DNA of 64,000 bases from Liolophura sinensis (Eukaryota; Mollusca; Polyplacophora; Chitonida; Chitonidae). Positions 1 through 64,000 of this stretch are shown piece after piece. Position 1 is the stretch's first letter, and each line of letters starts with the position of its first letter. The translations under genes were made by a program, and so were the position numbers. The stretch spans positions 34,329,608-34,393,607 of the forward strand of contig NC_088300.1 in assembly GCF_032854445.1 (NCBI RefSeq), in the 5' to 3' direction. The notes under the pieces were generated by a model that had not been told where the DNA came from, made no database searches, and saw nothing but the letters and a program-made list of their open reading frames with translations.

Positions 1-617
1 TTAACACCTTGTAACCAACTATCGTACTCATGCAAGATGAATTGTGTGTTGGAAACACTACTTGACTATTATTCCGGAGTTATTTGTTTTATTTTCTTTC
101 TTTCATATCACAGTCAATATCAATTTAACAAGTTGGTACCGTTCATAAAATATACAATCAAGTGATAATGAGGCAACATGCATGTACAAAAATGTGCAAA
201 AAAATGTGCAAAAACAAAACAAACGAGTATTTACAAATAAAAGCGGTATGACTTTTTGGTATAACAAATTATAAATCATGAGGCATCAGAACAAAGTTCT
301 GCACAAGCGTAAGCCTATATAGCTAATTCATACAAAAATTTAGAAAACAACCTTAAAATCTTAAATTAGAACCTGTCTATAATGATCGATTTTGTTATAG
401 ATCTGAATATTATAGATATTCAGTTATAAGGTAACATGGTAGTAAAACTGGTTTCGCACGGTGTAAAAACGGATATAAAGTACAGTTATCAGTGCATTTT
501 TATAAAAACATATATACATCAATGTTTAAAAACATATAACATGAAACAGAAATCCATAATGACTCAGTTTTCCATTTTTGGCCAATAGAAAATGTAACTT
601 CATCCAAAACATTGATG
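1..617. other. non-coding flank, no gene seen
   Basis: AT-rich sequence without a convincing exon, repeat array or domain-like reading frame. It lies 3' of the Arf-like gene, which is on the minus strand, so part of it could be distal 3'UTR. An AATAAA on the minus strand occurs near position 90, but it is too far away to be assigned. Confidence 0.5.
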
Positions 618-796
618 TCTCCTCTCCCGCCGTGCATGCGTGGGAAGGTCTCCCAGCAACCCGCGGATGGCTGCGAGTTTCCCCCGTGCTATGTCCGGTT
701 TCCTCTTACCATGTAACGCTGGTAGCCACCGTATATAAAAGTGAAATATTTTTGAGTGCTGTGTAACACACGAAATCAAATAAATAAATAAATAAA
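618..796 (+). mobile_element. SINE family 1 fragment (body and tail)
   Basis: Matches the body of the tRNA-derived SINE seen many times in this window: the bipartite segment with the GGTTTC core, then GTGAAATATT and a GTAACAC-like box, ending in an (AAAT)n tail at about 780-796. The tRNA-like head is missing and the body has several substitutions, so this is an old, 5'-truncated copy. The short reading frames over it on both strands are not genes. Confidence 0.75.
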
Positions 797-1272
797 ACAC
801 TGATTACAACCAGTTTGTTATACAATGGATCCCTGTTGGCTTACAGTGGAAAAATCATTCCTGATAAATCAGCGAGAAGGCAAATTATCATTCCTGAGAC
901 GGAATCACAAGTCCAAGGAAGTTTTTGTGTGGTTGAGATTTTAAACAGTCTTTAATCTACGTAAACTGCTTGAGTTCACACTGTTATAATAGATTTTCTC
1001 CATTGAATTTTCGGCGGGAACAAAAGGGTTCACGAATCCTGTGTAATGATGTCCGGCGGTGCAGTAGCACCAAAGCATAACACCGTGAATTTGCACAATT
1101 AGTTTTCACATGCCTCGGTTTCCATCTTGTTGGATCACGCGAGGTGGAAATTCTCCTTCAGTTTCGATTTGTGGAATTTTATGGGATAATTCCTCAGCGG
1201 CCTTGTGATCTATACATGTAGGGAGCCTGTGTATTCAGAAAAATCCCACCAATAACACTATCCGAAAAGCTA

Positions 1273-3202
<1,930 letters not shown>

Positions 3203-3854
3203 GGTGCTGTAGGGGGTAGAACACCGTACAAAGCTATGCCTTTGTATCAACAAAAAAGTTTTTGCTATTTGATTAACTTTGTTTACACGGCCATGTATAT
3301 ATATTGTACAGTCTGATGTGAGGATCGTTCTGTTATACTGTTTTCTGTTCGGGACATTTATATATGCTAGCTTGGGTGTCTCTGTTAATACTTGTGATGA
3401 AAATTCGTCAACGTGTATGTGGAAGCAATCCGTATACCAGGGTCATGTATATACCTGTCACACTCGCCACACCAGTAAAGCCAACGTGGAACTTTCGGCA
3501 GCCACCTTTTGCCCCTGTAATAAACGACTACATTGGTTCCCGATTTCAATGATTTGTTTTAGACAAGGGCAAATAACTCTGTAACGTTTGTTGCTCAACA
3601 GGCTGGAATACCACATTGTTACGAAAGCTCTTGACATACTCAGCAGTTAAAGAGTCAACTTATCCACTTTAGACGCTGAGAGTATATGTGTTTACGGTCC
3701 GTGAATCCCTGTTTGAATGGCTAGCTTACATGTACTAATAACATTATATGTAGACAAAAATGTCTATTGTATAGCACAGGAGAGGAGCGAGTGGTAGTGC
3801 GACGCTCCATGACGCACGAGGTGAGGTTTCAATACCCGCTATGAACAGGGGATT
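3203..3854. other. upstream region of the Arf-like gene, no exon identified
   Basis: Should contain the promoter and 5'UTR of the minus-strand Arf-like gene, but I see no clear TATA or initiator. The two overlapping plus-strand reading frames at 3279-3584 look random, with no domain or splice context. Confidence 0.4.
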
Positions 3855-3872
3855 CCCCCCCCCCCCCCCCCC
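3855..3872. repeat. homopolymeric C tract (18 C), followed by CA-rich stretch
   Basis: Eighteen consecutive C, followed within about 20 bases by a short CA-rich run. A G-rich strand of this length can slip or fold into a quadruplex, and the length may be a sequencing approximation. Confidence 0.95.
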
Positions 3873-3879
3873 AACACAA

Positions 3880-6828
3880 CCATCACCACACACACACAAA
3901 CCTGTCTCACTGTAGAAAGGGCCTTGGTGACAATAAGCCATCGACAACGCGAGTGACCGTAAATTGATAAATAAAAAAATAAAACAAATAAATCATGGGA
4001 TATATTTAGTGTAGTCAAACTGTATCATGCACAAATATGCAGATTTACCGCAAATACACATTGTATGAATACAGTGTTTGTTTACAACATGCAGATTGTG
4101 TACCGGTATGGTACACAAAACCGTGCATGTTCCTTGTCGGCGGGTTTGCAGTGCAAGGTCATTTTAAACAGTGCAGTATAAAACTGGAATAGTCACGAAA
4201 GTTTTGGCTTTGCCTACATTTGTAAAAACAAAACAGGAAGGGAAAGAAAAAAATGCATGAGTGCACGCATAGCATAACGTGATGTACGAAAATAACAGCA
4301 AATGAAGAAAACAAAGAAATTAGCAAACAAAGGAGTGGCCAAATCTATATTTTCTTTCATCGAGGCCATACACGTAGGCTCATCTTTTGTTCAGTGCACA
4401 CAGCTAACATTCGAAAAAATATAACGACATCCTGATAGCAAAAACTCAGTAGCAGTCGAAAGTAACAAAGTAAGCAGAACCGAATTCAGTCGATTTTGAT
4501 AAGCTCATGCATCATAAAATGAAGATTTTCGTTTCTAAATTTGTCAGATCTGTCATTGATACGTGCAGTACATCTTTCGTGAATGGCATGATGTATTTTT
4601 GTATAAATATCTTGCATAAAAAAAAAAACAATAAATAAGTAAATTAAAAGTCAAAATAAAAAATACAAATGCATGCACACATTACATCGAAGTGACTTTT
4701 AAGTCAAAGAAAGCTAAAAAATACAGTAAGGTTCATCGTACAATTGAAAACTATGCGTAAAAATACTTTCATTTATTTTTTCAGGTTTTTGTCAAGAGTG
4801 TTACAAAGCATGGAAATATTATTAACTCTGTGGTGGGTTTCTGTGCCATTATGGCGTTATCTATGAACTCTGACGTCACATCGCCTTTCTTTCCTGATGT
4901 TCACCACAATGAAGGAATTTTTGGGAACATTATTTCAGTAATCTTTTACTCATGGGTAAAAAGACCTATTCCAACCCTCAGTGTCGTGAACACAGTTAGA
5001 AAAACTTCCTGTGACATCAGAGTTCCTAAAGCCTGATAGCATGGCCCATAAAGCCCACCTTAGAATCAAATGTTTCAACGCCTTTTAATTAAAAAAAATC
5101 TTGAAAAATAAATGAAAGTACATTTGTGCATAGTTTTAAGTGGTCTTTTCATTGATATCAAAATTTAAGGATACTTTATATTATTTACGGACTTCTCCTA
5201 TACCGTGACAATACCATTTTCGCGTATATATAGAAGCAAAGGCATTTCGGCCCGTACTGCTATATTATTGTATAACGTTACAAAAACAAGGTCTCGTTCT
5301 ATAGCATATGTCATGGGCTTCCCCCTTAAATAACATATCAATGGTACACGCCCCCGCCGCGTGACCTCCCTGAAGCCAGCAGTTGTTGGTGCGTGTAATA
5401 GCCGTTATCGAGGTTGTGGATACAAAAACAACTTTTAACCACTAACAAATTATTGCATCATGACTTTTGCCGTATAGTCCAAAATTTTGATTCATTTCAA
5501 AAAGCCGCAAGCATAACAGCGTTCGTGTTTTACCGTAACATGGAATGCCGAATAGTATAATACGCTCGATACTGGTTCATTTGGCACTGCATACGTCACG
5601 CATTACGTCTACTTCAGGAATGATGACATCAACATGGACGTCATTTTCATCCTGCTGATGTGTGAGCATGACTGTGTACACTTAGCTGGCTGTAGTCAGA
5701 ATGCTGTCATAACCAGGTGATCTAATTAAGGGGTTAATCAACCTGGCACAACCGTGTCAGTTTTTCTAGAACTTAAGCTTTGAAATCTGGATACATGCAC
5801 CTCTCGCTCGACGCATTGAATGTATGTGCCGATACGAAAAGAACTTCAGAGTCTTCAGCGTGGCATTCCAGTCATGAAGGCATTAAAGGAAAAGAAAACA
5901 ATAATATAACAGCTATGCCTGAATCGGAATACACGTATACGTAATAGTGACAATGTTCGATTCCATGCAAACAAAACGAAAGCAAGGTAAAGTTGTTAAA
6001 TTATATGCCATGGATAGTGAAGCACCAATTGTATCAGTTGGCTATCAGCGATGTGACTGATGGAGCTCTCTAATTCGCCAGATGTATCAAATGTGTTTAT
6101 TTCAAAAGAGGAACTAAAAACTGAGTGCATGTGGTTATTATTGGTTATTTTAGACCCGGTTTTCGACAAAGAGTAAAGAATAGGCTTTTTTAAATACATG
6201 GACGTAATTCGTGAGTTGATTTTGCCATTAAGGCCGACTTGTCTTAAAAAACGTCGTGGAAAAAAGTGAAATAATGTTGGAATGTTTTCTATCTTTCTTT
6301 ATTTATGGGTGACTCTGGGCTTAATCGGGTTATAGATGCGAGAGATAAAAACCATGAATTTGTAAGAACATTATATCATTGGCACACACCCTTATATAAC
6401 CTGACAGCTGTTTATGCATGTTGTCCTTTATTTGCCACCAGATTACGAAAGTCAGCGGATTTAATCCTTGTTTCTCTCTGAATATAACAGTGTAATGGCC
6501 TACATATTACATTACATATCAAGGTTCCACGAGGAGTGGGTATACATTTACAGCTGTCCTCGTTCCGTTAATCTGACATTAGAACCCAGCTGAGTTTCCA
6601 TCCCACTGTGTAATAACGACTTCTGCCATGCGCACGCCTGCTACATGCTTAAGGTGTGAGCATGAGTCACCTATAAGGGCACGTGTTCGCCTTAGTGATG
6701 ACAGAAATTACACCACAATGATTGACATGTAAGCTTACACAAAATATGTTTTTTCTCTTCCCCATACTTGTTTTAACCACGCTTACCGAAATTTAGAAAC
6801 ATTGCGTATACAACGCCATCCTACATGT

Positions 6829-6830
<2 letters not shown>
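3880..6830. other. long gene-free stretch
   Basis: Roughly 3 kb with no exon, domain or tandem array I can support. The reading frames at 4830-5036 and 5996-6199 are short, have no homology I recognise and no matching splice partners. Confidence 0.5.

Positions 6831-6879
<49 letters not shown>
6831..6879. repeat. (AC)n microsatellite
   Basis: About 24 uninterrupted AC dinucleotides. The cysteine/valine-rich reading frames on the minus strand are a consequence of this repeat. Confidence 0.98.
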
Positions 6880-6882
<3 letters not shown>

Positions 6883-7021
6883 GTTAAATAAATGTAAAGT
6901 AAGCATGTTTGTGTTAGAAAATAATAAAACACAAACTTGTGTTGAACCAAAATGAGGTAATTTATGCAATACAACAAAACCTTGTGTATTTTGCAACAAG
7001 TATTGTGTATAACTTCCACAA

Positions 7022-7056
7022 CATCTTGTGTTCATTTTTTTTTTCAACACAAGATG
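7022..7056. repeat. perfect 11-bp inverted repeat around a T-rich loop
   Basis: Arms CATCTTGTGTT (7022-7032) and AACACAAGATG (7046-7056) are exact reverse complements with a 13-nt T-rich loop. The surrounding 200 bp are enriched in TTGTGT/ACACAA words on both strands, as in a small palindromic (MITE-like) repeat. No element borders could be fixed. Confidence 0.6.
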
Positions 7057-7253
7057 GAGTTAATACGACACACGACTTTTGCTGGAAAGAACAGGAGTTT
7101 GTGTTCATACAACAGAATTGTTCTTGTGTGCACCAATATCGGTCAGTCAGTCAGCAACTTGCAAAATGTCGATTGTTTACGCCGGGCACTCCGATTTCTT
7201 CCACACATAAAAATGGTCGCCATATATGGTATAATTTAAAAAAAAAAAGACCA

Positions 7254-7375
7254 TTAAGCAACAATCAGAGAAATAAATTAATAAATGTAATGCTTGAATG
7301 ATCAATGGTACAATTGACGAGAAAACCGGAAAGATGAAACCAAATACTCCCCTGCTTGGCATGTATATGAGACAG
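7254..7375 (+). repeat. dispersed repeat, copy 1
   Basis: Starts TAAGCAACAATCAGA and continues through a TAAATAAAT-like run to CGAGAAAACCGGAAAGA. A clearly homologous direct copy lies at 11613-11735. No coding capacity and no visible terminal repeats. Confidence 0.7.
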
Positions 7376-7399
7376 GTCTCTCGACTTCAAGCCTTACAG

Positions 7400-8040
7400 C
7401 CAGCTGTATTTTACTTAACTGGATTTTCTGTACATATGCAGTTAAGAATTAACAGTGAGTGGCTCAGATTAAATAAGACAGTTATATGGAAAGAATTATA
7501 TAACTATATATATGTAAAAATACAACATATATATTGTGCGAAATTTCTTTGAAAAAGCATATGTTACCCTTATTTATTAAATTATATTTTTTTAAAAATG
7601 AAAGTGAACGAATTAATGGTTGGTTGAGTCACCAGGTCGATCTCCAAGAAACGCGTGATGTTTTCTTCATGCCATATGTGGTGCACACGCTGTGAGTCAT
7701 TTCCATGCCGGACCATCTGCAGCAGTTTACCTATATATAATCTGATATATATATATATTTATAGTCACTAATAGTGGATTTCACCAGGTGCGTGACCCAG
7801 TTTAGGTTATTGTGTACATTAATACAAAATTTTAATACCTGAAAATGTCGATTTAACCAGGACACTGCAATGACCGCATTTAAAATCCACACCACGAGGC
7901 ATGCAACAGCTTTCGATCAAGTTTAATATCCATGTGTATTTAGAAGGCAGCGTCGGTATCCTGGTGCTTATGTACTGATTACTCTTCATACTGTACTCCG
8001 CATCATAATTTTCCACAGGCAAAACGTAAACCTATGAATA
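7400..8040. other. gene-free stretch
   Basis: AT-rich, with a short (TA)n at about 7745-7760. The reading frames on either strand lack domains or splice support. Confidence 0.5.
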
Positions 8041-8280
8041 ATCTGGACGGGACTTAAGTGTTCGCTTAAGCCCTGTCCAGACTATCCAACATCACTCAAC
8101 TTTTATTGACTCAGCAAGAGTCAACTTGAAGTTGAGTCAACAAGTTGAGCAGTGTTGAGCAGTGTGGACGGGTTCTTCAGCATGATTTAACAACACTCAA
8201 CACCATCCAAATTTGCTGAATCGGAAATGTGCATGTATATTTTTTGTCTACAAGTTGAGTCATGTTGAGTGAAAGTACCC
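8041..8280. mobile_element. terminal/subterminal region of a DNA transposon
   Basis: Begins with a near-perfect hairpin, CTGGACGGGACTTAAG (8042-8057) against CTTAAGCCCTGTCCAG (8064-8079), separated by 6 nt. It is followed by many copies, in both orientations, of the word GTTGAGT / ACTCAAC (about 8091-8275). Clustered inverted short words next to a terminal inverted repeat are typical of transposase-binding subterminal regions of cut-and-paste elements. The MADF-type coding relic that follows supports this. The opposite terminus was not found. Confidence 0.6.
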
Positions 8281-8336
8281 AATCAGTGGGCGTGTGGAAA
8301 TAAGGTAACCGTCTTAAGGCACGTGACCTGGGAAAA

Positions 8337-8630
8337 ATGAAGGCACTAAATCCGAAATAGAGAAAGTGGTCTCACGATGAGACAGTTTCGTTGATATAGG
8401 AGTATGAAAAATACCCTTGCGTGTACAACACTCTCTCTAAAGATTACAAATACAGGGATAAAATAAAATCCTTTTGTCTCATGCATCGGAGAGAAAGATG
8501 GAAGTTTCACTCTCATTTATCGAAAGTTTGTTACGAAAAAAACCAGCGTCCCGATTTTATCTGGAATGTTTTTAACATTTGCCAGCCAATAAAAGTTATA
8601 TTACTTGCTATTTATTCAGAGGCAAAATAG
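8337..8630 (+). pseudogene. MADF (Myb/SANT-like) domain transposon protein relic
   Basis: Read in the frame of the ATG at 8337, the translation contains KWSHDETVSLI, a stop, then EYEKYPCVYNTLSKDYKYRD. This matches the MADF pattern (W..E.....LI..Y...P.LY....K.Y.NRD..) found in PIF/Harbinger-type DNA-binding partners and in some host regulators. Two in-frame stops (at 8358 and 8391) interrupt the domain start, so it is broken; the downstream 69-residue open part runs to 8630. Its position directly after a subterminal repeat region suggests the decayed N-terminal protein of a DNA transposon rather than a host gene. Assignment to Harbinger is inference from the domain only. Confidence 0.6.
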
Positions 8631-8670
8631 TATTATTGTTTACAGTACATTGTGATAATTTCATGCAAAT

Positions 8671-10860
8671 CTATACTGGATTATAACAGAGATAGGTGTC
8701 TTGTGAGTTCTCCATACACATGACTGATGGGGTTGATTTTGTCAATTTGAGGATGTGTTTCAAAAATTTTAGCTCACAAGTCTCTATGGCCCTTACATTG
8801 TCCCGTTCCCATATTTCGCATCCATACAAGAGGACAGGCATAACTGTCTGATCAAATAATTTTAAGTTACATTCAATGTTGAAATCAAGGTCACCAGTTT
8901 TATGTAGCAAACAATACATTGCCGTATTTCCTTAATTAATTGTATAACTTTCTTTTTCATTGCATCACTAAATTTTCTGTTTGAACTTAAAAATACCCCA
9001 AGACACTTAAAATGATCAACCACACTAAGTTGTCCTCCATAGCATACAAATTCCTCATTTCGTTTATATCGGCTTCCAAAGATAACAACTTTTGATTTTC
9101 AGCATTTATCTCTGACTTCCAATATCTGCAATATTCTACATAAGCATTTAACATATTTTGTAATTCATGTCGAGAAGTTGCCATTATCACAGTATCATCT
9201 GCTTATAATAGGGTAAATAGTTTTACATACAAGTCATTTGTCTACATTGTAATTCCATGACACCCTTTGTCTTCTAGATAGGTTTCTAAATCATTGAAAA
9301 ATGTAAAAAATAACAATAGTAAAAGATTTTCCCCTTGCCTAGACACACTTTTGCAAGTGAAGTAGTCTGACAAATGGTTATTAGCTTGTACGCATTATAC
9401 ATTGACAAGATCACTTCAAAAATTTTACCTCTCATAACATGCTTCATAAGTTTGAACCAGAGTCCGTCCCTACAATCTCTATCGAAGACTTTGCCAAGGT
9501 CAATAAAAGCATACTATAACTTTTGTCTTTCTGACCTTGTTTTTTTCTGACAAAAGGATAACCTTTAAAATTTGATCCATGTAGATTGAAAGGCCTTTTC
9601 TGTATCCCGCCTGTTTAGCAGACAGAAGATCGTTAGACTCAAGATACATTGAGAGCCGTTTGTTTAAAATAATTGTAAAGACCTTGCCCATGTTGCTTAG
9701 AAGAGTGATTGGGCGGTAATTAGCCGCATTCATGGGGTTACCCGTATTGTTGAAAATGGGCTTATATACCAGTTCACCAGACCTTATGTACACCAGTCCT
9801 CAGTGTATAAGATCATATTAAAAACTTTCAGACAGATATTGTCAACTTTCTGTTGAAGGTAATAGGTAATCTACTGTTCTACATTATTTGGTAGATGCAT
9901 TTCCAATGCCTCTGTCATTTCCTAACCAACCATTACATATGAAGATGCTATTAAACTTACACAGTTGTAGTAGTCTATGGCCATTACTATCAACATTTTT
10001 TTTTATGAGCGTTACTTCGCTGAAGAGTGAATTTCAGAAATTCCCATTTCTGAAAGTAAAGGTGGTTGGTTCATATAATCAGTAACGAACGAGTCAGTAT
10101 TAATTTCATCAAAATCACAAGAGTCTACAATACAAAAATCAGCATTTTCATTTGTTCGGCTATTAAGATCTCCTAACAGATAGACATTGTTGGTTTGTGC
10201 AAGTTTTCTGACATGTTCACTTTCAATAGAATAATATGACTCGATTTGATTTGATTTGATTTGATTGGTGTTTTTCGCCGTACACAAGAATATTTCACTT
10301 ATACGACGGCGGCCACCATTAAGGTTGGACGAAGCCGAGGGAAACCCACGACCATCCGCAGGTTGCTGGCAGACCTTCCTACGTACGACCGGAGAGGAAG
10401 CCAGCATGAGCTGGACTTGAACTCACAGCGACCGCATTGGTGAGAGACTCCTGGGTCATTACGCTGCGCTAGCGCGCTAACCAACTGAGCCACGGAGGCC
10501 CCACATATGACTCGATAGACGAGTATTTCGATTTTACAGGAGGTAAGTATACTACTCCAATACATATATGCTCTTGACAAATCTTCAGGTTTAACCACAA
10601 CACGTCATTTGACTCATTCACATCTTTTGTTGCATGTTGGACTAAATCCGTTCCAATTGCAATAGCTATAACTCCAGAAGCAATCCCTGTTAATGTAAAT
10701 GTTTAACATAAACCTTGTGGCCAGGAATAACTGGGCAGTTCTCACCACTGTATTTAGTCTCCGCTAGTCCTGTTATGTCGAGTCCTACAATAAACTCACC
10801 AAATTCAGGGTATCTAAGCTTACAGGAACACTTTATCGACTCATAAACTCTTTACCTAGT
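8671..10860 (-). mobile_element. decayed non-LTR retrotransposon (endonuclease and reverse transcriptase remnants)
   Basis: Fragments in the expected 5'-3' order on the minus strand. Around 10770-10520 is the start of an APE-like endonuclease (GLAETKYSG, then PGHKVYV, typical of this enzyme class). At 10230-10030 comes its LLGDLNSRT motif. At 9793-9500 is the start of the RT domain (NAANYRPITLLSNMGKVF, then NKRLSMYLE and SAKQAGYRKG). At 9190-9050 is an RT thumb-like part (ELQNMLNAYVEYCRYWKSE). At 8919-8690 is the C-terminal LFDQTVMPVLLYGCEIW block. Several frameshifts and stops separate the pieces, so it is dead. The order and motifs fit a LINE of the type common in molluscs; I do not name a clade. 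A SINE interrupts the endonuclease part at 10246-10504. Confidence 0.85.
10246..10504 (-). mobile_element. full-length SINE family 1, inserted in the LINE
   Basis: In minus orientation: tRNA-like head at 10504-10380 (GGCCTCCGTGGCTCAGTTGG, an A-box, then a B-box-like GAGTTCAAGTCC), conserved body with GAAATATTCTTG, and a simple tail at 10246-10265 made of ATCAA units. It is flanked by a 12-bp target-site duplication ATATGACTCGAT at 10234-10245 and 10505-10516. Removing it rejoins the LINE endonuclease sequence. The reading frames over it are not genes. Confidence 0.9.
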
Positions 10861-10861
10861 A

Positions 10862-11600
10862 TTGTTCACGCTTTCACTTCGTGGACAGAGTTCTACTTTC
10901 CTGGACCAAAGTACCACATTGCAATATGCATCTACTTGCTATATGCCCTATACCCCTCTCTCTACTCTCAGTTGTAGTTTTTGTACATATTACAATCGTA
11001 CAATGGAGCCAGTTCTGTGGACAAGCACATGTAGTAAATGTTTGTGTGGCATGCATAGATAAACACGTGAACTGTGTTGCTACATGTGCTCAGCATGTTG
11101 TCGTCTATGCTCATGCTTAATGACTTACCATGCTCCTGACAACGCATATGTGCAGTTCCCATGCAAGCGTGCGCAGGGAACGACGCATGTGTCTTTCAGG
11201 AATAGTCAAAGACCTATGCTTATATACATGGTCCAATGCAACAGTGCATGTAATAAAATTACGGAAAGAAAATAACGGTGCTCAAAACGTCTACAGAGGT
11301 AAATCACGTACACTGTATGCGCACAGCCTATATGCACGAATCGTTCATCGGTGTATATACATGCATATAATACGCCTGATGGATGTATGCTGTCTTTCCC
11401 GCATTGTTCTCATGGCCTTGATACAACAATGAACAATAGGAGACCACTTGCTTTACACCTATATGTTACGTCGGCATGGAAGAGTTTGCCTGTATAACTC
11501 GCCAAACTATTTATAAGGTCGGTGGTTTACCCTGCAAGGGAACTCCAGATTCCTTCATCCGTAAACCTGCATGACTGCCATCGTATGGAAGAAAAAACTC
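10862..11600. other. gene-free stretch
   Basis: Several overlapping small open frames on both strands (10862-11432) contain no recognisable domain and have no splice partners. I see no repeat or RNA gene. Confidence 0.45.
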
Positions 11601-11612
11601 TTAAGCATTTTG

Positions 11613-11735
11613 TTAAGCAACAATCAGATAAATAATAAGTAAATAAATATAATGGTTGAAGGGTCAGTGGCACAATTTACGAGAAAACCAGAAAGACGAA
11701 AAGAAAATCCTGTTGTGCCATTTATACTAGACAAA
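11613..11735 (+). repeat. dispersed repeat, copy 2
   Basis: Homologous to 7254-7375 in the same orientation: TAAGCAACAATCAGA, a TAAATAAATAT run and CGAGAAAACCAGAAAGA are shared, with small indels. The similarity fades after about 150 bp. Confidence 0.7.
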
Positions 11736-12270
11736 CACCTTGTCTTAAAGCCTCAGTCGCACCTGCAAGCGGCTGCCATTTCATTGGTCAGAAGTTGATA
11801 GGCAGCGTCGAGAACAAATATGAACGTTTTAGCGAAATGAGCTCGATAATGAGATATTATTTAGATAGCCTGCCTACAAAAAGAGTTATTGTATAGAAGA
11901 CATTCTAGTTTCGAGACTTTAAAATGAAAAGGTTTTGCAAGGTCATTCTTGCCCTTGTTGATATAATCGAAATAACATGGAATTTGGAGTACTGTGAAAT
12001 TTGGAAACATTTGGGCATACTGTTTACTGGCATGCCGACATCGTTTTGGCTTTTAGTAACGCCATGCTTTCGGTTGACGCCATGCATATATACTTTGGAC
12101 ATACACCGAATAAATGCGAATACATACAGAGCTCTCACATATACATATATAGCGCTTCCTTTTTTACTCATTTATATAAATGCGGTTTTTGTACTTTCAC
12201 CTTCTGCAGCTAGATAGATGACACCTATGAAAGCGTTATTTTCGATTTGCTCCACATCGACCAAGTGGAA

Positions 12271-12281
12271 GGTTCGAATCC
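12271..12281 (+). promoter_or_regulatory. isolated Pol III B-box match (tRNA-like relic)
   Basis: GGTTCGAATCC is a perfect consensus B-box, but no A-box or acceptor-stem complement is found about 35-60 bp upstream. Probably the remains of a tRNA-derived SINE rather than a tRNA gene. Confidence 0.4.
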
Positions 12282-12430
12282 AACTCCCGACACTTTCCGC
12301 TGCGGCTTTAAATCAGGAGGCTTACTCCGAGAACTCTTCGTTCCAGCAACCTGACTGATTCTAAAAATATTAATTATTATTGCGCTTTTTGTTGTTACAC
12401 CGTTAATTGAATGTTAAGAGATAACAAAGT

Positions 12431-12434
<4 letters not shown>

Positions 12435-12502
<68 letters not shown>
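12435..12502. repeat. (AT)n microsatellite
   Basis: About 34 uninterrupted AT units. Confidence 0.98.
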
Positions 12503-12504
<2 letters not shown>

Positions 12505-12601
12505 GCTGATGGGTATATACGAATGTCACGTTGGGATTAATAGATACAAAAATATGCATATCTTACGAATGGAAATGTATGTCTACAGACACGATTCGCC
12601 T

Positions 12602-12682
12602 CTTTGTTTGATTGGTGTTTTACGCCGCACTCAAGAATATATCACTTACACGAAGGCGGTCGCCTCTCTGAAGTCAAACGAC
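12602..12682 (-). mobile_element. SINE family 1 fragment (3' end)
   Basis: In minus orientation, carries the TTGATTGGTGTTTTACGCCG tail-proximal block and CAAGAATAT (here GAATATATC). Truncated after about 80 bp. Confidence 0.75.
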
Positions 12683-12962
12683 CATTTGTGTACAACTGAT
12701 TAGAGATGGAACATACGTGTATATATGCAAATGTATTCTGTGAAATCAGTAAAACATGCTAAAAAAAAATGCTACGCCTGTATAACTGAAAGCACCATCC
12801 CATTGCAATAAATTCGTGGTAAAGTCGGCAGAAGTATGCAACCGGGCAGCTAGGTGCACGGGTTGGAGGTATTTATGTACTTATTCACATGTACCTCTGT
12901 ATTGGGCTGTGATTGCGTGTATACGATCACTTATATATACACATGCAGTATAGGCCTACGTG

Positions 12963-13075
12963 ATTTATTTATTTGTTTATTTGATTGGTGTTTTACGCCG
13001 TAGTCAAGAATATTTCGTTTGTATATGATGGATTCCAGCATTATGGTGGAAGGAAACCGGGCAGAGTATAGGCCT
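12963..13075 (-). mobile_element. SINE family 1 fragment (3' half)
   Basis: TTTATTTG-type tail, GATTGGTGTTTTACGCCG, CAAGAATATTTC and the CCAGCATTATGGTGG body block, ending at AAACCGGGCAGAG. The head is missing. Confidence 0.8.
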
Positions 13076-13668
13076 GTATCTATGCGTGCACATGCAGACT
13101 TATGTCACACATGAGATAGCATATACACTCACAACCTGACAGAGATACATGCAGTTTGGGGGGATTTAGACAGTTTTATACAAGTAGGTTAAATCCCAAT
13201 GACAACACATCAGATTCACAATATATGGTTTCGAACCAGTGCATGTATGTTTTCGTTCATACATGTGTTATTGCTATGTATATAGTGTATATCATATGCC
13301 TACATGTCATATATACAGCTTACATAGGCCTATACCGTAATCATGGTTTACAAATGCATGCATATTTTGTAGTCATTAACAGTTTGTATCTGCAGGGAAG
13401 AGATTGGTATTATATATTTGCACACGGTTGCACATTAACCTTAATACATTCACCGAATAGTGCCTATACACGTAATTTGTTGTTAAGCGTGACTATATAG
13501 GCCTGTACCTTCACCAAGCCAAGCAGGGCTATATCTCGCAAATAGTGATATAACTGTTCTCCTTGCCGTTACACAGTGAAGATCAGGGTAAATTGTTAAT
13601 TTATAATTCAGGACCGTAAACCTGATTTAGGTATACATATGCATGAGTATACAGAGCTGTGGCAAGTG

Positions 13669-13674
<6 letters not shown>

Positions 13675-13727
<53 letters not shown>
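13675..13727. repeat. (TA)n microsatellite
   Basis: About 25 TA units; an alternating Tyr/Ile reading frame results from it. Confidence 0.97.
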
Positions 13728-13732
<5 letters not shown>

Positions 13733-13957
13733 GCCTACGCGTCTTATGTCATGCTCTAGCTTTATACACAGGCAGGCCTACTTCGCACTCACCGTTTCCC
13801 GCACGTTTTTATTGCAAACCATACTGAGTTTTTGTTCGCCTGACCATGTCTTTACTGTAAAGCTGAGGTCTGGTCTTTGTTATCCAGAGAGTCACATGAT
13901 CGACCTTATAATATGGTCTAAAAATAATCGTGTCGCTTACGAGCCGTACCTGGATAT

Positions 13958-14015
13958 TCGAGTGACGTTATTTGACCTAGGTCGAGCGTCACGTGACTGA
14001 TGCTGACCAATGGGT
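13958..14015 (+). promoter_or_regulatory. candidate NUPR1 promoter elements (CRE-like, CLEAR/E-box, CCAAT)
   Basis: Within 265 bp upstream of the NUPR1 start codon are a TGACGT half-CRE (13962-13967), a perfect palindrome GTCACGTGAC (13988-13997) and CCAAT (14007-14011). GTCACGTGAC is the CLEAR element recognised by TFEB/TFE3-type bHLH factors in vertebrates. Half-CRE sites are used by CREB/ATF factors, and vertebrate NUPR1 is a stress-induced, ATF4-linked gene. The motifs are seen directly; their use here is inference. Confidence 0.45.
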
Positions 14016-14221
14016 GGTCGATCTCGCCGATGTGTCGTCATTTGTTTATCTGTATGCAGTTGGGGATAAAACGGACGAAAACACGCCGAGCTCGCTACAG
14101 ACGTTTGCAGAAACCGAAAAGGACACAAGGCACAGCACAAGGCAGAACAATAGTTCCCGGCTCTGTTAGAATTTCTTCACTTGCACGAGGCAGCGGCCCA
14201 CAGCAATCTCACAGCAATAAG

Positions 14222-14452
14222 ATGTCAAGACAGTTCATCGAGACATACATGGACGAGTTCGACGATTACAACATTCAGCAGGATAAATTCATTCATTCCA
14301 GCCACAGCGGCAAAGGAAGGACGAAGAGAGAGGCTAGCCAGCACACAAACCATCACGACCCCAACGGTCACGTTCGTAAGACTGTACAAAAACTCATGAA
14401 CAATCACCACAATAATGTGAAAAGACAGAATTCCAGCGAGTGTCGATCATGA
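14222..14452 (+). CDS. NUPR1: NUPR1 (p8) homologue, stress-response nuclear protein
   Basis: A 76-residue, highly basic, probably disordered protein. The family comprises small chromatin-associated stress proteins (p8/Com-1) that bind DNA and partner regulators in the nucleus. Diagnostic part: residues about 30-62, with GKGRTKREASQHTN followed by NGHVRKTVQKLMN, matches the family core GRKGRTKREAAANTN...GHERKLVTKLQN. The acidic/aromatic N-terminal YMDEFDDYNI matches the DEYD/Y-rich N-terminal block. Length is in the family range (about 75-85). The frame is open upstream to 14000, but the extra residues are low-complexity and arginine-rich with no family similarity, so I start at MSRQF (14222). 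One coding exon; the transcript continues through a splice donor at 14471|14472 and a 3'UTR exon from 16517. The last residues (KRQNSSECRS) are lineage-specific. Confidence 0.9.
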   Translation: MSRQFIETYMDEFDDYNIQQDKFIHSSHSGKGRTKREASQHTNHHDPNGHVRKTVQKLMNNHHNNVKRQNSSECRS

Positions 14453-14471
14453 CGCATAGGGGATGTTTATG
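14453..14471 (+). other. NUPR1: 3'UTR part of the NUPR1 coding exon, with splice donor
   Basis: ATG|GTAAGTCGC is a strong donor 19 nt after the stop codon. A junction this close to the stop is not expected to trigger nonsense-mediated decay. Confidence 0.6.
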
Positions 14472-16516
14472 GTAAGTCGCAAATATACACGTTCATATAC
14501 ATTGACGTTCACCGACTCCTTATAATCATCAATATAACTTATGCTGCCAAATAAGCGACATATACGGCCTATTGTTCACACTATTTAGCCGATAAATCTA
14601 CGGTATATTGCATTTTGCAGTTTTGTAAACGTTTTAACACTACTGTAATATTTAAACTTCCGCTATGAGAACTGAAAATACAAGTATTGCTTTTAATGTT
14701 CATGGCGCGAGACTTGGATTATAGGCCTATATATATATATATATTTCATCAGGGATTAAAAGAGACACTCCGTCTATATCTTTTTCGAAGATTTAGTAAC
14801 TCTGTATTTCTTTCTGCAGACGTACGCAATTAAGCTTTAAGATACTAAGGTAGTTCAAAGGTCATGGGATAATTATTATTTACCTTGGCCCATACTACAG
14901 TTAAAGATATAAAATTTTACCAGCTTGTTATAGTATATGCAGCCCTGCGGAAGACAAGAAATTGTAGTTCGATCAACTCGTGTTATCAAGTGAGCCAGAG
15001 TAACGAAAAGCACCATTAGAGATCATTACCCTATGGGCTCGCCATAGTGTAACCTACATTGCTCATTGGTGGCTGATATCAGGTTCGCCTATTCAGAATG
15101 ACGCTTTGAAGCAATGGCGGTCTGTTTATACACAGGCCTGCCTAAAATAGGTCATGTCATCCACAGCTAATCCCGCGAAGGCCAAAACAAACAAAGATAG
15201 ACACACTGTAACTGAAGAGATACATTGTTAGGTAGGCGGCAAGTGTACCTTGTCCTGTATTTTATTACGACAAGCCAGACGGACAGTGGCTGTTTTATCA
15301 ACCATCCTCTCGATACAGAGCAAGGGTATGAATAATTAATATACAGACAAGATGACGGAAAAGCAAGACAGTTATCAAATATAAATGTTATTTTTAATGA
15401 CCTGGTGTCGAAGCCAAAGGAGATGTTGTTTCTCCTTTGAATACTCTGATTGCAACACTGCTGTAGATAGTATTCTTGTTAGTGTTGCCAAGTTCCACGT
15501 GCAGAAATGTCACAATCGTGTGATGTGTTGAATAGACTTTGTGATAATATTTCTTCTAATAGACAGTAATATTAGAATTCCTGCATAATATCCATGTTGT
15601 AATATTCATGCATTTGTTACCCACTGTGTCAGTGATTGATCTTAATTGTGCACATTAGTCAGAATGTCATTATCATTTATGTGCATTTCCATTTTTTGTG
15701 CAGCTGTTATCTGACAGTGTCCAGGAAACCATTTTTTGCTGAGACAGTGGATCCATTCAGATAGCTGATGTAATCATTTCTTTGAGTTGTAGTAATACAG
15801 GATATAACTGGTTTAGCATGAAAGAAAAATGCAGTTGTAAATGTACAGGCACATTCTTAGGGTGTCAAAAATAAAAAGCAATTTAATCATTTAGTAGGAT
15901 ATATGTGTATCATTTATGTTCATATTTTTTTTCTCTTAGTTGATGATTTTATTGAATTTCCTTAACTGCAAATAGTTGATTCTGAATTGTCTTGAAATAT
16001 ATCTCCATGAAAAGAAGTCTTGCAGTACAAACATTCCCCTGGTGTAACAGATATCATGTGGAAATAGTTCTGTTAGAATTAAAATAGACATGCACCGTTA
16101 CATAAACATAACTGGATTAAGTAGAGCCACTCTGTCACTACTCAATTAAAAGATCTCACAAAAGGCTTTTTTTTTCACAAAGGTAAGACAGTGTTTAACA
16201 GTCAACCTATTTGTACAGGTAGATTAATTAAGAACAAAGACATTGTTAGTGTATAATAGCTGTATACCAGGGGGTATATAAACCAGGAAACATTTCCATC
16301 CCTCACTCACTTGCATTGTTATCGGAGACAAGAATGACATAATTGTTTTTACCCCAGGGAAAGGCATGTTAATTAAGGCATGAAATTGTTAGCTATCATT
16401 TCTATGGCCTTGGGGAGTTTCTGTCTTTTTGGGGGTTTATTATTTTTTTCTTGCTATCTTGGCATTAAAAATTTTAATATATTTTTGTAATTTATCTTTT
16501 CACTTTTGTCTTACAG
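14472..16516 (+). other. NUPR1: NUPR1 3'UTR intron (2.0 kb), no other gene seen
   Basis: Bounded by GTAAGT and a polypyrimidine-TTACAG acceptor. AT-rich, with a short (TA)n at 14728-14744. I found no exon, SINE or RNA gene inside. Confidence 0.55.
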
Positions 16517-16900
16517 GCAGGAAATAGGGACCAAACCATGCTGCTGGCAAAGCTGAGGTGAAAGCTCACTTGTGTGCATTCAACCAAATCCATGACCCGG
16601 CTACTTAAATGAAAACGGACTCGCGAGCCTGAACTTTGGACGTTGACTTCTGGACATTTTACTGTAGTAAGGGGAGGACTTGTTTCGGACAGCCCTCACC
16701 TGAAGAGTTAGTCAACAAAATGGCAAAAAAGTGCAAACCATTGACATTTATACTCTTACATTAGTATATCAACCAGATGTTTTATAATTGCGATATATGA
16801 TCGTGATGGAGTACGTTTGTGCATTTGTGTATTTATACAATGGTATGCAAACCAAACATAGATACGTTATATAAATAAACATTAAGACACGTGTGTTGTT
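16517..16900 (+). other. NUPR1: putative NUPR1 3'UTR terminal exon
   Basis: Starts at the TTTTGTCTTACAG|GCAGG acceptor. An AATAAA lies at 16874-16879, about 360 nt downstream. The exon has no long reading frame, as expected for 3'UTR. The exon model is inferred from splice and poly(A) signals only. Confidence 0.55.
16874..16879 (+). terminator. NUPR1: AATAAA polyadenylation signal for NUPR1
   Basis: Canonical hexamer, followed within 30-40 nt by a GTGTGTTGTTTT stretch that fits a downstream GU-rich element. Confidence 0.6.
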
Positions 16901-16909
16901 TTAAAAAAA

Positions 16910-18935
16910 GAACAAACATTTGACTTATTGTGTAACTATGAATATTTTGTTGATTGTAAAATGTATTTCGAACCCAGAGTTTAAAGTTGGATGCCCTGTA
17001 ACCATTATGCATTATAAATGATCATCGCTAGAACGACTCTCATACCATAATGCGGGTGAATAAGAATAAGGGAGCTTACAGGAGTACTTCTGTGCTGTGG
17101 GCTTGATCGCTCTACATTTCCCGCGTAAAGGAATAATCACCATTTCATGGGTCTCATAAACTGACAAGACACAAGAACTAGAAGCCATATTTCACAGGGC
17201 TACCTGTGACCATTTGCCAGTTATCACATTGTCGTCGCTACTCTGGTTTCACCCTCTATTCTGTACGTCTTTAAGTATATCGCAAGTTCACACAGGTTCA
17301 GAAGAGATAAGGTGGGCACTCTTGCAAACTATCGCCGCTGAGGCGTGAATTTATGGTTGCAGCTAACTACGCCGTTGAGAAAATTGACCTGACTGTGCAC
17401 GGTGTATATTCAATCTAATAACTTCCGTAAAATCACTTATATCCGCATTATTTTGAGTTCATACCTGAGAGAACTGAAAGGCGTGATTTTACGGTTGCAG
17501 CCAACTGCGCTGTTGAGAAGATGGGATCCGACTAAACAATCCGACTATATTCAATTTAGCAACTTATGAAAAATCCCTTCCATCTGCGGCATTTTGAATT
17601 CGAACCTGCGTGAACTCACGAGACTTGAAATGCCGATTCAGGTTATACCAGTTGGTTCCAAGCAGTGTAAACACATCTCTACTGTTGAACAGTGGAAAGT
17701 CTGTCTGCAGATGGTTGTGGGATTCGCAAGCCCGGTTTCCACCCAATATTAATTCTCTACTGACACGTTGCAGTGCTTGTGAAGATCCTCTTTACTATAT
17801 GGTTATAAAACTTAACAGAAAGAGTGACATATTACGGAAAACAAGACTCCATTTAAAGCATCTATAAAGTTCAAGACTTCGCTTTAATCCACATTTTATC
17901 TTTTAATCCTGTAACCTGTTACACTTGACTTTGTCGGCAGGATAAGATGCATCCAGGCGATGAGTAAAATCAGTACACAACAATGCCCTTTACAGAAGGC
18001 CGATTGTTTAGGTGATCAGCTCCTGTATATAGCCAACCACAATGTGAAGGCTGACACGGATGGTTGATCACACTTCATCACGTTATAACGCATGATTCTG
18101 TATGCACAAGACTGCACCAATTAATCGGACAGACAGAAACAGGACGGACACTTACAGCCATTGTCACATCCTGAATACTGATCGCCATATGGACGTACTG
18201 GCTGCAGCCGGATCTATGTACCCAGTAACACCGGAACTACATGTATACATGCCACTGTATTTTAAAAACTACATGAAGCGCATTGAAGCTGAACACGGAA
18301 TACGGCATGCCCATGTACGTTGAAAACAGTCTTTTTTGTGGTAATGCGACATACAGTAACTACATGGCATAAAATTTCTCCCAAAAGAATGTATGTAGAG
18401 ACAAATTTGGTCCTGAAACCTAATTTAAGAGCAGAATACTTCCGATAAACACTCGAAACCATTTTAATGATCGCTAGAATTCTCAGTATCGAAAAAACTT
18501 ATCAACTCCGTAATGGACGATATTTTTAGGTCATTGTCATACTATATACCCAAAAATTTCTCGAACGGGATTTTGCCGATTCTATATGGCTGCTTGCACA
18601 CCTCTTGCTTCTGCCGTGACGAGCGATCGACAGCCCGATCCGAAAACCGTTTAGACGGTCTTGCATGAAAATCGCTGGCGTTCTATCACATCATGACCTG
18701 TACATTTTCCCTCAGCTGTCTAACCAAACCAACAACATGTTAGTTAACTCAGATCAATTCAGTTTCTACCACTCGTAGAGCCAGCCGCCGCCTGTGCGAA
18801 ATGTTCGGAGAAGGGTACATGGTGTTGAGCACCAACAAATACTTCCGTTAAAAAACGAACAGATGCTATATCATATTGTTTTACATTCATACCCATACGA
18901 ATGGAAAACTCGAATTTAAATATAAGGGTAGAGTA
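16910..18935. other. intergenic, with a weak local duplication
   Basis: No gene supported. Two imperfect direct copies of about 45 bp (GGCGTGA..TTATGGTTGCAGC-type, with CGCCGTTGAGAA) occur at about 17342-17386 and 17480-17524, 138 bp apart. The reading frames at 17564-17867 and 18102-18462 have no domain. Confidence 0.5.
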
Positions 18936-19397
18936 GGAAAGGAAGCCCTGATTACAGCTGGACTTATGCTTACAGCTGCCGCATTGGTGAGAAGCTTTTG
19001 CATGGGTACGTTACGCTAACCCCTAGACCATACCGATGCCCGGTCGCTTCGGTGGCCTAATGGTTAGAGCGCCCGTATCGAAGTCGAGAGACACCGGAAT
19101 TATCCCCGGGATGGGTCGTACCAAAAAATGTAATTGTTGTTTTCTGGCTTGGCGCTCATCCGTGAGAGGTTACAGTAAGGAAACAGGATTGGGTGGGGTG
19201 TCACGCCTGGTGTCTTCCGCATGACGTTTCAGTGGCGTCTGCGCTTGGGCGGCATGGACTCGCACTGCATGCCACAAGAAGTATATGTAAAGACACATAA
19301 TGACTCATCTTCGTTTTATGGCTGAAAAATTGTTAAGAACGACGTTAAACCCCAACATACATAAATACATACATACATACATACGCACGGAGGCCCC
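18936..19397 (-). mobile_element. SINE family 1 head fragment split by another SINE
   Basis: 18936-19030 reads like the tRNA-head half of SINE family 1 in minus orientation (AGCTGGACTTATGCTTACAG, then CCGCATTGGTGAGAAGC). The last piece of the same head (GCACGGAGGCCCC) resumes at 19385. The intervening 19038-19384 is a different SINE. Confidence 0.7.
19038..19384 (+). mobile_element. SINE family 2 (tRNA-derived), full length, nested
   Basis: Head TCGGTGGCCTAATGGTTAGA carries an A-box, followed by a weak B-box-like region near 19095. The body runs to the characteristic GACGTTAAACCCCAACATA end and an (ATAC)n tail at 19360-19384. This 3' end is common in molluscan SINEs. The open frame 19036-19224 inside it is not a gene. 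Confidence 0.8.
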
Positions 19398-19399
19398 TG

Positions 19400-20400
19400 C
19401 AGTATGGCATAAAGCTGATGCATACATGCGTGCATGAGAATTCACGCAGGCCTAAGTCTTCCCTCTTGACATCTGTATTGCCTGGAGTTGACGGCGTAAA
19501 ACGTCAATCAAATATAACCTGAAAGCTGCGGTTACCTTGATTATGGTATATAACACCAGTCAAAAGAAGAAATAAATCTGAGTTCTCATTTTGTCTTGCA
19601 TGACGGATTCTTACGAACTAATGTCTTTCACATATTCCTCTTTGGAAGGTGTAATCTGTGTTATTACAGCATGTAAAAAGAATTTCAAACCTGTAAAACC
19701 CTGTCAAAAACAACAACCATTAATAAATGAGGTACATGGCGTCTTAGAATCGCGAAAAGAAAACACCATATAGACCAAACATGCACGTGCTTGATAAAGT
19801 ATTCCACACAGGGGCTTAAAAAACATACCTTTGTCCTATAGTGATTTTGCATAACCGAGATAACACGTAAGGAAAAAGGGCTGTGGCGCCCTTAGGCGTG
19901 TTTTCACCCATCGAATTCCAAAATATTAGGTTTTACTATTTGTTGACTTTTCTTTTTAACTCCAATGCATGTTAATTCCGCTGGTGGAGTTTTACGTCAG
20001 GTATGTCTGCATTGATGGACCATCATCGTTGTGAACACCAGTTGGATAAACAAATGTTCTGGAAGTCTTTACTGGTTGCACAATAAATATAATATGCCCT
20101 GGTTACTGTTTTAAGCTCGTCACACAGAAAAATATCTTTATCAGTCCACAAGAGAGCGAAAACGGCTCCATGAACTTGTTTTTGAAAGAATTATTAAAAC
20201 TAAAAAAAAGTGAAAAGCAATTTTGGTAGCGAGTATATCTGATTTAACAGGTAGCTGATATCGGCCATAAATTGAAAGGAAATGACGATAGAATGTCGGA
20301 TTTGTATGCTGCTAAATCCGCTGATTGTCGCAAGGAGGTCACAGCTTGGTGAAGGTGAAAACTGAAAGGAAAACATTCTGATGAAAATAGCAATCTACAT
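19400..20400. other. gene-free stretch
   Basis: No exon, domain or repeat array that I can support. Confidence 0.45.
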
Positions 20401-20406
20401 GTGGCC

Positions 20407-20512
20407 ATCTGCTCCATATTGATGGTTAGGGTCAGGCCGCCCTGCATGAAGGATAGACTGTTCTATATTGATGGTTCCGGTCAGACCGCTCTCCACGAGT
20501 GATAGACACTCA
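20407..20512. repeat. two-copy direct repeat, about 50 bp
   Basis: ATATTGATGGTT followed by GGTCAG..CGC and GATAGAC occurs twice in succession (about 20414 and 20465) with substitutions. Confidence 0.6.
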
Positions 20513-21186
20513 ACTTGTTTTGCTCTCCGAGCATGTTTGTGAATGTATATACATGTAGGGTCAACCCTCACTGAACTTGTGTGCATTAGTAGAGGGTAAA
20601 GCTCGGAATACCGTTGAATACCGTTATAGTATATGGTAGGCGAAAATAAACTGATTTCGTAAATGGCTTCATTCGTGCCTTCAATTGTGCTTTCTATCAC
20701 ATGATGTAAAAAAAAGGAACATGTTCCCTTGGATCTGTGTATTCAAAACATATATTCATGTATGAAACTAAGGTTGTATAAAGTTCCATCAATTTAATGA
20801 GGCTCACTCCACCTAAGTGGTCATCCATCATATTTTACAGTTTCATGGTGTCCAAATTAAGGCCATTCGCAAGTAATTCACGAGCTTCCTAAAGTGGAAG
20901 GCATGTGATCTAAAACCAACTCTAACACAACCTGAATGACCGTATATGTGTGCTGTCAACGGCTTTGTACTATCAACGAACTCGAGAATATATTGCCGAT
21001 GTGCATGTAGGGGAGTTTCTAAAACTTCCTTCCAGTGTATACTGACGTCGACAAATTTACATACAACATGAACCAACTGACTGGAGACATCTTTCAAATC
21101 ACATGCATTTACAGCTGATTGAGAAAGTTGCACATACGTATAAACGTTAAGTTACTATATAAAGTGTTAGTGAATCAAGGAACATT

Positions 21187-21190
<4 letters not shown>

Positions 21191-21230
<40 letters not shown>
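21191..21230. repeat. (TA)n microsatellite
   Basis: Twenty TA units. Confidence 0.98.
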
Positions 21231-21234
<4 letters not shown>

Positions 21235-21682
21235 CCGACCAGAAATAATAATTTATTATGTTTGGCTGTTTTCTAAACTTTTCTTAAATTATATTATTAT
21301 ATTGTACCTATATACATGTCAGTGTCAGCCAGACTTACAGGTGGAGAAATCCATCGCACCTCAGCACCTGGATGTAACTGACTGACAAACCTCCTGACTT
21401 CAGTTCGCAGCCAAAGCAGTGACAGCTGGATACGGAGACGTGTTTCCTGATGGGTCATAGGTTAGCTACGCGACAAACTTGTACATTGCGGGTCAGGCAG
21501 CCAGCTAGCGATACATTCCGCACCAGAACCTTGTACAAACATAACATACATGTAACTTTGTTATAGATATCATATCATATCATATTTGTCCAAATAAAAC
21601 GGAACCAAGAAATGAGTAATTGAACATTTATAATTGGAATAGTTTGTATTTACACGTATTTTGCACAAAAGCCAACATAGGG

Positions 21683-21707
21683 GTATATATATATATATAT
21701 ATATATA

Positions 21708-21753
<46 letters not shown>
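21683..21753. repeat. (AT)n microsatellite
   Basis: About 35 AT units with a single CT interruption at about 21709. Confidence 0.97.
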
Positions 21754-21755
<2 letters not shown>

Positions 21756-22710
21756 ACAATCACATAAATAAATGTACACTTATGTATAAATTTCTCTCTG
21801 GGAAAAAAAAATCAAACAAAAACTATCAAAAAAGGGCCACAGTGGGAGGGGGGGAGGGAGCGAAAGTCTATCATAACAATCGAAAGTGGTGAACATAAAT
21901 GTAATGGAAGACCTTTAAACGATCCAAATCAATACGACAGGTCGACCCCTTGGAATTGATTCGGCAATTTGAGTCATGCCGCTTAATAGTAGACAATGTA
22001 AAACTATAGTAGACAATTATTGATAATAAAAGCACTTAAAATCACCGGGGTCTAAACATGCATGTATGAACACTGAAAAAAAAAAAAAAGCATGAAACTT
22101 CATAAGCTGATCGATTCATGATCCACTGACGTTAACTGGTGTTTATTCAACAGTGTTTCGTTTATACGCGATAAGACACTATATACATGTGTGGGTGAAA
22201 CAAATTCTTACACTATCATTATTATTACTATTATTATTATTATTATTATACATATCCATTAAGCGAACTTTTAACAAATATCACATTCAAGTTGAAAGAC
22301 GGCACACACGCACATGTAGGCCTGCATGTATATATATAGAAATAAAACACATTTTTAAAATTAGAACTGTTAAGGGAGGTAACTTGACCCAAAATACTTC
22401 ACGGATACAGATAAAACATTTCAAAACAGTTATATCCCCTGCATGGTGCTCCAAAAAGACGCATCATAAAGTAATAAGGAGATTGTACCTAAGTACATAC
22501 ATGTAATTAAGCACGAATTGCTTAATTGAAATGAAGCATAAAACGATACTGAAGAAAGAATCTGCATCCAACCTTAATTTTTCACCTTTGCAACAGGGTG
22601 CTATTTTTCTAGGAAGCAATGATGTAGTACAAGTGTTTATAACTGTGGAATACATAAATAGCTATATACATTAAAATGTTATAAATGTCTTTTGGAAGTT
22701 GTACATATTT

Positions 22711-22795
22711 ACATAAACGTTATTTTGAGACATAAACACTATTTTGAGACATAAACATTATTTTGAGACATAAACACTATTTTGAGACATAAACA
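22711..22795. repeat. 19-bp tandem repeat, 4.5 copies
   Basis: Unit ACATAAACRYTATTTTGAG repeated at 22711, 22730, 22749 and 22768, with a partial fifth copy. Copies alternate slightly at two positions. Confidence 0.95.
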
Positions 22796-22799
22796 AAAA

Positions 22800-23285
22800 G
22801 TCGGGACTAGTTAACTGATTAAAAACAGATCGAATTTACATGTCAGTTACAGTAACCTGAATTACAAGTAACTTCCAAGTAGTGAAAAACATTGGTTTTG
22901 ACTAATCCCGACAATAGTATGGCAAGTATTAGCAATGGTGTGGCTGAATAAAATTCGAGTGTATAGGTATATACATGTAGTATAAAATAAATATAGGACA
23001 CCAAATTTGACAAGCACAGATGTCACCATTTACAGACAATGTTTAGCGTGTTTAATCGTTGAATTTCTACACAGACTTGGACTATATATACATAGCCAAG
23101 GAATGTAACAAAGAAGCCTTATTGTACAAAACTCTATAGTCTACCATGCTTGCGTTCATATATTTTCATTAGTTCTCTGTGGTACATTTGTTTGTTTAGT
23201 TTTATAAATACCACTAGAATTGTAGGAAAGCAGGCATGTTGGACTACAAACTCCAGATTGGCAACAAGCACCAAACACATGTAAT
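22800..23285. other. gene-free stretch
   Basis: Nothing beyond AT-rich unique sequence. Confidence 0.45.
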
Positions 23286-23288
23286 CAT

Positions 23289-23290
<2 letters not shown>

Positions 23291-23347
<57 letters not shown>
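23291..23347. repeat. (TA)n microsatellite
   Basis: About 28 TA units. Confidence 0.98.
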
Positions 23348-23350
<3 letters not shown>

Positions 23351-23827
23351 CGCTTTTTTATGCCATGCTCAAGGATATTTCAACGGCCGGTGGTCGGAAG
23401 TGTCAATGTTGGACCGCATAGACGTGCCTCAATCATTCTTGCCACACCTAGTTCGCGCGCGTGCGTAAGCAAGACAACATATTCTATTGGTGCCAGTCTA
23501 AACCAAAGCCTGTTTGGCTATTTCTGGTTTTGGAGTCAGTGAGCAAAGAGTTTATAAACCAAATGTAGCCTGATTACCATTTACAGAATCTGGAATGCTG
23601 GTGTCAGCTATATTTGGGCAGAACAGTGTGTTCCACACCATTATTAACCAAAGCGTTGTGAAGCAGGCTGTTGTGTCTTCATAAAATGCAGCAAAAGATA
23701 TATAAAACAGCCCACCAACATAAACACAGGACATGATGGAGTACACTTCAGTAAACATATTGAACATTCTATGGCACTTAAACTATAAAAAATAAATAAA
23801 AAATGAGATCAACGTTTGTGTGCTGCT

Positions 23828-24185
23828 TGAAATAATAAACTGGCTGGATTAGTGACTAGTAATAATAAACTGGCTGGATTAGTGACTAGTAATAATAAAC
23901 TGGCGGGATTAGTGACTGGGTGGATTAGTGACTAGTAATAATAAACTGGCTGGATTAGTGACTAGTAATAATATACTGGCTGGATTAGTGACTAACAATA
24001 ATAAAATGGCTGGATTAGTGACTAGTAATAATAAACTGGCTGGATCAGTGACTAGTAATAATAAACTGGCTGAATTAGTGACTAGTAATAATATACAGGC
24101 TGGATTAGTGACTAGTAATAATAAACTGGCTGGATTAGTGACTAGTAATAATAAACTGGCTGGATTAGTGACTAGTAATAATACT
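23828..24185. repeat. 30-bp minisatellite, about 12 copies
   Basis: Unit GGCTGGATTAGTGACTAGTA plus ATAATAAACT. One truncated unit lies at about 23907-23930; scattered substitutions include ATATAC for ATAAAC. Because 30 is a multiple of three and the unit lacks stops in one frame of each strand, 93-residue frames open on both strands. They encode only the repeat and are not genes. Confidence 0.95.
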
Positions 24186-24504
24186 GACAATAACTATAAA
24201 ACTTTGTAAATTCTTACTTCACAGATCTTCTATAAAACCACATCACCACAATAATATGCTATAACCTAGATATGTCATTTAAAAGGAAGTTGTAACTCAT
24301 CATCTCATTTATTATCTTGTCCAAGAGCTGCTGAGGAAAAAAGACTGAGCAATCAGAGTTTGGCTATAGGCCATTCAAACCACTGACGGCTGACAGAGGA
24401 TGACGTGAGATTCATGGTTAAAGCTGAATCTGTCACACTCGAATGCACAGGGCTCCATGTACTGTGTCAATAATTCACTATCACAAAAGAATCCAACTTG
24501 ACTT

Positions 24505-24789
24505 TATTCTGTTCTCTTTGGGAGATGCACTATCTGGTCAATAATTCACCACTGTCTTTACTTGTCTCACTCAAAAAGAATCCAACTCGACTTTATTCTG
24601 TTCTCTTTGGGAGATGCACTAGCTGGTCGATAATTTACCACTGTCTTTACTTGTCTCACTCAAAAAGAACCCAACTCGACTTTATTCTGTTCTCTTTGGG
24701 AGATACACTAGCTGGTCGATAATTCACCACCACCTTTACTTGTCTCACTTACAAAGAATGTAACTAGACATTATTCTGTTCTCTTTGGG
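24505..24789. repeat. 89-bp tandem repeat reaching into a coding end
   Basis: TATTCTGTTCTCTTTGGG recurs at 24505, 24594, 24683 and 24772, exactly 89 bp apart. Three full units lie in the 3'UTR of the minus-strand LDLa-receptor gene; the fourth, partial one lies inside its last codons. On the minus strand each of the three distal units carries AATAAA; the coding one has AATAAT. Confidence 0.95.
24591..24598 (-). terminator. candidate repeated polyadenylation signals
   Basis: Minus-strand AATAAA occurs at about 24503-24508, 24592-24597 and 24681-24686, once per 89-bp repeat unit and 80-260 nt downstream of the stop codon of the LDLa receptor. Which one is used cannot be told. Confidence 0.45.
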
Positions 24790-27778
24790 GAAAAAGAATG
24801 TCATAGGGTGGAGGAAGGTCAGCATCTGCTAGAGCAGGGCCTTGGCTACTGGGTGTCGCAGGGGCTTGGGAGGGGTATGGAGGGGCTGGGGGAGCAGAGG
24901 ATTGTTCTGGGGGTAAGAGTGGAGCTGAGGGTTGTATAAAGTCTTCCCGACTCTGACCAGAGGTGTCTTGTTGGGGAGGCCCCCCAGGGGACACTTCCCA
25001 ACTGTACTGCTGGTTATTCAGAAGCTGGGCTTGTGAGCCCTCATCTCCGGTGTAAGAGTCATTTATCTGATGTGAGGGAGCTTGAGAATGTCCTGGGGTG
25101 TGTGCCTCCTCCACAGGGTTACCCCCGTAACTGTAAGAACTTCTGAATATGAAGGGGTCAGCTGCTGGCATCTCCACAGCTTCTTCGCACTGAGGTATGT
25201 GTGTAGATGCAGGTGAGGGAGACGGGGAAGGCGTGCTACTTATCAGCTTCTTGTATACACAGCCTGCAACAAGATTGACATTTTTATTATTTACTTGAAT
25301 GGTGTTCACTAGTACAGTATACTTGCCATAAAAATTTGAATGCATTTCCTGCGGCAAATTTTGATATAATTATAAAGTGTTACATTTGTTGTTGAAGCCT
25401 GCATTTTTTCAGTAGGTTTTTGTCTCACCTTTCCCCCCCAAAAAACAAACAGCTTTGTAAGATTAATAGAACTCATTAGAATGAAGCAAATTGTGTCAAT
25501 CAGTCATGGAGAAAATCTTGGGCCAAATAAGGCAGTTCACTGAGTCATGAAACAAAAATAAATTGTGAATTGTATAGAATCAAATTCTTTCAAAGGAAAC
25601 AGGTAGGTTTACACACAACTACAATTATTCTAACAAAATAACAATTGCCAGGAACCTAAATGCAAGTACATTTATTTATTTATTTAATTGATATTTACGT
25701 ACACAAGAATATTTCACTTATACAACAGTGGCCAGCATTATGATGGGTGGAAAACAAGCAGACCCTGCGGGAGGGGGTGGGGGGTAAGGAGTGAGGGGGT
25801 GAGGGGGGAGGGGGGACCCATGACTGAAGTACGCTTGTCATACACAATAATAATTTCATCAAACTTCAGCCTCTGAAGTAGCAGAACACACAAAAAAGAA
25901 GTTAAGGTCATTTAGCAGACCACTGAAACCACAGTTGCTTTCTTACGTTGAATGAATTATCATGACTTAACGCCATATCGTTGCTTACTTAGGTGTTTTT
26001 GGATTGAATAAAGTGCAACCAAAAGTTTGATTAGGATTAAAGGCTATTAGCAATTTTGTCAAAAAAACTGTGTTTGTCAAACACATAACTTAAACTCGCA
26101 TTCATTTGTAGAAGACAATATCATCAAACTCACCACCCAAACTGCACCCTATGGCAACGACAACAACAGCTATAATAAGCCATTTGCCAACGTAACCCAG
26201 TGCCGAAGCTGAAACTGTGAAAGGAAATAGTAGCTAGAAATAACCAAATTAACAGAATTCATATGTAAATTTAAAACCTGGATTAGCTTGATCTGAGGAG
26301 CCACCAAATCGATATGCATACCAAAAAGTATCAAAAGTATTCGAAGCAGCGAACCAATAGAAACCAACGCCCAATCAGAATGAAGGAAATCATTAAATAG
26401 GCAACTTTGTGCATATATTGATCTGATTTTGGAAATTGATCTGCACAAAAGGTTTTATCAAAATGGTGCCATATACATGTATATCAGTTACTGCATTGTA
26501 TAAAACCAAGGATCAATGAGCAAAACAAACAGAGGCGGTGACTTTCCTATGAAGTACACAAGCATGCGTCTTGACCCCACGAAATGATGAGGTCACATCT
26601 GACCTCTGAGGTCATTTGCCATTGCTTGGAGTGGTTAATACATCAGAACAGGTAGACCTTTCCAACTTGATACGCTGAGAAACAATTTCACACATTAAAA
26701 CAGACACGCTCATAGAAGTCTACACAAATATAGAACACTACCAAAATCTCACCAGTCATACTGGCAGAATCAAAATGTCCCTAGTAAGTCTGAAGTCAAA
26801 GAAAAAAAAATGAACTTCCGATTCACAGGGTATACGCGTAGGATTTGAACTTCCGATTCACAGGGTATACGCGTAGGATTTGAACTTCCGATTCACAGGG
26901 TATACGCGTAGGATTTGAACTTCCGATTCACAGGGTATACATGTAGGATTTGAACTTCTGATTCACAAAGTACAAGCTAATATAAAAACTCACGTGAAGA
27001 AGATGAACAGTTTTTCTCATCCGATCCATCCATACAGAAATTGACGCCATCACAGGAATGTGACGAACTGTAACATTTTGCACTGAAATAACAGTTTTTG
27101 GTTCCCCAGTAGCAGTCCATGCAGTTCGTCGTGTTGCTGCCATCCGAACACATCTGTAATTTGCTGCACTTCTCTTTGTATTTGTGACACTTTTTGGCTT
27201 CCAGGAGCACGGTGTCACACTTGTAAGTTCCCGCTGGACAGCAGTATTTCTCATCTCGCCCATCTATACAGTCCTTCACCCCATCACAGTAATCTACTGC
27301 ACGGTAACAGTTACGCCATTCATCACACACCGCAAAATCGTTGTTGTCTACGTCAGGTTCCGGGCAGCTTTTTACTGATTACAAAAGGAATAAAGATTAG
27401 TGGACTGATTATTATAATTGATCACTTATATTTTATTTATTCATTTTTTTTAAAGAAAATGTGAAGAAGATTTGTTTTGTAAGCTTGCTTAACAAAGGTT
27501 ACTGCTTCATTACCATGATTTGGGTCTTCAAGGGAAGGGTGGAATATAGAGCAATGTCCCACAAGATCTAAATGGTCCACAAGCCAAGACACCACTGGTT
27601 CAAATGTGACTTCAGAAAATGTTTCTTTTTCTTTCTGGTTTTTTCTCTTTGGAAGAATTCCCGAAATATAACTGCCACTTGGTGATTGTAAATGGTCATT
27701 TCTTGGGCATATTTGCTGTTTTGTATATATACATGAATACAGAACTGCCACCACAGCAACAAGACAAATGTTCAGCAT
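24764..27778 (-). CDS. LDLRAD3-like single-pass receptor: three LDLa repeats, TM, PSAP/PPPY tail
   Basis: Exons: 27778-27514 (tentative first exon), 27374-26994, 26208-26134, 25263-24764. All junctions are phase 1 and the joined frame gives 406 residues. Residues 1-16 (MLNICLVAVVAVLYSC) look like a signal peptide. Three LDLa repeats follow (CPEP..CDGVKDCIDGRDEKYC; CPAGTYKC..CSDGSNTTNC, with its acidic calcium-binding residues degenerate; CYWGTKNC..CDGVNFCMDGSDEKNC). A membrane segment (WLIIAVVVVAIGCSLGGC, about 225-242) is encoded by its own 75-bp exon. The cytoplasmic tail of about 165 residues is Pro/Ser/Gln-rich, with PSAP (352-355) and PPPY (391-394). Three LDLa, one TM and PPxY is the architecture of LDLRAD3, whose tail binds Nedd4-family ubiquitin ligases; PSAP is a TSG101-type motif. 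The first exon, with its long linker before LDLa 1, is the weakest part; the three other exons are firm. Confidence 0.8.
25678..25765 (-). mobile_element. SINE family 1 fragment (3' part)
   Basis: (TTTA)n tail, CAAGAATATTTCACTTATAC and a CCAGCATTATGATGG block in minus orientation, inside an intron of the LDLa-receptor gene. Truncated before the head. Confidence 0.8.
25766..25818 (+). repeat. G-rich tract
   Basis: Runs of G (GGGAGGGGGTGGGGGG and AGGGGGGAGGGGGG) directly after the SINE fragment, with at least four G-runs of three or more. Could form a G-quadruplex on the strand opposite to transcription of the host gene. Confidence 0.7.
26811..26970. repeat. 35-bp tandem repeat, 4.5 copies, in an intron
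   Basis: Unit GAACTTCCGATTCACAGGGT plus ATACGCGTAGGATTT starts at 26812, 26847, 26882, 26917 and (partial) 26952. It ends about 20 bp from the splice donor of the LDLa exon (donor GTGAGT at 26993-26988 on the minus strand). Copies are nearly identical, suggesting recent expansion. Confidence 0.95.
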
Positions 27779-27989
27779 ACATCATTAGTTTCACTCGTCG
27801 TTGTTCTTCCAACAGTAGTTGGTTTGACAATGTTCATTTATCATGGACTTACATCATTCAATGTTTCACTGAGAGCTGAAAAAACCTTACATTAATACCC
27901 ATTTTAAATCCCTAAGATGAAGACTGAAAAGCTTATGTATACTCATATATAATATGTTGAAACAGGCCCCAAAATAGTTAAAAAAAACA

Positions 27990-28345
27990 TTAGGTCTGAT
28001 GAATCCTATGTGTGATGAATCCTAGGTGTGATGAATGAATCCTAGGTCTGATGAATGAATCATAGGTGTGATGAATGAATCCCTGGTCTGATGAATCCTA
28101 GGTCTGATGAATCCTAGGTCTGATGAATCCTAGGTCTGATGAATCCTAGGTCTGATGAATGAATCCTAGGTGTGATGAATGAATCCCAGGTCTGATGAAT
28201 CCTAGGTCTGATGAATCCTAGGTCTGATGAATGAATCCTAGGTCTGATGAATCCCAGGTCTGATGACTCTTAGGTCTGATGAATGAAACCTAGGTCTGAT
28301 GAATGAATCCTAGGTCTGATGAATCCTAGGTCTGATGAATCCATT
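27990..28345. repeat. 15/19-bp minisatellite
   Basis: Unit CTAGGTCTGATGAAT, with a variant that adds a second GAAT (19 bp), over 20 copies. The two unit lengths are interspersed without a simple higher-order order. Confidence 0.95.
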
Positions 28346-28349
28346 AAAT

Positions 28350-30025
28350 GTTGTATTCATTTGCTTTAAAGCAACGTAAGAAGTGTTAAGGCTAAGGTTT
28401 TGAAGGAAAAAGACAAAAAATGAAAGTTTAGGTATTAACTGGCTGTTATATCTTGCCAGTACAATTACTATCAATGACCTATAAAAATTTCACCCATGAC
28501 AAAATGAAAGGTATCCTTATAGATGTTCCATGGTAATGCAAGCTGGAAGAGACAATTATCTGAATTACTACTATACATCTCACCTTAAGTATGGTAAAAA
28601 TGCATTTTCACATGCACATAAAGGTATTAAAATGAAACTATTGATGCCAACACTTTATTTTTTCTGACAACAAATTACTGAAACTTCACCAAAAACTCAT
28701 AAATGGCCCTATTTTTTTTAAAGGGGGATAAATCCATCAGAACCAAGTGATTTATATCACTGGAAAAATTCCAAACTTTAGGTGAAAAGCAGATCTCATT
28801 TTACCTGAATCAGACAGTTCCACTTACTTTAGAAAGGTGGTCTGAGGTTTGTTTGCAAGGTGGGATGATATATACTACCGAAAAAATGTGAGTTTCAGCA
28901 CCAAAAGTCAAACATTATGACATTATTATATGCCCGTAAAATATACCTCTAAGGTATTTTACTGTTGTTAAATATACTAAAAGTTGGTCAACATACACAG
29001 ATGGTATCTCCATAATTTACAATCCAGGGACTGTTGACAAGAACCTTTGTGTCTACACTCTGTGTCTTTCCCGGCAAGACAGTCCAACATCATCATGACA
29101 GGGAGCTCTGTAAAACAAGTGGAAATCAAGATTTGTACATGTTAACTTACTTGCTGTCTCCCACTACCCTGTCTCACTTGCAAGCTGGGAGAGTTGCTGG
29201 GCCAGCACTCATATTTGTCCTTAGTCCCTGTATAATTGTTTGTATGTACTGTTTGTATTTGTTTGTGCAGGGATTGGGGAAAAACAGTTTTGTGCAAACT
29301 GACCAAGTTACCTTCAATAAATAAAGATATCATTATTATTACAGTAAACAGGCTGTTTTTCATGGTTCATAAAGAGTTACTGTAATTCACCTCAATCCAG
29401 CTTGTAAAAATACATTTTCAAATGCACATAAAGGTTTTAAATGATACATTTAACAGTTAAGTTTTTCTAATGTGAAATTAATCAAACCCCAAACTTCTAA
29501 CAAGTGGCCAAGCTGGATGCATCAATCAGAATCAAGCAAAATGTGGGACTTGAAAAAAAACTCAACTTTAGAGGAAACAGAGTGACTGTTCATCTTTACA
29601 AATTTTAAAAATGAAAAATTGAACAGCATCAGATACAAGCTGAGAGGCAGTGGTAAAAACCCGAAGCACTGAGATGTAGTTCTAAGTCTAGCCCCGAAGG
29701 CTCCGCCTGGTATTGTTGGAGTCTCCACACTAACAGTGTTAATTTCGTACTTAACCAAGGCCCAGGGTGATTGTCTTTGTTATCAAACAAGTCTCATGCA
29801 AATAAAAGACAACAACCTTAAGACCTGCTTTCCACACATAAGTTTAGCCAGTGGGGTGTATCAGTGTCTTTGAGATACCCTATTTTGACACACAAAAATT
29901 AACACAGGAGAGTTGGGGAAAACAGGAGAAAATAGGAAATGAGACAAATTCTGGTTAGAGGTATGTTTCCGAACGCACCGCCACCATATGTTGCCATTCG
30001 CTTTAGAATAGATTTATTATAGCCA
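28350..30025. other. gene-free stretch upstream of the LDLa receptor
   Basis: Should contain regulatory sequence of the minus-strand receptor gene if the first exon at 27.5-27.8 kb is right. The reading frames 29034-29324 and 29522-29758 have no domain or splice partner. I see no SINE. Confidence 0.45.
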
Positions 30026-30027
30026 TC

Positions 30028-30792
30028 CATGGCACACATGCCTCACGCATGGCACACACGCTTCACCCACGGCACACACGTCTCTCACCCATGGCACACA
30101 AGCCTCTCCCACGGCACACACGCCTCACCCACAGATCACACGCCTCACCCACAGCACACACGTCTCACCCATGGCACACAAGCCTCTCCCACGGCACACA
30201 TGCCTCACCCACAGCACACACGCCTCACCCATGGCACACAAGCCTCTCCCACGGCACGCACGCCTCACCCACAGATCACACGCCTCACCCACAGCACACA
30301 CGCCTCACCCACGGCACACATGCCTCACCCACAGCACACACGCCTCACCCACAGCACACACGCCTCACCCATGGCACACAAGCCTCACCCACGGCACACA
30401 TGCCTCACCCACAGATCACACGCCTCACCCACAGCACACACGTCTCACCCATGGCACACAAGCCTCTCCCACGGCACACATGCCTCACCCACAGCACACA
30501 CGCCTCACCCACAGCACACACGCCTCACCCATGGCACACAAGCCTCTCCCACGGCACGCACGCCTCACCCACAGATCACACGCCTCACCCACAGCACACA
30601 CGCCTCACCCATGGCACACAAGCCTCTCCCACAGCACACACGCCTCACCCACAGATCACACGCCTCACCCACAGCACACACGCCTCACCCACAGCACACA
30701 CGCCTCACCCACAGATCACACGCCTCACCCACAGCACACACGCCTCACCCACAGCACACACGCCTCACCCACAGATCACACGCCTCACCCAC
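30028..30792. repeat. 20-bp minisatellite, about 38 copies, open in three frames
   Basis: Unit CACACGCCTCACCCACAGCA with variants (ATGGCACACAAGCCTC, CAGATCACACGCCTC). As the 20-bp unit has no stop in any plus-strand frame, all three plus frames are open for 210-304 residues and read the same His/Thr/Pro-rich peptide with a 20-residue (60-bp) period. No splice context, signal peptide or conserved flank: non-coding array. Confidence 0.93.
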
Positions 30793-31044
30793 TGTCACCA
30801 TCTTGAAGTGCTACATGCATGTCCTTCTTCATCGTGGATCAGAGGAAAGATGGCAGCAGTGGTCGAGGCATTTGTGCCATGGAGGCCTTCATGGCTATGA
30901 TAAATCCATTGTAAAGCGAGGACAGTATAAGACAAGGAGTTGAAGTCTTTCGGGGCTACTTTAAGTGAGGAGTTTTGTCAGTTACCTGGCCTTCTGAAGT
31001 GCTTTCTCATGTGTCCTATCTGGTTTGCTACAGTTATTAACAAG

Positions 31045-31487
31045 ACACCCTTCATATAACCAGACACCCTTAATATAACCACACACCCTTCACATAAGCA
31101 GACACCCTTCAAATGACCATAGACCCTTCATATAACCCAACACCCTTCACATATCCAGACACCCTTCATATAACCACACACCCTTCATATAAGCAGACAC
31201 CCGTCATATGACCATACATCCTTCACATAATCAGACACCCTTCACATAGCCAGACACCCTTCATATAACCAGACACCCTTCACATAACCAGACACCCTTC
31301 ATATAACTACACACCCTTCACATAACCAGACACCCTTCAAATGACCATACACCCTTCATATAACCCAACACCCTTCACATAGCCAGACACCCTTCATATA
31401 ACCAGACACCCTTCATATAAGCAGACACCCTTCATATGACCAGACACCCTTCACATAATCAGACACCCTTCTTATAACCAGACATGG
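31045..31487. repeat. 19/20-bp minisatellite, about 22 copies
   Basis: Unit ACCAGACACCCTTCATATA with variants in the CATATAA / CACATAA / AAATGACC part. Starts about 250 bp after the 20-bp array and shares its ACACCC richness, but it is a different unit. Confidence 0.93.
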
Positions 31488-31849
31488 AAAGTATTATGCC
31501 GGATCCTATTGGTCAGTTGTGTTCTTCAGAGGCCCATGGAGTCTTTTGATCATTTGACGGAGGATTTCCATTATGCATCACATTTCATTCCCTACAGGTT
31601 TCTGTTTAAACGGTATTACTGAAGGAAAAGATATGGGACTACTATCTATACAAACCTAATGTAACAAATGCAAGCACCACCAACTCTGATCTCCAGGTCT
31701 CTGAAATGAAGAAAAAAGAAGAGAAATAGGTAAACATTAATATTATTGTTCAGACAAGATTTTGAGTCAAGTTATACAATATTATGCAAAAAATGCAAAT
31801 GTAAGAGTTAAGTTGTTTGTTCATTTGATTGTTCTTCATTTCCATACTA

Positions 31850-32006
31850 GTGGGAAGATCTGCCAGCAGCCTACGGATGGTCATGGGTTTCCCCCGGGCA
31901 CTGCCCGGTTTCCTCCCACCATAATGCTGGCCGCCGTCATAAAAGTGAAATATTCTTGAGTACGGCGTAAAACACCAATCAAATAAATAAATAAATAAAT
32001 AAATCA
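31850..32006 (+). mobile_element. SINE family 1 fragment (body and tail)
   Basis: AGATCTGCCAGCAGCCTACG, GGTTTCCTCCCACCATAATG, GTGAAATATTCTTGAGTACG and an (AAAT)n tail at 31982-32005. Head absent. Confidence 0.88.
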
Positions 32007-32519
32007 ATTCCATACTCAAGAAATTTCCCCTTACGTGACTGAGATTCATTTTATGGACAAAGGAAACCAGAGCACTCCATGTAGGCCCAGAACTAGCAAT
32101 CTTTGACAATTTACAGACAGGTAACCTGCTGATATGCCTACTTTATTGGTGGAAGAAAAGTAGCCTTTATGCACATTATACTGTAGACTCTTGTATCCAT
32201 CTAACAGGCTTTCTATAACCGCTACACAGAACATGCAGACCAATCATATTATTCATAGTTCCTAACACCCGGGCTCCTCGCAAGGAACAGGAGGTGATAA
32301 ATAACATAAAGTCAAATTGTGCAAAATGCTAATTTTTGCCGATTGGAACACTGGAACTATTATATGTGATGGGTAGATACATCATGATTGATTTTTCAGA
32401 GTGAATTTCTAGCCTAAAAGCTATATTTTTATGTTTTATGCTAAAACCATCATCAATGCCTATCTCACCTAGGTTAAATTCGCTTTGTTCTCATCTCCCA
32501 CACTCTAAAACAGTCTAAT

Positions 32520-32760
32520 CACATGATCAAAGAGTGTGCTGACCATTGGCTATGACACCAATGCAAAATTGTGAATACTGAGCCTATCGATGTAAGGGGC
32601 TGTGGATTGTGCAAACGGTCACACAACAGCTTGCTGTCATCAAGACGAAAGAAACAGTCAGACAAGAGGGGTTGACAAATCCCTAACCCAGGCCAGGATC
32701 GAACCCACACCTCTCGTGTCCCACTACTCGGCCAAGACCTTCTCCCAAAACTTATACAGT
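32520..32760 (-). mobile_element. SINE family 3 candidate with tRNA-like head
   Basis: In minus orientation, an A-box-like GGCCGAGTAGTGG (32733-32721) and a perfect B-box GGTTCGATCC (about 32705-32696) are spaced as in a tRNA. The sequence continues about 180 bp 3' of the head without similarity to families 1 or 2. No second copy in this window, so family status is unproven. Confidence 0.5.
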
Positions 32761-32779
32761 CTATCCTTAAATTTCTACG

Positions 32780-33335
32780 AGCATATGACATACAAGGTTG
32801 ATTCGAGTACCTGTATTTCGACGGAATGGTAGTGTTCTAGGTTTATAATTTCGGTCTTTTTCTCCGAGTTGGTTAATTACACTATCGATAACTGGCCTTC
32901 GAGTAATTCACGTTCTTTCAAATAGACGAAAAGTAACATAACTCCTTTCGTCACAAAATGTCTTACCAAGCATGGTACTGCAGAGATAAGTGTCACATCA
33001 CTATTGATTGGTCCATCGCCACACTGATCAGATGAACACTAACCTACACTAGTCAGCCATTTACTGTTTACATTTGCTCTGTGTTGTTGAAGCGCCGAGA
33101 ATGACCTTGACCTTCCAGGTCACTATGGCCTTGGCATTTCGATAAGGTTATTGGGTGCATTGCATTATATCTTTTTTAAACCACATGTACTTCTATGTTC
33201 TCTTGTCAGCATACATGAAATAGGCATGATATGCTCTCTTCTAACTTGAATATTTTGCGAAGTAATACATTCGTAAAATTTGATATAATAGTGTTAAATC
33301 AGTAAAGGAATTAAAATGGCTTTCATTTCATTATT
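32780..33335. other. gene-free stretch
   Basis: Nothing supported. Confidence 0.45.
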
Positions 33336-33337
33336 GA

Positions 33338-33592
33338 CTTATTTATTTTTTTAAGTGATTGGTGTTTTACGCCGTACTCAAGAACATTTCACTTTCATGA
33401 CCGCGGCCAACATTATGGAGGGACGAAACCCACGATCATTCGCACAATGTTGCAAGACCTTCCCATGCATGTACGGCCGGAGAGGAAACCAGCATGAGCT
33501 CGGCTTGAAATCACAGCGACCGCATTGGTGAGAGGCTCCTGGGTCACTGCGTCGCGCTGGCGCGCTAACCACCTCGGCCACGAAGGCGGCCA
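33338..33592 (-). mobile_element. SINE family 1, near full length
   Basis: TTTATTTTTT tail, GATTGGTGTTTTACGCCG, a body with small deletions, and a tRNA-like head at 33480-33592 (GGCCGAGGTGGTTAGCGCGC, an A-box). The overlapping frames 33378-33622 are not genes. Confidence 0.88.
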
Positions 33593-33599
33593 TTTCATC

Positions 33600-34161
33600 T
33601 TTGATGTTTGTCTATAGATCACAGGTATTTACGTGTAGAGAATACTCACCAATCGAGTGGTAAGTTCAGCATTGGCTAGAAAGATTACGGTTAGGCACTT
33701 TATACATGAATTCTTTAGACATAAATTTTTTAGAGATTAACTTTTGCTGGGACTAAGTATACAACATCTATTATACTGTTAACCATGATCGTAGTCAGAT
33801 ATTTAAGTGATAACAATACATATTCTATATTAATATAATTTCATACTGTCCTTGTCGGAGTACCGTTATATTGTTCAAGTCAATTCCTCCAAAACTCTCG
33901 TACAAACACTAGAGACGAGTCCCCAAGAAATAATAGATTACATGTCCGATGTAGGGAAACGATATTGACTGCTTAATATAAGGATTTAGTATTCTTTTCA
34001 TTCAGCAAATCATGATTGAAAATCTTGACAAATATGTATAGATTCACTCAGTCAAGTAAAAGTTATAAAGACCAAGAATCTTTTACATACTCACAGAAAG
34101 AGAGTGCTTTCAAAAAACTTCAGAAAGGTTTGTCAGTGTCAGTATATGCATCGTCAATGCT
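33600..34161. other. unique sequence left of the tandem array
   Basis: Ends at the first junction of the tandem segmental duplication. No gene seen. Confidence 0.45.
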
Positions 34162-34314
34162 ACAGCGCCATAAAATCTGGCCATTTTACGGATTCCACTG
34201 ATTCCAGTATTTGTCCACTCTTTCGATTGTGACAAAAATTGGGGCCTCAGCATCAATGAACTACCAGTATTCTATTTACCATGCAATTATTTATTTATTT
34301 CTTACTAAAGAAGT

Positions 34315-34425
34315 TCTCACTTTTTACAGTTTGATGGGTGGAGGAAACCGAAGTGCCTGTGGTAAAACACCGACCATTAGCAGGTTGCTGTCCACCATTT
34401 GCTCCACGACCTGTTTCATGTAATT
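34315..34425 (+). repeat. short repeat related to the SINE body, in three unit copies
   Basis: GATGGGTGGAGGAAACCGAA then AGTGCC and TTGCTGTCCACCATTTGCTC. Copies lie at 47846 and 62936, with a related module (GGGTGGAGGAAATCGGAGTG) in an EAAT intron at 36710 and 50104. Probably an old transposon fragment present before the duplication. Confidence 0.55.
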
Positions 34426-34664
34426 CCTAAAGTGCTATTTCAGTGAAAACTTCCTGTATCTGTGCGTCAAAACAGACATTCGTGTATCAGTCATCAACCA
34501 AAATGGACGTTCCGGGTCAATAATAGAGTTAAGGCCAATTCCCAAACGACGTTCAACACAAATACTTAGAAAATATATACAACACAAAATTAGGTCAGAT
34601 TTATTCAAAGAGAAGCGGTCAGTAGTTTTCAATGGGGATGAGAAAACGCAAGGGATGTTCTAGC

Positions 34665-34885
34665 CGAGTGAATCAGTGAGTGAGTGCTTGGGGTTTTACG
34701 TCGTGCTCAACAATTTTTTCAGTCATATGACGACGAAGAAATCCTTATGGTGTATGTAATGTGCCTCCTTGTTACAGGACGGATTTCCACCACTCTTCTA
34801 CCTAGTGCTGCGTCACTGAGACGACTTATCGAAGGCAAGTAGGCCGCCCCGCTCGAGCCATACGGGTCAACCAGTCGTTGGATAT
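34665..34885. mobile_element. SINE-like insertion present only in unit A
   Basis: AGTGAGTGAGTGCTTGGGGT followed by TTTACGTCGTGCTCAACAAT and GACGACGAAG resembles the 3' module of a molluscan SINE distinct from family 1. The flanks match B (about 48061-48190) and C (about 63240-63290), where this segment is missing. Confidence 0.55.
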
Positions 34886-35120
34886 TCTGTCAATATTTGC
34901 AAGAACTAAGGTACGGATGGCTCTTTGTCAACAGACATATTGAAGTGTCTTCCAAATCCAGCTGAGTTCCGCCATTGAAAACATCCTACAAATTAACTAT
35001 GACATTTTCATTGAAGTCTGTAGGTACAGGACAAATATTCACAGCCCAACCGTAAAAAAAAACCATAAAAACAAGTACACCTGACGTAAATAATTAGGGA
35101 ATTTCTTTGGGAGATACCGA

Positions 35121-35435
35121 TTGAGTCATTGTCAAGAAGAATTTTGGTGGGTGTACACGCAATTACCCTATTGGTCAGGAATTTCCTGGAGCAGCAATCT
35201 AAACATGCAGATCAGCCTTCAATACAGATCATTCATACTATGCCTTATTCTGGAGGCTGTCATGTGTCACCGGTTAAATCCTTTGTATGTCCTACACACT
35301 GGCTACTTCATCTCCATTTTTGTACCTGTGAACAAATTGTTTTGTATTGCTTATGTCGAGGAGAACCCCTTATTGGTTGCAGGTAATCCTCTTAATTCAA
35401 TTAGATCAGTTAACACCTACAAAGATTTTTACTAA
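35121..35435 (+). other. open reading frame conserved in the three unit flanks, status unknown
   Basis: Two overlapping plus-strand frames (104 and 85 residues here) recur at 48499-48992 and 63487-63879 with the same peptide core, LPYWSGISWSSNLNMQISLQ in one frame. They lie 3' of each EAAT gene and opposite in strand. No domain, signal or splice partner. Since both frames are equally preserved, recent duplication explains the conservation better than coding. Confidence 0.35.
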
Positions 35436-35682
35436 ATATATATATAACTTCTTTATTTCCACATTCAATACACATATCTGTCTTTTTCATAAAGCGAACA
35501 ATCTGTATAAAGATGAATCTTTCTTAACTCCCTGTTTGTCCTCTCAGCGTCGTCTTTCGCCATGGCAAAAAACCATGCAGATAGTGAAAGTCATTGTAAC
35601 CGACCTTGTTGACAGTCTGGTAACAGACAATTTGACATAACTTTTTAAAATATTAACCAGGTTATATTTCATTCACAACGCC

Positions 35683-35688
35683 TTTATT
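35683..35688 (-). terminator. AATAAA polyadenylation signal, EAAT copy A
   Basis: Minus-strand AATAAA about 210 nt downstream of the stop at 35897. The equivalent site is kept in unit B (49064-49069). Confidence 0.5.
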
Positions 35689-35896
35689 ATTCTGCATACG
35701 GCTTTTATGCAACTGAAGAGCGTTTTGTGTAAACGTCATATGTGCAATATCTTAGCCGTCCGTTTTAGAACTGCCTATGTGACTGTCCATGCATGAGACT
35801 ATCCACGTGGTTCTCTCAATTTCTAGTGTGTTTGTTGCTGTTTCCTGGATATCTTTAATTGATACACGTTTTTTAGCAAATACGCCTAGTCTTGTT

Positions 35897-38800
35897 TTAC
35901 GAAACGATATGTACAGGATGTAAGCCGTCCTCTTTGCCACTGTCCACGTGATTATCCACCTGACCTTCCCGATGAATGTCAAGGTTGCTGACCTTCACTT
36001 CATAAACCTCCTCGTCGAATTGCAATGGCGATAAATCGGATTTGCAGAATCTATACACTATGGCAGCACAGGCGGTGTGACTAAATAAATTACTTGTGCT
36101 TCTAATCCGATCCCTGAAACAATATAACAAAAATTTTAAAGATTTTAAGGTAGTTGTTGTTGTGGTCAATATTTATTTCAAGTGAGATAAACTTCAAACA
36201 GAGACACATTAGTAAAGAAAACCTGACAATGTGGAAAATTTTGCCGCCGACATACACTTGTTGAAAAAATTTTCTTTTTCCCCTTTTAAGAAAAAACATG
36301 AACACTCAAACAACGGAAAGTCAATAATTGGAATAATATTAAAAGAAAAAAAACAAGGAAATCGTGATTAAACAAGACTATACCAGTATGATAGAATGCC
36401 AATAAGAAAATGATCTACTTTCCTGACAGATATATTTACTTACAGAAACCATTCCACTGTGAAAAGAAATCCGATGGCCTCTGCAGGAATATTTATTGAT
36501 GACAGGATGACGACCAAAGTGACAATGCTGGAACTCGGTACGGAAGGAATGGCCAAGCCTGCCACTGTGGTCAACACGCTGCAAAGAAAAACGAAACTAA
36601 CCTAATGCAATCCTTCTTCAGCATATACTCTGCCTTTTTTGAATAATTAGATTGTTGTTTCACACGGTAGGGCAAATTTTCCCCCTTATATGGTGGCGAT
36701 CAGTTTTACGGGTGGAGGAAATCGGAGTGCCGGTCTAAACCTCCCGCATTTGGCAAGCTACTAACTTCCAACACATGATGTGCAGTTATGCAAAGAGTAT
36801 TAGTGGAAAATTTTCACCGGCCACAAATTAGAGTTGTCAACCATTTGTTGTCACCAAGTCCCTACAATAAAGCAGTGACAGCGACAGGGGAAAAAACTGA
36901 TTTCTAATTTAAGGGAAAGCAATTTAACCGACTTAAATTAGCATATAATGAATCAATCATCGAAAAAAAAGATACAAATAAAACCACACCAATTTTAACT
37001 TACACGACAATGATAGTAGTGCTGACGTCTGGTGAATTGCCAGTAACCGTGGCTACGAATAAAGCAGCCGCCGTGATATAGAGGGCGCTGCCATCGGCGT
37101 TCAGCGTGACACAGAATGGGACGACGTACCTGGACACTCTTTTGTCTATTTTGTTACTAACTTCACATGCGTGCAACATTTCTGGAATAGCGACTGCCCT
37201 GAAACCACCAAAGACATGTGTTCACATCCTGATTCCCAATATGATAACTTTATTTTGAGAACTTTAACACGAGGATAGTTTCGCGAAAGACAAGACAATA
37301 GTATAGAGGATTACCAAATGTTTTGTGTTGAAGTAGAAATAATGGTAACTTTTATACTATTGAGCAAAAGTAACCAATATATCAAATCTTTTACACATTG
37401 TCGACTATACAAGAGATGTAAGATTTGAATCACGAACAGGGCCCTCCATAAACTCTAAAATGTTAACAGCCAATCAGAAAAACCGCTTCACACTACTCAC
37501 GTGCTCGTGGCGGCAAAAGCGAGCATCCAGCCTCGCGATATGCTGAGAAGATACCGGTAGGGATTCCTGTGGGCCAATACGAACAAAATGAGGGCGATGA
37601 AGACGAGCTGGTGAATGACGATCCCTACAAACACGGTGAGAACAAAAAGTCCCAGTTGTACAAAGGTTTGTTCCAGATTTTCTATACCGGCCAAGGACAC
37701 GGTGATCAAGCTAAACACACCTAAGGGGGCGTACCTGCAATCGGAAAAAAAGAAAATCACGAAACACTTCAATTGAAATCACGAAGGTGTAGTTCAATAA
37801 TACATATGTTATCGTTGGGGACTTGTCCACCTAATGAAGCCCAACCCGAATCATTCCTGCCTTTGCCTTGTCGATTTGTGTAAGTCACCACTGGTGCGCT
37901 TAAGCGCAACGAATAGAGATTCCGCTCGGTCAAAGGGAGGGCACTCTAAGGTAAATTTTAAGTTATGCTGGTCCATTACCTGAAACCTTCTTACCTCCCC
38001 TGATCTAACTACATTCCAATCGTTTTAAGCGTCTGGACTAGTTATGCGAGTCTACGTTTAACATTATCCGATGAGTGAATGAATGATAACTAGGTTGGGG
38101 TTTTAATACCACACAGCCACAATTTCAGCTGTATCATGACAGAACATGTTAGAACAAAGAGCTAAGACTTTCTACACGAGAATCATACCCTCCAAAATTA
38201 GAAGAAACAAAAACCTTCTAAAACCTTAACATTATGAGAATCTGACCATATCGCGTCGGTGTGAAAAACAAACAAAAAAAAATACCCGAAATACTTTATG
38301 CAATATACAAAACATAACAAAAAATAACAAAACATATCCTTTGTCTTTATTGGCAATCATCCATTTCAGGTTCGGTGCTAGATCCACCATGTCTTATTGT
38401 ACGGGCATGTTTAATTAACAGGGTTGCTAGGCGCTGATGTGACCATTCCTCACCATAGCAACCATCTGAGCAGGATCAGTACAACTTCCGTGGCAGAGGT
38501 GAAGAAGCGCAGGAAGTGCTTGCCTTTCTCTTGACTGTTGTTGATGGCGATACCGATCAAAAGACATACTACTATTAAACCTGTGGGAAATAAGAGTTAT
38601 GATTTATATATCTATATATTTAGCTATATCAGAGATGAAAATCATTCTTAGCTCTGTATTTTGTAAGATATATATCAAGCCTGTGGGAAATAAGAATCAT
38701 GATTTATAGCAAATTCAAGAGACAATGAAGAATAAAAGGAGTTCGTTGACAGATTATGATTTTTGTTTTCGATTTTCACAAATATACGTAGATCTTCGCG

Positions 38801-39732
38801 TAAAATACAAATGGCAATGAATGATATAACAAGTTGGTTGATTGGTTATAGATTTTTTTATTCCTCGTTGTTCAGAAACGCCAGATTCTTGCCTATAAAT
38901 TAAAACGAAATTACACCGCTTCTGGTGATATGTTAGCAGGTGTTAATCTTTATTTTGTTAATCTTCTTTATTTTCTATTCCTAGGAGAAGATTGAGAGAT
39001 GGAGTACACAGACCGGAGACACTATGCACCACGACTTTGTGTGATTAAGTGTTGTTTGGAAACTGTTAGTATTTGAACACCATATATATTTATTTATTTA
39101 TTTAATTGGTGTTTTACGCCGTACTCAAGAATATTTCACTTATACGACGGCGGCCAGTATTATGGTGGTTGGAAACCGGGCAGAGCCCGGGGGAAACCCA
39201 CGACCATCTACAGGTTACTGGCAGACCTTTCCACGTACGGCCGGAGAGGAAGCTAGTATGAACTGAACACTATATATAATATGTTACACTCTTAACATGC
39301 ACAATTCGGCAAACTTGTTAGCGTTTTTGCTCACCTAGTATATTTGTCCCATCTGTTTTCCCCAAATATTTTGAGAAAGTGTACAGTTGGCTGCTTGTTG
39401 AATTTCCATCTGTCTCATTTGCTTTCATGGATTCAATTTCGTTCGCAATTTTCTTGTACTGCGTTTGAACCTTCATGTATCAGGAAGAGAAAAGTTGTTA
39501 TGGTTGCTTTATTCAAAACGTCTTGAATGTTAATGACAAAGAAATACCTTTTATACTGAAAGCATTTCTAAGTCAGTGATAACTATTACCTATGTAAGGA
39601 CTATGTAAAGGCCACTGCACTGTGGCGTTTATATGTTTATATGGCATACTTATTGTTCGAATGTGAAATGGAAGATAACAAAGGAAACGCTGAACAATCT
39701 GTCTGTGGTATAGTTATATGGCCATTCTATTC

Positions 39733-39821
<89 letters not shown>

Positions 39822-42800
39822 TGTTGTAAACGCTATATACTTGCAAAAGATACATTTTGACTATCAGGTGATAACATATTTTACATACCTGTTGGAAACA
39901 TGCCTCTACAATGTTATCGGGTACCAAGTTTCTGGAAAGTACAATAAAATCCTACATTCAACAGAAGAAAACTCAGCTTAAAAAAACAAAGGCTTATCTC
40001 ATTTTCAGATTCGTGGAGGTCGCTGAGAAGAATTAACATATCTCCCAGGACAGATGATTTTTTTTTTTTTTTTTGGATTGGTGTTTTACGCCGAACTCAA
40101 GAATATTTCACTTATACGACGGCGGCCAGCATTATGGTGGGTGGAAACCGGGCAGAGTCCGTCCATCCGCAGGTTGCTGACAGACCTTACCACTTACGGC
40201 CGGAGAGGAAGCCAGCATGAGCTGGACTTGAACTCACAGCGACCGAATTGGTGAGAGACTCCTGGGTCATTGCGCTGCGCTAGCGCGCTAACCGACTGAG
40301 CCACGGAGGCCCCACCCCCAACCAGGACAGATGAAGGCATAAGTTGGTTTTGGAGAAATTCTTTTATAGGCTGGAAGATTTGAAAATACCATAGAGCTAG
40401 TCTGAAACTTATTAATTGCGCATATTTCCTATTGAAAACGTATTTTCCAATTACTGTATTTCTAAAGGTTGGTATATGTAAAAATGCACTTTCAGAAGCG
40501 TATAATAGCTTTTATATGATACCTTTCATGTCAACACATCATTATTCTGAATCAAATGAATCCAACTTCACCAGAAAATCTTACATGGCCCAAAATCAAG
40601 GAATATGTGTTACTTGAATAATACTAAACTTTAGATGAGATATCAGTATGTCCTGTAACGGATATATATGGTATAGGTAAAGATTTTCTCATGTAACCTA
40701 CAATCCAAGGATATGTAAGCATTTTCTGCCGTTGAGAGACTATTGTTAATTTTTGACTGGTGTATTACTGAAATATGTCAGTAGAAACTGGTAAAATCTT
40801 ATAAAGCGATGTACCCTTTAAAATTCTTCAAACTGTATGTGGACAATTCAAAAGAGACATTTAGGCCAAGCACTGAATACAGTTGCACATAAACCTAACG
40901 CTCGCAGATGTATCCTTTATTCTATGCTTACCTCAGTAAGTCCGCAAAAATATCCTGCGTCTGTAACATCTGAGTTTTAACCGACTCCGTATTTTTCGTA
41001 TCCACAAAGCGTGCTGAAATAAACGTACATTTGCTTTGATTACTTTGATTTATTTATTTGATTAATGTTTTACACCGTACTCATATATCTCTTACGCGAC
41101 GACGGCCAGCTTCCTCAGCTCATGTCGCATGTAGCATGTCGCGCCCTGCTAGGGGAGGGATGTCACCATTCGGCTTCCATAAACATAAGAAAAGAAATAA
41201 GAAAATGTTTGGCCTGTACGTGTCTTCCATACATAGCAAAGAGATGACATGAACATCTATAGATGCACATCATTGTTGTTTATATTCGTGTATGCCCTAG
41301 CGCAATGTCGTACAGCAAGGACATCATGGAGAAACTAGACGTTTGTATGTAAGTACATGTAGACACAGCCCATATAAACATATTTACAATTACACGTGTA
41401 ATATCCAGTGCTGTAATCTATACTGTTTTCCTGATATCAATAAATGTTTGATAACGATGTTAGTATCAACATCAAAACGTCACCAGAAAATAAACACATC
41501 AGAACGATGTATGCATAAAGAATTTACACTGGCATTATTCCTACAATAACAGTATGAAGAGATATAGGAGTTATAGGTCAATATCGATAGGAAGAGAATT
41601 ATAGGTCAATATCTGATCATTGTTACATGAATATCTGTATACGAACATGCATTTTATTCATACGGTAATGAGTTTGACCCAACAGGAAGTTTGCATTTCG
41701 CCAAAAAATTTCAGAAAAAAGTCAAATTTTGAAAAACTGAGAGGAAATGCGTGATTACTCATATTTGACAGGCCTGTAAGCTGTGAATAGTACATATTTG
41801 TTAATAATAATATAAACATCGCAATGTTGGGATATAGGCACAAACGAGGCAGAAATGTAGTTCTTTCACGCTAACCATGTCAGCTGCAGTGCATGATATA
41901 CATTCTGTGTCGTACCTGGCAAACTAAGTGAGTCTTATATTAGGCAAAAAAAAACAAGATTTAATCGGCTACGATGTTAGTATACAGGCATACTCTAGCT
42001 ATAGGTGGAGTGTCATGTTTGGTATCTTCAAAGTCTCGTAAAAGTGAACCCAGCCTTTCATATTTATTTACTTATTTATTTATTTATTTATTTGGTGTTT
42101 TACGCTATATTCGTGTATATATTTCACTTATAGGACGGCGCCCACATTATATGGTGGGAGGAAGCCGGTCAGAACTCGGAGGAAACACACGAACTTCCGC
42201 AGGGTGCTGACAGACATCCCCATCGAAGAGGAAGCCAACATGAGCTGGATTTGAGCTTACAGCGATTGCATTGGTGTGAGGCTCCTTGGCACGCTTACCA
42301 CTCCCCTCCCAAAGCCTTTTATAAGTAATTTTTTTTAACAATATAGCTTGGTTGGTTAAATAATACTAACCTGGTTTGATAATTAATGTGAAGACCAGGC
42401 CTATAACACAGGACATGAAGTTCGTCAGGAGGCAGTACGTGAAGGCTATGGCGCTGATCTTCCCGTTTGATTTAGGGTTCAATGAGGCTGTGCCTGAGAG
42501 AAACAAAAAAAAAATATTATTTTATTTCATTTATTTATATTTACCAGTACATACATGATCTTATAAATATTTTATTGGTCAACAAAATATGTATACACTT
42601 ATATTGGCGTGATGAAAACCTCAGTTAAAAGGATTGTTTTATCCCATGTGTATCACATTCGAGGAAAAATATTTCATAAATGTATATGAATAATAAATTT
42701 CTCATGGCTATACACACGTACTACACACATAGAAATGACCAAAAGAATTTCGTTAAATCCTGGTAATGCCAGACAATATTTGTAAGGTCACTGGCTGGTC

Positions 42801-44349
42801 ATATCATTTTCAGTTCAACAAATTGAGCTACTAAACTGTAATAAAGGAGATCGATAGTCATGTTGTCAAGATATACTTGTTAAACCTGAATCGATCCTCA
42901 TACTTCAGTCAAACAAAACTTTCAACAGATGTAACTCGCGTGGTATCAATGTCTTTGTGTCACACATATGGTGGAGGTGTTAGTTGGGTGTTTCACAGAA
43001 TTTTTTTAAAATAATTTATTGAGAACTGAACTCGTTAATAATCAGTTTTACTATATAATTTGGCACTCCATCTCAAGAGGGCAGATATATACCCTTTTGT
43101 TCACATGTATTTTGTGTATTACACATTATAAGCAAGATGTATATCACAAGTACATAATTTGGTTCACATTTAAAGTGCAAGTAAACAACCGCCGTTGCAT
43201 AAGTGAAATATTCTTGAGCACAGCGTAAAACAACAATCAAATAAATAAATAAACACATAAATCAATCAATCAATCAATCAACGATGATGTTTCCAAATTT
43301 GTTGCAATTAATGTGTACGAATAGAACACATCTTGCGTATTTTTTCTACAGAATTGCTATTAAAGTCTACTCACGAATATTACGTGCAAATCCTATGATT
43401 TACCAAGTTCAATCAACCATACAGATTCCTTGTAATATCTTGATTTCTAGTACATGTAAATTCATTTAACCTCATTAGATGAATACGCCTACATAATCTC
43501 TGACCATCAAAAGTGGAAAATGATTTGTTTCGCCCAGTACAATGGTAAAGGTACGAGTCTAAGACAACTTACCTGAGATCACACTACATATGATAAGCGG
43601 TAGAATCAGCATCTTCAACAAACGCAGGAAAATTTCCCCAGGTAAACCTGTACAGAACAAAGTACAAAGGAGCGACAGAATTTAACCCCTACAGATGAAA
43701 ATTTTCTGATAATTATCAAAGTTACAATACCGACATTATTTTCGGCCAGAGCCTCGGAATGAATAACTCGTGCGTTTGGATTGTATTCAGGACAAAATCT
43801 GGAGTTTTCGTGAAACCTTTAATTAAAGTTAGTAAAATATCAGCTATTAAAACTACTCTTTACAATTTCGAACTATAAAACATAGAGTATAATACTAAGT
43901 TGCATCGGATTCTTTAAACCAGTTCGTGGCATCTTCTGACTGGAAACGGTCATTTTTGGCAGCTGTGAAATCCCTGTTAATGTTTATATCACGTTTCTAC
44001 AGAGGATATGACATTGGTTCAAGAAAAAATCTGTTTTGCACAATAAACACGTGAGAAGAGGGTCAACGACAAGCAATATGCAGCTACGCGAACTTCACAA
44101 TCATTTTTCTTGTTTCTTACCTAGCCACATCCTGGCATCTGAGGACAGATTCAACGGCCTGACTGCAAACCCGATGGCAATACCTAATAGAATGCCACCA
44201 ACCGTTAAGATCAACAGTAAGTTGTTCTGCACGCGCCCTGTACATCCCGAATTGTTCCTGCTGGATTTCGGCTTGTTTTCCGATTTGTTGTTGTAAACAG
44301 GAGCCTCGGTAGATCCCCGCAGTGGTTCGTTCTCCATTTTGAAAGTCAT
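35897..44349 (-). CDS. SLC1/EAAT-family amino-acid transporter, copy A (11 coding exons)
   Basis: Sodium-coupled acidic/neutral amino-acid transporter family, plasma membrane, elevator-type trimer. Coding exons: 44349-44121, 43647-43573, 42493-42371, 41013-40932, 39931-39889, 39470-39335, 38580-38454, 37734-37501, 37198-37004, 36578-36444, 36113-35897. All borders are GT..AG and the frame is continuous for 531 residues, the usual family length. Landmarks: TM1 NNLLLILTVGGILLGIAIGF; LPGEIFLRLLKMLILPLIIC; RNLVPDNIVEACFQQ before the large TM4 loop; two N-glycosylation sequons (N202, N207); NADGS at 383-387 in place of NMDGT; TM8 FLDRIRSTSN (459-468). Substrate-binding Asp461 and Arg464 (GltPh D394, R397) are kept. 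The HP1 serines, the NMDGT Met, the HP2 glycines and TM8 Asp (here His472; GltPh D405) are not. Start at MTFKMEN; MENEPL four codons later is an alternative. A non-coding 5' exon is likely upstream. Confidence 0.93.
39089..39264 (-). mobile_element. SINE family 1, 5'-truncated, in EAAT-A intron, absent from B
   Basis: Tail plus body in minus orientation, ending at CGGAGAGGAAGCTAGTATGA. Flanked by GAACACCATATATA (39075-39088) and GAACACTATATATA (39265-39278), a 14-bp target-site duplication with one mismatch. Unit B lacks it. Confidence 0.85.
39735..39817. repeat. (TA)n microsatellite in EAAT-A intron
   Basis: About 41 TA units; the same intron of copy B has an equivalent run at 52586-52665. 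Confidence 0.98.
40058..40321 (-). mobile_element. SINE family 1, full length, in EAAT-A intron, absent from B
   Basis: Complete from oligo-T end (tail) to tRNA-like head CCACGGAGGCCCC. Flanked by an exact 13-bp target-site duplication CCAGGACAGATGA (40045-40057 and 40322-40334). The homologous position in unit B (about 52860-52900) has no SINE. Confidence 0.93.
41047..41112 (-). mobile_element. SINE family 1 3'-end fragment shared by both units (copy in A)
   Basis: TTTATTTATTTGATTAATGT then TTTACACCGTACTCATATAT. The homologous copy lies at 53584-53645, so it predates the duplication. Confidence 0.75.
42062..42305 (-). mobile_element. old diverged SINE family 1 copy shared by both units (copy in A)
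   Basis: (TTTA)n tail, GGTGTTTTACGCTATATTCG, a diverged body and a head part with GATTGCATTGGTGTGAGGCT. The same copy lies at 54541-54778, so it was present before duplication. Confidence 0.8.
43185..43255 (+). mobile_element. SINE family 1 3'-end fragment in EAAT-A intron
   Basis: GTGAAATATTCTTGAGCACA, GCGTAAAACAACAATC and an (AAAT)n tail. The unit B equivalent is longer and reaches the head (55590-55826), so either A lost the 5' part or the copies were rearranged. Confidence 0.75.
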
Positions 44350-44404
44350 CCCTGAAAATATGGAGGTTAATATTAATATGTTTCAATCTGACACTAAGAC
44401 AATT

Positions 44405-44825
44405 ATGTTGAAAATAGTAAAACCAGTGGCTCGAATGAGATTCGAACCCACGGCTGTATATAGCTCCGCGGTACTACCGACCTATTCACATAGACACGTA
44501 AGCAGAAGCTGAAAACCATTCGTGAATGAACACAGCTTGAAAGCCACGAAACAGTTTTCCAGGCAACGTCAACATCTTATATAATGTTAGTTACAAATCT
44601 TGCTATCATCGCCTAAAAGCAAAAGTTATCCACAATCCTATTTTTCATCATTCTTCGTGAAAATGTCTTGGCATATAGGTAACAACTTCTTATACTCGTA
44701 AGGCCATAAGCGAGAAAAGTTAAGAAATATTAATTTGTACATTTTATGAAAGTTGATCCATTCTCAGAAAGCCTCGCGCTTTCTAGATTTGTTCCACGCT
44801 TAACACTCTTTGAGGACTCATCGAG
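44405..44825. other. segment present only in unit A, with tRNA-like relic
   Basis: The EAAT upstream region of A and B aligns on both sides (CTGACACT..AGACAAT and CAACTTTAAGC), but this 0.4 kb is missing from B. At about 44425-44490, minus strand, an A-box-like GGTCGGTAGTACC and a B-box-like GGTTCGAATCT are spaced as in a tRNA, suggesting a SINE head relic. Confidence 0.5.
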
Positions 44826-45027
44826 TCTTACAACTTTAAGCAAAATATGATATCCGGCACATATATGACGGCAAAACTCCAGTGTAAAAAAATACATCAG
44901 AAAGTTACAGAAGTTATCAATATGTTTATCTTTATAGAAGTACAAATACTATATGTAAAAATCAAAACATGGCTATACAAAATAAAATAATGGGCTCCCT
45001 GCATATGTAAGCCAATATGAGGCTTAC

Positions 45028-45235
45028 CCGCGAGAGAGACAAGAACTGAAGGGACCTATGACAGAGCACCGTGTGTGAATAACACTACAGCTGAAAGCTG
45101 TGAGAACAGGAGGGCTCTCTCCGCGAATGGCGGGTGCACTATCCGGTTTGAACCTAAAACCATATCCTGGTTTCCCGAGTGCAAAAAGTCTTGTAATGAC
45201 GCGTCGTGTCATGATGTCCGTTCCTGTGGAATCAC
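45028..45235 (-). other. candidate 5'UTR exon of EAAT copy A
   Basis: CTCGCGG|GTAAGCC is a good donor at 45028|45027, and the coding exon's acceptor (TATTTTCAG|GG, 44351) precedes the ATG by two bases, so a spliced leader exon must exist upstream. The same segment in B uses a donor 8 bp away (57085). The exon's 5' end is not defined. Confidence 0.4.
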
Positions 45236-45962
45236 TTAAGTTTTCAAATTAAAAGAGTGAAACTGAACTGCGTTATTCTTAAGCCTTCATAACAAGGTGA
45301 TAGTGACGGTGTAATTTCTAGAACTGTGTCATTTACAGATTACAATCTTCATTCTTGAAAGAAAATATACACGAGTTTAAATATTCAATGGATAAGGTTT
45401 GGCGCACTAATAAAAGAGTAAGACACGGAATAGAAAGTGCTGACTCATATTTAATGATGTGAAGGCATTAAAACCAGTATACAGCGTTGAGTTACATGTG
45501 TATAATAAACACTGCACAGTTGTGCTGAAATCATTGAAAATATCTTTGACAATGGAGATAAAGATGACTTTTCATTTAAATATCTGGTGTACGGTATATG
45601 ATGAAACTACTTTTATACGTTTTATGCTAATGATGACAATTAAGAGCTCTATTTTGTAGGAACCTATGTTCTTATTAAATGAAAAAGAGAAACGATGGCT
45701 GTATGTGGTTCTGGAATAACAGTTAATTCCAGAGGGCTTGAACCCTCTGTTGAGATTATAAATCATTGATTAGATTATACATCGTTGATCGTTGATTATG
45801 CGATTACATATACTGTTTTTCGTCTCCAATATTAACTGGCGTGCCTGTTCTAATGCTTCATGAACACATTATTATGCGATGTTCGTTTTTAACACGTGGA
45901 ATGGCTCTCTGTGTTGGTTTTAGTAGGCCTACGCCTTTCGTTGATTCTCATAAAACAGTAGA

Positions 45963-46060
45963 AATATTTTATGGCTTTCTCCATAGATATAGGAAAATAC
46001 TTTATAGCTTTCTCCATAGATATAGGAAAATACTTTATAGCTTTCTTCATAGATATATGA
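45963..46060. repeat. 33-bp minisatellite, about 3 copies (unit A)
   Basis: Unit CTTTCTCCATAGATATAGGA plus AAATACTTTATAG. Three copies here, against about a dozen at the homologous place in unit B. Confidence 0.93.
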
Positions 46061-46069
46061 ATATTTGAA

Positions 46070-47674
46070 CATTCTGGCTGAAGAAATATAAAGTACTAAA
46101 ACACCAGTCATATAAATAAATAAATATACATAGAAAAGATAAACAAGTAAACAATACATAGATAAATATATGAAAAATGGAAAGATGAAAATATCTATAT
46201 AAAACTTACAAATGATCAACAAGCTGAAATAACCAACTTCGGAGAAATAGGCTGTTTCCGTATGCAAGTTTACCTATGTGTGCATATGCTTTCCTTTCAT
46301 TTCTAACCACAGATGAACATAATCTTTATACTTAGAACTTAATATAATTTCCATCACTTGAAGTTGGTTGACGGTAAGGTCATGATAAAACACAACAGGT
46401 TTTGTAGTCGTACCCCTCATGTACTTACATACTTTCTTGTCAACTTCAGTTGCGATATAGGAGACATTTACAGTGATTAATATGCATCAGGTATATCTTT
46501 GTTATATAGATATAGATACGAATGCCTCGCCGTATATGAGCACAATGCATATGCAATAAAAATTTAGACGCGGCCTTGAAGTATATCTGGAGCAGAACAA
46601 TAAAATAATAGAATGATACAATGGGCAATAAAAGAAAACTGTCTGGGGAAATATTGCTCTAGTAAACAAACCGTGAGGATGTAGAGTATATTTTTGTGAG
46701 TTTTTTAGAAGTCATAAAGCCATATAAGGATATACATGAATTACGCTTTCAATAGCTTTTTGGATAAGTTATATTAGGCCTATATTATGATTATTGCTGC
46801 CATAAATGTTAATAGATCAAATGGTGTAGCCTAATTATATATTGTTTGCTTAAAAAAAGATCTCAAATTTAAAACGGCTGACTGAGCAGATTGGTGTGTG
46901 GGTGTGAAAAACTCTCCTAACCAATTCGGTTTATATACCAAGTTGTTTTTATTATGCGCTGTATCATTGTATACTGAAAATAACAAGGTGCTTTTTCAGG
47001 ATATTATAAATTAAACTCATTATAGCAATTGCTGGGCATGGTACTTTGAAAGCCGGTCAATCGAGCGTGCAAACCTCCACCACAGCATAATGCACAAATT
47101 CCCACGATCAATGCTGGATTCCGATTAACGTCAAAATACAAAGGATTGGTCCTTAGCATACATACATGGTTTAGTGTAATACAGCTGTGACGTAATTAAC
47201 ACAGGTCTATAAGTTATTGTTATGTCTATCACAGGTCAGATTGTTTTTATATTTTCATTCACTTGCAATGACTCAGCAAAATTCTGAAAACACCGCTTGC
47301 ATCATTCTTGTACCCTCGATCTGTAAACAAGTCAGTCTGGATTCTCGCCTTCTGCCTTATACCCAAGTGCGCAGTCATGGTCGATTAATAAGCAGTTCGT
47401 GGGCGGAGTTTGTGTACACGTATACATGTACGTCTACTCTGCGGTCATTGAGTGTAGGAGTGTATGTGCGTAAATACTGTACATTCTCATTATCTAATAT
47501 ACACAGTAAATCATCTATAATTGAATGGAATTTTTCACCAATATGAAGTATTAAATTGGTGAAAATCACTTGGAAGTTTGTGTAATTTACGGTGAATCAC
47601 ATACAGGGTCCTATACATTTGAGCGATTTCCAGTCATATTGTGTCCAACAGCTCGTATAGGGCCTAATTAAAGA
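46070..47674. other. intergenic part of unit A
   Basis: No gene supported. 47177-47205 (CAGCTGTGACGTAATTAACA) and 47300-47470 recur at 62468-62690 before the next unit, marking the common right end of the units. Confidence 0.55.
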
Positions 47675-49048
47675 ACAGCGCCATAAAATCTGGCCATTTT
47701 ACGGATTCCACTGATTCCAGTATTTGTCCACTCTTTCGATTGTGACAAAAATTGGGACCTATGCATCTATGATCTACCAGTATTCTATTTACCATACAAT
47801 TATTTATTTATTTCTTACTAAAGAAGTTCACACTTTTTAACAGTTTGATGGGTGGAGGAAACCGAAGTGCCTTGGGTAAAACACCGACTAGGCCTATTGG
47901 TAAGTTCACCATTTGCTCCACGACCTGTTTCATGTTATTCTTAAAGTGCTGTTTCAGTGAAAATGCCTTGTACCTGTGCGTCAAAACAGACATTTGTATA
48001 TCAGAACACACAATTAGGGCAGACTTATTCAAAGAGAAGCAGTAGTCAGTAGTTTTAAATTGGGATGGGAAAACTCAAGGAATGTTCTAGTCGAGTGATT
48101 TAAATCAGTATCCAGATCGTGTACAAGACTAGTTTACCGATAGTTGCCGAAAATCAAAATACTTGGGTTAAAATACAAGATTCTGGACATTCTGTCAATA
48201 TTTGCAAGAACTAAAGTGCCAACGGCTCTTGGTCCACAAATATATTGAATTGTCACGCTTTTCAAAAGCCAACTGATTGAAAACACCCTAAAAATTCACT
48301 ATAACATTTTCATTGGAGTCTGTAGGTACAGGACAAATATTCCCATCCCAACCGTAAAAAAACATAAAAGCAAGATATACAATGGAGCTCGCCACGTGTG
48401 CGCACCTGTAGTTACTTCCATCGAGTTGGCGTTCGACGCTATGAGGCAATTTCTTTGGGAGATACCGACTGATTCATTGTCAAGATGAATTTTGGTGGGT
48501 GTTTTTTGTTGAAAATAACACAAGAAGTTCACCCAGATGGACTATGACGGTGGGCATTAGGTCGGAGTACACGCAATTACCCTATTGGTCAGGAATTTCC
48601 TGGAGCAGCAATCTAAACATGCAGATCAGCCTTCAATACAGATCATTCATACTATGCCTTATTCTGAAGCCTGTCATGTGTCACGGGTTAAATCCTTTGT
48701 ATGTCCTACACACTGGCTACTTCATCTCCATTTTTGTACCTGTGTACAAAAGGTCGAGGAGAACCCCTTATTAGTTGCAGGTAATCCTCTTAAAATAATT
48801 AAACTAAATCAGTTAACACGTACAAAGATTTTTACTACATATATATATATATATAACTTCTTTATTTCCACATTCGATATACATATCCTTCTTTTTCATA
48901 AAGAGAACAATCAGTATAGAGACGAATCTTTCTTAACTCTGTGTTTGTCCTTTCGGAGTCTCGGAATGAGTCCTCTTAACCGACCTTGTTGACATTCTGG
49001 TAACAGACTATTTGACATCATTTTTTTTTTAAATTCACAAGGTTATGT

Positions 49049-49069
49049 TTTATTCACAACGCCTTTATT
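49049..49069 (-). terminator. AATAAA polyadenylation signals, EAAT copy B
   Basis: Minus-strand AATAAA at 49069-49064 (conserved with A) and a second at 49054-49049, 217-237 nt downstream of the stop. Confidence 0.5.
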
Positions 49070-49285
49070 ATTCTGCATACGGCTTTTTTGCAACTGAAGA
49101 GCGTTTTGTGTAAACGTCCTATGTGCAATATCTTAGCCGTCCGTTTTAGAACTGCCTATGCATGTGACTGTCCATGCATGAGACTATCCACGTGTTTCTC
49201 TCAATTTCTAGTGTGTTTGTTGCTGTTTCCTGGATGTCATGTAACTGATACACCTTTTTATTTAGCAAACAGGCCTAGTCTTGTT

Positions 49286-52200
49286 TTACGAAACGATATG
49301 TACAGGATGTAAGCCGTCCTCTTTGCCACTGTCCACGTGATTATCCACCTGACCTTCCCGATGAATGTCAAGGTTGCTGACCTTCACTTCCAAAACCTCC
49401 TCGTCTAATTGCAATGGAGATAAATCGGATTTGCAGAATCTATACACGACGGCAGCACAGGCGGTGTGACTAAATACATTACTTGTGCTTCTAATCCGAT
49501 CCCTGAAACAATATAACAAAAATTTTAAAGATTTTACGGTAGTTGTTATTTTTGTCAATATTCATTTCAAGTGAGATGAACTTCAAACGGAGAAACATAA
49601 ATAAAAGAAAACATGACAATGTGGAAAACTTTCCTGCCAACATATAATTGTTAAAAAAAGTGTTCTTTTTCCCCCTTTGTAGAAAAACGTGAACACTCAA
49701 ACAACGAAAAGTCAATAATTGGAACAATATTAAAAGAAAAAACAGAGAAATCGTGATCAAACAAGTCTATACTAGTATGATAGAATGCCAATAAGAAAAT
49801 GATCTATTTTCTGGACAGATATATTTACTTACAGAAACCATTCCACTGTGAAAAGAAATCCGATGGCCTCTGTGGGAATATTTATTGATGACAAGATGAC
49901 GACCAAAGTGACAATGCTGGAACTGGGTACGGAAGGAATGGCCAAGCCTGCCACTGTGGTCAACACGCTGCAAAGAAAAACGAAACTTACCTAATGCAAT
50001 CCTTCTTCAGCATTTAATCTGCCTTTTCTAATTTATTACATTGTTGTTTCACACGGTACCGGTACTCAATTTTTCCCCTTGTACGGTGGCGATCAGTTTT
50101 ACGGGTGGAGGAAATCGGAGTGCCGGTCTAAACATCCAGAATTTGGCAAGCTACTAACTTCCAATATATGATGTACAGATATGCAAAAAGTATTAGTGGA
50201 AGATTTTCACCGGCCACAAATGAGCGTTGTTGATCATTTATTGTCACCAAGGCCCCACAATAAAGCAGTGACAGCGACCAGGAAAAACTGATTTCTAATT
50301 TAATGGAAAGCAATATAACCGACTGAAATTAGCATATAATGAATTAATCATCGGAAAAAGAAAGATACAAATAAAACAACAGCAATTTTAACTTACATGA
50401 CAATGACAGTAGTGCTGACATCTGGTGAATTGCCAGTAACCGTGGCTACGAATAAAGCAGCCGCCGTGATATAGAGGGCGCTGCCATCGGCGTTCAGCGT
50501 GACACAGAATGGCACGACGAACCTGGATACTCTTTTGTCTATTTTGTTACTAACTTCACATGCGTGCACCATTTCTGGAATAGCGACTGCCCTGAAACCA
50601 CCAAAGAAATGTGTGCACATCCTGATTCCCAATATGATAACTTTATTCTGAGAACTTTAACACGACGATAGTTTCGCGAAGACAAGACAGTTGTATAGGG
50701 GCTTATACGCCATTACCAAACATCTGTGTTCAAGTAGAAATCAGAGTAACTTTTATTTATTGAGAAAAAGTAATTTATATATCAAACCTTTTTACACACT
50801 GTCGACTAGACGAGAGATCTAAGCTTTATATCACGTACAGGGCCCTCCATAAACTCTAAAATGTGAGCAGCCAATCAGAAAAAAAGCGTCGCACACTACT
50901 CACGTGCTCGTGGTGGCAAAAGCGAGCATCCAGCCACGCGATATGCTGAGAAGATACCGGTAGGGATTCCTGTGGGTCAATACGAACAAAATGAGGGCGA
51001 TGAAGACGAGCTGGTGAGTGACGATCCCTACGAACACGGTGAGAACAAAAAGTCCCAGTTGTACAAAGGTTTGTTCCAGATTTTCTATACCGGCCAAGGA
51101 CACTGCGATCAAGCTAAACACACCTAAGGGAGTGTACCTGCAATCGGAAAATAAACGAAAATCACGAAACACTTCAATTGATATCAAGCAGGTGTAGTTC
51201 AACAATATATGTTATCGTTGGGGACTAATTTGACAGATATCACATTCCATGTAGTCGCAGAGATGACTGAGGTAGAATGTGTTGGCGTAGAAAGTTAGTA
51301 TCTGAAGAGAGAGTCCGCTCGGTGAAAGGGAGGTCACTTTAAGGAACATTTTAAGTTATGGTAGTCCATTACCTGAACCCTTCTTACCTCCCTTGTTCTA
51401 ACAACATGCCAATCGTTTCGAGCGTCTGGACTAAAGTTATGCGAGTTTACGTTTAACATTATCCGATGAATGAAATGAATGATAACTACGTTGGGGTTTT
51501 AACACCACACAGCCACAATTTCAACTACATCATGAGAGAACATGTTAGACCGAATAGTTAAGACTTTCTACACGAGAATCATACCCTCCAAAATCAGAAG
51601 AAACAAAAACCTTCTAAAACCTTAACATTATGAGAATCTGAACATATCACGTCGGTATGATAAAAAAAAATACCCGAAAAACTTTATGCAATATACGTGA
51701 AAAAAAATATCCTTTGTCTTTATTGGCAATCATCCATTTCAGGTTCGGTGCTAGATCCACCATGTCTTATTGAACGGGCATATTTAATTAGCAGAGTTGC
51801 TAGGCGCTGATGTGACCATTCCTCACCATAGCAACCATCTGAGCAGGATCAGTACAACTTCCGTGGCAGAGGTGAAGAAGCGCAGGAAGTGCTTGCCTTT
51901 CTCTTGACTCTTGTTAATAGCGATGCCGATCAAAAGACATACTACTATTAAACCTGTGGGAAATAAGAGTTATGATTTATATATCTATATATTTAGCTAT
52001 ATCAGAGATGAAAATGATTTTTAGCTCTGTATTTTGTAAGATATGTGTATCTTCTTTATTCCCTATTTCTAGGAAAAGATTGACAGGTATAGTACACAGA
52101 CTGGAGACACTGTGCACCACAACTTTGTGTGATTAAGTGTTGTTTGGAAATTGTTAATATCGTGGAATTACACTCTGAACATGCACAATTCGGCAAACTT

Positions 52201-52581
52201 TTGTTAGCGTTTTTGCTCACCTAGTATATTTGTCCCATCTGTTTTCCCCAAATATTTTGAGAAAGTGTACAGTTGGCTGCTTGTGGAATTTCCATCTGTC
52301 TCATTGGATTTCATGGATTCAATTTCGTTCGCAATTTTCTTGTACTGCGTTTGAACCTTGATGTGTCAGAGAGAGAAAGTTGTTATAGTTGCTTTATTTA
52401 AAACGTCATGAATGATAATGACAAAGAAGTACCTTTTCTGCTGGAAGCATTTCTAAGTCAGTGATAACTAAGAAATATGTGAAGGCCACTGCACTTATAT
52501 TGCACACTTATTGTTCGAATGTGAAACGGAAGATAACAAAAGAAACGCTTAACAATATATCTATGGTATATTTATATGGCT

Positions 52582-52669
<88 letters not shown>

Positions 52670-55600
52670 TGTTATAAACGTTATATACTTGCAAAAGGTA
52701 CATTTTGTGTATATAACTGATCAGGTGATAACGTATTTTACATACCTGTTGGAAACATGCCTCTACAATGTTATCGGGTACCAAGTTTCTGGAAAGTACA
52801 ATAATATCCTTACAGACTCCACAGAAGAAAACTTAGCTTAAGAAAATAAAGGTTTATATCAGACAGACAGACAGACGTAGACATAAATTCGTGTTGGAGC
52901 AATTGTTTTATATGTTGGAAATATTTTAAAATATCATAGAACGAGACTGGAACTTATTAATTACGGATATTTCCTATTGAGAACATATATTGGAATTAGT
53001 GTATTTCATCTAAAGGTTGGTATATGTACAAATGCACTTTCAGAAGCGTATAATAGCTTTTATATGATACCTTTCATGTCAACACATCATTATTCTGAAT
53101 CAAATGAATCAAACTTCACCAGAAAATCTTACATGGCCCAGAATCAAGGAATATATGTTACCTGAATAATACTAAACTTTAGATGATGTCGGATACGGAT
53201 ATATATGGTATAGGTAAAGATTCTCTGATGTAACCTACAATCCAAGGATATGTAAGCATTTTCTGCCGTTGAGAGACTATTGTTAACTTTTTACTGGTGT
53301 ATTACTAAAATGTGTCAGTAAAAACCCGTAAATTCTTATAAAGCGACGTATCCTTTAAAAATTTTTAAACCGTATGTGGACAATTCAAAAGAGACATTTT
53401 GGCCAAGCACTGAATATAGTCGCACATAAACCTAACGCTCACAGATGTATCCTTTATTCTATGCTTACCTTAGTAAGTCCGCAAAAATATCCTGCGTCTG
53501 TAACATCTGAGTTTTAACCGACTCCGTATTTTTCGCATCCACAAAGCGTCCTGAAATAAGCGTACGCTTGCTTTGATTACTTTGATTTATTTATTTGATT
53601 AATGTTTTACACCGTACTCATATATCACTTGTGCGACGACGGCCAGCTTCCTCAGCTCATGTCGCAAGTCGCGCCCCGCTAGGGGAGGGATGAGAAGTCA
53701 CCATTCGGCTTGCATAAACATAAGAAAAGAAATAAGAAAATGTTTGGCCTGTACGTGTCTTCCATACATAGCAAAGAGATGACATGAACATCTATAGATG
53801 CACATCATTGTTGTTAATATTCGTGTATGCCCTAGCGCAATGTCGTACAGCAAGGACATCATGGAGAAACTAGGCGTTTGTTTGTAAGTACATGTAGACA
53901 CAGCCCATATAAACATATTTAGAATTACACTTGTAATATCGAGTACTGTAATTTATACTGTTTTATCGAGGTCAATAAAAGTTTGATAATGATGTTAGTA
54001 TCAACATCAAAACGTCACCAGAAAATAAACACAAGAGTTGTTATCCATATAAACAATTCTTCGGTTTCTGTATATCGAATAGCGTCTATAAATATCTCTC
54101 AGAAAGAAGCGATATATGCATTGTTCATATTATAACAGTATGAAGAGACTTCAATTATAGGTCAATATCTGATCATTGGAACATGAATATCTCTATATCT
54201 GAAGATGCATTTTCTTCATACGCTAATGAGTTTGACCCAAGAAGAAGTCCGCATTTCGCAAAAGAAAATTCAGAAAAAAGTAAAAATTTTGGCATGAGAA
54301 AGTCAAAATTTCGGAAAGAAAAACTGAGAGGAATATAGGCACAAACGAGGTAGAAATGCAGTTCTTTCACGCTAAGCTATACTTTTGTGTTGTACCTGGC
54401 AAACGAAGTAAGTCTTTTATATTAGGGGAAAAAACAAGGTCTCAGCGGCGACGATATTAGTATACAGGCATACTCTAGCTATAAGTGGAGTATCATGTTT
54501 GGTATCTTGAAAGTCTAGTAAAAGTGAACCCAGCCTTTCATATTTATTTACTTATTTGTTTATTTGGTGTTTTACGCTGTATTCATGTATATATTTCACT
54601 TATACGACGGCGCCCAGCATTATATGGTGGGAGGAAACCGGTCAGAACTCGGAGGAAACACACGAACTTCCGCAGGGTGCTGACTGACATCCCCATCGAA
54701 GAGGAAGCCAACATGAGCTGGATTTGAGCTTACAGCGATTGCATTGGTGTGAGGCTCCTTGGCACGCTTACCACTCCCCTCCCAAAGCCTTTTATAAGTA
54801 ATTTTATTTAACAATATAGCTTTGTTGGTTAATTAATACTAACCTGGTTTGATAATTAATGTGAAGACCAGGCCTATAACACAGGACATGAAGTTCGTCA
54901 AGAGGCAGTACGTGAAGGCTATGGCGCTGATCTTCCCGTTTGATTTAGGGTTTAATGAGGCTGTCCCTGAGAGAAACAAACAAAACAAATATTATTTTAT
55001 TTCATTTATTTATATTTACCAGTACATACATGATCTTATAAATATTGTATTGGTCAACAAAAACATGTATACATTGATACTGGCGTGATGAAAACCCCAG
55101 TAAAAGGGTGGCTTTATCCCATATGTATCATATTCCGGGAAAATAATTTTCATAAATGTATATGAATAATAAATGTGTAACACAAGTCGTGGCTGTACAT
55201 ATTACAGACATAGTAATGACCAAAAGAATCACGTTAAATCCTGTTAATGCCAGAAAATATATTTTCGCTCACTGGGCTGGTCATATCATTTTCAGTTAAA
55301 CAAATTGGGCTACTAAACTGTAATAAAGAAGGAGATCGATAGTCATGTTGTCAAGATATAGTTGTTAAACCTGAATCGATTCAAACAAAACTGTCAACAG
55401 ATGTAACTCGCGTGGTATCAATGTCTTTGTGTCACACATATGGTGGAGGTGTTAGTTGGGTGTTTCACTGAGTTTTTTCAACAATTTATTGAGATAGAGA
55501 ACCGAACTCGTTAATAACTGGCAGTACCAGCAGTACACAAATTGTGTAATCCATGCAGTACATCCACATTGAGTTGTGTATATATGTGTGCTGACAGTCT

Positions 55601-56832
55601 CTCACAGGAGTCTCTCACCAATGCGGTCGCTGTGAGTTCAAGTCCAGCTCATGCTGGCTTCCTCTCCGGCCGTACGTGGGAAGGTTTTCCAAAATCCTGC
55701 GGATGGTCGTAGGTTTTCCCCGGGCTCTGCCCGGTTTCCTCCCACTATAATGCTGGTCGCCGTCGTATAAGTGAAATATTCTTGCGTACGGCGTAAAACA
55801 CCAATCAAATAAATAAATAAATACATCTTTATACAAGACTGCTATTAAAGATGTTTACTCACGAATGACCTACCCATGTGGAATCAACCATACAGATTCT
55901 TTGTAATATCTTGATTTCTAGTACATGTAAGTTCATTTAACCACATTAGATGAGTACGCCTAGATAATCTCTGACCATCGAAAGTGTAAACTGATCTAAT
56001 TCGCCTAGTGCAATGGTAAAGGTACGAGTCTAAGACAACTTACCTGAGATCACACTACATATGATAAGCGGTAGAATCAGCATCTTCAACAAACGCAGGA
56101 AAATTTCCCCAGGTAAACCTGTACAGAACAAAGTACAAAGGAGCGACAGAATTTAACCCCTAAAGATGAAAATTTTCTGATAATTATCAAAGTTACAATA
56201 CCGACATTATTTTCGGCCAGAGCCTCGGAATGAATAACTCGTGCGTTTGGATTATATTCAGGACAAAGTCTGGAGTTTTCGTGAAACCTTTAATTAAAGT
56301 TAGTAAAAAATCAGCTATTAAAACTATTCTTTACAAGTTCGAACTATAAAACATAGAGTATAGTATAGAGTATAGTACTAAGTTGCATCGGATTCTTTAA
56401 ACCAGTTCGTGGCAGCTTCTGACTGGAAACGGTCATTTTTGGCAGCTGTGAAATCCCTGTTAATGTTTATATCACGTTTCTACAGAGGATATGACATTGG
56501 TTCAAGAACAAATCTGTTTTGCACAATAAACATGTGAGAAGAGGGTCAACGACAAGCAATAGGCAGCTATGCGAACTTCACAATCATTTTTCTTGTTTCT
56601 TACCTAGCCACATCCTGGCATCTGATGACAGATTCAACGGCCTGACTGCAAACCCGATGGCAATACCTAATAGAATGCCACCAACCGTTAAGATCAACAG
56701 TAAGTTGTTCTGCACACGCCCTTTACATCCCGAATTGTTCCGGCTCGATTTCGGCTTGTTTTCCGATTTGTTGTTGTAAACAGGAGCCTCGGTAGATCCC
56801 CGCAGTGGTTCGTTCTCCATTTTGAAAGTCAT
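49286..56832 (-). CDS. SLC1/EAAT-family amino-acid transporter, copy B (11 coding exons)
   Basis: Paralogue of copy A. Coding exons: 56832-56604, 56118-56044, 54966-54844, 53550-53469, 52788-52746, 52356-52221, 51953-51827, 51137-50904, 50591-50397, 49967-49833, 49502-49286. Every exon has exactly the length of its copy-A counterpart, all splice sites are intact and the product is again 531 residues. Substitutions are few (e.g. SGCKGRV for SGCTGRV, INKSQEKG for INNSQEKG, YTPLG for YAPLG, SRFVV for SRYVV, SPLQLDEEV for SPLQFDEEV). The same unusual core residues as in A are kept: NADGS, IPSVPSSSIVT in HP2, and DRIRSTSNVFSH in TM8 with His in place of the sodium-site Asp. Introns differ more by indels and insertions than exons do. 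Sharing of flanks suggests both copies are regulated alike unless the minisatellite expansion upstream matters. Confidence 0.93.
52586..52665. repeat. (TA)n microsatellite in EAAT-B intron
   Basis: About 40 TA units, homologous in position to 39735-39817. Confidence 0.98.
53584..53648 (-). mobile_element. SINE family 1 3'-end fragment shared by both units (copy in B)
   Basis: Same truncated copy as at 41047 in unit A. Confidence 0.75.
54541..54778 (-). mobile_element. old diverged SINE family 1 copy shared by both units (copy in B)
   Basis: Same element as at 42062-42305 in unit A, with nearly the same substitutions. Confidence 0.8.
55590..55826 (+). mobile_element. SINE family 1 in EAAT-B intron
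   Basis: Starts inside the tRNA-like head (CTCTCACCAATGCGGTCGCT, then GAGTTCAAGTCC), has a complete body and an (AAAT)n tail at 55808-55826. The reading frames on the minus strand across it are repeat-derived. Confidence 0.9.
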
Positions 56833-57084
56833 CCCTGAAAATATAGAGATTAATTCGCATTCTGACACTGAGACAATCGATTTGGCAACTTTAAGCGAAG
56901 TATGATATCCGGTACTTATATGACGACAATACTCCAGTATAAAAATAAATAAATCCAAAAGTTACAGAAGTTACCAATATGTTTATCTTTATAGAAGTAC
57001 AAATACAATATGTAAAAATCAAAAGATGGTTGTACAAAATAAACCAATGGGCTCCCTGTATACGTAAGCTAGGATGAGGCATAC

Positions 57085-57310
57085 CTGCTTCACCGCGAGA
57101 GAGACAAGAACTGAGGGGACCTATGACAGAGCACCGTGTGTGAATAACACTACAGCTGAAAGCTGTGAGAACAGGAAAGGCTCCTCTCCGCGAATAGCGG
57201 GTGCACTCTTCGGTTTGAACCTTAAACAATATCCTGGTTTCCCGAGTGCAAAATGTCTTATAATGACGCATCGTGTCATGATGTCCGTTCCTGTGGAATC
57301 GCTTATCTAA
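57085..57310 (-). other. candidate 5'UTR exon of EAAT copy B
   Basis: Homologous to 45028-45235. Donor AAGCAG|GTATGCC at 57085|57084. Compared with A, an 8-bp segment (TGCTTCAC on the plus strand) is present here, which shifts the donor. The 5' end is not defined. Confidence 0.4.
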
Positions 57311-57984
57311 TTAAATAAGCGAATTTGAACTGTGTTATGGTTAAGCCTACATAACGAAGTGATAGTGACGGAGGGATTTTTGGAGCTACGTCATTAACAG
57401 ATTAAATCAGCCATTCATGAAAGAAAATATGTACGAGTTTAAATATGAACTTTACAAGATCCGGCGCACAAATAAAAGAGCAAGGTCACGCAATAGAAAG
57501 TGCTGACTCATGTTTAGTGATGTGAAGGCATTAAAACCCGTATACAGCGTTGGGTTATATGTATATAATAAACACTGCACAGTTATGCTAAAATCATTGA
57601 AAATATCTTTGACAATGGAGATAAAGATGACTTTTCATTCAAATATCTGGTGTACGGTATATGATGAAACTACTTTTATACGTTTTATGCTAATGATGAG
57701 AATTAAGAGTTGTATTTTGTAGGAGCCTATACTCTTATTAAACGAAAAAGAGAAACGATGGATGTATATTCTGAAATAACAGTTCATTCCAGAGCGTTGA
57801 ACCCGGATCTAGATTATACACCGTTGATCCGCCATCATTACATACACTGTTTTTCGTCTCCAGTATTAACTTGCGTGCTTGTTCTAATGCTTCATGAACA
57901 CATTATTATGTGATGTTCGTTTTTAACACGCGGAATGGCTCTCTGTGTTGGTTTTAGTAGGCCTACGCCTTTCGTTGATTCTCA

Positions 57985-58372
57985 TAAAACGGTTGAAATA
58001 CTTTATAGCTTTCTCCATAGATATAGGTAAATACTTTGTAGCTTTCTCCATAGATATAGGAAAATACTTTATGCCTTTCTCCATAGATTTAGGAAAATGC
58101 TTTATGCTTTTCTCCATATATATAGTAAAATACTTTATAGTTTTCTCCATAGATATGGGAAAATACTTTATAGATTTCTCCATAGATATAGGAAAATACT
58201 TTATAGCCTTCTCCATAGATATAGGAAAATACTTTATGGCTTTCTCCATAGATATAGGAAAATACTTTATACCTTTCTCCATAGATGTAGAGAAATACTT
58301 TGTACCTTTCTCCATAGATATAGGAAAGTACTTCATAGCTCTCTCCATAGATATAGGCAAATACTTTATTGC
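57985..58372. repeat. 33-bp minisatellite, about 12 copies (unit B)
   Basis: Same unit as at 45963 in A (CTTTCTCCATAGATATAGGA plus AAATACTTTATAG) with scattered substitutions. The 33-bp period is 11 codons, which keeps frames open on both strands: a 232-residue minus frame reading KYFPISMEKAI repeats and 150- and 120-residue plus frames. Repeat-only translation, not a supported gene. Confidence 0.93.
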
Positions 58373-58624
58373 TCCATCTCCTGCAGATATTCTTTGAACA
58401 TTCTGGCTGAAGAGACTCATGTCAGCTTGATCGTCATATATAAAGAGAAATTTATTTGAATACCAGGCTAAAACACCAGTCATATACATAAATGTACATA
58501 GAAAAGGTATATAAGTAAATACATACATAGATAAATATGTGAAAAATGGAAAGATGAAAATGTCTATATAAAACTTACAAATGATGAACAAGCTGAAATA
58601 ACTTCTGAGAAATAGACACATGCT

Positions 58625-60231
58625 CAGACATTTTTCAGATCGTGTGTAAATGTAGGTTTCAGCTTTTGAAATTTGAAATTGATTTCTTCGATTCTGGATT
58701 GGTCGCGTCCATTATGTTCATTATAGAAAAGAAAGTGTGTATCCTGTAGCTTTTTTCGCTGTATAGTCTCCTATCCACCTGCATATATCATATACCGGTT
58801 GTGTCACAGGGGCGCTACACATTCCTGTAAAGTTTCCATTAGTGCCACAATTTTGCCATATCCGGTGTGTCGTTGACCAACATGATTGACACAATCTTCA
58901 ACCAACCAACTTGTCAGTGCCGGGAATAAACCAGCAACCTTTGGTAGAATACGCAACAGAACTGATCAAGATGGAGCATGCTTATGACCTACAGACTTGT
59001 CCACCATATTGCATGGGGGAAGACATGCATTTGTTCTATAACGTCAGAGTGCACAAAAACCTCAAAAGCTTTATAGTCAGCACGGAATCATGAACATCAA
59101 TTTTGGGAAAATCGAGAAATTCCTGTCCAAGATCATCGAAAATCAGTCACTATGAACGTTTACATAACAAAATTTTCTCATGCATGAAAAATATTGTCAA
59201 ATCAATGATATTTAGAGCAGATTTTCTGGAAAATAATACATTATTTCCGTGCAGCTAAATTTATTTGGGGCTTTTATAGATACATATATACCGCCTTATT
59301 AGCAAAATATTGTGATACTTAAAAACACAGTTTTTTTTAAAATATATTCACTTCCATCGATTTGAGACATTTATAAACAGCCCGACATATTAGCAAAATA
59401 TTGGCAGCTCAGTATATAATATTTCAATACATTTGTTTTTTGTTTTGTGTTTGTTGTGTGAGTCATTTAAGCACACAATTCGCCTCTTTCTTCATCTAAA
59501 CCGGATGCCGGGCGTTAAAGTGGCATCCCGAATTAAAACTTATACAGTTTTCATCACGTGAAGTTAATTTTTGATTACAGATATTTATACTGGTATTGGC
59601 GTTCAGAATTCACAATGACAAGTGCAACCAGTAATGAAATGATAAAAACTTAGATAACGTTACGATCTGGCCTATATACAGATTCACTCTGTGCACGATC
59701 GAAAAGAGTTTGTGGATGACTGACTTCAGTGCTGTGTATTTTTTTTTTATTTGTTTCTTACAGTGAAGAGTAACGTTGACTTGCGCATTTCCGCCTGTTA
59801 CACAAGTCAAGAATTTACTCTACCAGTTGATCTACATGTAGCTAAGGGCTATTACATACATGTATATAGGGCGTCTATGTTGTACGTGATAACCCATTCG
59901 CTTTTCATGCATATAATGACACAAATTGAGCCTTAAACCTGTCGAACTGGAAGTTGTTAGCTAATTGCTATAGGGTTATGCTAATGAAGGCTGAATGACA
60001 CGGACTTCACTCAGCTTCACGTCTCACCACTACAAGTGTAGAGATTTCAGGCCAACATAAAGGGTTTGTCATGTACGTTAAGTAGGTAATTAAATATCAT
60101 TCAAGGGGTGGTGGTGAGGAAGTAGCCGTCATCATGATCAGATATAGACCATTGAAAAAATATATCTAAATTGCCTATTTAAGTTAAATATTTTTTTTTT
60201 TACTTTTTGGAAAACAATTAAATGTATTTTT
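58625..60231. other. unit B-specific gene-free stretch
   Basis: No counterpart in unit A. The reading frames at 58911-59093 and 59610-59936 have no domain. Confidence 0.45.
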
Positions 60232-60246
60232 TATAAGGAGAGGGCA

Positions 60247-60497
60247 GTCGGTTAGCGCGCTAGCGCAGCGTAATGACCCAGGAGCTTCTCACCAATGCGG
60301 TCGCTGTGAGTTCAAGTCCAGCTCATGCTGGCTTCCTCTCCGGCCGTAAGTGGGAAGGTCTGTCAGCAACCTGCGGATGGTCGTGGGTTTCCCCCAGGCT
60401 CTGCCCGGTTTCCACCCACCATAATGCTGGCCGCCGTCGTATAAGTGAAATATTCTTGAGTACGGCGTAAAACACCAATCAAAAGAATAAATAAAAA
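60247..60497 (+). mobile_element. SINE family 1, young copy with target-site duplication
   Basis: Starts in the head (GTCGGTTAGCGCGCTAGCGC), B-box-like GAGTTCAAGTCC, complete body close to the window consensus, short AAAT tail. Flanked by an exact 15-bp duplication TATAAGGAGAGGGCA (60232-60246 and 60498-60512). The first about 15 bases of the head are missing. Confidence 0.93.
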
Positions 60498-60728
60498 TAT
60501 AAGGAGAGGGCATATTGATAGTGCTTGGTGTCAAGTGTTTTTTTAACCTTTACGTTTGAGAATTGACAAAGCGTATTGAAGTGTAGGCATAATGTTCGCT
60601 ATAATATATACACATAAATATGGCTATATTCCGACATTTAAGGGCTAAGAAGACACTGGCTGTCACCATTATATCAATATACGTTTCATACAACACATCT
60701 TAGAATTCATAATATATAAATGTATTAA

Positions 60729-60842
60729 AATTCCCCTGAGTTCTAAGAGCCACGTGGTTTCATCTCTGCCTCAATGCACATTTCTATTATTAACGCTGTT
60801 CTTCCTTTATAGCCTTCTTTTGACGAAACCGGTAAGGGTCTT
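60729..60842. repeat. local direct duplication, copy 1
   Basis: AGAGCCACGTGGTTTCATCT, CTGCCTCAATGCACATTTCT through CGGTAAGGGTC. Homologous to 61486-61599. Confidence 0.8.
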
Positions 60843-60916
60843 TATGATATTGGTTACTGGAAATGATACTGGAACAGCTGCATATGTATATATGAGCTTT
60901 CATTTGACGTACCGCA

Positions 60917-60937
60917 CATACACACACACACACACAC

Positions 60938-60990
<53 letters not shown>
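60917..60990. repeat. (CA)n followed by (TA)n microsatellite
   Basis: About 11 CA units, then about 24 TA units. Confidence 0.97.
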
Positions 60991-60991
<1 letters not shown>

Positions 60992-61485
60992 CTTAATTCT
61001 ATAGAAGAAAAGTTTTGTTGTTGAAACTGAAACTTGGTAAACTTGAGGACGTTTGTCTTTGATATTTGATATTTGTCCTACATATATACAAATTCCCCCC
61101 ATGCCCAAGGGCGGTTTTGAACACCATATGTGTTCAGTATATGTTTTTTTTTTAGTAAAATGTAAAAGTTTTGCTTCACATACACATGACCATAATCTAT
61201 ATTATTATTAAAAATGATTACATTTTACTTACACAACTGATATATACGAACACCTTCCTGCGTTTATGGCAAATCTGATCCCGTGGTATATATATTGCCC
61301 ATATGTGGCCGGTCTCAGCGCAGCTGCATGCAGGGTTAGCAGATGTATTGAGGCATCCGAGGGCGGGGCAATGCACTAAACCGAACTATATATAGTGGAA
61401 CATATAGCTGAAACGTCAAGTCATTGCCTGGATTATTCTTTCGCTATTTATGTATAATAAAAACTTCACTCCGCAAAATCTTGCC

Positions 61486-61599
61486 CAGCATAAATTCCCC
61501 TTACCTCTAAGAGCCACGTGATTTCATCTCTGCCTCAGTGCACATTTCTGTTATTGACGCTGTTGTTCCCCTATAGCCTACTTATCGACATCGGTAAGG
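61486..61599. repeat. local direct duplication, copy 2
   Basis: AGAGCCACGTGATTTCATCT through CGGTAAGGGCC, about 757 bp after copy 1 with roughly one substitution per ten bases. Confidence 0.8.
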
Positions 61600-61744
61600 G
61601 CCTATGTACTAATAGACAGGCCACAGGGGTAAACAAACGAATGCTGACGATGTGTTGCATCATATCCGCTTGCGCTGTGCACTTTTACAGTGTTGTGTGA
61701 TTTACTGGGGGTTTTTTTTTTCAGATATCTACCTTAATTGGTTT

Positions 61745-61922
61745 TACTTGCTCATGCTGACTTCCTCTCCCGCCGTACCTGGAAACCTCCAGATGATCGT
61801 GGGTTTCCTCCGGATTCAGCCCGGTTTCTTCACACCACAATGCTATAGCCGAAGTCGCATAAGTGAACTATTAGATCTTGAGTGCGGCATGTAACAAGTC
61901 AAATAAATAAATAAATAAATCA
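61745..61922 (+). mobile_element. old SINE family 1 fragment
   Basis: TTGCTCATGCTGACTTCCTC, GATGATCGTGGGTTTCCTCC, a diverged GTGAACTATT..TTGAGTGCGG block and an (AAAT)n tail. Confidence 0.75.
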
Positions 61923-61929
61923 AAACACC

Positions 61930-62763
61930 CTTGACATATGCCGTTATATCGTCACTTCTATGTACATATCGTCGTATATATTTGGTAGAAAACAGAGTAA
62001 GATGATATTTTGACAATTAACTCCGTCTTTCATACGCCATCTCAGGGAGGAAATATATTTTCCGTTTTATTAATAATTTCATCCCAATAATGTAGGTGTT
62101 AATCATATAAGTAAAATATGCACTATACATGTATCGAAGCACCGCGGACACGTGAGTTCGGTACCATTCCTGGCCCATTTTCATAGCATACTATTGAGGA
62201 GAATTAGCTTCCAACAAACATAAATTTAAAAAGAATGGAATGAATTAAAACTAATATAAACACATTTCGCTCATGAGATATAGTAATGTTGCATAACAAA
62301 AATTAATCCATACATACACATTCTGCCAAACACTCCATTATTTGTTTATACGTCATGACGTACTATTGCATCATCTCAACTTTCTTTATAAGTAGGCATA
62401 AGTCTCAATTTGTTTACAGGCGCTTTTGTGGGGTTTTTTTTCAGATTCACTTGCTCATGTGTTATACAGCTGTGACGTAATTAACACCGCTTGCATCACA
62501 CTTGCACTTCTCGATCTGTAAACAAGTCAGTCTAGACTCTCGACTGAGAGGCTCCTACCTTATACCCAAGTGCGCAGTCATGGTCGATCAATAAGCCGTT
62601 CGTGGGCGGAGTTTGTATACACGTGCTACATGTATACATGTACGTGTAATCTGCGGTCATTGAGTGCAGGAGTGTATGTACGTAAATACTATACACTCTC
62701 ATTATCTTACATACATTAACACTCATATTCTGTACTACAGATCGTATAGGGCCTAATTCAAGA
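61930..62763. other. right end of unit B, no gene
   Basis: 62468-62690 matches 47177-47480 of unit A. The 107-residue minus frame at 62532-62855 crosses the unit junction and has no domain. Confidence 0.5.
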
Positions 62764-64000
62764 ACAGCGCCATAAAATCTGGCCATTTTACGGATTCCAC
62801 TCATTCCAGTATTTGTCCACTCTTTCGATTGTGACAAAAATTGGGGCCTATGCATCTATGAACTACCAGTATTCTATTTACCATGTAATTATTTATTTAT
62901 TTTTTACTGAAGAAGTTCTCACTTTTTAACAGTTTGATGGGTGGAGGAAACCGAAGTGCCTGTGGTGAAACACCGACCATTGGCAGGTTGCTGTCCACCA
63001 TTTGCTCCACGACCTGTTTCATGTTATTCTTAAAGTGCTATTCAGTAAAAATGCCTTGTATCTGCGCGTCAAAACAGACATTTGTATATCAGTCATCAAC
63101 CAGAATGGACGCTCCGGGTCAATAATAGAAATTAAAGCCATTTCCCAAACGACGTTCAACACATACAGAATATATACAACACAATATTTGGGCAGATTTA
63201 TTCAAAGAGAAGCGGTCAGTAGTTTTCAATGAGGATAGAAAGACGCAAGGAATGTTCTAGTCGAGTGAATTAAATCAGCTCTGCCACTGAAAACACCCTA
63301 AAAATTAACTATAACATTTTCATTGGAGTCTGTAGGTACAGGACAAATATTCATATCCCAACCGTAAAGAAACATAAAAACAAGCTATACAATGGAGCTC
63401 GCCAGGTGTGAGCACCTGTAGTTACTTCCATCGAGTTGAGGCAATTTCTTTGGGAGATACCGATTGAGTCATTGCCAAGATGAACTTTGGTAGGATTTTT
63501 ATTTGTTTGTTTATTTTTATTTCTTGTCGGAAATAACACAAGAAGTTCACCCAGATGGACTATGACAGTGGGCATTAGGTCGGAGTACACGCAATTACCC
63601 TATTGGTCAGGGATTTCCTGGAGCAGCAATCTAAACATGCAGATCAGCCTTCAATACAGTTCATTCATACTATGCCTTATTCTGGAGGCTGTCATGTGTC
63701 ACCGGTTAAATCCTTTGTATGTCCTACACACTGGCTACCTCATCCGTATTTTTGTACTTGTGTACAAATTCCTTTATTATTTATTAGTATTAGTTTATTA
63801 TTATTTATTTAGTATTATTTATATCGAAGAAAACCCCTTACTGGTTGTGGGTAATCCTCTTAAAATAAGTAAGGAATGAAATTAAATCAGTTATCACGTA
63901 CAAAGATTTTTACTACATATATGTACAACTTCTTCATTTCCACATTCGATATACAAATCTTTCTTTTTCATAACAATCAGTATAGAGACGGACCTTTCTT
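62764..64000. repeat. tandem segmental duplication, unit C (truncated by window end)
   Basis: Starts at ACAGCGCCATAAAATCTGGC and follows unit A/B in order: the GATGGGTGGAGGAAACCGAA module (62936), the ATGGAGCTCGCCAGGTGTGA segment (63391; present in B, lost in A), the flank reading frame (63487-63879) and TTTTTACTACATATATGTAC (63907). In A and B the EAAT stop codon follows about 1.6-1.7 kb after the unit start, so the third gene's stop is expected about 400-500 bp beyond this window. Confidence 0.88.

What the first reader, a model, noticed from the sequence alone, without database searches (positions are those of the whole stretch)
34162..64000. Head-to-tail array of SLC1/EAAT transporter genes with at least three units
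The junction word ACAGCGCCATAAAATCTGGC recurs at 34162, 47675 and 62764, and each interval repeats the same order of flank, 11-exon EAAT and minisatellite. Two complete 531-residue genes with every splice site intact and identical exon lengths show that both copies are being maintained. The third unit starts inside the window, so the array continues to the right. Seen directly for A and B; the third gene is a prediction.
Basis: partly seen in the sequence, partly recalled or inferred. Interest (0 to 1): 0.85.

Follow-up and report, generated by a model that had tools for sequence, protein, structure and literature searches.

The report
Three-gene array of odd glutamate-type transporters
A chiton (a marine mollusc) carries three intact side-by-side copies of a glutamate-transporter-like gene whose proteins have lost several of the amino acids that tie such transporters to sodium, protons and potassium, so they may well run on a different energy source than ordinary glutamate transporters.

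Summary
The junction word occurs exactly at 34162, 47675 and 62764. Units A and B each carry a complete 11-exon, 531-residue SLC1 gene on the MINUS strand with identical exon lengths. In the adjoining scaffold the third gene is present and intact (window-extended 72216-64385); unit C ends near 76.5 kb, and three is the count found. Unit C lacks the minisatellite. The assembly is the chiton Liolophura sinensis; units differ by about 10% in introns against 1.24% reported heterozygosity, so split haplotypes are very unlikely. The copies are under purifying selection and show a mosaic expected of gene conversion. The more interesting point lies in the proteins. With two C3 genes they form a deep SLC1 clade (100/100) in which the Na1 aspartate is His (5 of 5; Asp in 12 of 12 other SLC1 genes found), NMD is NAD or SAN (NMD in 12 of 12 others), and the H+/K+ glutamate is Ile (that site is Glu in only 4 of 12 others). 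Substrate-binding Asp, Arg and Asn are kept. They are SLC1 proteins but probably not ordinary Na+/H+/K+-coupled EAATs. Function is inferred, not tested.

The parts
34162..47674 (.). Unit A of the array (13,513 bases)
   Evidence: junction words; self-alignment
47675..62763 (.). Unit B of the array (15,089 bases)
62764..64000 (.). Start of unit C as far as it lies in the window: 3' flank of gene C; unit goes on to about 76,525 in window-extended coordinates (C6:34,406,132)
35897..44349 (-). Gene A, SLC1 transporter, coding part from ATG to stop (531 aa)
44121..44349 (-). Gene A exon 1 (coding)
43573..43647 (-). Gene A exon 2
42371..42493 (-). Gene A exon 3
40932..41013 (-). Gene A exon 4
39889..39931 (-). 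Gene A exon 5
39335..39470 (-). Gene A exon 6
38454..38580 (-). Gene A exon 7
37501..37734 (-). Gene A exon 8
37004..37198 (-). Gene A exon 9 (end of HP1 and TM7)
36444..36578 (-). Gene A exon 10 (HP2)
35897..36113 (-). Gene A exon 11 (TM8, C-terminus, stop)
37075..37101 (-). Gene A TM7 motif N383-A-D-G-S-A-L-Y-I391 in place of NMDGTALYE of EAAT3
   Evidence: position by arithmetic
36077..36079 (-). Gene A codon of H472, the position of the Na1 aspartate (D455 of EAAT3, D405 of GltPh)
   Evidence: position by arithmetic
49286..56832 (-). Gene B, SLC1 transporter, coding part (531 aa)
56604..56832 (-). Gene B exon 1 (coding)
56044..56118 (-). Gene B exon 2
54844..54966 (-). Gene B exon 3
53469..53550 (-). 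Gene B exon 4
52746..52788 (-). Gene B exon 5
52221..52356 (-). Gene B exon 6
51827..51953 (-). Gene B exon 7
50904..51137 (-). Gene B exon 8
50397..50591 (-). Gene B exon 9
49833..49967 (-). Gene B exon 10
49286..49502 (-). Gene B exon 11
50468..50494 (-). Gene B TM7 motif NADGSALYI
   Evidence: position by arithmetic
49466..49468 (-). Gene B codon of H472
   Evidence: position by arithmetic
45962..46061 (.). 33-bp minisatellite of unit A (3 copies)
57996..58373 (.). 33-bp minisatellite of unit B (11.5 copies); not found in unit C

Best explanation
Three head-to-tail copies of one SLC1 gene arose by tandem duplication (most likely unequal crossing-over) in a chiton and have since exchanged patches by gene conversion while all three stayed intact. 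Each encodes a 531-residue SLC1 protein expected to fold as a trimeric elevator amino-acid transporter. The residues that hold the amino acid (D444, R447 and N451 of EAAT3) are kept, but ion-coupling residues are changed: the Na1 aspartate D455 is His, the NMD methionine is Ala, Y98 and T102 near Na3 are Cys and Asn, D440 is Glu, and the H+/K+ glutamate E374 is Ile. I infer that the proteins still bind and move an acidic amino acid but no longer run the 3 Na+ : 1 H+ : 1 K+ cycle; they would work as exchangers, as weakly or differently coupled carriers, or, with His472 as proton site, as proton-linked ones. Shown: gene structure, copy number, selection, residue changes, clade. Inferred: fold, substrate, coupling.
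For: Gene models and copy number. Unit limits. Selection: dN/dS 0.24 (A-B), 0.36 (A-C), 0.41 (B-C); Fisher p 2.5e-6, 5.9e-5, 4.2e-4. Mosaic: 474 runs of informative sites against 599.8 (sd 14.3) in shuffles, 0 of 5000 as low. Family: Pfam SDF 300.7 bits; nearest solved protein EAAT2, E 4.2e-92. Residues: Na1 position His in 5 of 5 C6+C3 genes, Asp in 12 of 12 other SLC1 genes found; NMD in 12 of 12 others, NAD in 3 of 3 C6, SAN in 2 of 2 C3; Y98 changed in 5 of 5, kept in 9 of 9 others with that exon in hand, of 12. Clade C6+C3 supported 100/100 with a long stem. Literature (passages): D405 coordinates Na1 in GltPh, and D455A, D455S, D455N, D368N and E374Q lock EAAT3 in exchange (PMC3958442); E374 and the NMD motif serve H+/K+/Na+ coupling (PMC10160106); the Met is conserved in all known Na+-coupled SLC1 (PMC8431971); characterised H+-coupled bacterial members are changed at GltPh positions 92, 311 and 405 (PMC12668577).
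Against: No transport data. [quoted passage not shown] In C6 the Na3 side chains N366, D368 and T101 are kept. HP1 Ala at S334 means nothing: EAAT2 has Ala there too. E374 is Glu in only 4 of the 12 other SLC1 genes (Phe 5, Gln 2, Leu 1), and T102 is Leu in 4 of the 9 others seen, so those changes alone are not special to this clade. dN/dS of 0.36-0.41 is looser than one expects of a strongly constrained transporter. No structure was predicted.
Confidence: 0.6

Rival explanations
1. Ordinary Na+-coupled EAATs in a tandem array: the residue changes shift affinity but the proteins still take up glutamate with Na+.
For: Whole-protein match to EAAT2 and EAAT3; D444, R447, N451, N366 and D368 kept in C6; single-site data in PMC3958442 and PMC8431971 show that Na+ binding or stoichiometry can survive loss of D455 or Met.
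Against: Na1 Asp, NMD Met, E374, Y98 and T102 are all changed together, fixed in all three copies, while Na1 Asp and NMD are kept in 12 of 12 other SLC1 genes found in the same genome.
Confidence: 0.2
2. Non-transporting SLC1 proteins: the copies serve as anion channel, substrate sensor or partner subunit that occludes or tunes other SLC1 trimers.
For: Loss of coupling residues with kept substrate pocket; purifying selection; 12 other SLC1 genes that keep Na1 Asp and NMD could do uptake.
Against: Nothing in the sequence points positively to this; substrate-binding residues would not need to be kept for a pure channel.
Confidence: 0.15
3. A, B and C are uncollapsed haplotypes or an assembly artefact.
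For: HiFi reads average 8,347 bases at 14X (PMC11068029), shorter than one unit; the same assembly holds a concatemer of mitochondrial copies.
Against: Introns about 10% different in every pair against 1.24% heterozygosity and purge_dups in the published assembly; three, not two, versions in one 104-kb stretch without N; at the threshold used, the flanks just outside the array share only dispersed repeats with the region.
Confidence: 0.02
4. One or more copies are decaying pseudogenes.
For: dN/dS for pairs with C is 0.36-0.41; 12 of the 36 A-C and 12 of the 39 B-C amino-acid differences lie in exon 11.
Against: All three have full frames and all splice sites; nonsynonymous changes are significantly rarer than synonymous ones in every pair.
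Confidence: 0.05

Closest known systems
EAAT2 / SLC1A2 and EAAT3 / SLC1A1 (solved: 7xr4, 6x3e)
   Same: Full-length colinear match, 37% and 35% identity over 452 anchored columns; substrate residues D444, R447, N451; Ala at S334 as in EAAT2
   Different: D455 to His, M367 to Ala, E374 to Ile, T370 to Ser, S331 and S333 to Thr, Y98 to Cys, T102 to Asn, D440 to Glu
H+-coupled bacterial SLC1 relatives (GltP of E. coli, GltT and DctA of Bacillus) as described in PMC12668577 (passages)
   Same: Change at GltPh positions 311 and 405, two signature positions of the Na+-to-H+ switch
   Different: Here His instead of Asn at 405, Ala instead of Leu at 311, T92 kept, S279 is Ala and not Glu; animal gene nested among EAATs
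The two C3 SLC1 genes of the same genome (exon matches from C3:12,626,976 to 12,644,837 minus and 12,671,099 to 12,685,284 plus)
   Same: Sister clade (100/100), 54% and 51% identical over 383 and 423 columns, same His, TST in HP1, GS, Ile and EW signature
   Different: NMD is SAN (also loses N366 and D368), Y373 is Phe, Y98 is Ile; head-to-head pair rather than head-to-tail array
SLC1 tandem clusters on C7 of the same genome (four and three genes by exon sets)
   Same: Tandem SLC1 clusters in this genome
   Different: Keep NMD and the Na1 Asp in 7 of 7

Membership tests
SLC1 / sodium:dicarboxylate symporter (Pfam PF00375) | Full-length profile match above curated cut-off | tested here: met
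   gene A: 300.7 bits against cut-off 27.9, profile 2-386 of 387
EAAT (Na+/H+/K+-coupled glutamate transporter) | Substrate residues D444, R447, N451 (EAAT3) | tested here: met
   D461, R464, N468 in all three C6 genes
EAAT (Na+/H+/K+-coupled glutamate transporter) | Na1 aspartate D455 | tested here: not met
   His472 in A, B and C
EAAT (Na+/H+/K+-coupled glutamate transporter) | NMDGT motif in TM7 | tested here: not met
   NADGS in A, B and C
EAAT (Na+/H+/K+-coupled glutamate transporter) | H+/K+ glutamate E374 | tested here: not met
   Ile391 in A, B and C
EAAT (Na+/H+/K+-coupled glutamate transporter) | Na+-driven concentrative glutamate uptake | not testable with these tools
   needs expression and uptake or current assays
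H+-coupled SLC1 of bacteria | Signature [T/S]92 to hydrophobic, M311L, D405N, with S279E as putative proton site | tested here: not met
   T92 kept, M311A, D405H, S279A by alignment to EAAT3 and the residue table of PMC3958442
Tandem gene array | Head-to-tail homologous units in one gap-free stretch, each with an intact gene | tested here: met
Split haplotypes | Divergence near heterozygosity | tested here: not met
   about 10% intron divergence against 1.24%

The most novel reading that the evidence does not exclude
An animal SLC1 subfamily has left Na+/K+ coupling altogether, by changes at some of the positions used when bacterial members went from Na+ to H+ coupling, with a histidine placed at the old Na1 site as a possible proton switch; the C3 sisters went further and lost the Na3 asparagine and aspartate too, so the genome preserves two stages of the loss.
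Probability: 0.3. Interest if true: 0.75.

Novelty: new variant of a known kind. Interest (0 to 1): 0.5.

Why it matters
How ion coupling in glutamate transporters is gained or lost has been approached through reconstructed bacterial ancestors (PMC12668577, passages). Here are five animal genes in one genome (three of them shown intact end to end), set among 12 other SLC1 genes that keep the Na1 aspartate and NMD. In all five the Na1 carboxylate and the H+/K+ glutamate are replaced, in two also the Na3 aspartate, while the substrate pocket stays. They can be expressed and measured directly. The array by itself is an ordinary case of tandem duplication with gene conversion.

Tried and rejected
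Haplotype or assembly artefact: rejected on divergence, copy number and gap-free sequence. A longer array to the right: rejected. A first guess for exon 4 (A 41484-41443) was wrong because it is missing from unit C; the right exon is 41013-40932. My first reading of HP1, noted, as GGFR... came from intron bases read in frame and was dropped once the splice site was placed. Mosaic test on all columns mixed in stretches that are not homologous; repeated on columns with at least 80% local identity in all pairs, 8114 of 9898. dS between C6 and C3 or other SLC1 genes is saturated, so no dN/dS is given for those. Rfam on the window at gathering threshold: 0 matches. Structure prediction was not run: a spliced protein is not a letter-for-letter translation of window DNA, which the tool asks for. 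Whether other molluscs have this subfamily could not be tested: no other animal genomes are held. Tree: 377 columns anchored on gene A, 16 of 19 rows; C4, C11a and C11b were left out for gaps. C3 and other SLC1 rows are pieced from tblastn stretches of exons, so residues next to introns can be wrong (for example the D444 column of C7a1 and C11b, read from intron bases). The C3 genes were not modelled exon by exon to the last base. Literature searches for a description of such a subfamily. Titles and abstract starts of the listed papers only; listings were 4 of 4, 13 of 13, 1 of 1, 1 of 1, 12 of 13, 20 of 5,155 and 20 of 24. None listed announced one, but only open-licence papers are held and whole texts were not read. 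Duplication of SLC1 is reported in deep-sea clams (PMC7826175, passage).
Full report
OBSERVATION. The 20-base junction word is present exactly at 34162, 47675 and 62764 and nowhere else in the window with up to 3 mismatches; none turned up in 100 shuffles. Self-BLAST shows units A and B alike at about 85-94% over most of their length, less in a few pieces, and the start of a third unit from 62764.

GENES. The genes run right to left, which the finding does not say. Gene A is 44349-35897 and gene B 56832-49286. A non-coding 5' exon upstream of the ATG exon is likely (an AG precedes the ATG by two bases) but was not sought.

THIRD UNIT. The window is C6:34329608-34393607 of a 609-Mb genome. Adding 40 kb of the same scaffold (overlap with the window identical and no N in 103,993 bases) shows a third complete gene at window-extended 72216-64385 (C6:34393992-34401823) with the same 11 exon lengths and 531 aa (its exon 10 has a TAG acceptor where A and B have CAG). 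Homology of the unit ends near 76525. The C6 matches listed by a whole-genome protein search all lie in these three genes. The 33-bp minisatellite of A and B is not found in unit C, so flank, gene, minisatellite is not the rule for all units.

NOT HAPLOTYPES. The assembly can be named: 632 sequences, with C1 of 96,433,062, C7 of 60,359,117, C11 of 32,819,725, C3 of 27,489,247 and C4 of 25,057,479 bases, equal five published scaffold lengths of the chiton assembly in PMC11068029 (passages seen), whose species was corrected to Liolophura sinensis in PMC12441733 (whole text seen). C6 is 82,489,547 against 82,493,220 published for scaffold_2, and the total 609,464,459 against 609,495,693; I cannot explain these small differences. 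The mitochondrial frames around cox1, which I read by eye as nad3-nad2-cox1-cox2 on one strand, fit a mollusc; names and gene order there are recalled. Reported heterozygosity is 1.24% and haplotigs were purged. Introns of A, B and C differ by about 10% in every pair (0.896, 0.899, 0.901 identity).

EVOLUTION OF THE ARRAY. dS is 0.070 (A-B), 0.088 (A-C) and 0.082 (B-C); dN/dS 0.24, 0.36 and 0.41; rarity of nonsynonymous change is significant in each pair. The three pairs are nearly equidistant (0.925, 0.920, 0.925 on 8114 well-aligned of 9898 columns), but the nearest pair changes along the unit: 900 informative sites fall into 474 runs against 599.8 (sd 14.3) in shuffles, 0 of 5000 as low, longest run 14 (6 of 5000 as long). 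This is what gene conversion or repeated unequal exchange leaves.

WHAT THE PROTEINS ARE. Pfam gives SDF, 300.7 bits for gene A; the nearest solved proteins are EAAT2 (E 4.2e-92) and EAAT3. By my count of exon sets the genome holds at least 17 SLC1 genes: C6 three, C3 two, C7 four and three, one each on C1, C4 and C14, and two on C11, one of these taken as a single gene of over 50 kb. A tree of 16 of 19 rows (17 chiton genes plus EAAT2 and EAAT3; C4, C11a and C11b left out for gaps) puts C6 with C3 at 100/100 on a stem of 0.63; C1 groups with EAAT2 (96.9/99).

THE UNUSUAL PART. Using the residue table of PMC3958442 (passages seen) on alignments to EAAT3, all three C6 proteins have Cys at Y98, Asn at T102, Thr at S331 and S333, Ala at S334, Ala at M367, Ser at T370, Ile at E374, Glu at D440, Ser at T448 and His at D455, and keep T101, S332, T364, N366, D368, Y373, D444, R447 and N451 (one search corrects the HP1 labels). 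The C3 pair shares the His, Glu, Ile, Asn and TST pattern and in addition has SAN for NMD, Phe at Y373 and Ile at Y98. The Na1 position is Asp in 12 of 12 other SLC1 genes found and NMD is kept in 12 of 12; Y98 is kept in 9 of 9 others with that exon in hand. Other sites are less constant elsewhere: E374 is Glu in four, Phe in five, Gln in two and Leu in one of the 12, T102 is Thr in five and Leu in four of nine, and S331 and S334 vary. So what marks this branch is the Na1 His, the lost Met and the Y98 change together; they are shared by five genes at two places and are not noise of one copy.

HOW IT PROBABLY WORKS. In EAATs, Na1 and Na3 binding sets the NMD loop and frees R447 for the substrate, and E374 carries the proton and takes part in K+ coupling (PMC10160106, passages). 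D455A, D455S, D455N, D368N and E374Q lock EAAT3 in exchange, and in simulations Na1 leaves when D455 is protonated or, in two of three chains, replaced by Asn (PMC3958442). The Met is conserved in all known Na+-coupled members (PMC8431971, passages). Characterised H+-coupled bacterial members differ at positions 92, 311 and 405, with a putative proton site at 279 (PMC12668577, passages). From this I infer that the C6 proteins keep the amino-acid pocket and the elevator fold but not the 3 Na+: 1 H+: 1 K+ cycle. Exchange or facilitated transport is my first choice; a proton-linked cycle using His472 is the bolder one. Against: D455N has little effect on Na+ affinity, Met mutants of GltTk keep the stoichiometry, and N366 and D368 are kept in C6.

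VERDICT. The array is real and, as an array, ordinary. The ion-site losses make it a new variant of a known family and a good test object. I score interest 0.5.

Noticed in passing
G000:C3:12626976-12644837 (minus) and 12671099-12685284 (plus); loci L025-L027, L030, L031, L035-L037: Two sister SLC1 genes, head to head, with SAN in place of NMD and His at the Na1 position; a 200-N gap lies in one of them.
   Followed up: yes
G000:C7:9085015-9146896, also C4 (L033) and C11 (L034): A four-gene SLC1 cluster on C7 and single genes on C4 and C11 keep NMD and the Na1 Asp but have Phe or Leu at the H+/K+ glutamate and Glu or Asp at the first HP1 serine (exon-end residue in C4 uncertain): perhaps another branch with changed coupling.
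   Followed up: partly
G000:C7:8327403-8366508: A three-gene SLC1 cluster; two of the three have Gln at the H+/K+ glutamate.
   Followed up: partly
G000:C99 and C632: C99 holds seven cox1 copies at about 15.5-kb steps, a concatemer of the mitochondrial genome; C632 (15,209 bases) is a single mitochondrial contig.
   Followed up: partly
window 13997-14449 +: Open frame with a p8/NUPR1 nuclear phosphoprotein domain (E 7.1e-24; only 5 of the 71 left-hand frames were scanned).
   Followed up: no
window 26980-27378 -: Exon-like frame with an LDL receptor class A domain (E 4.6e-6).
   Followed up: no
window 3095-3442 -: Possible first exon of an Arf-type GTPase (weak, below cut-off).
   Followed up: no
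window 9503-9799 -: Fragment with weak reverse transcriptase similarity (below cut-off).
   Followed up: no
window 30032-30792 and 31038-31484: Two minisatellites left of the array, 20 bp x 38 and 19 bp x 23.5; the 2-kb stretch holding them has a GC skew of -0.415.
   Followed up: no
window 10243-10504, 39080-39268, 40059-40298, 55605-55821, 60245-60497 and others: A dispersed element of about 200-260 bp in both orientations, several copies inside introns and spacers of the array; copies in introns 4 and 6 of gene A may help explain intron length differences.
   Followed up: partly
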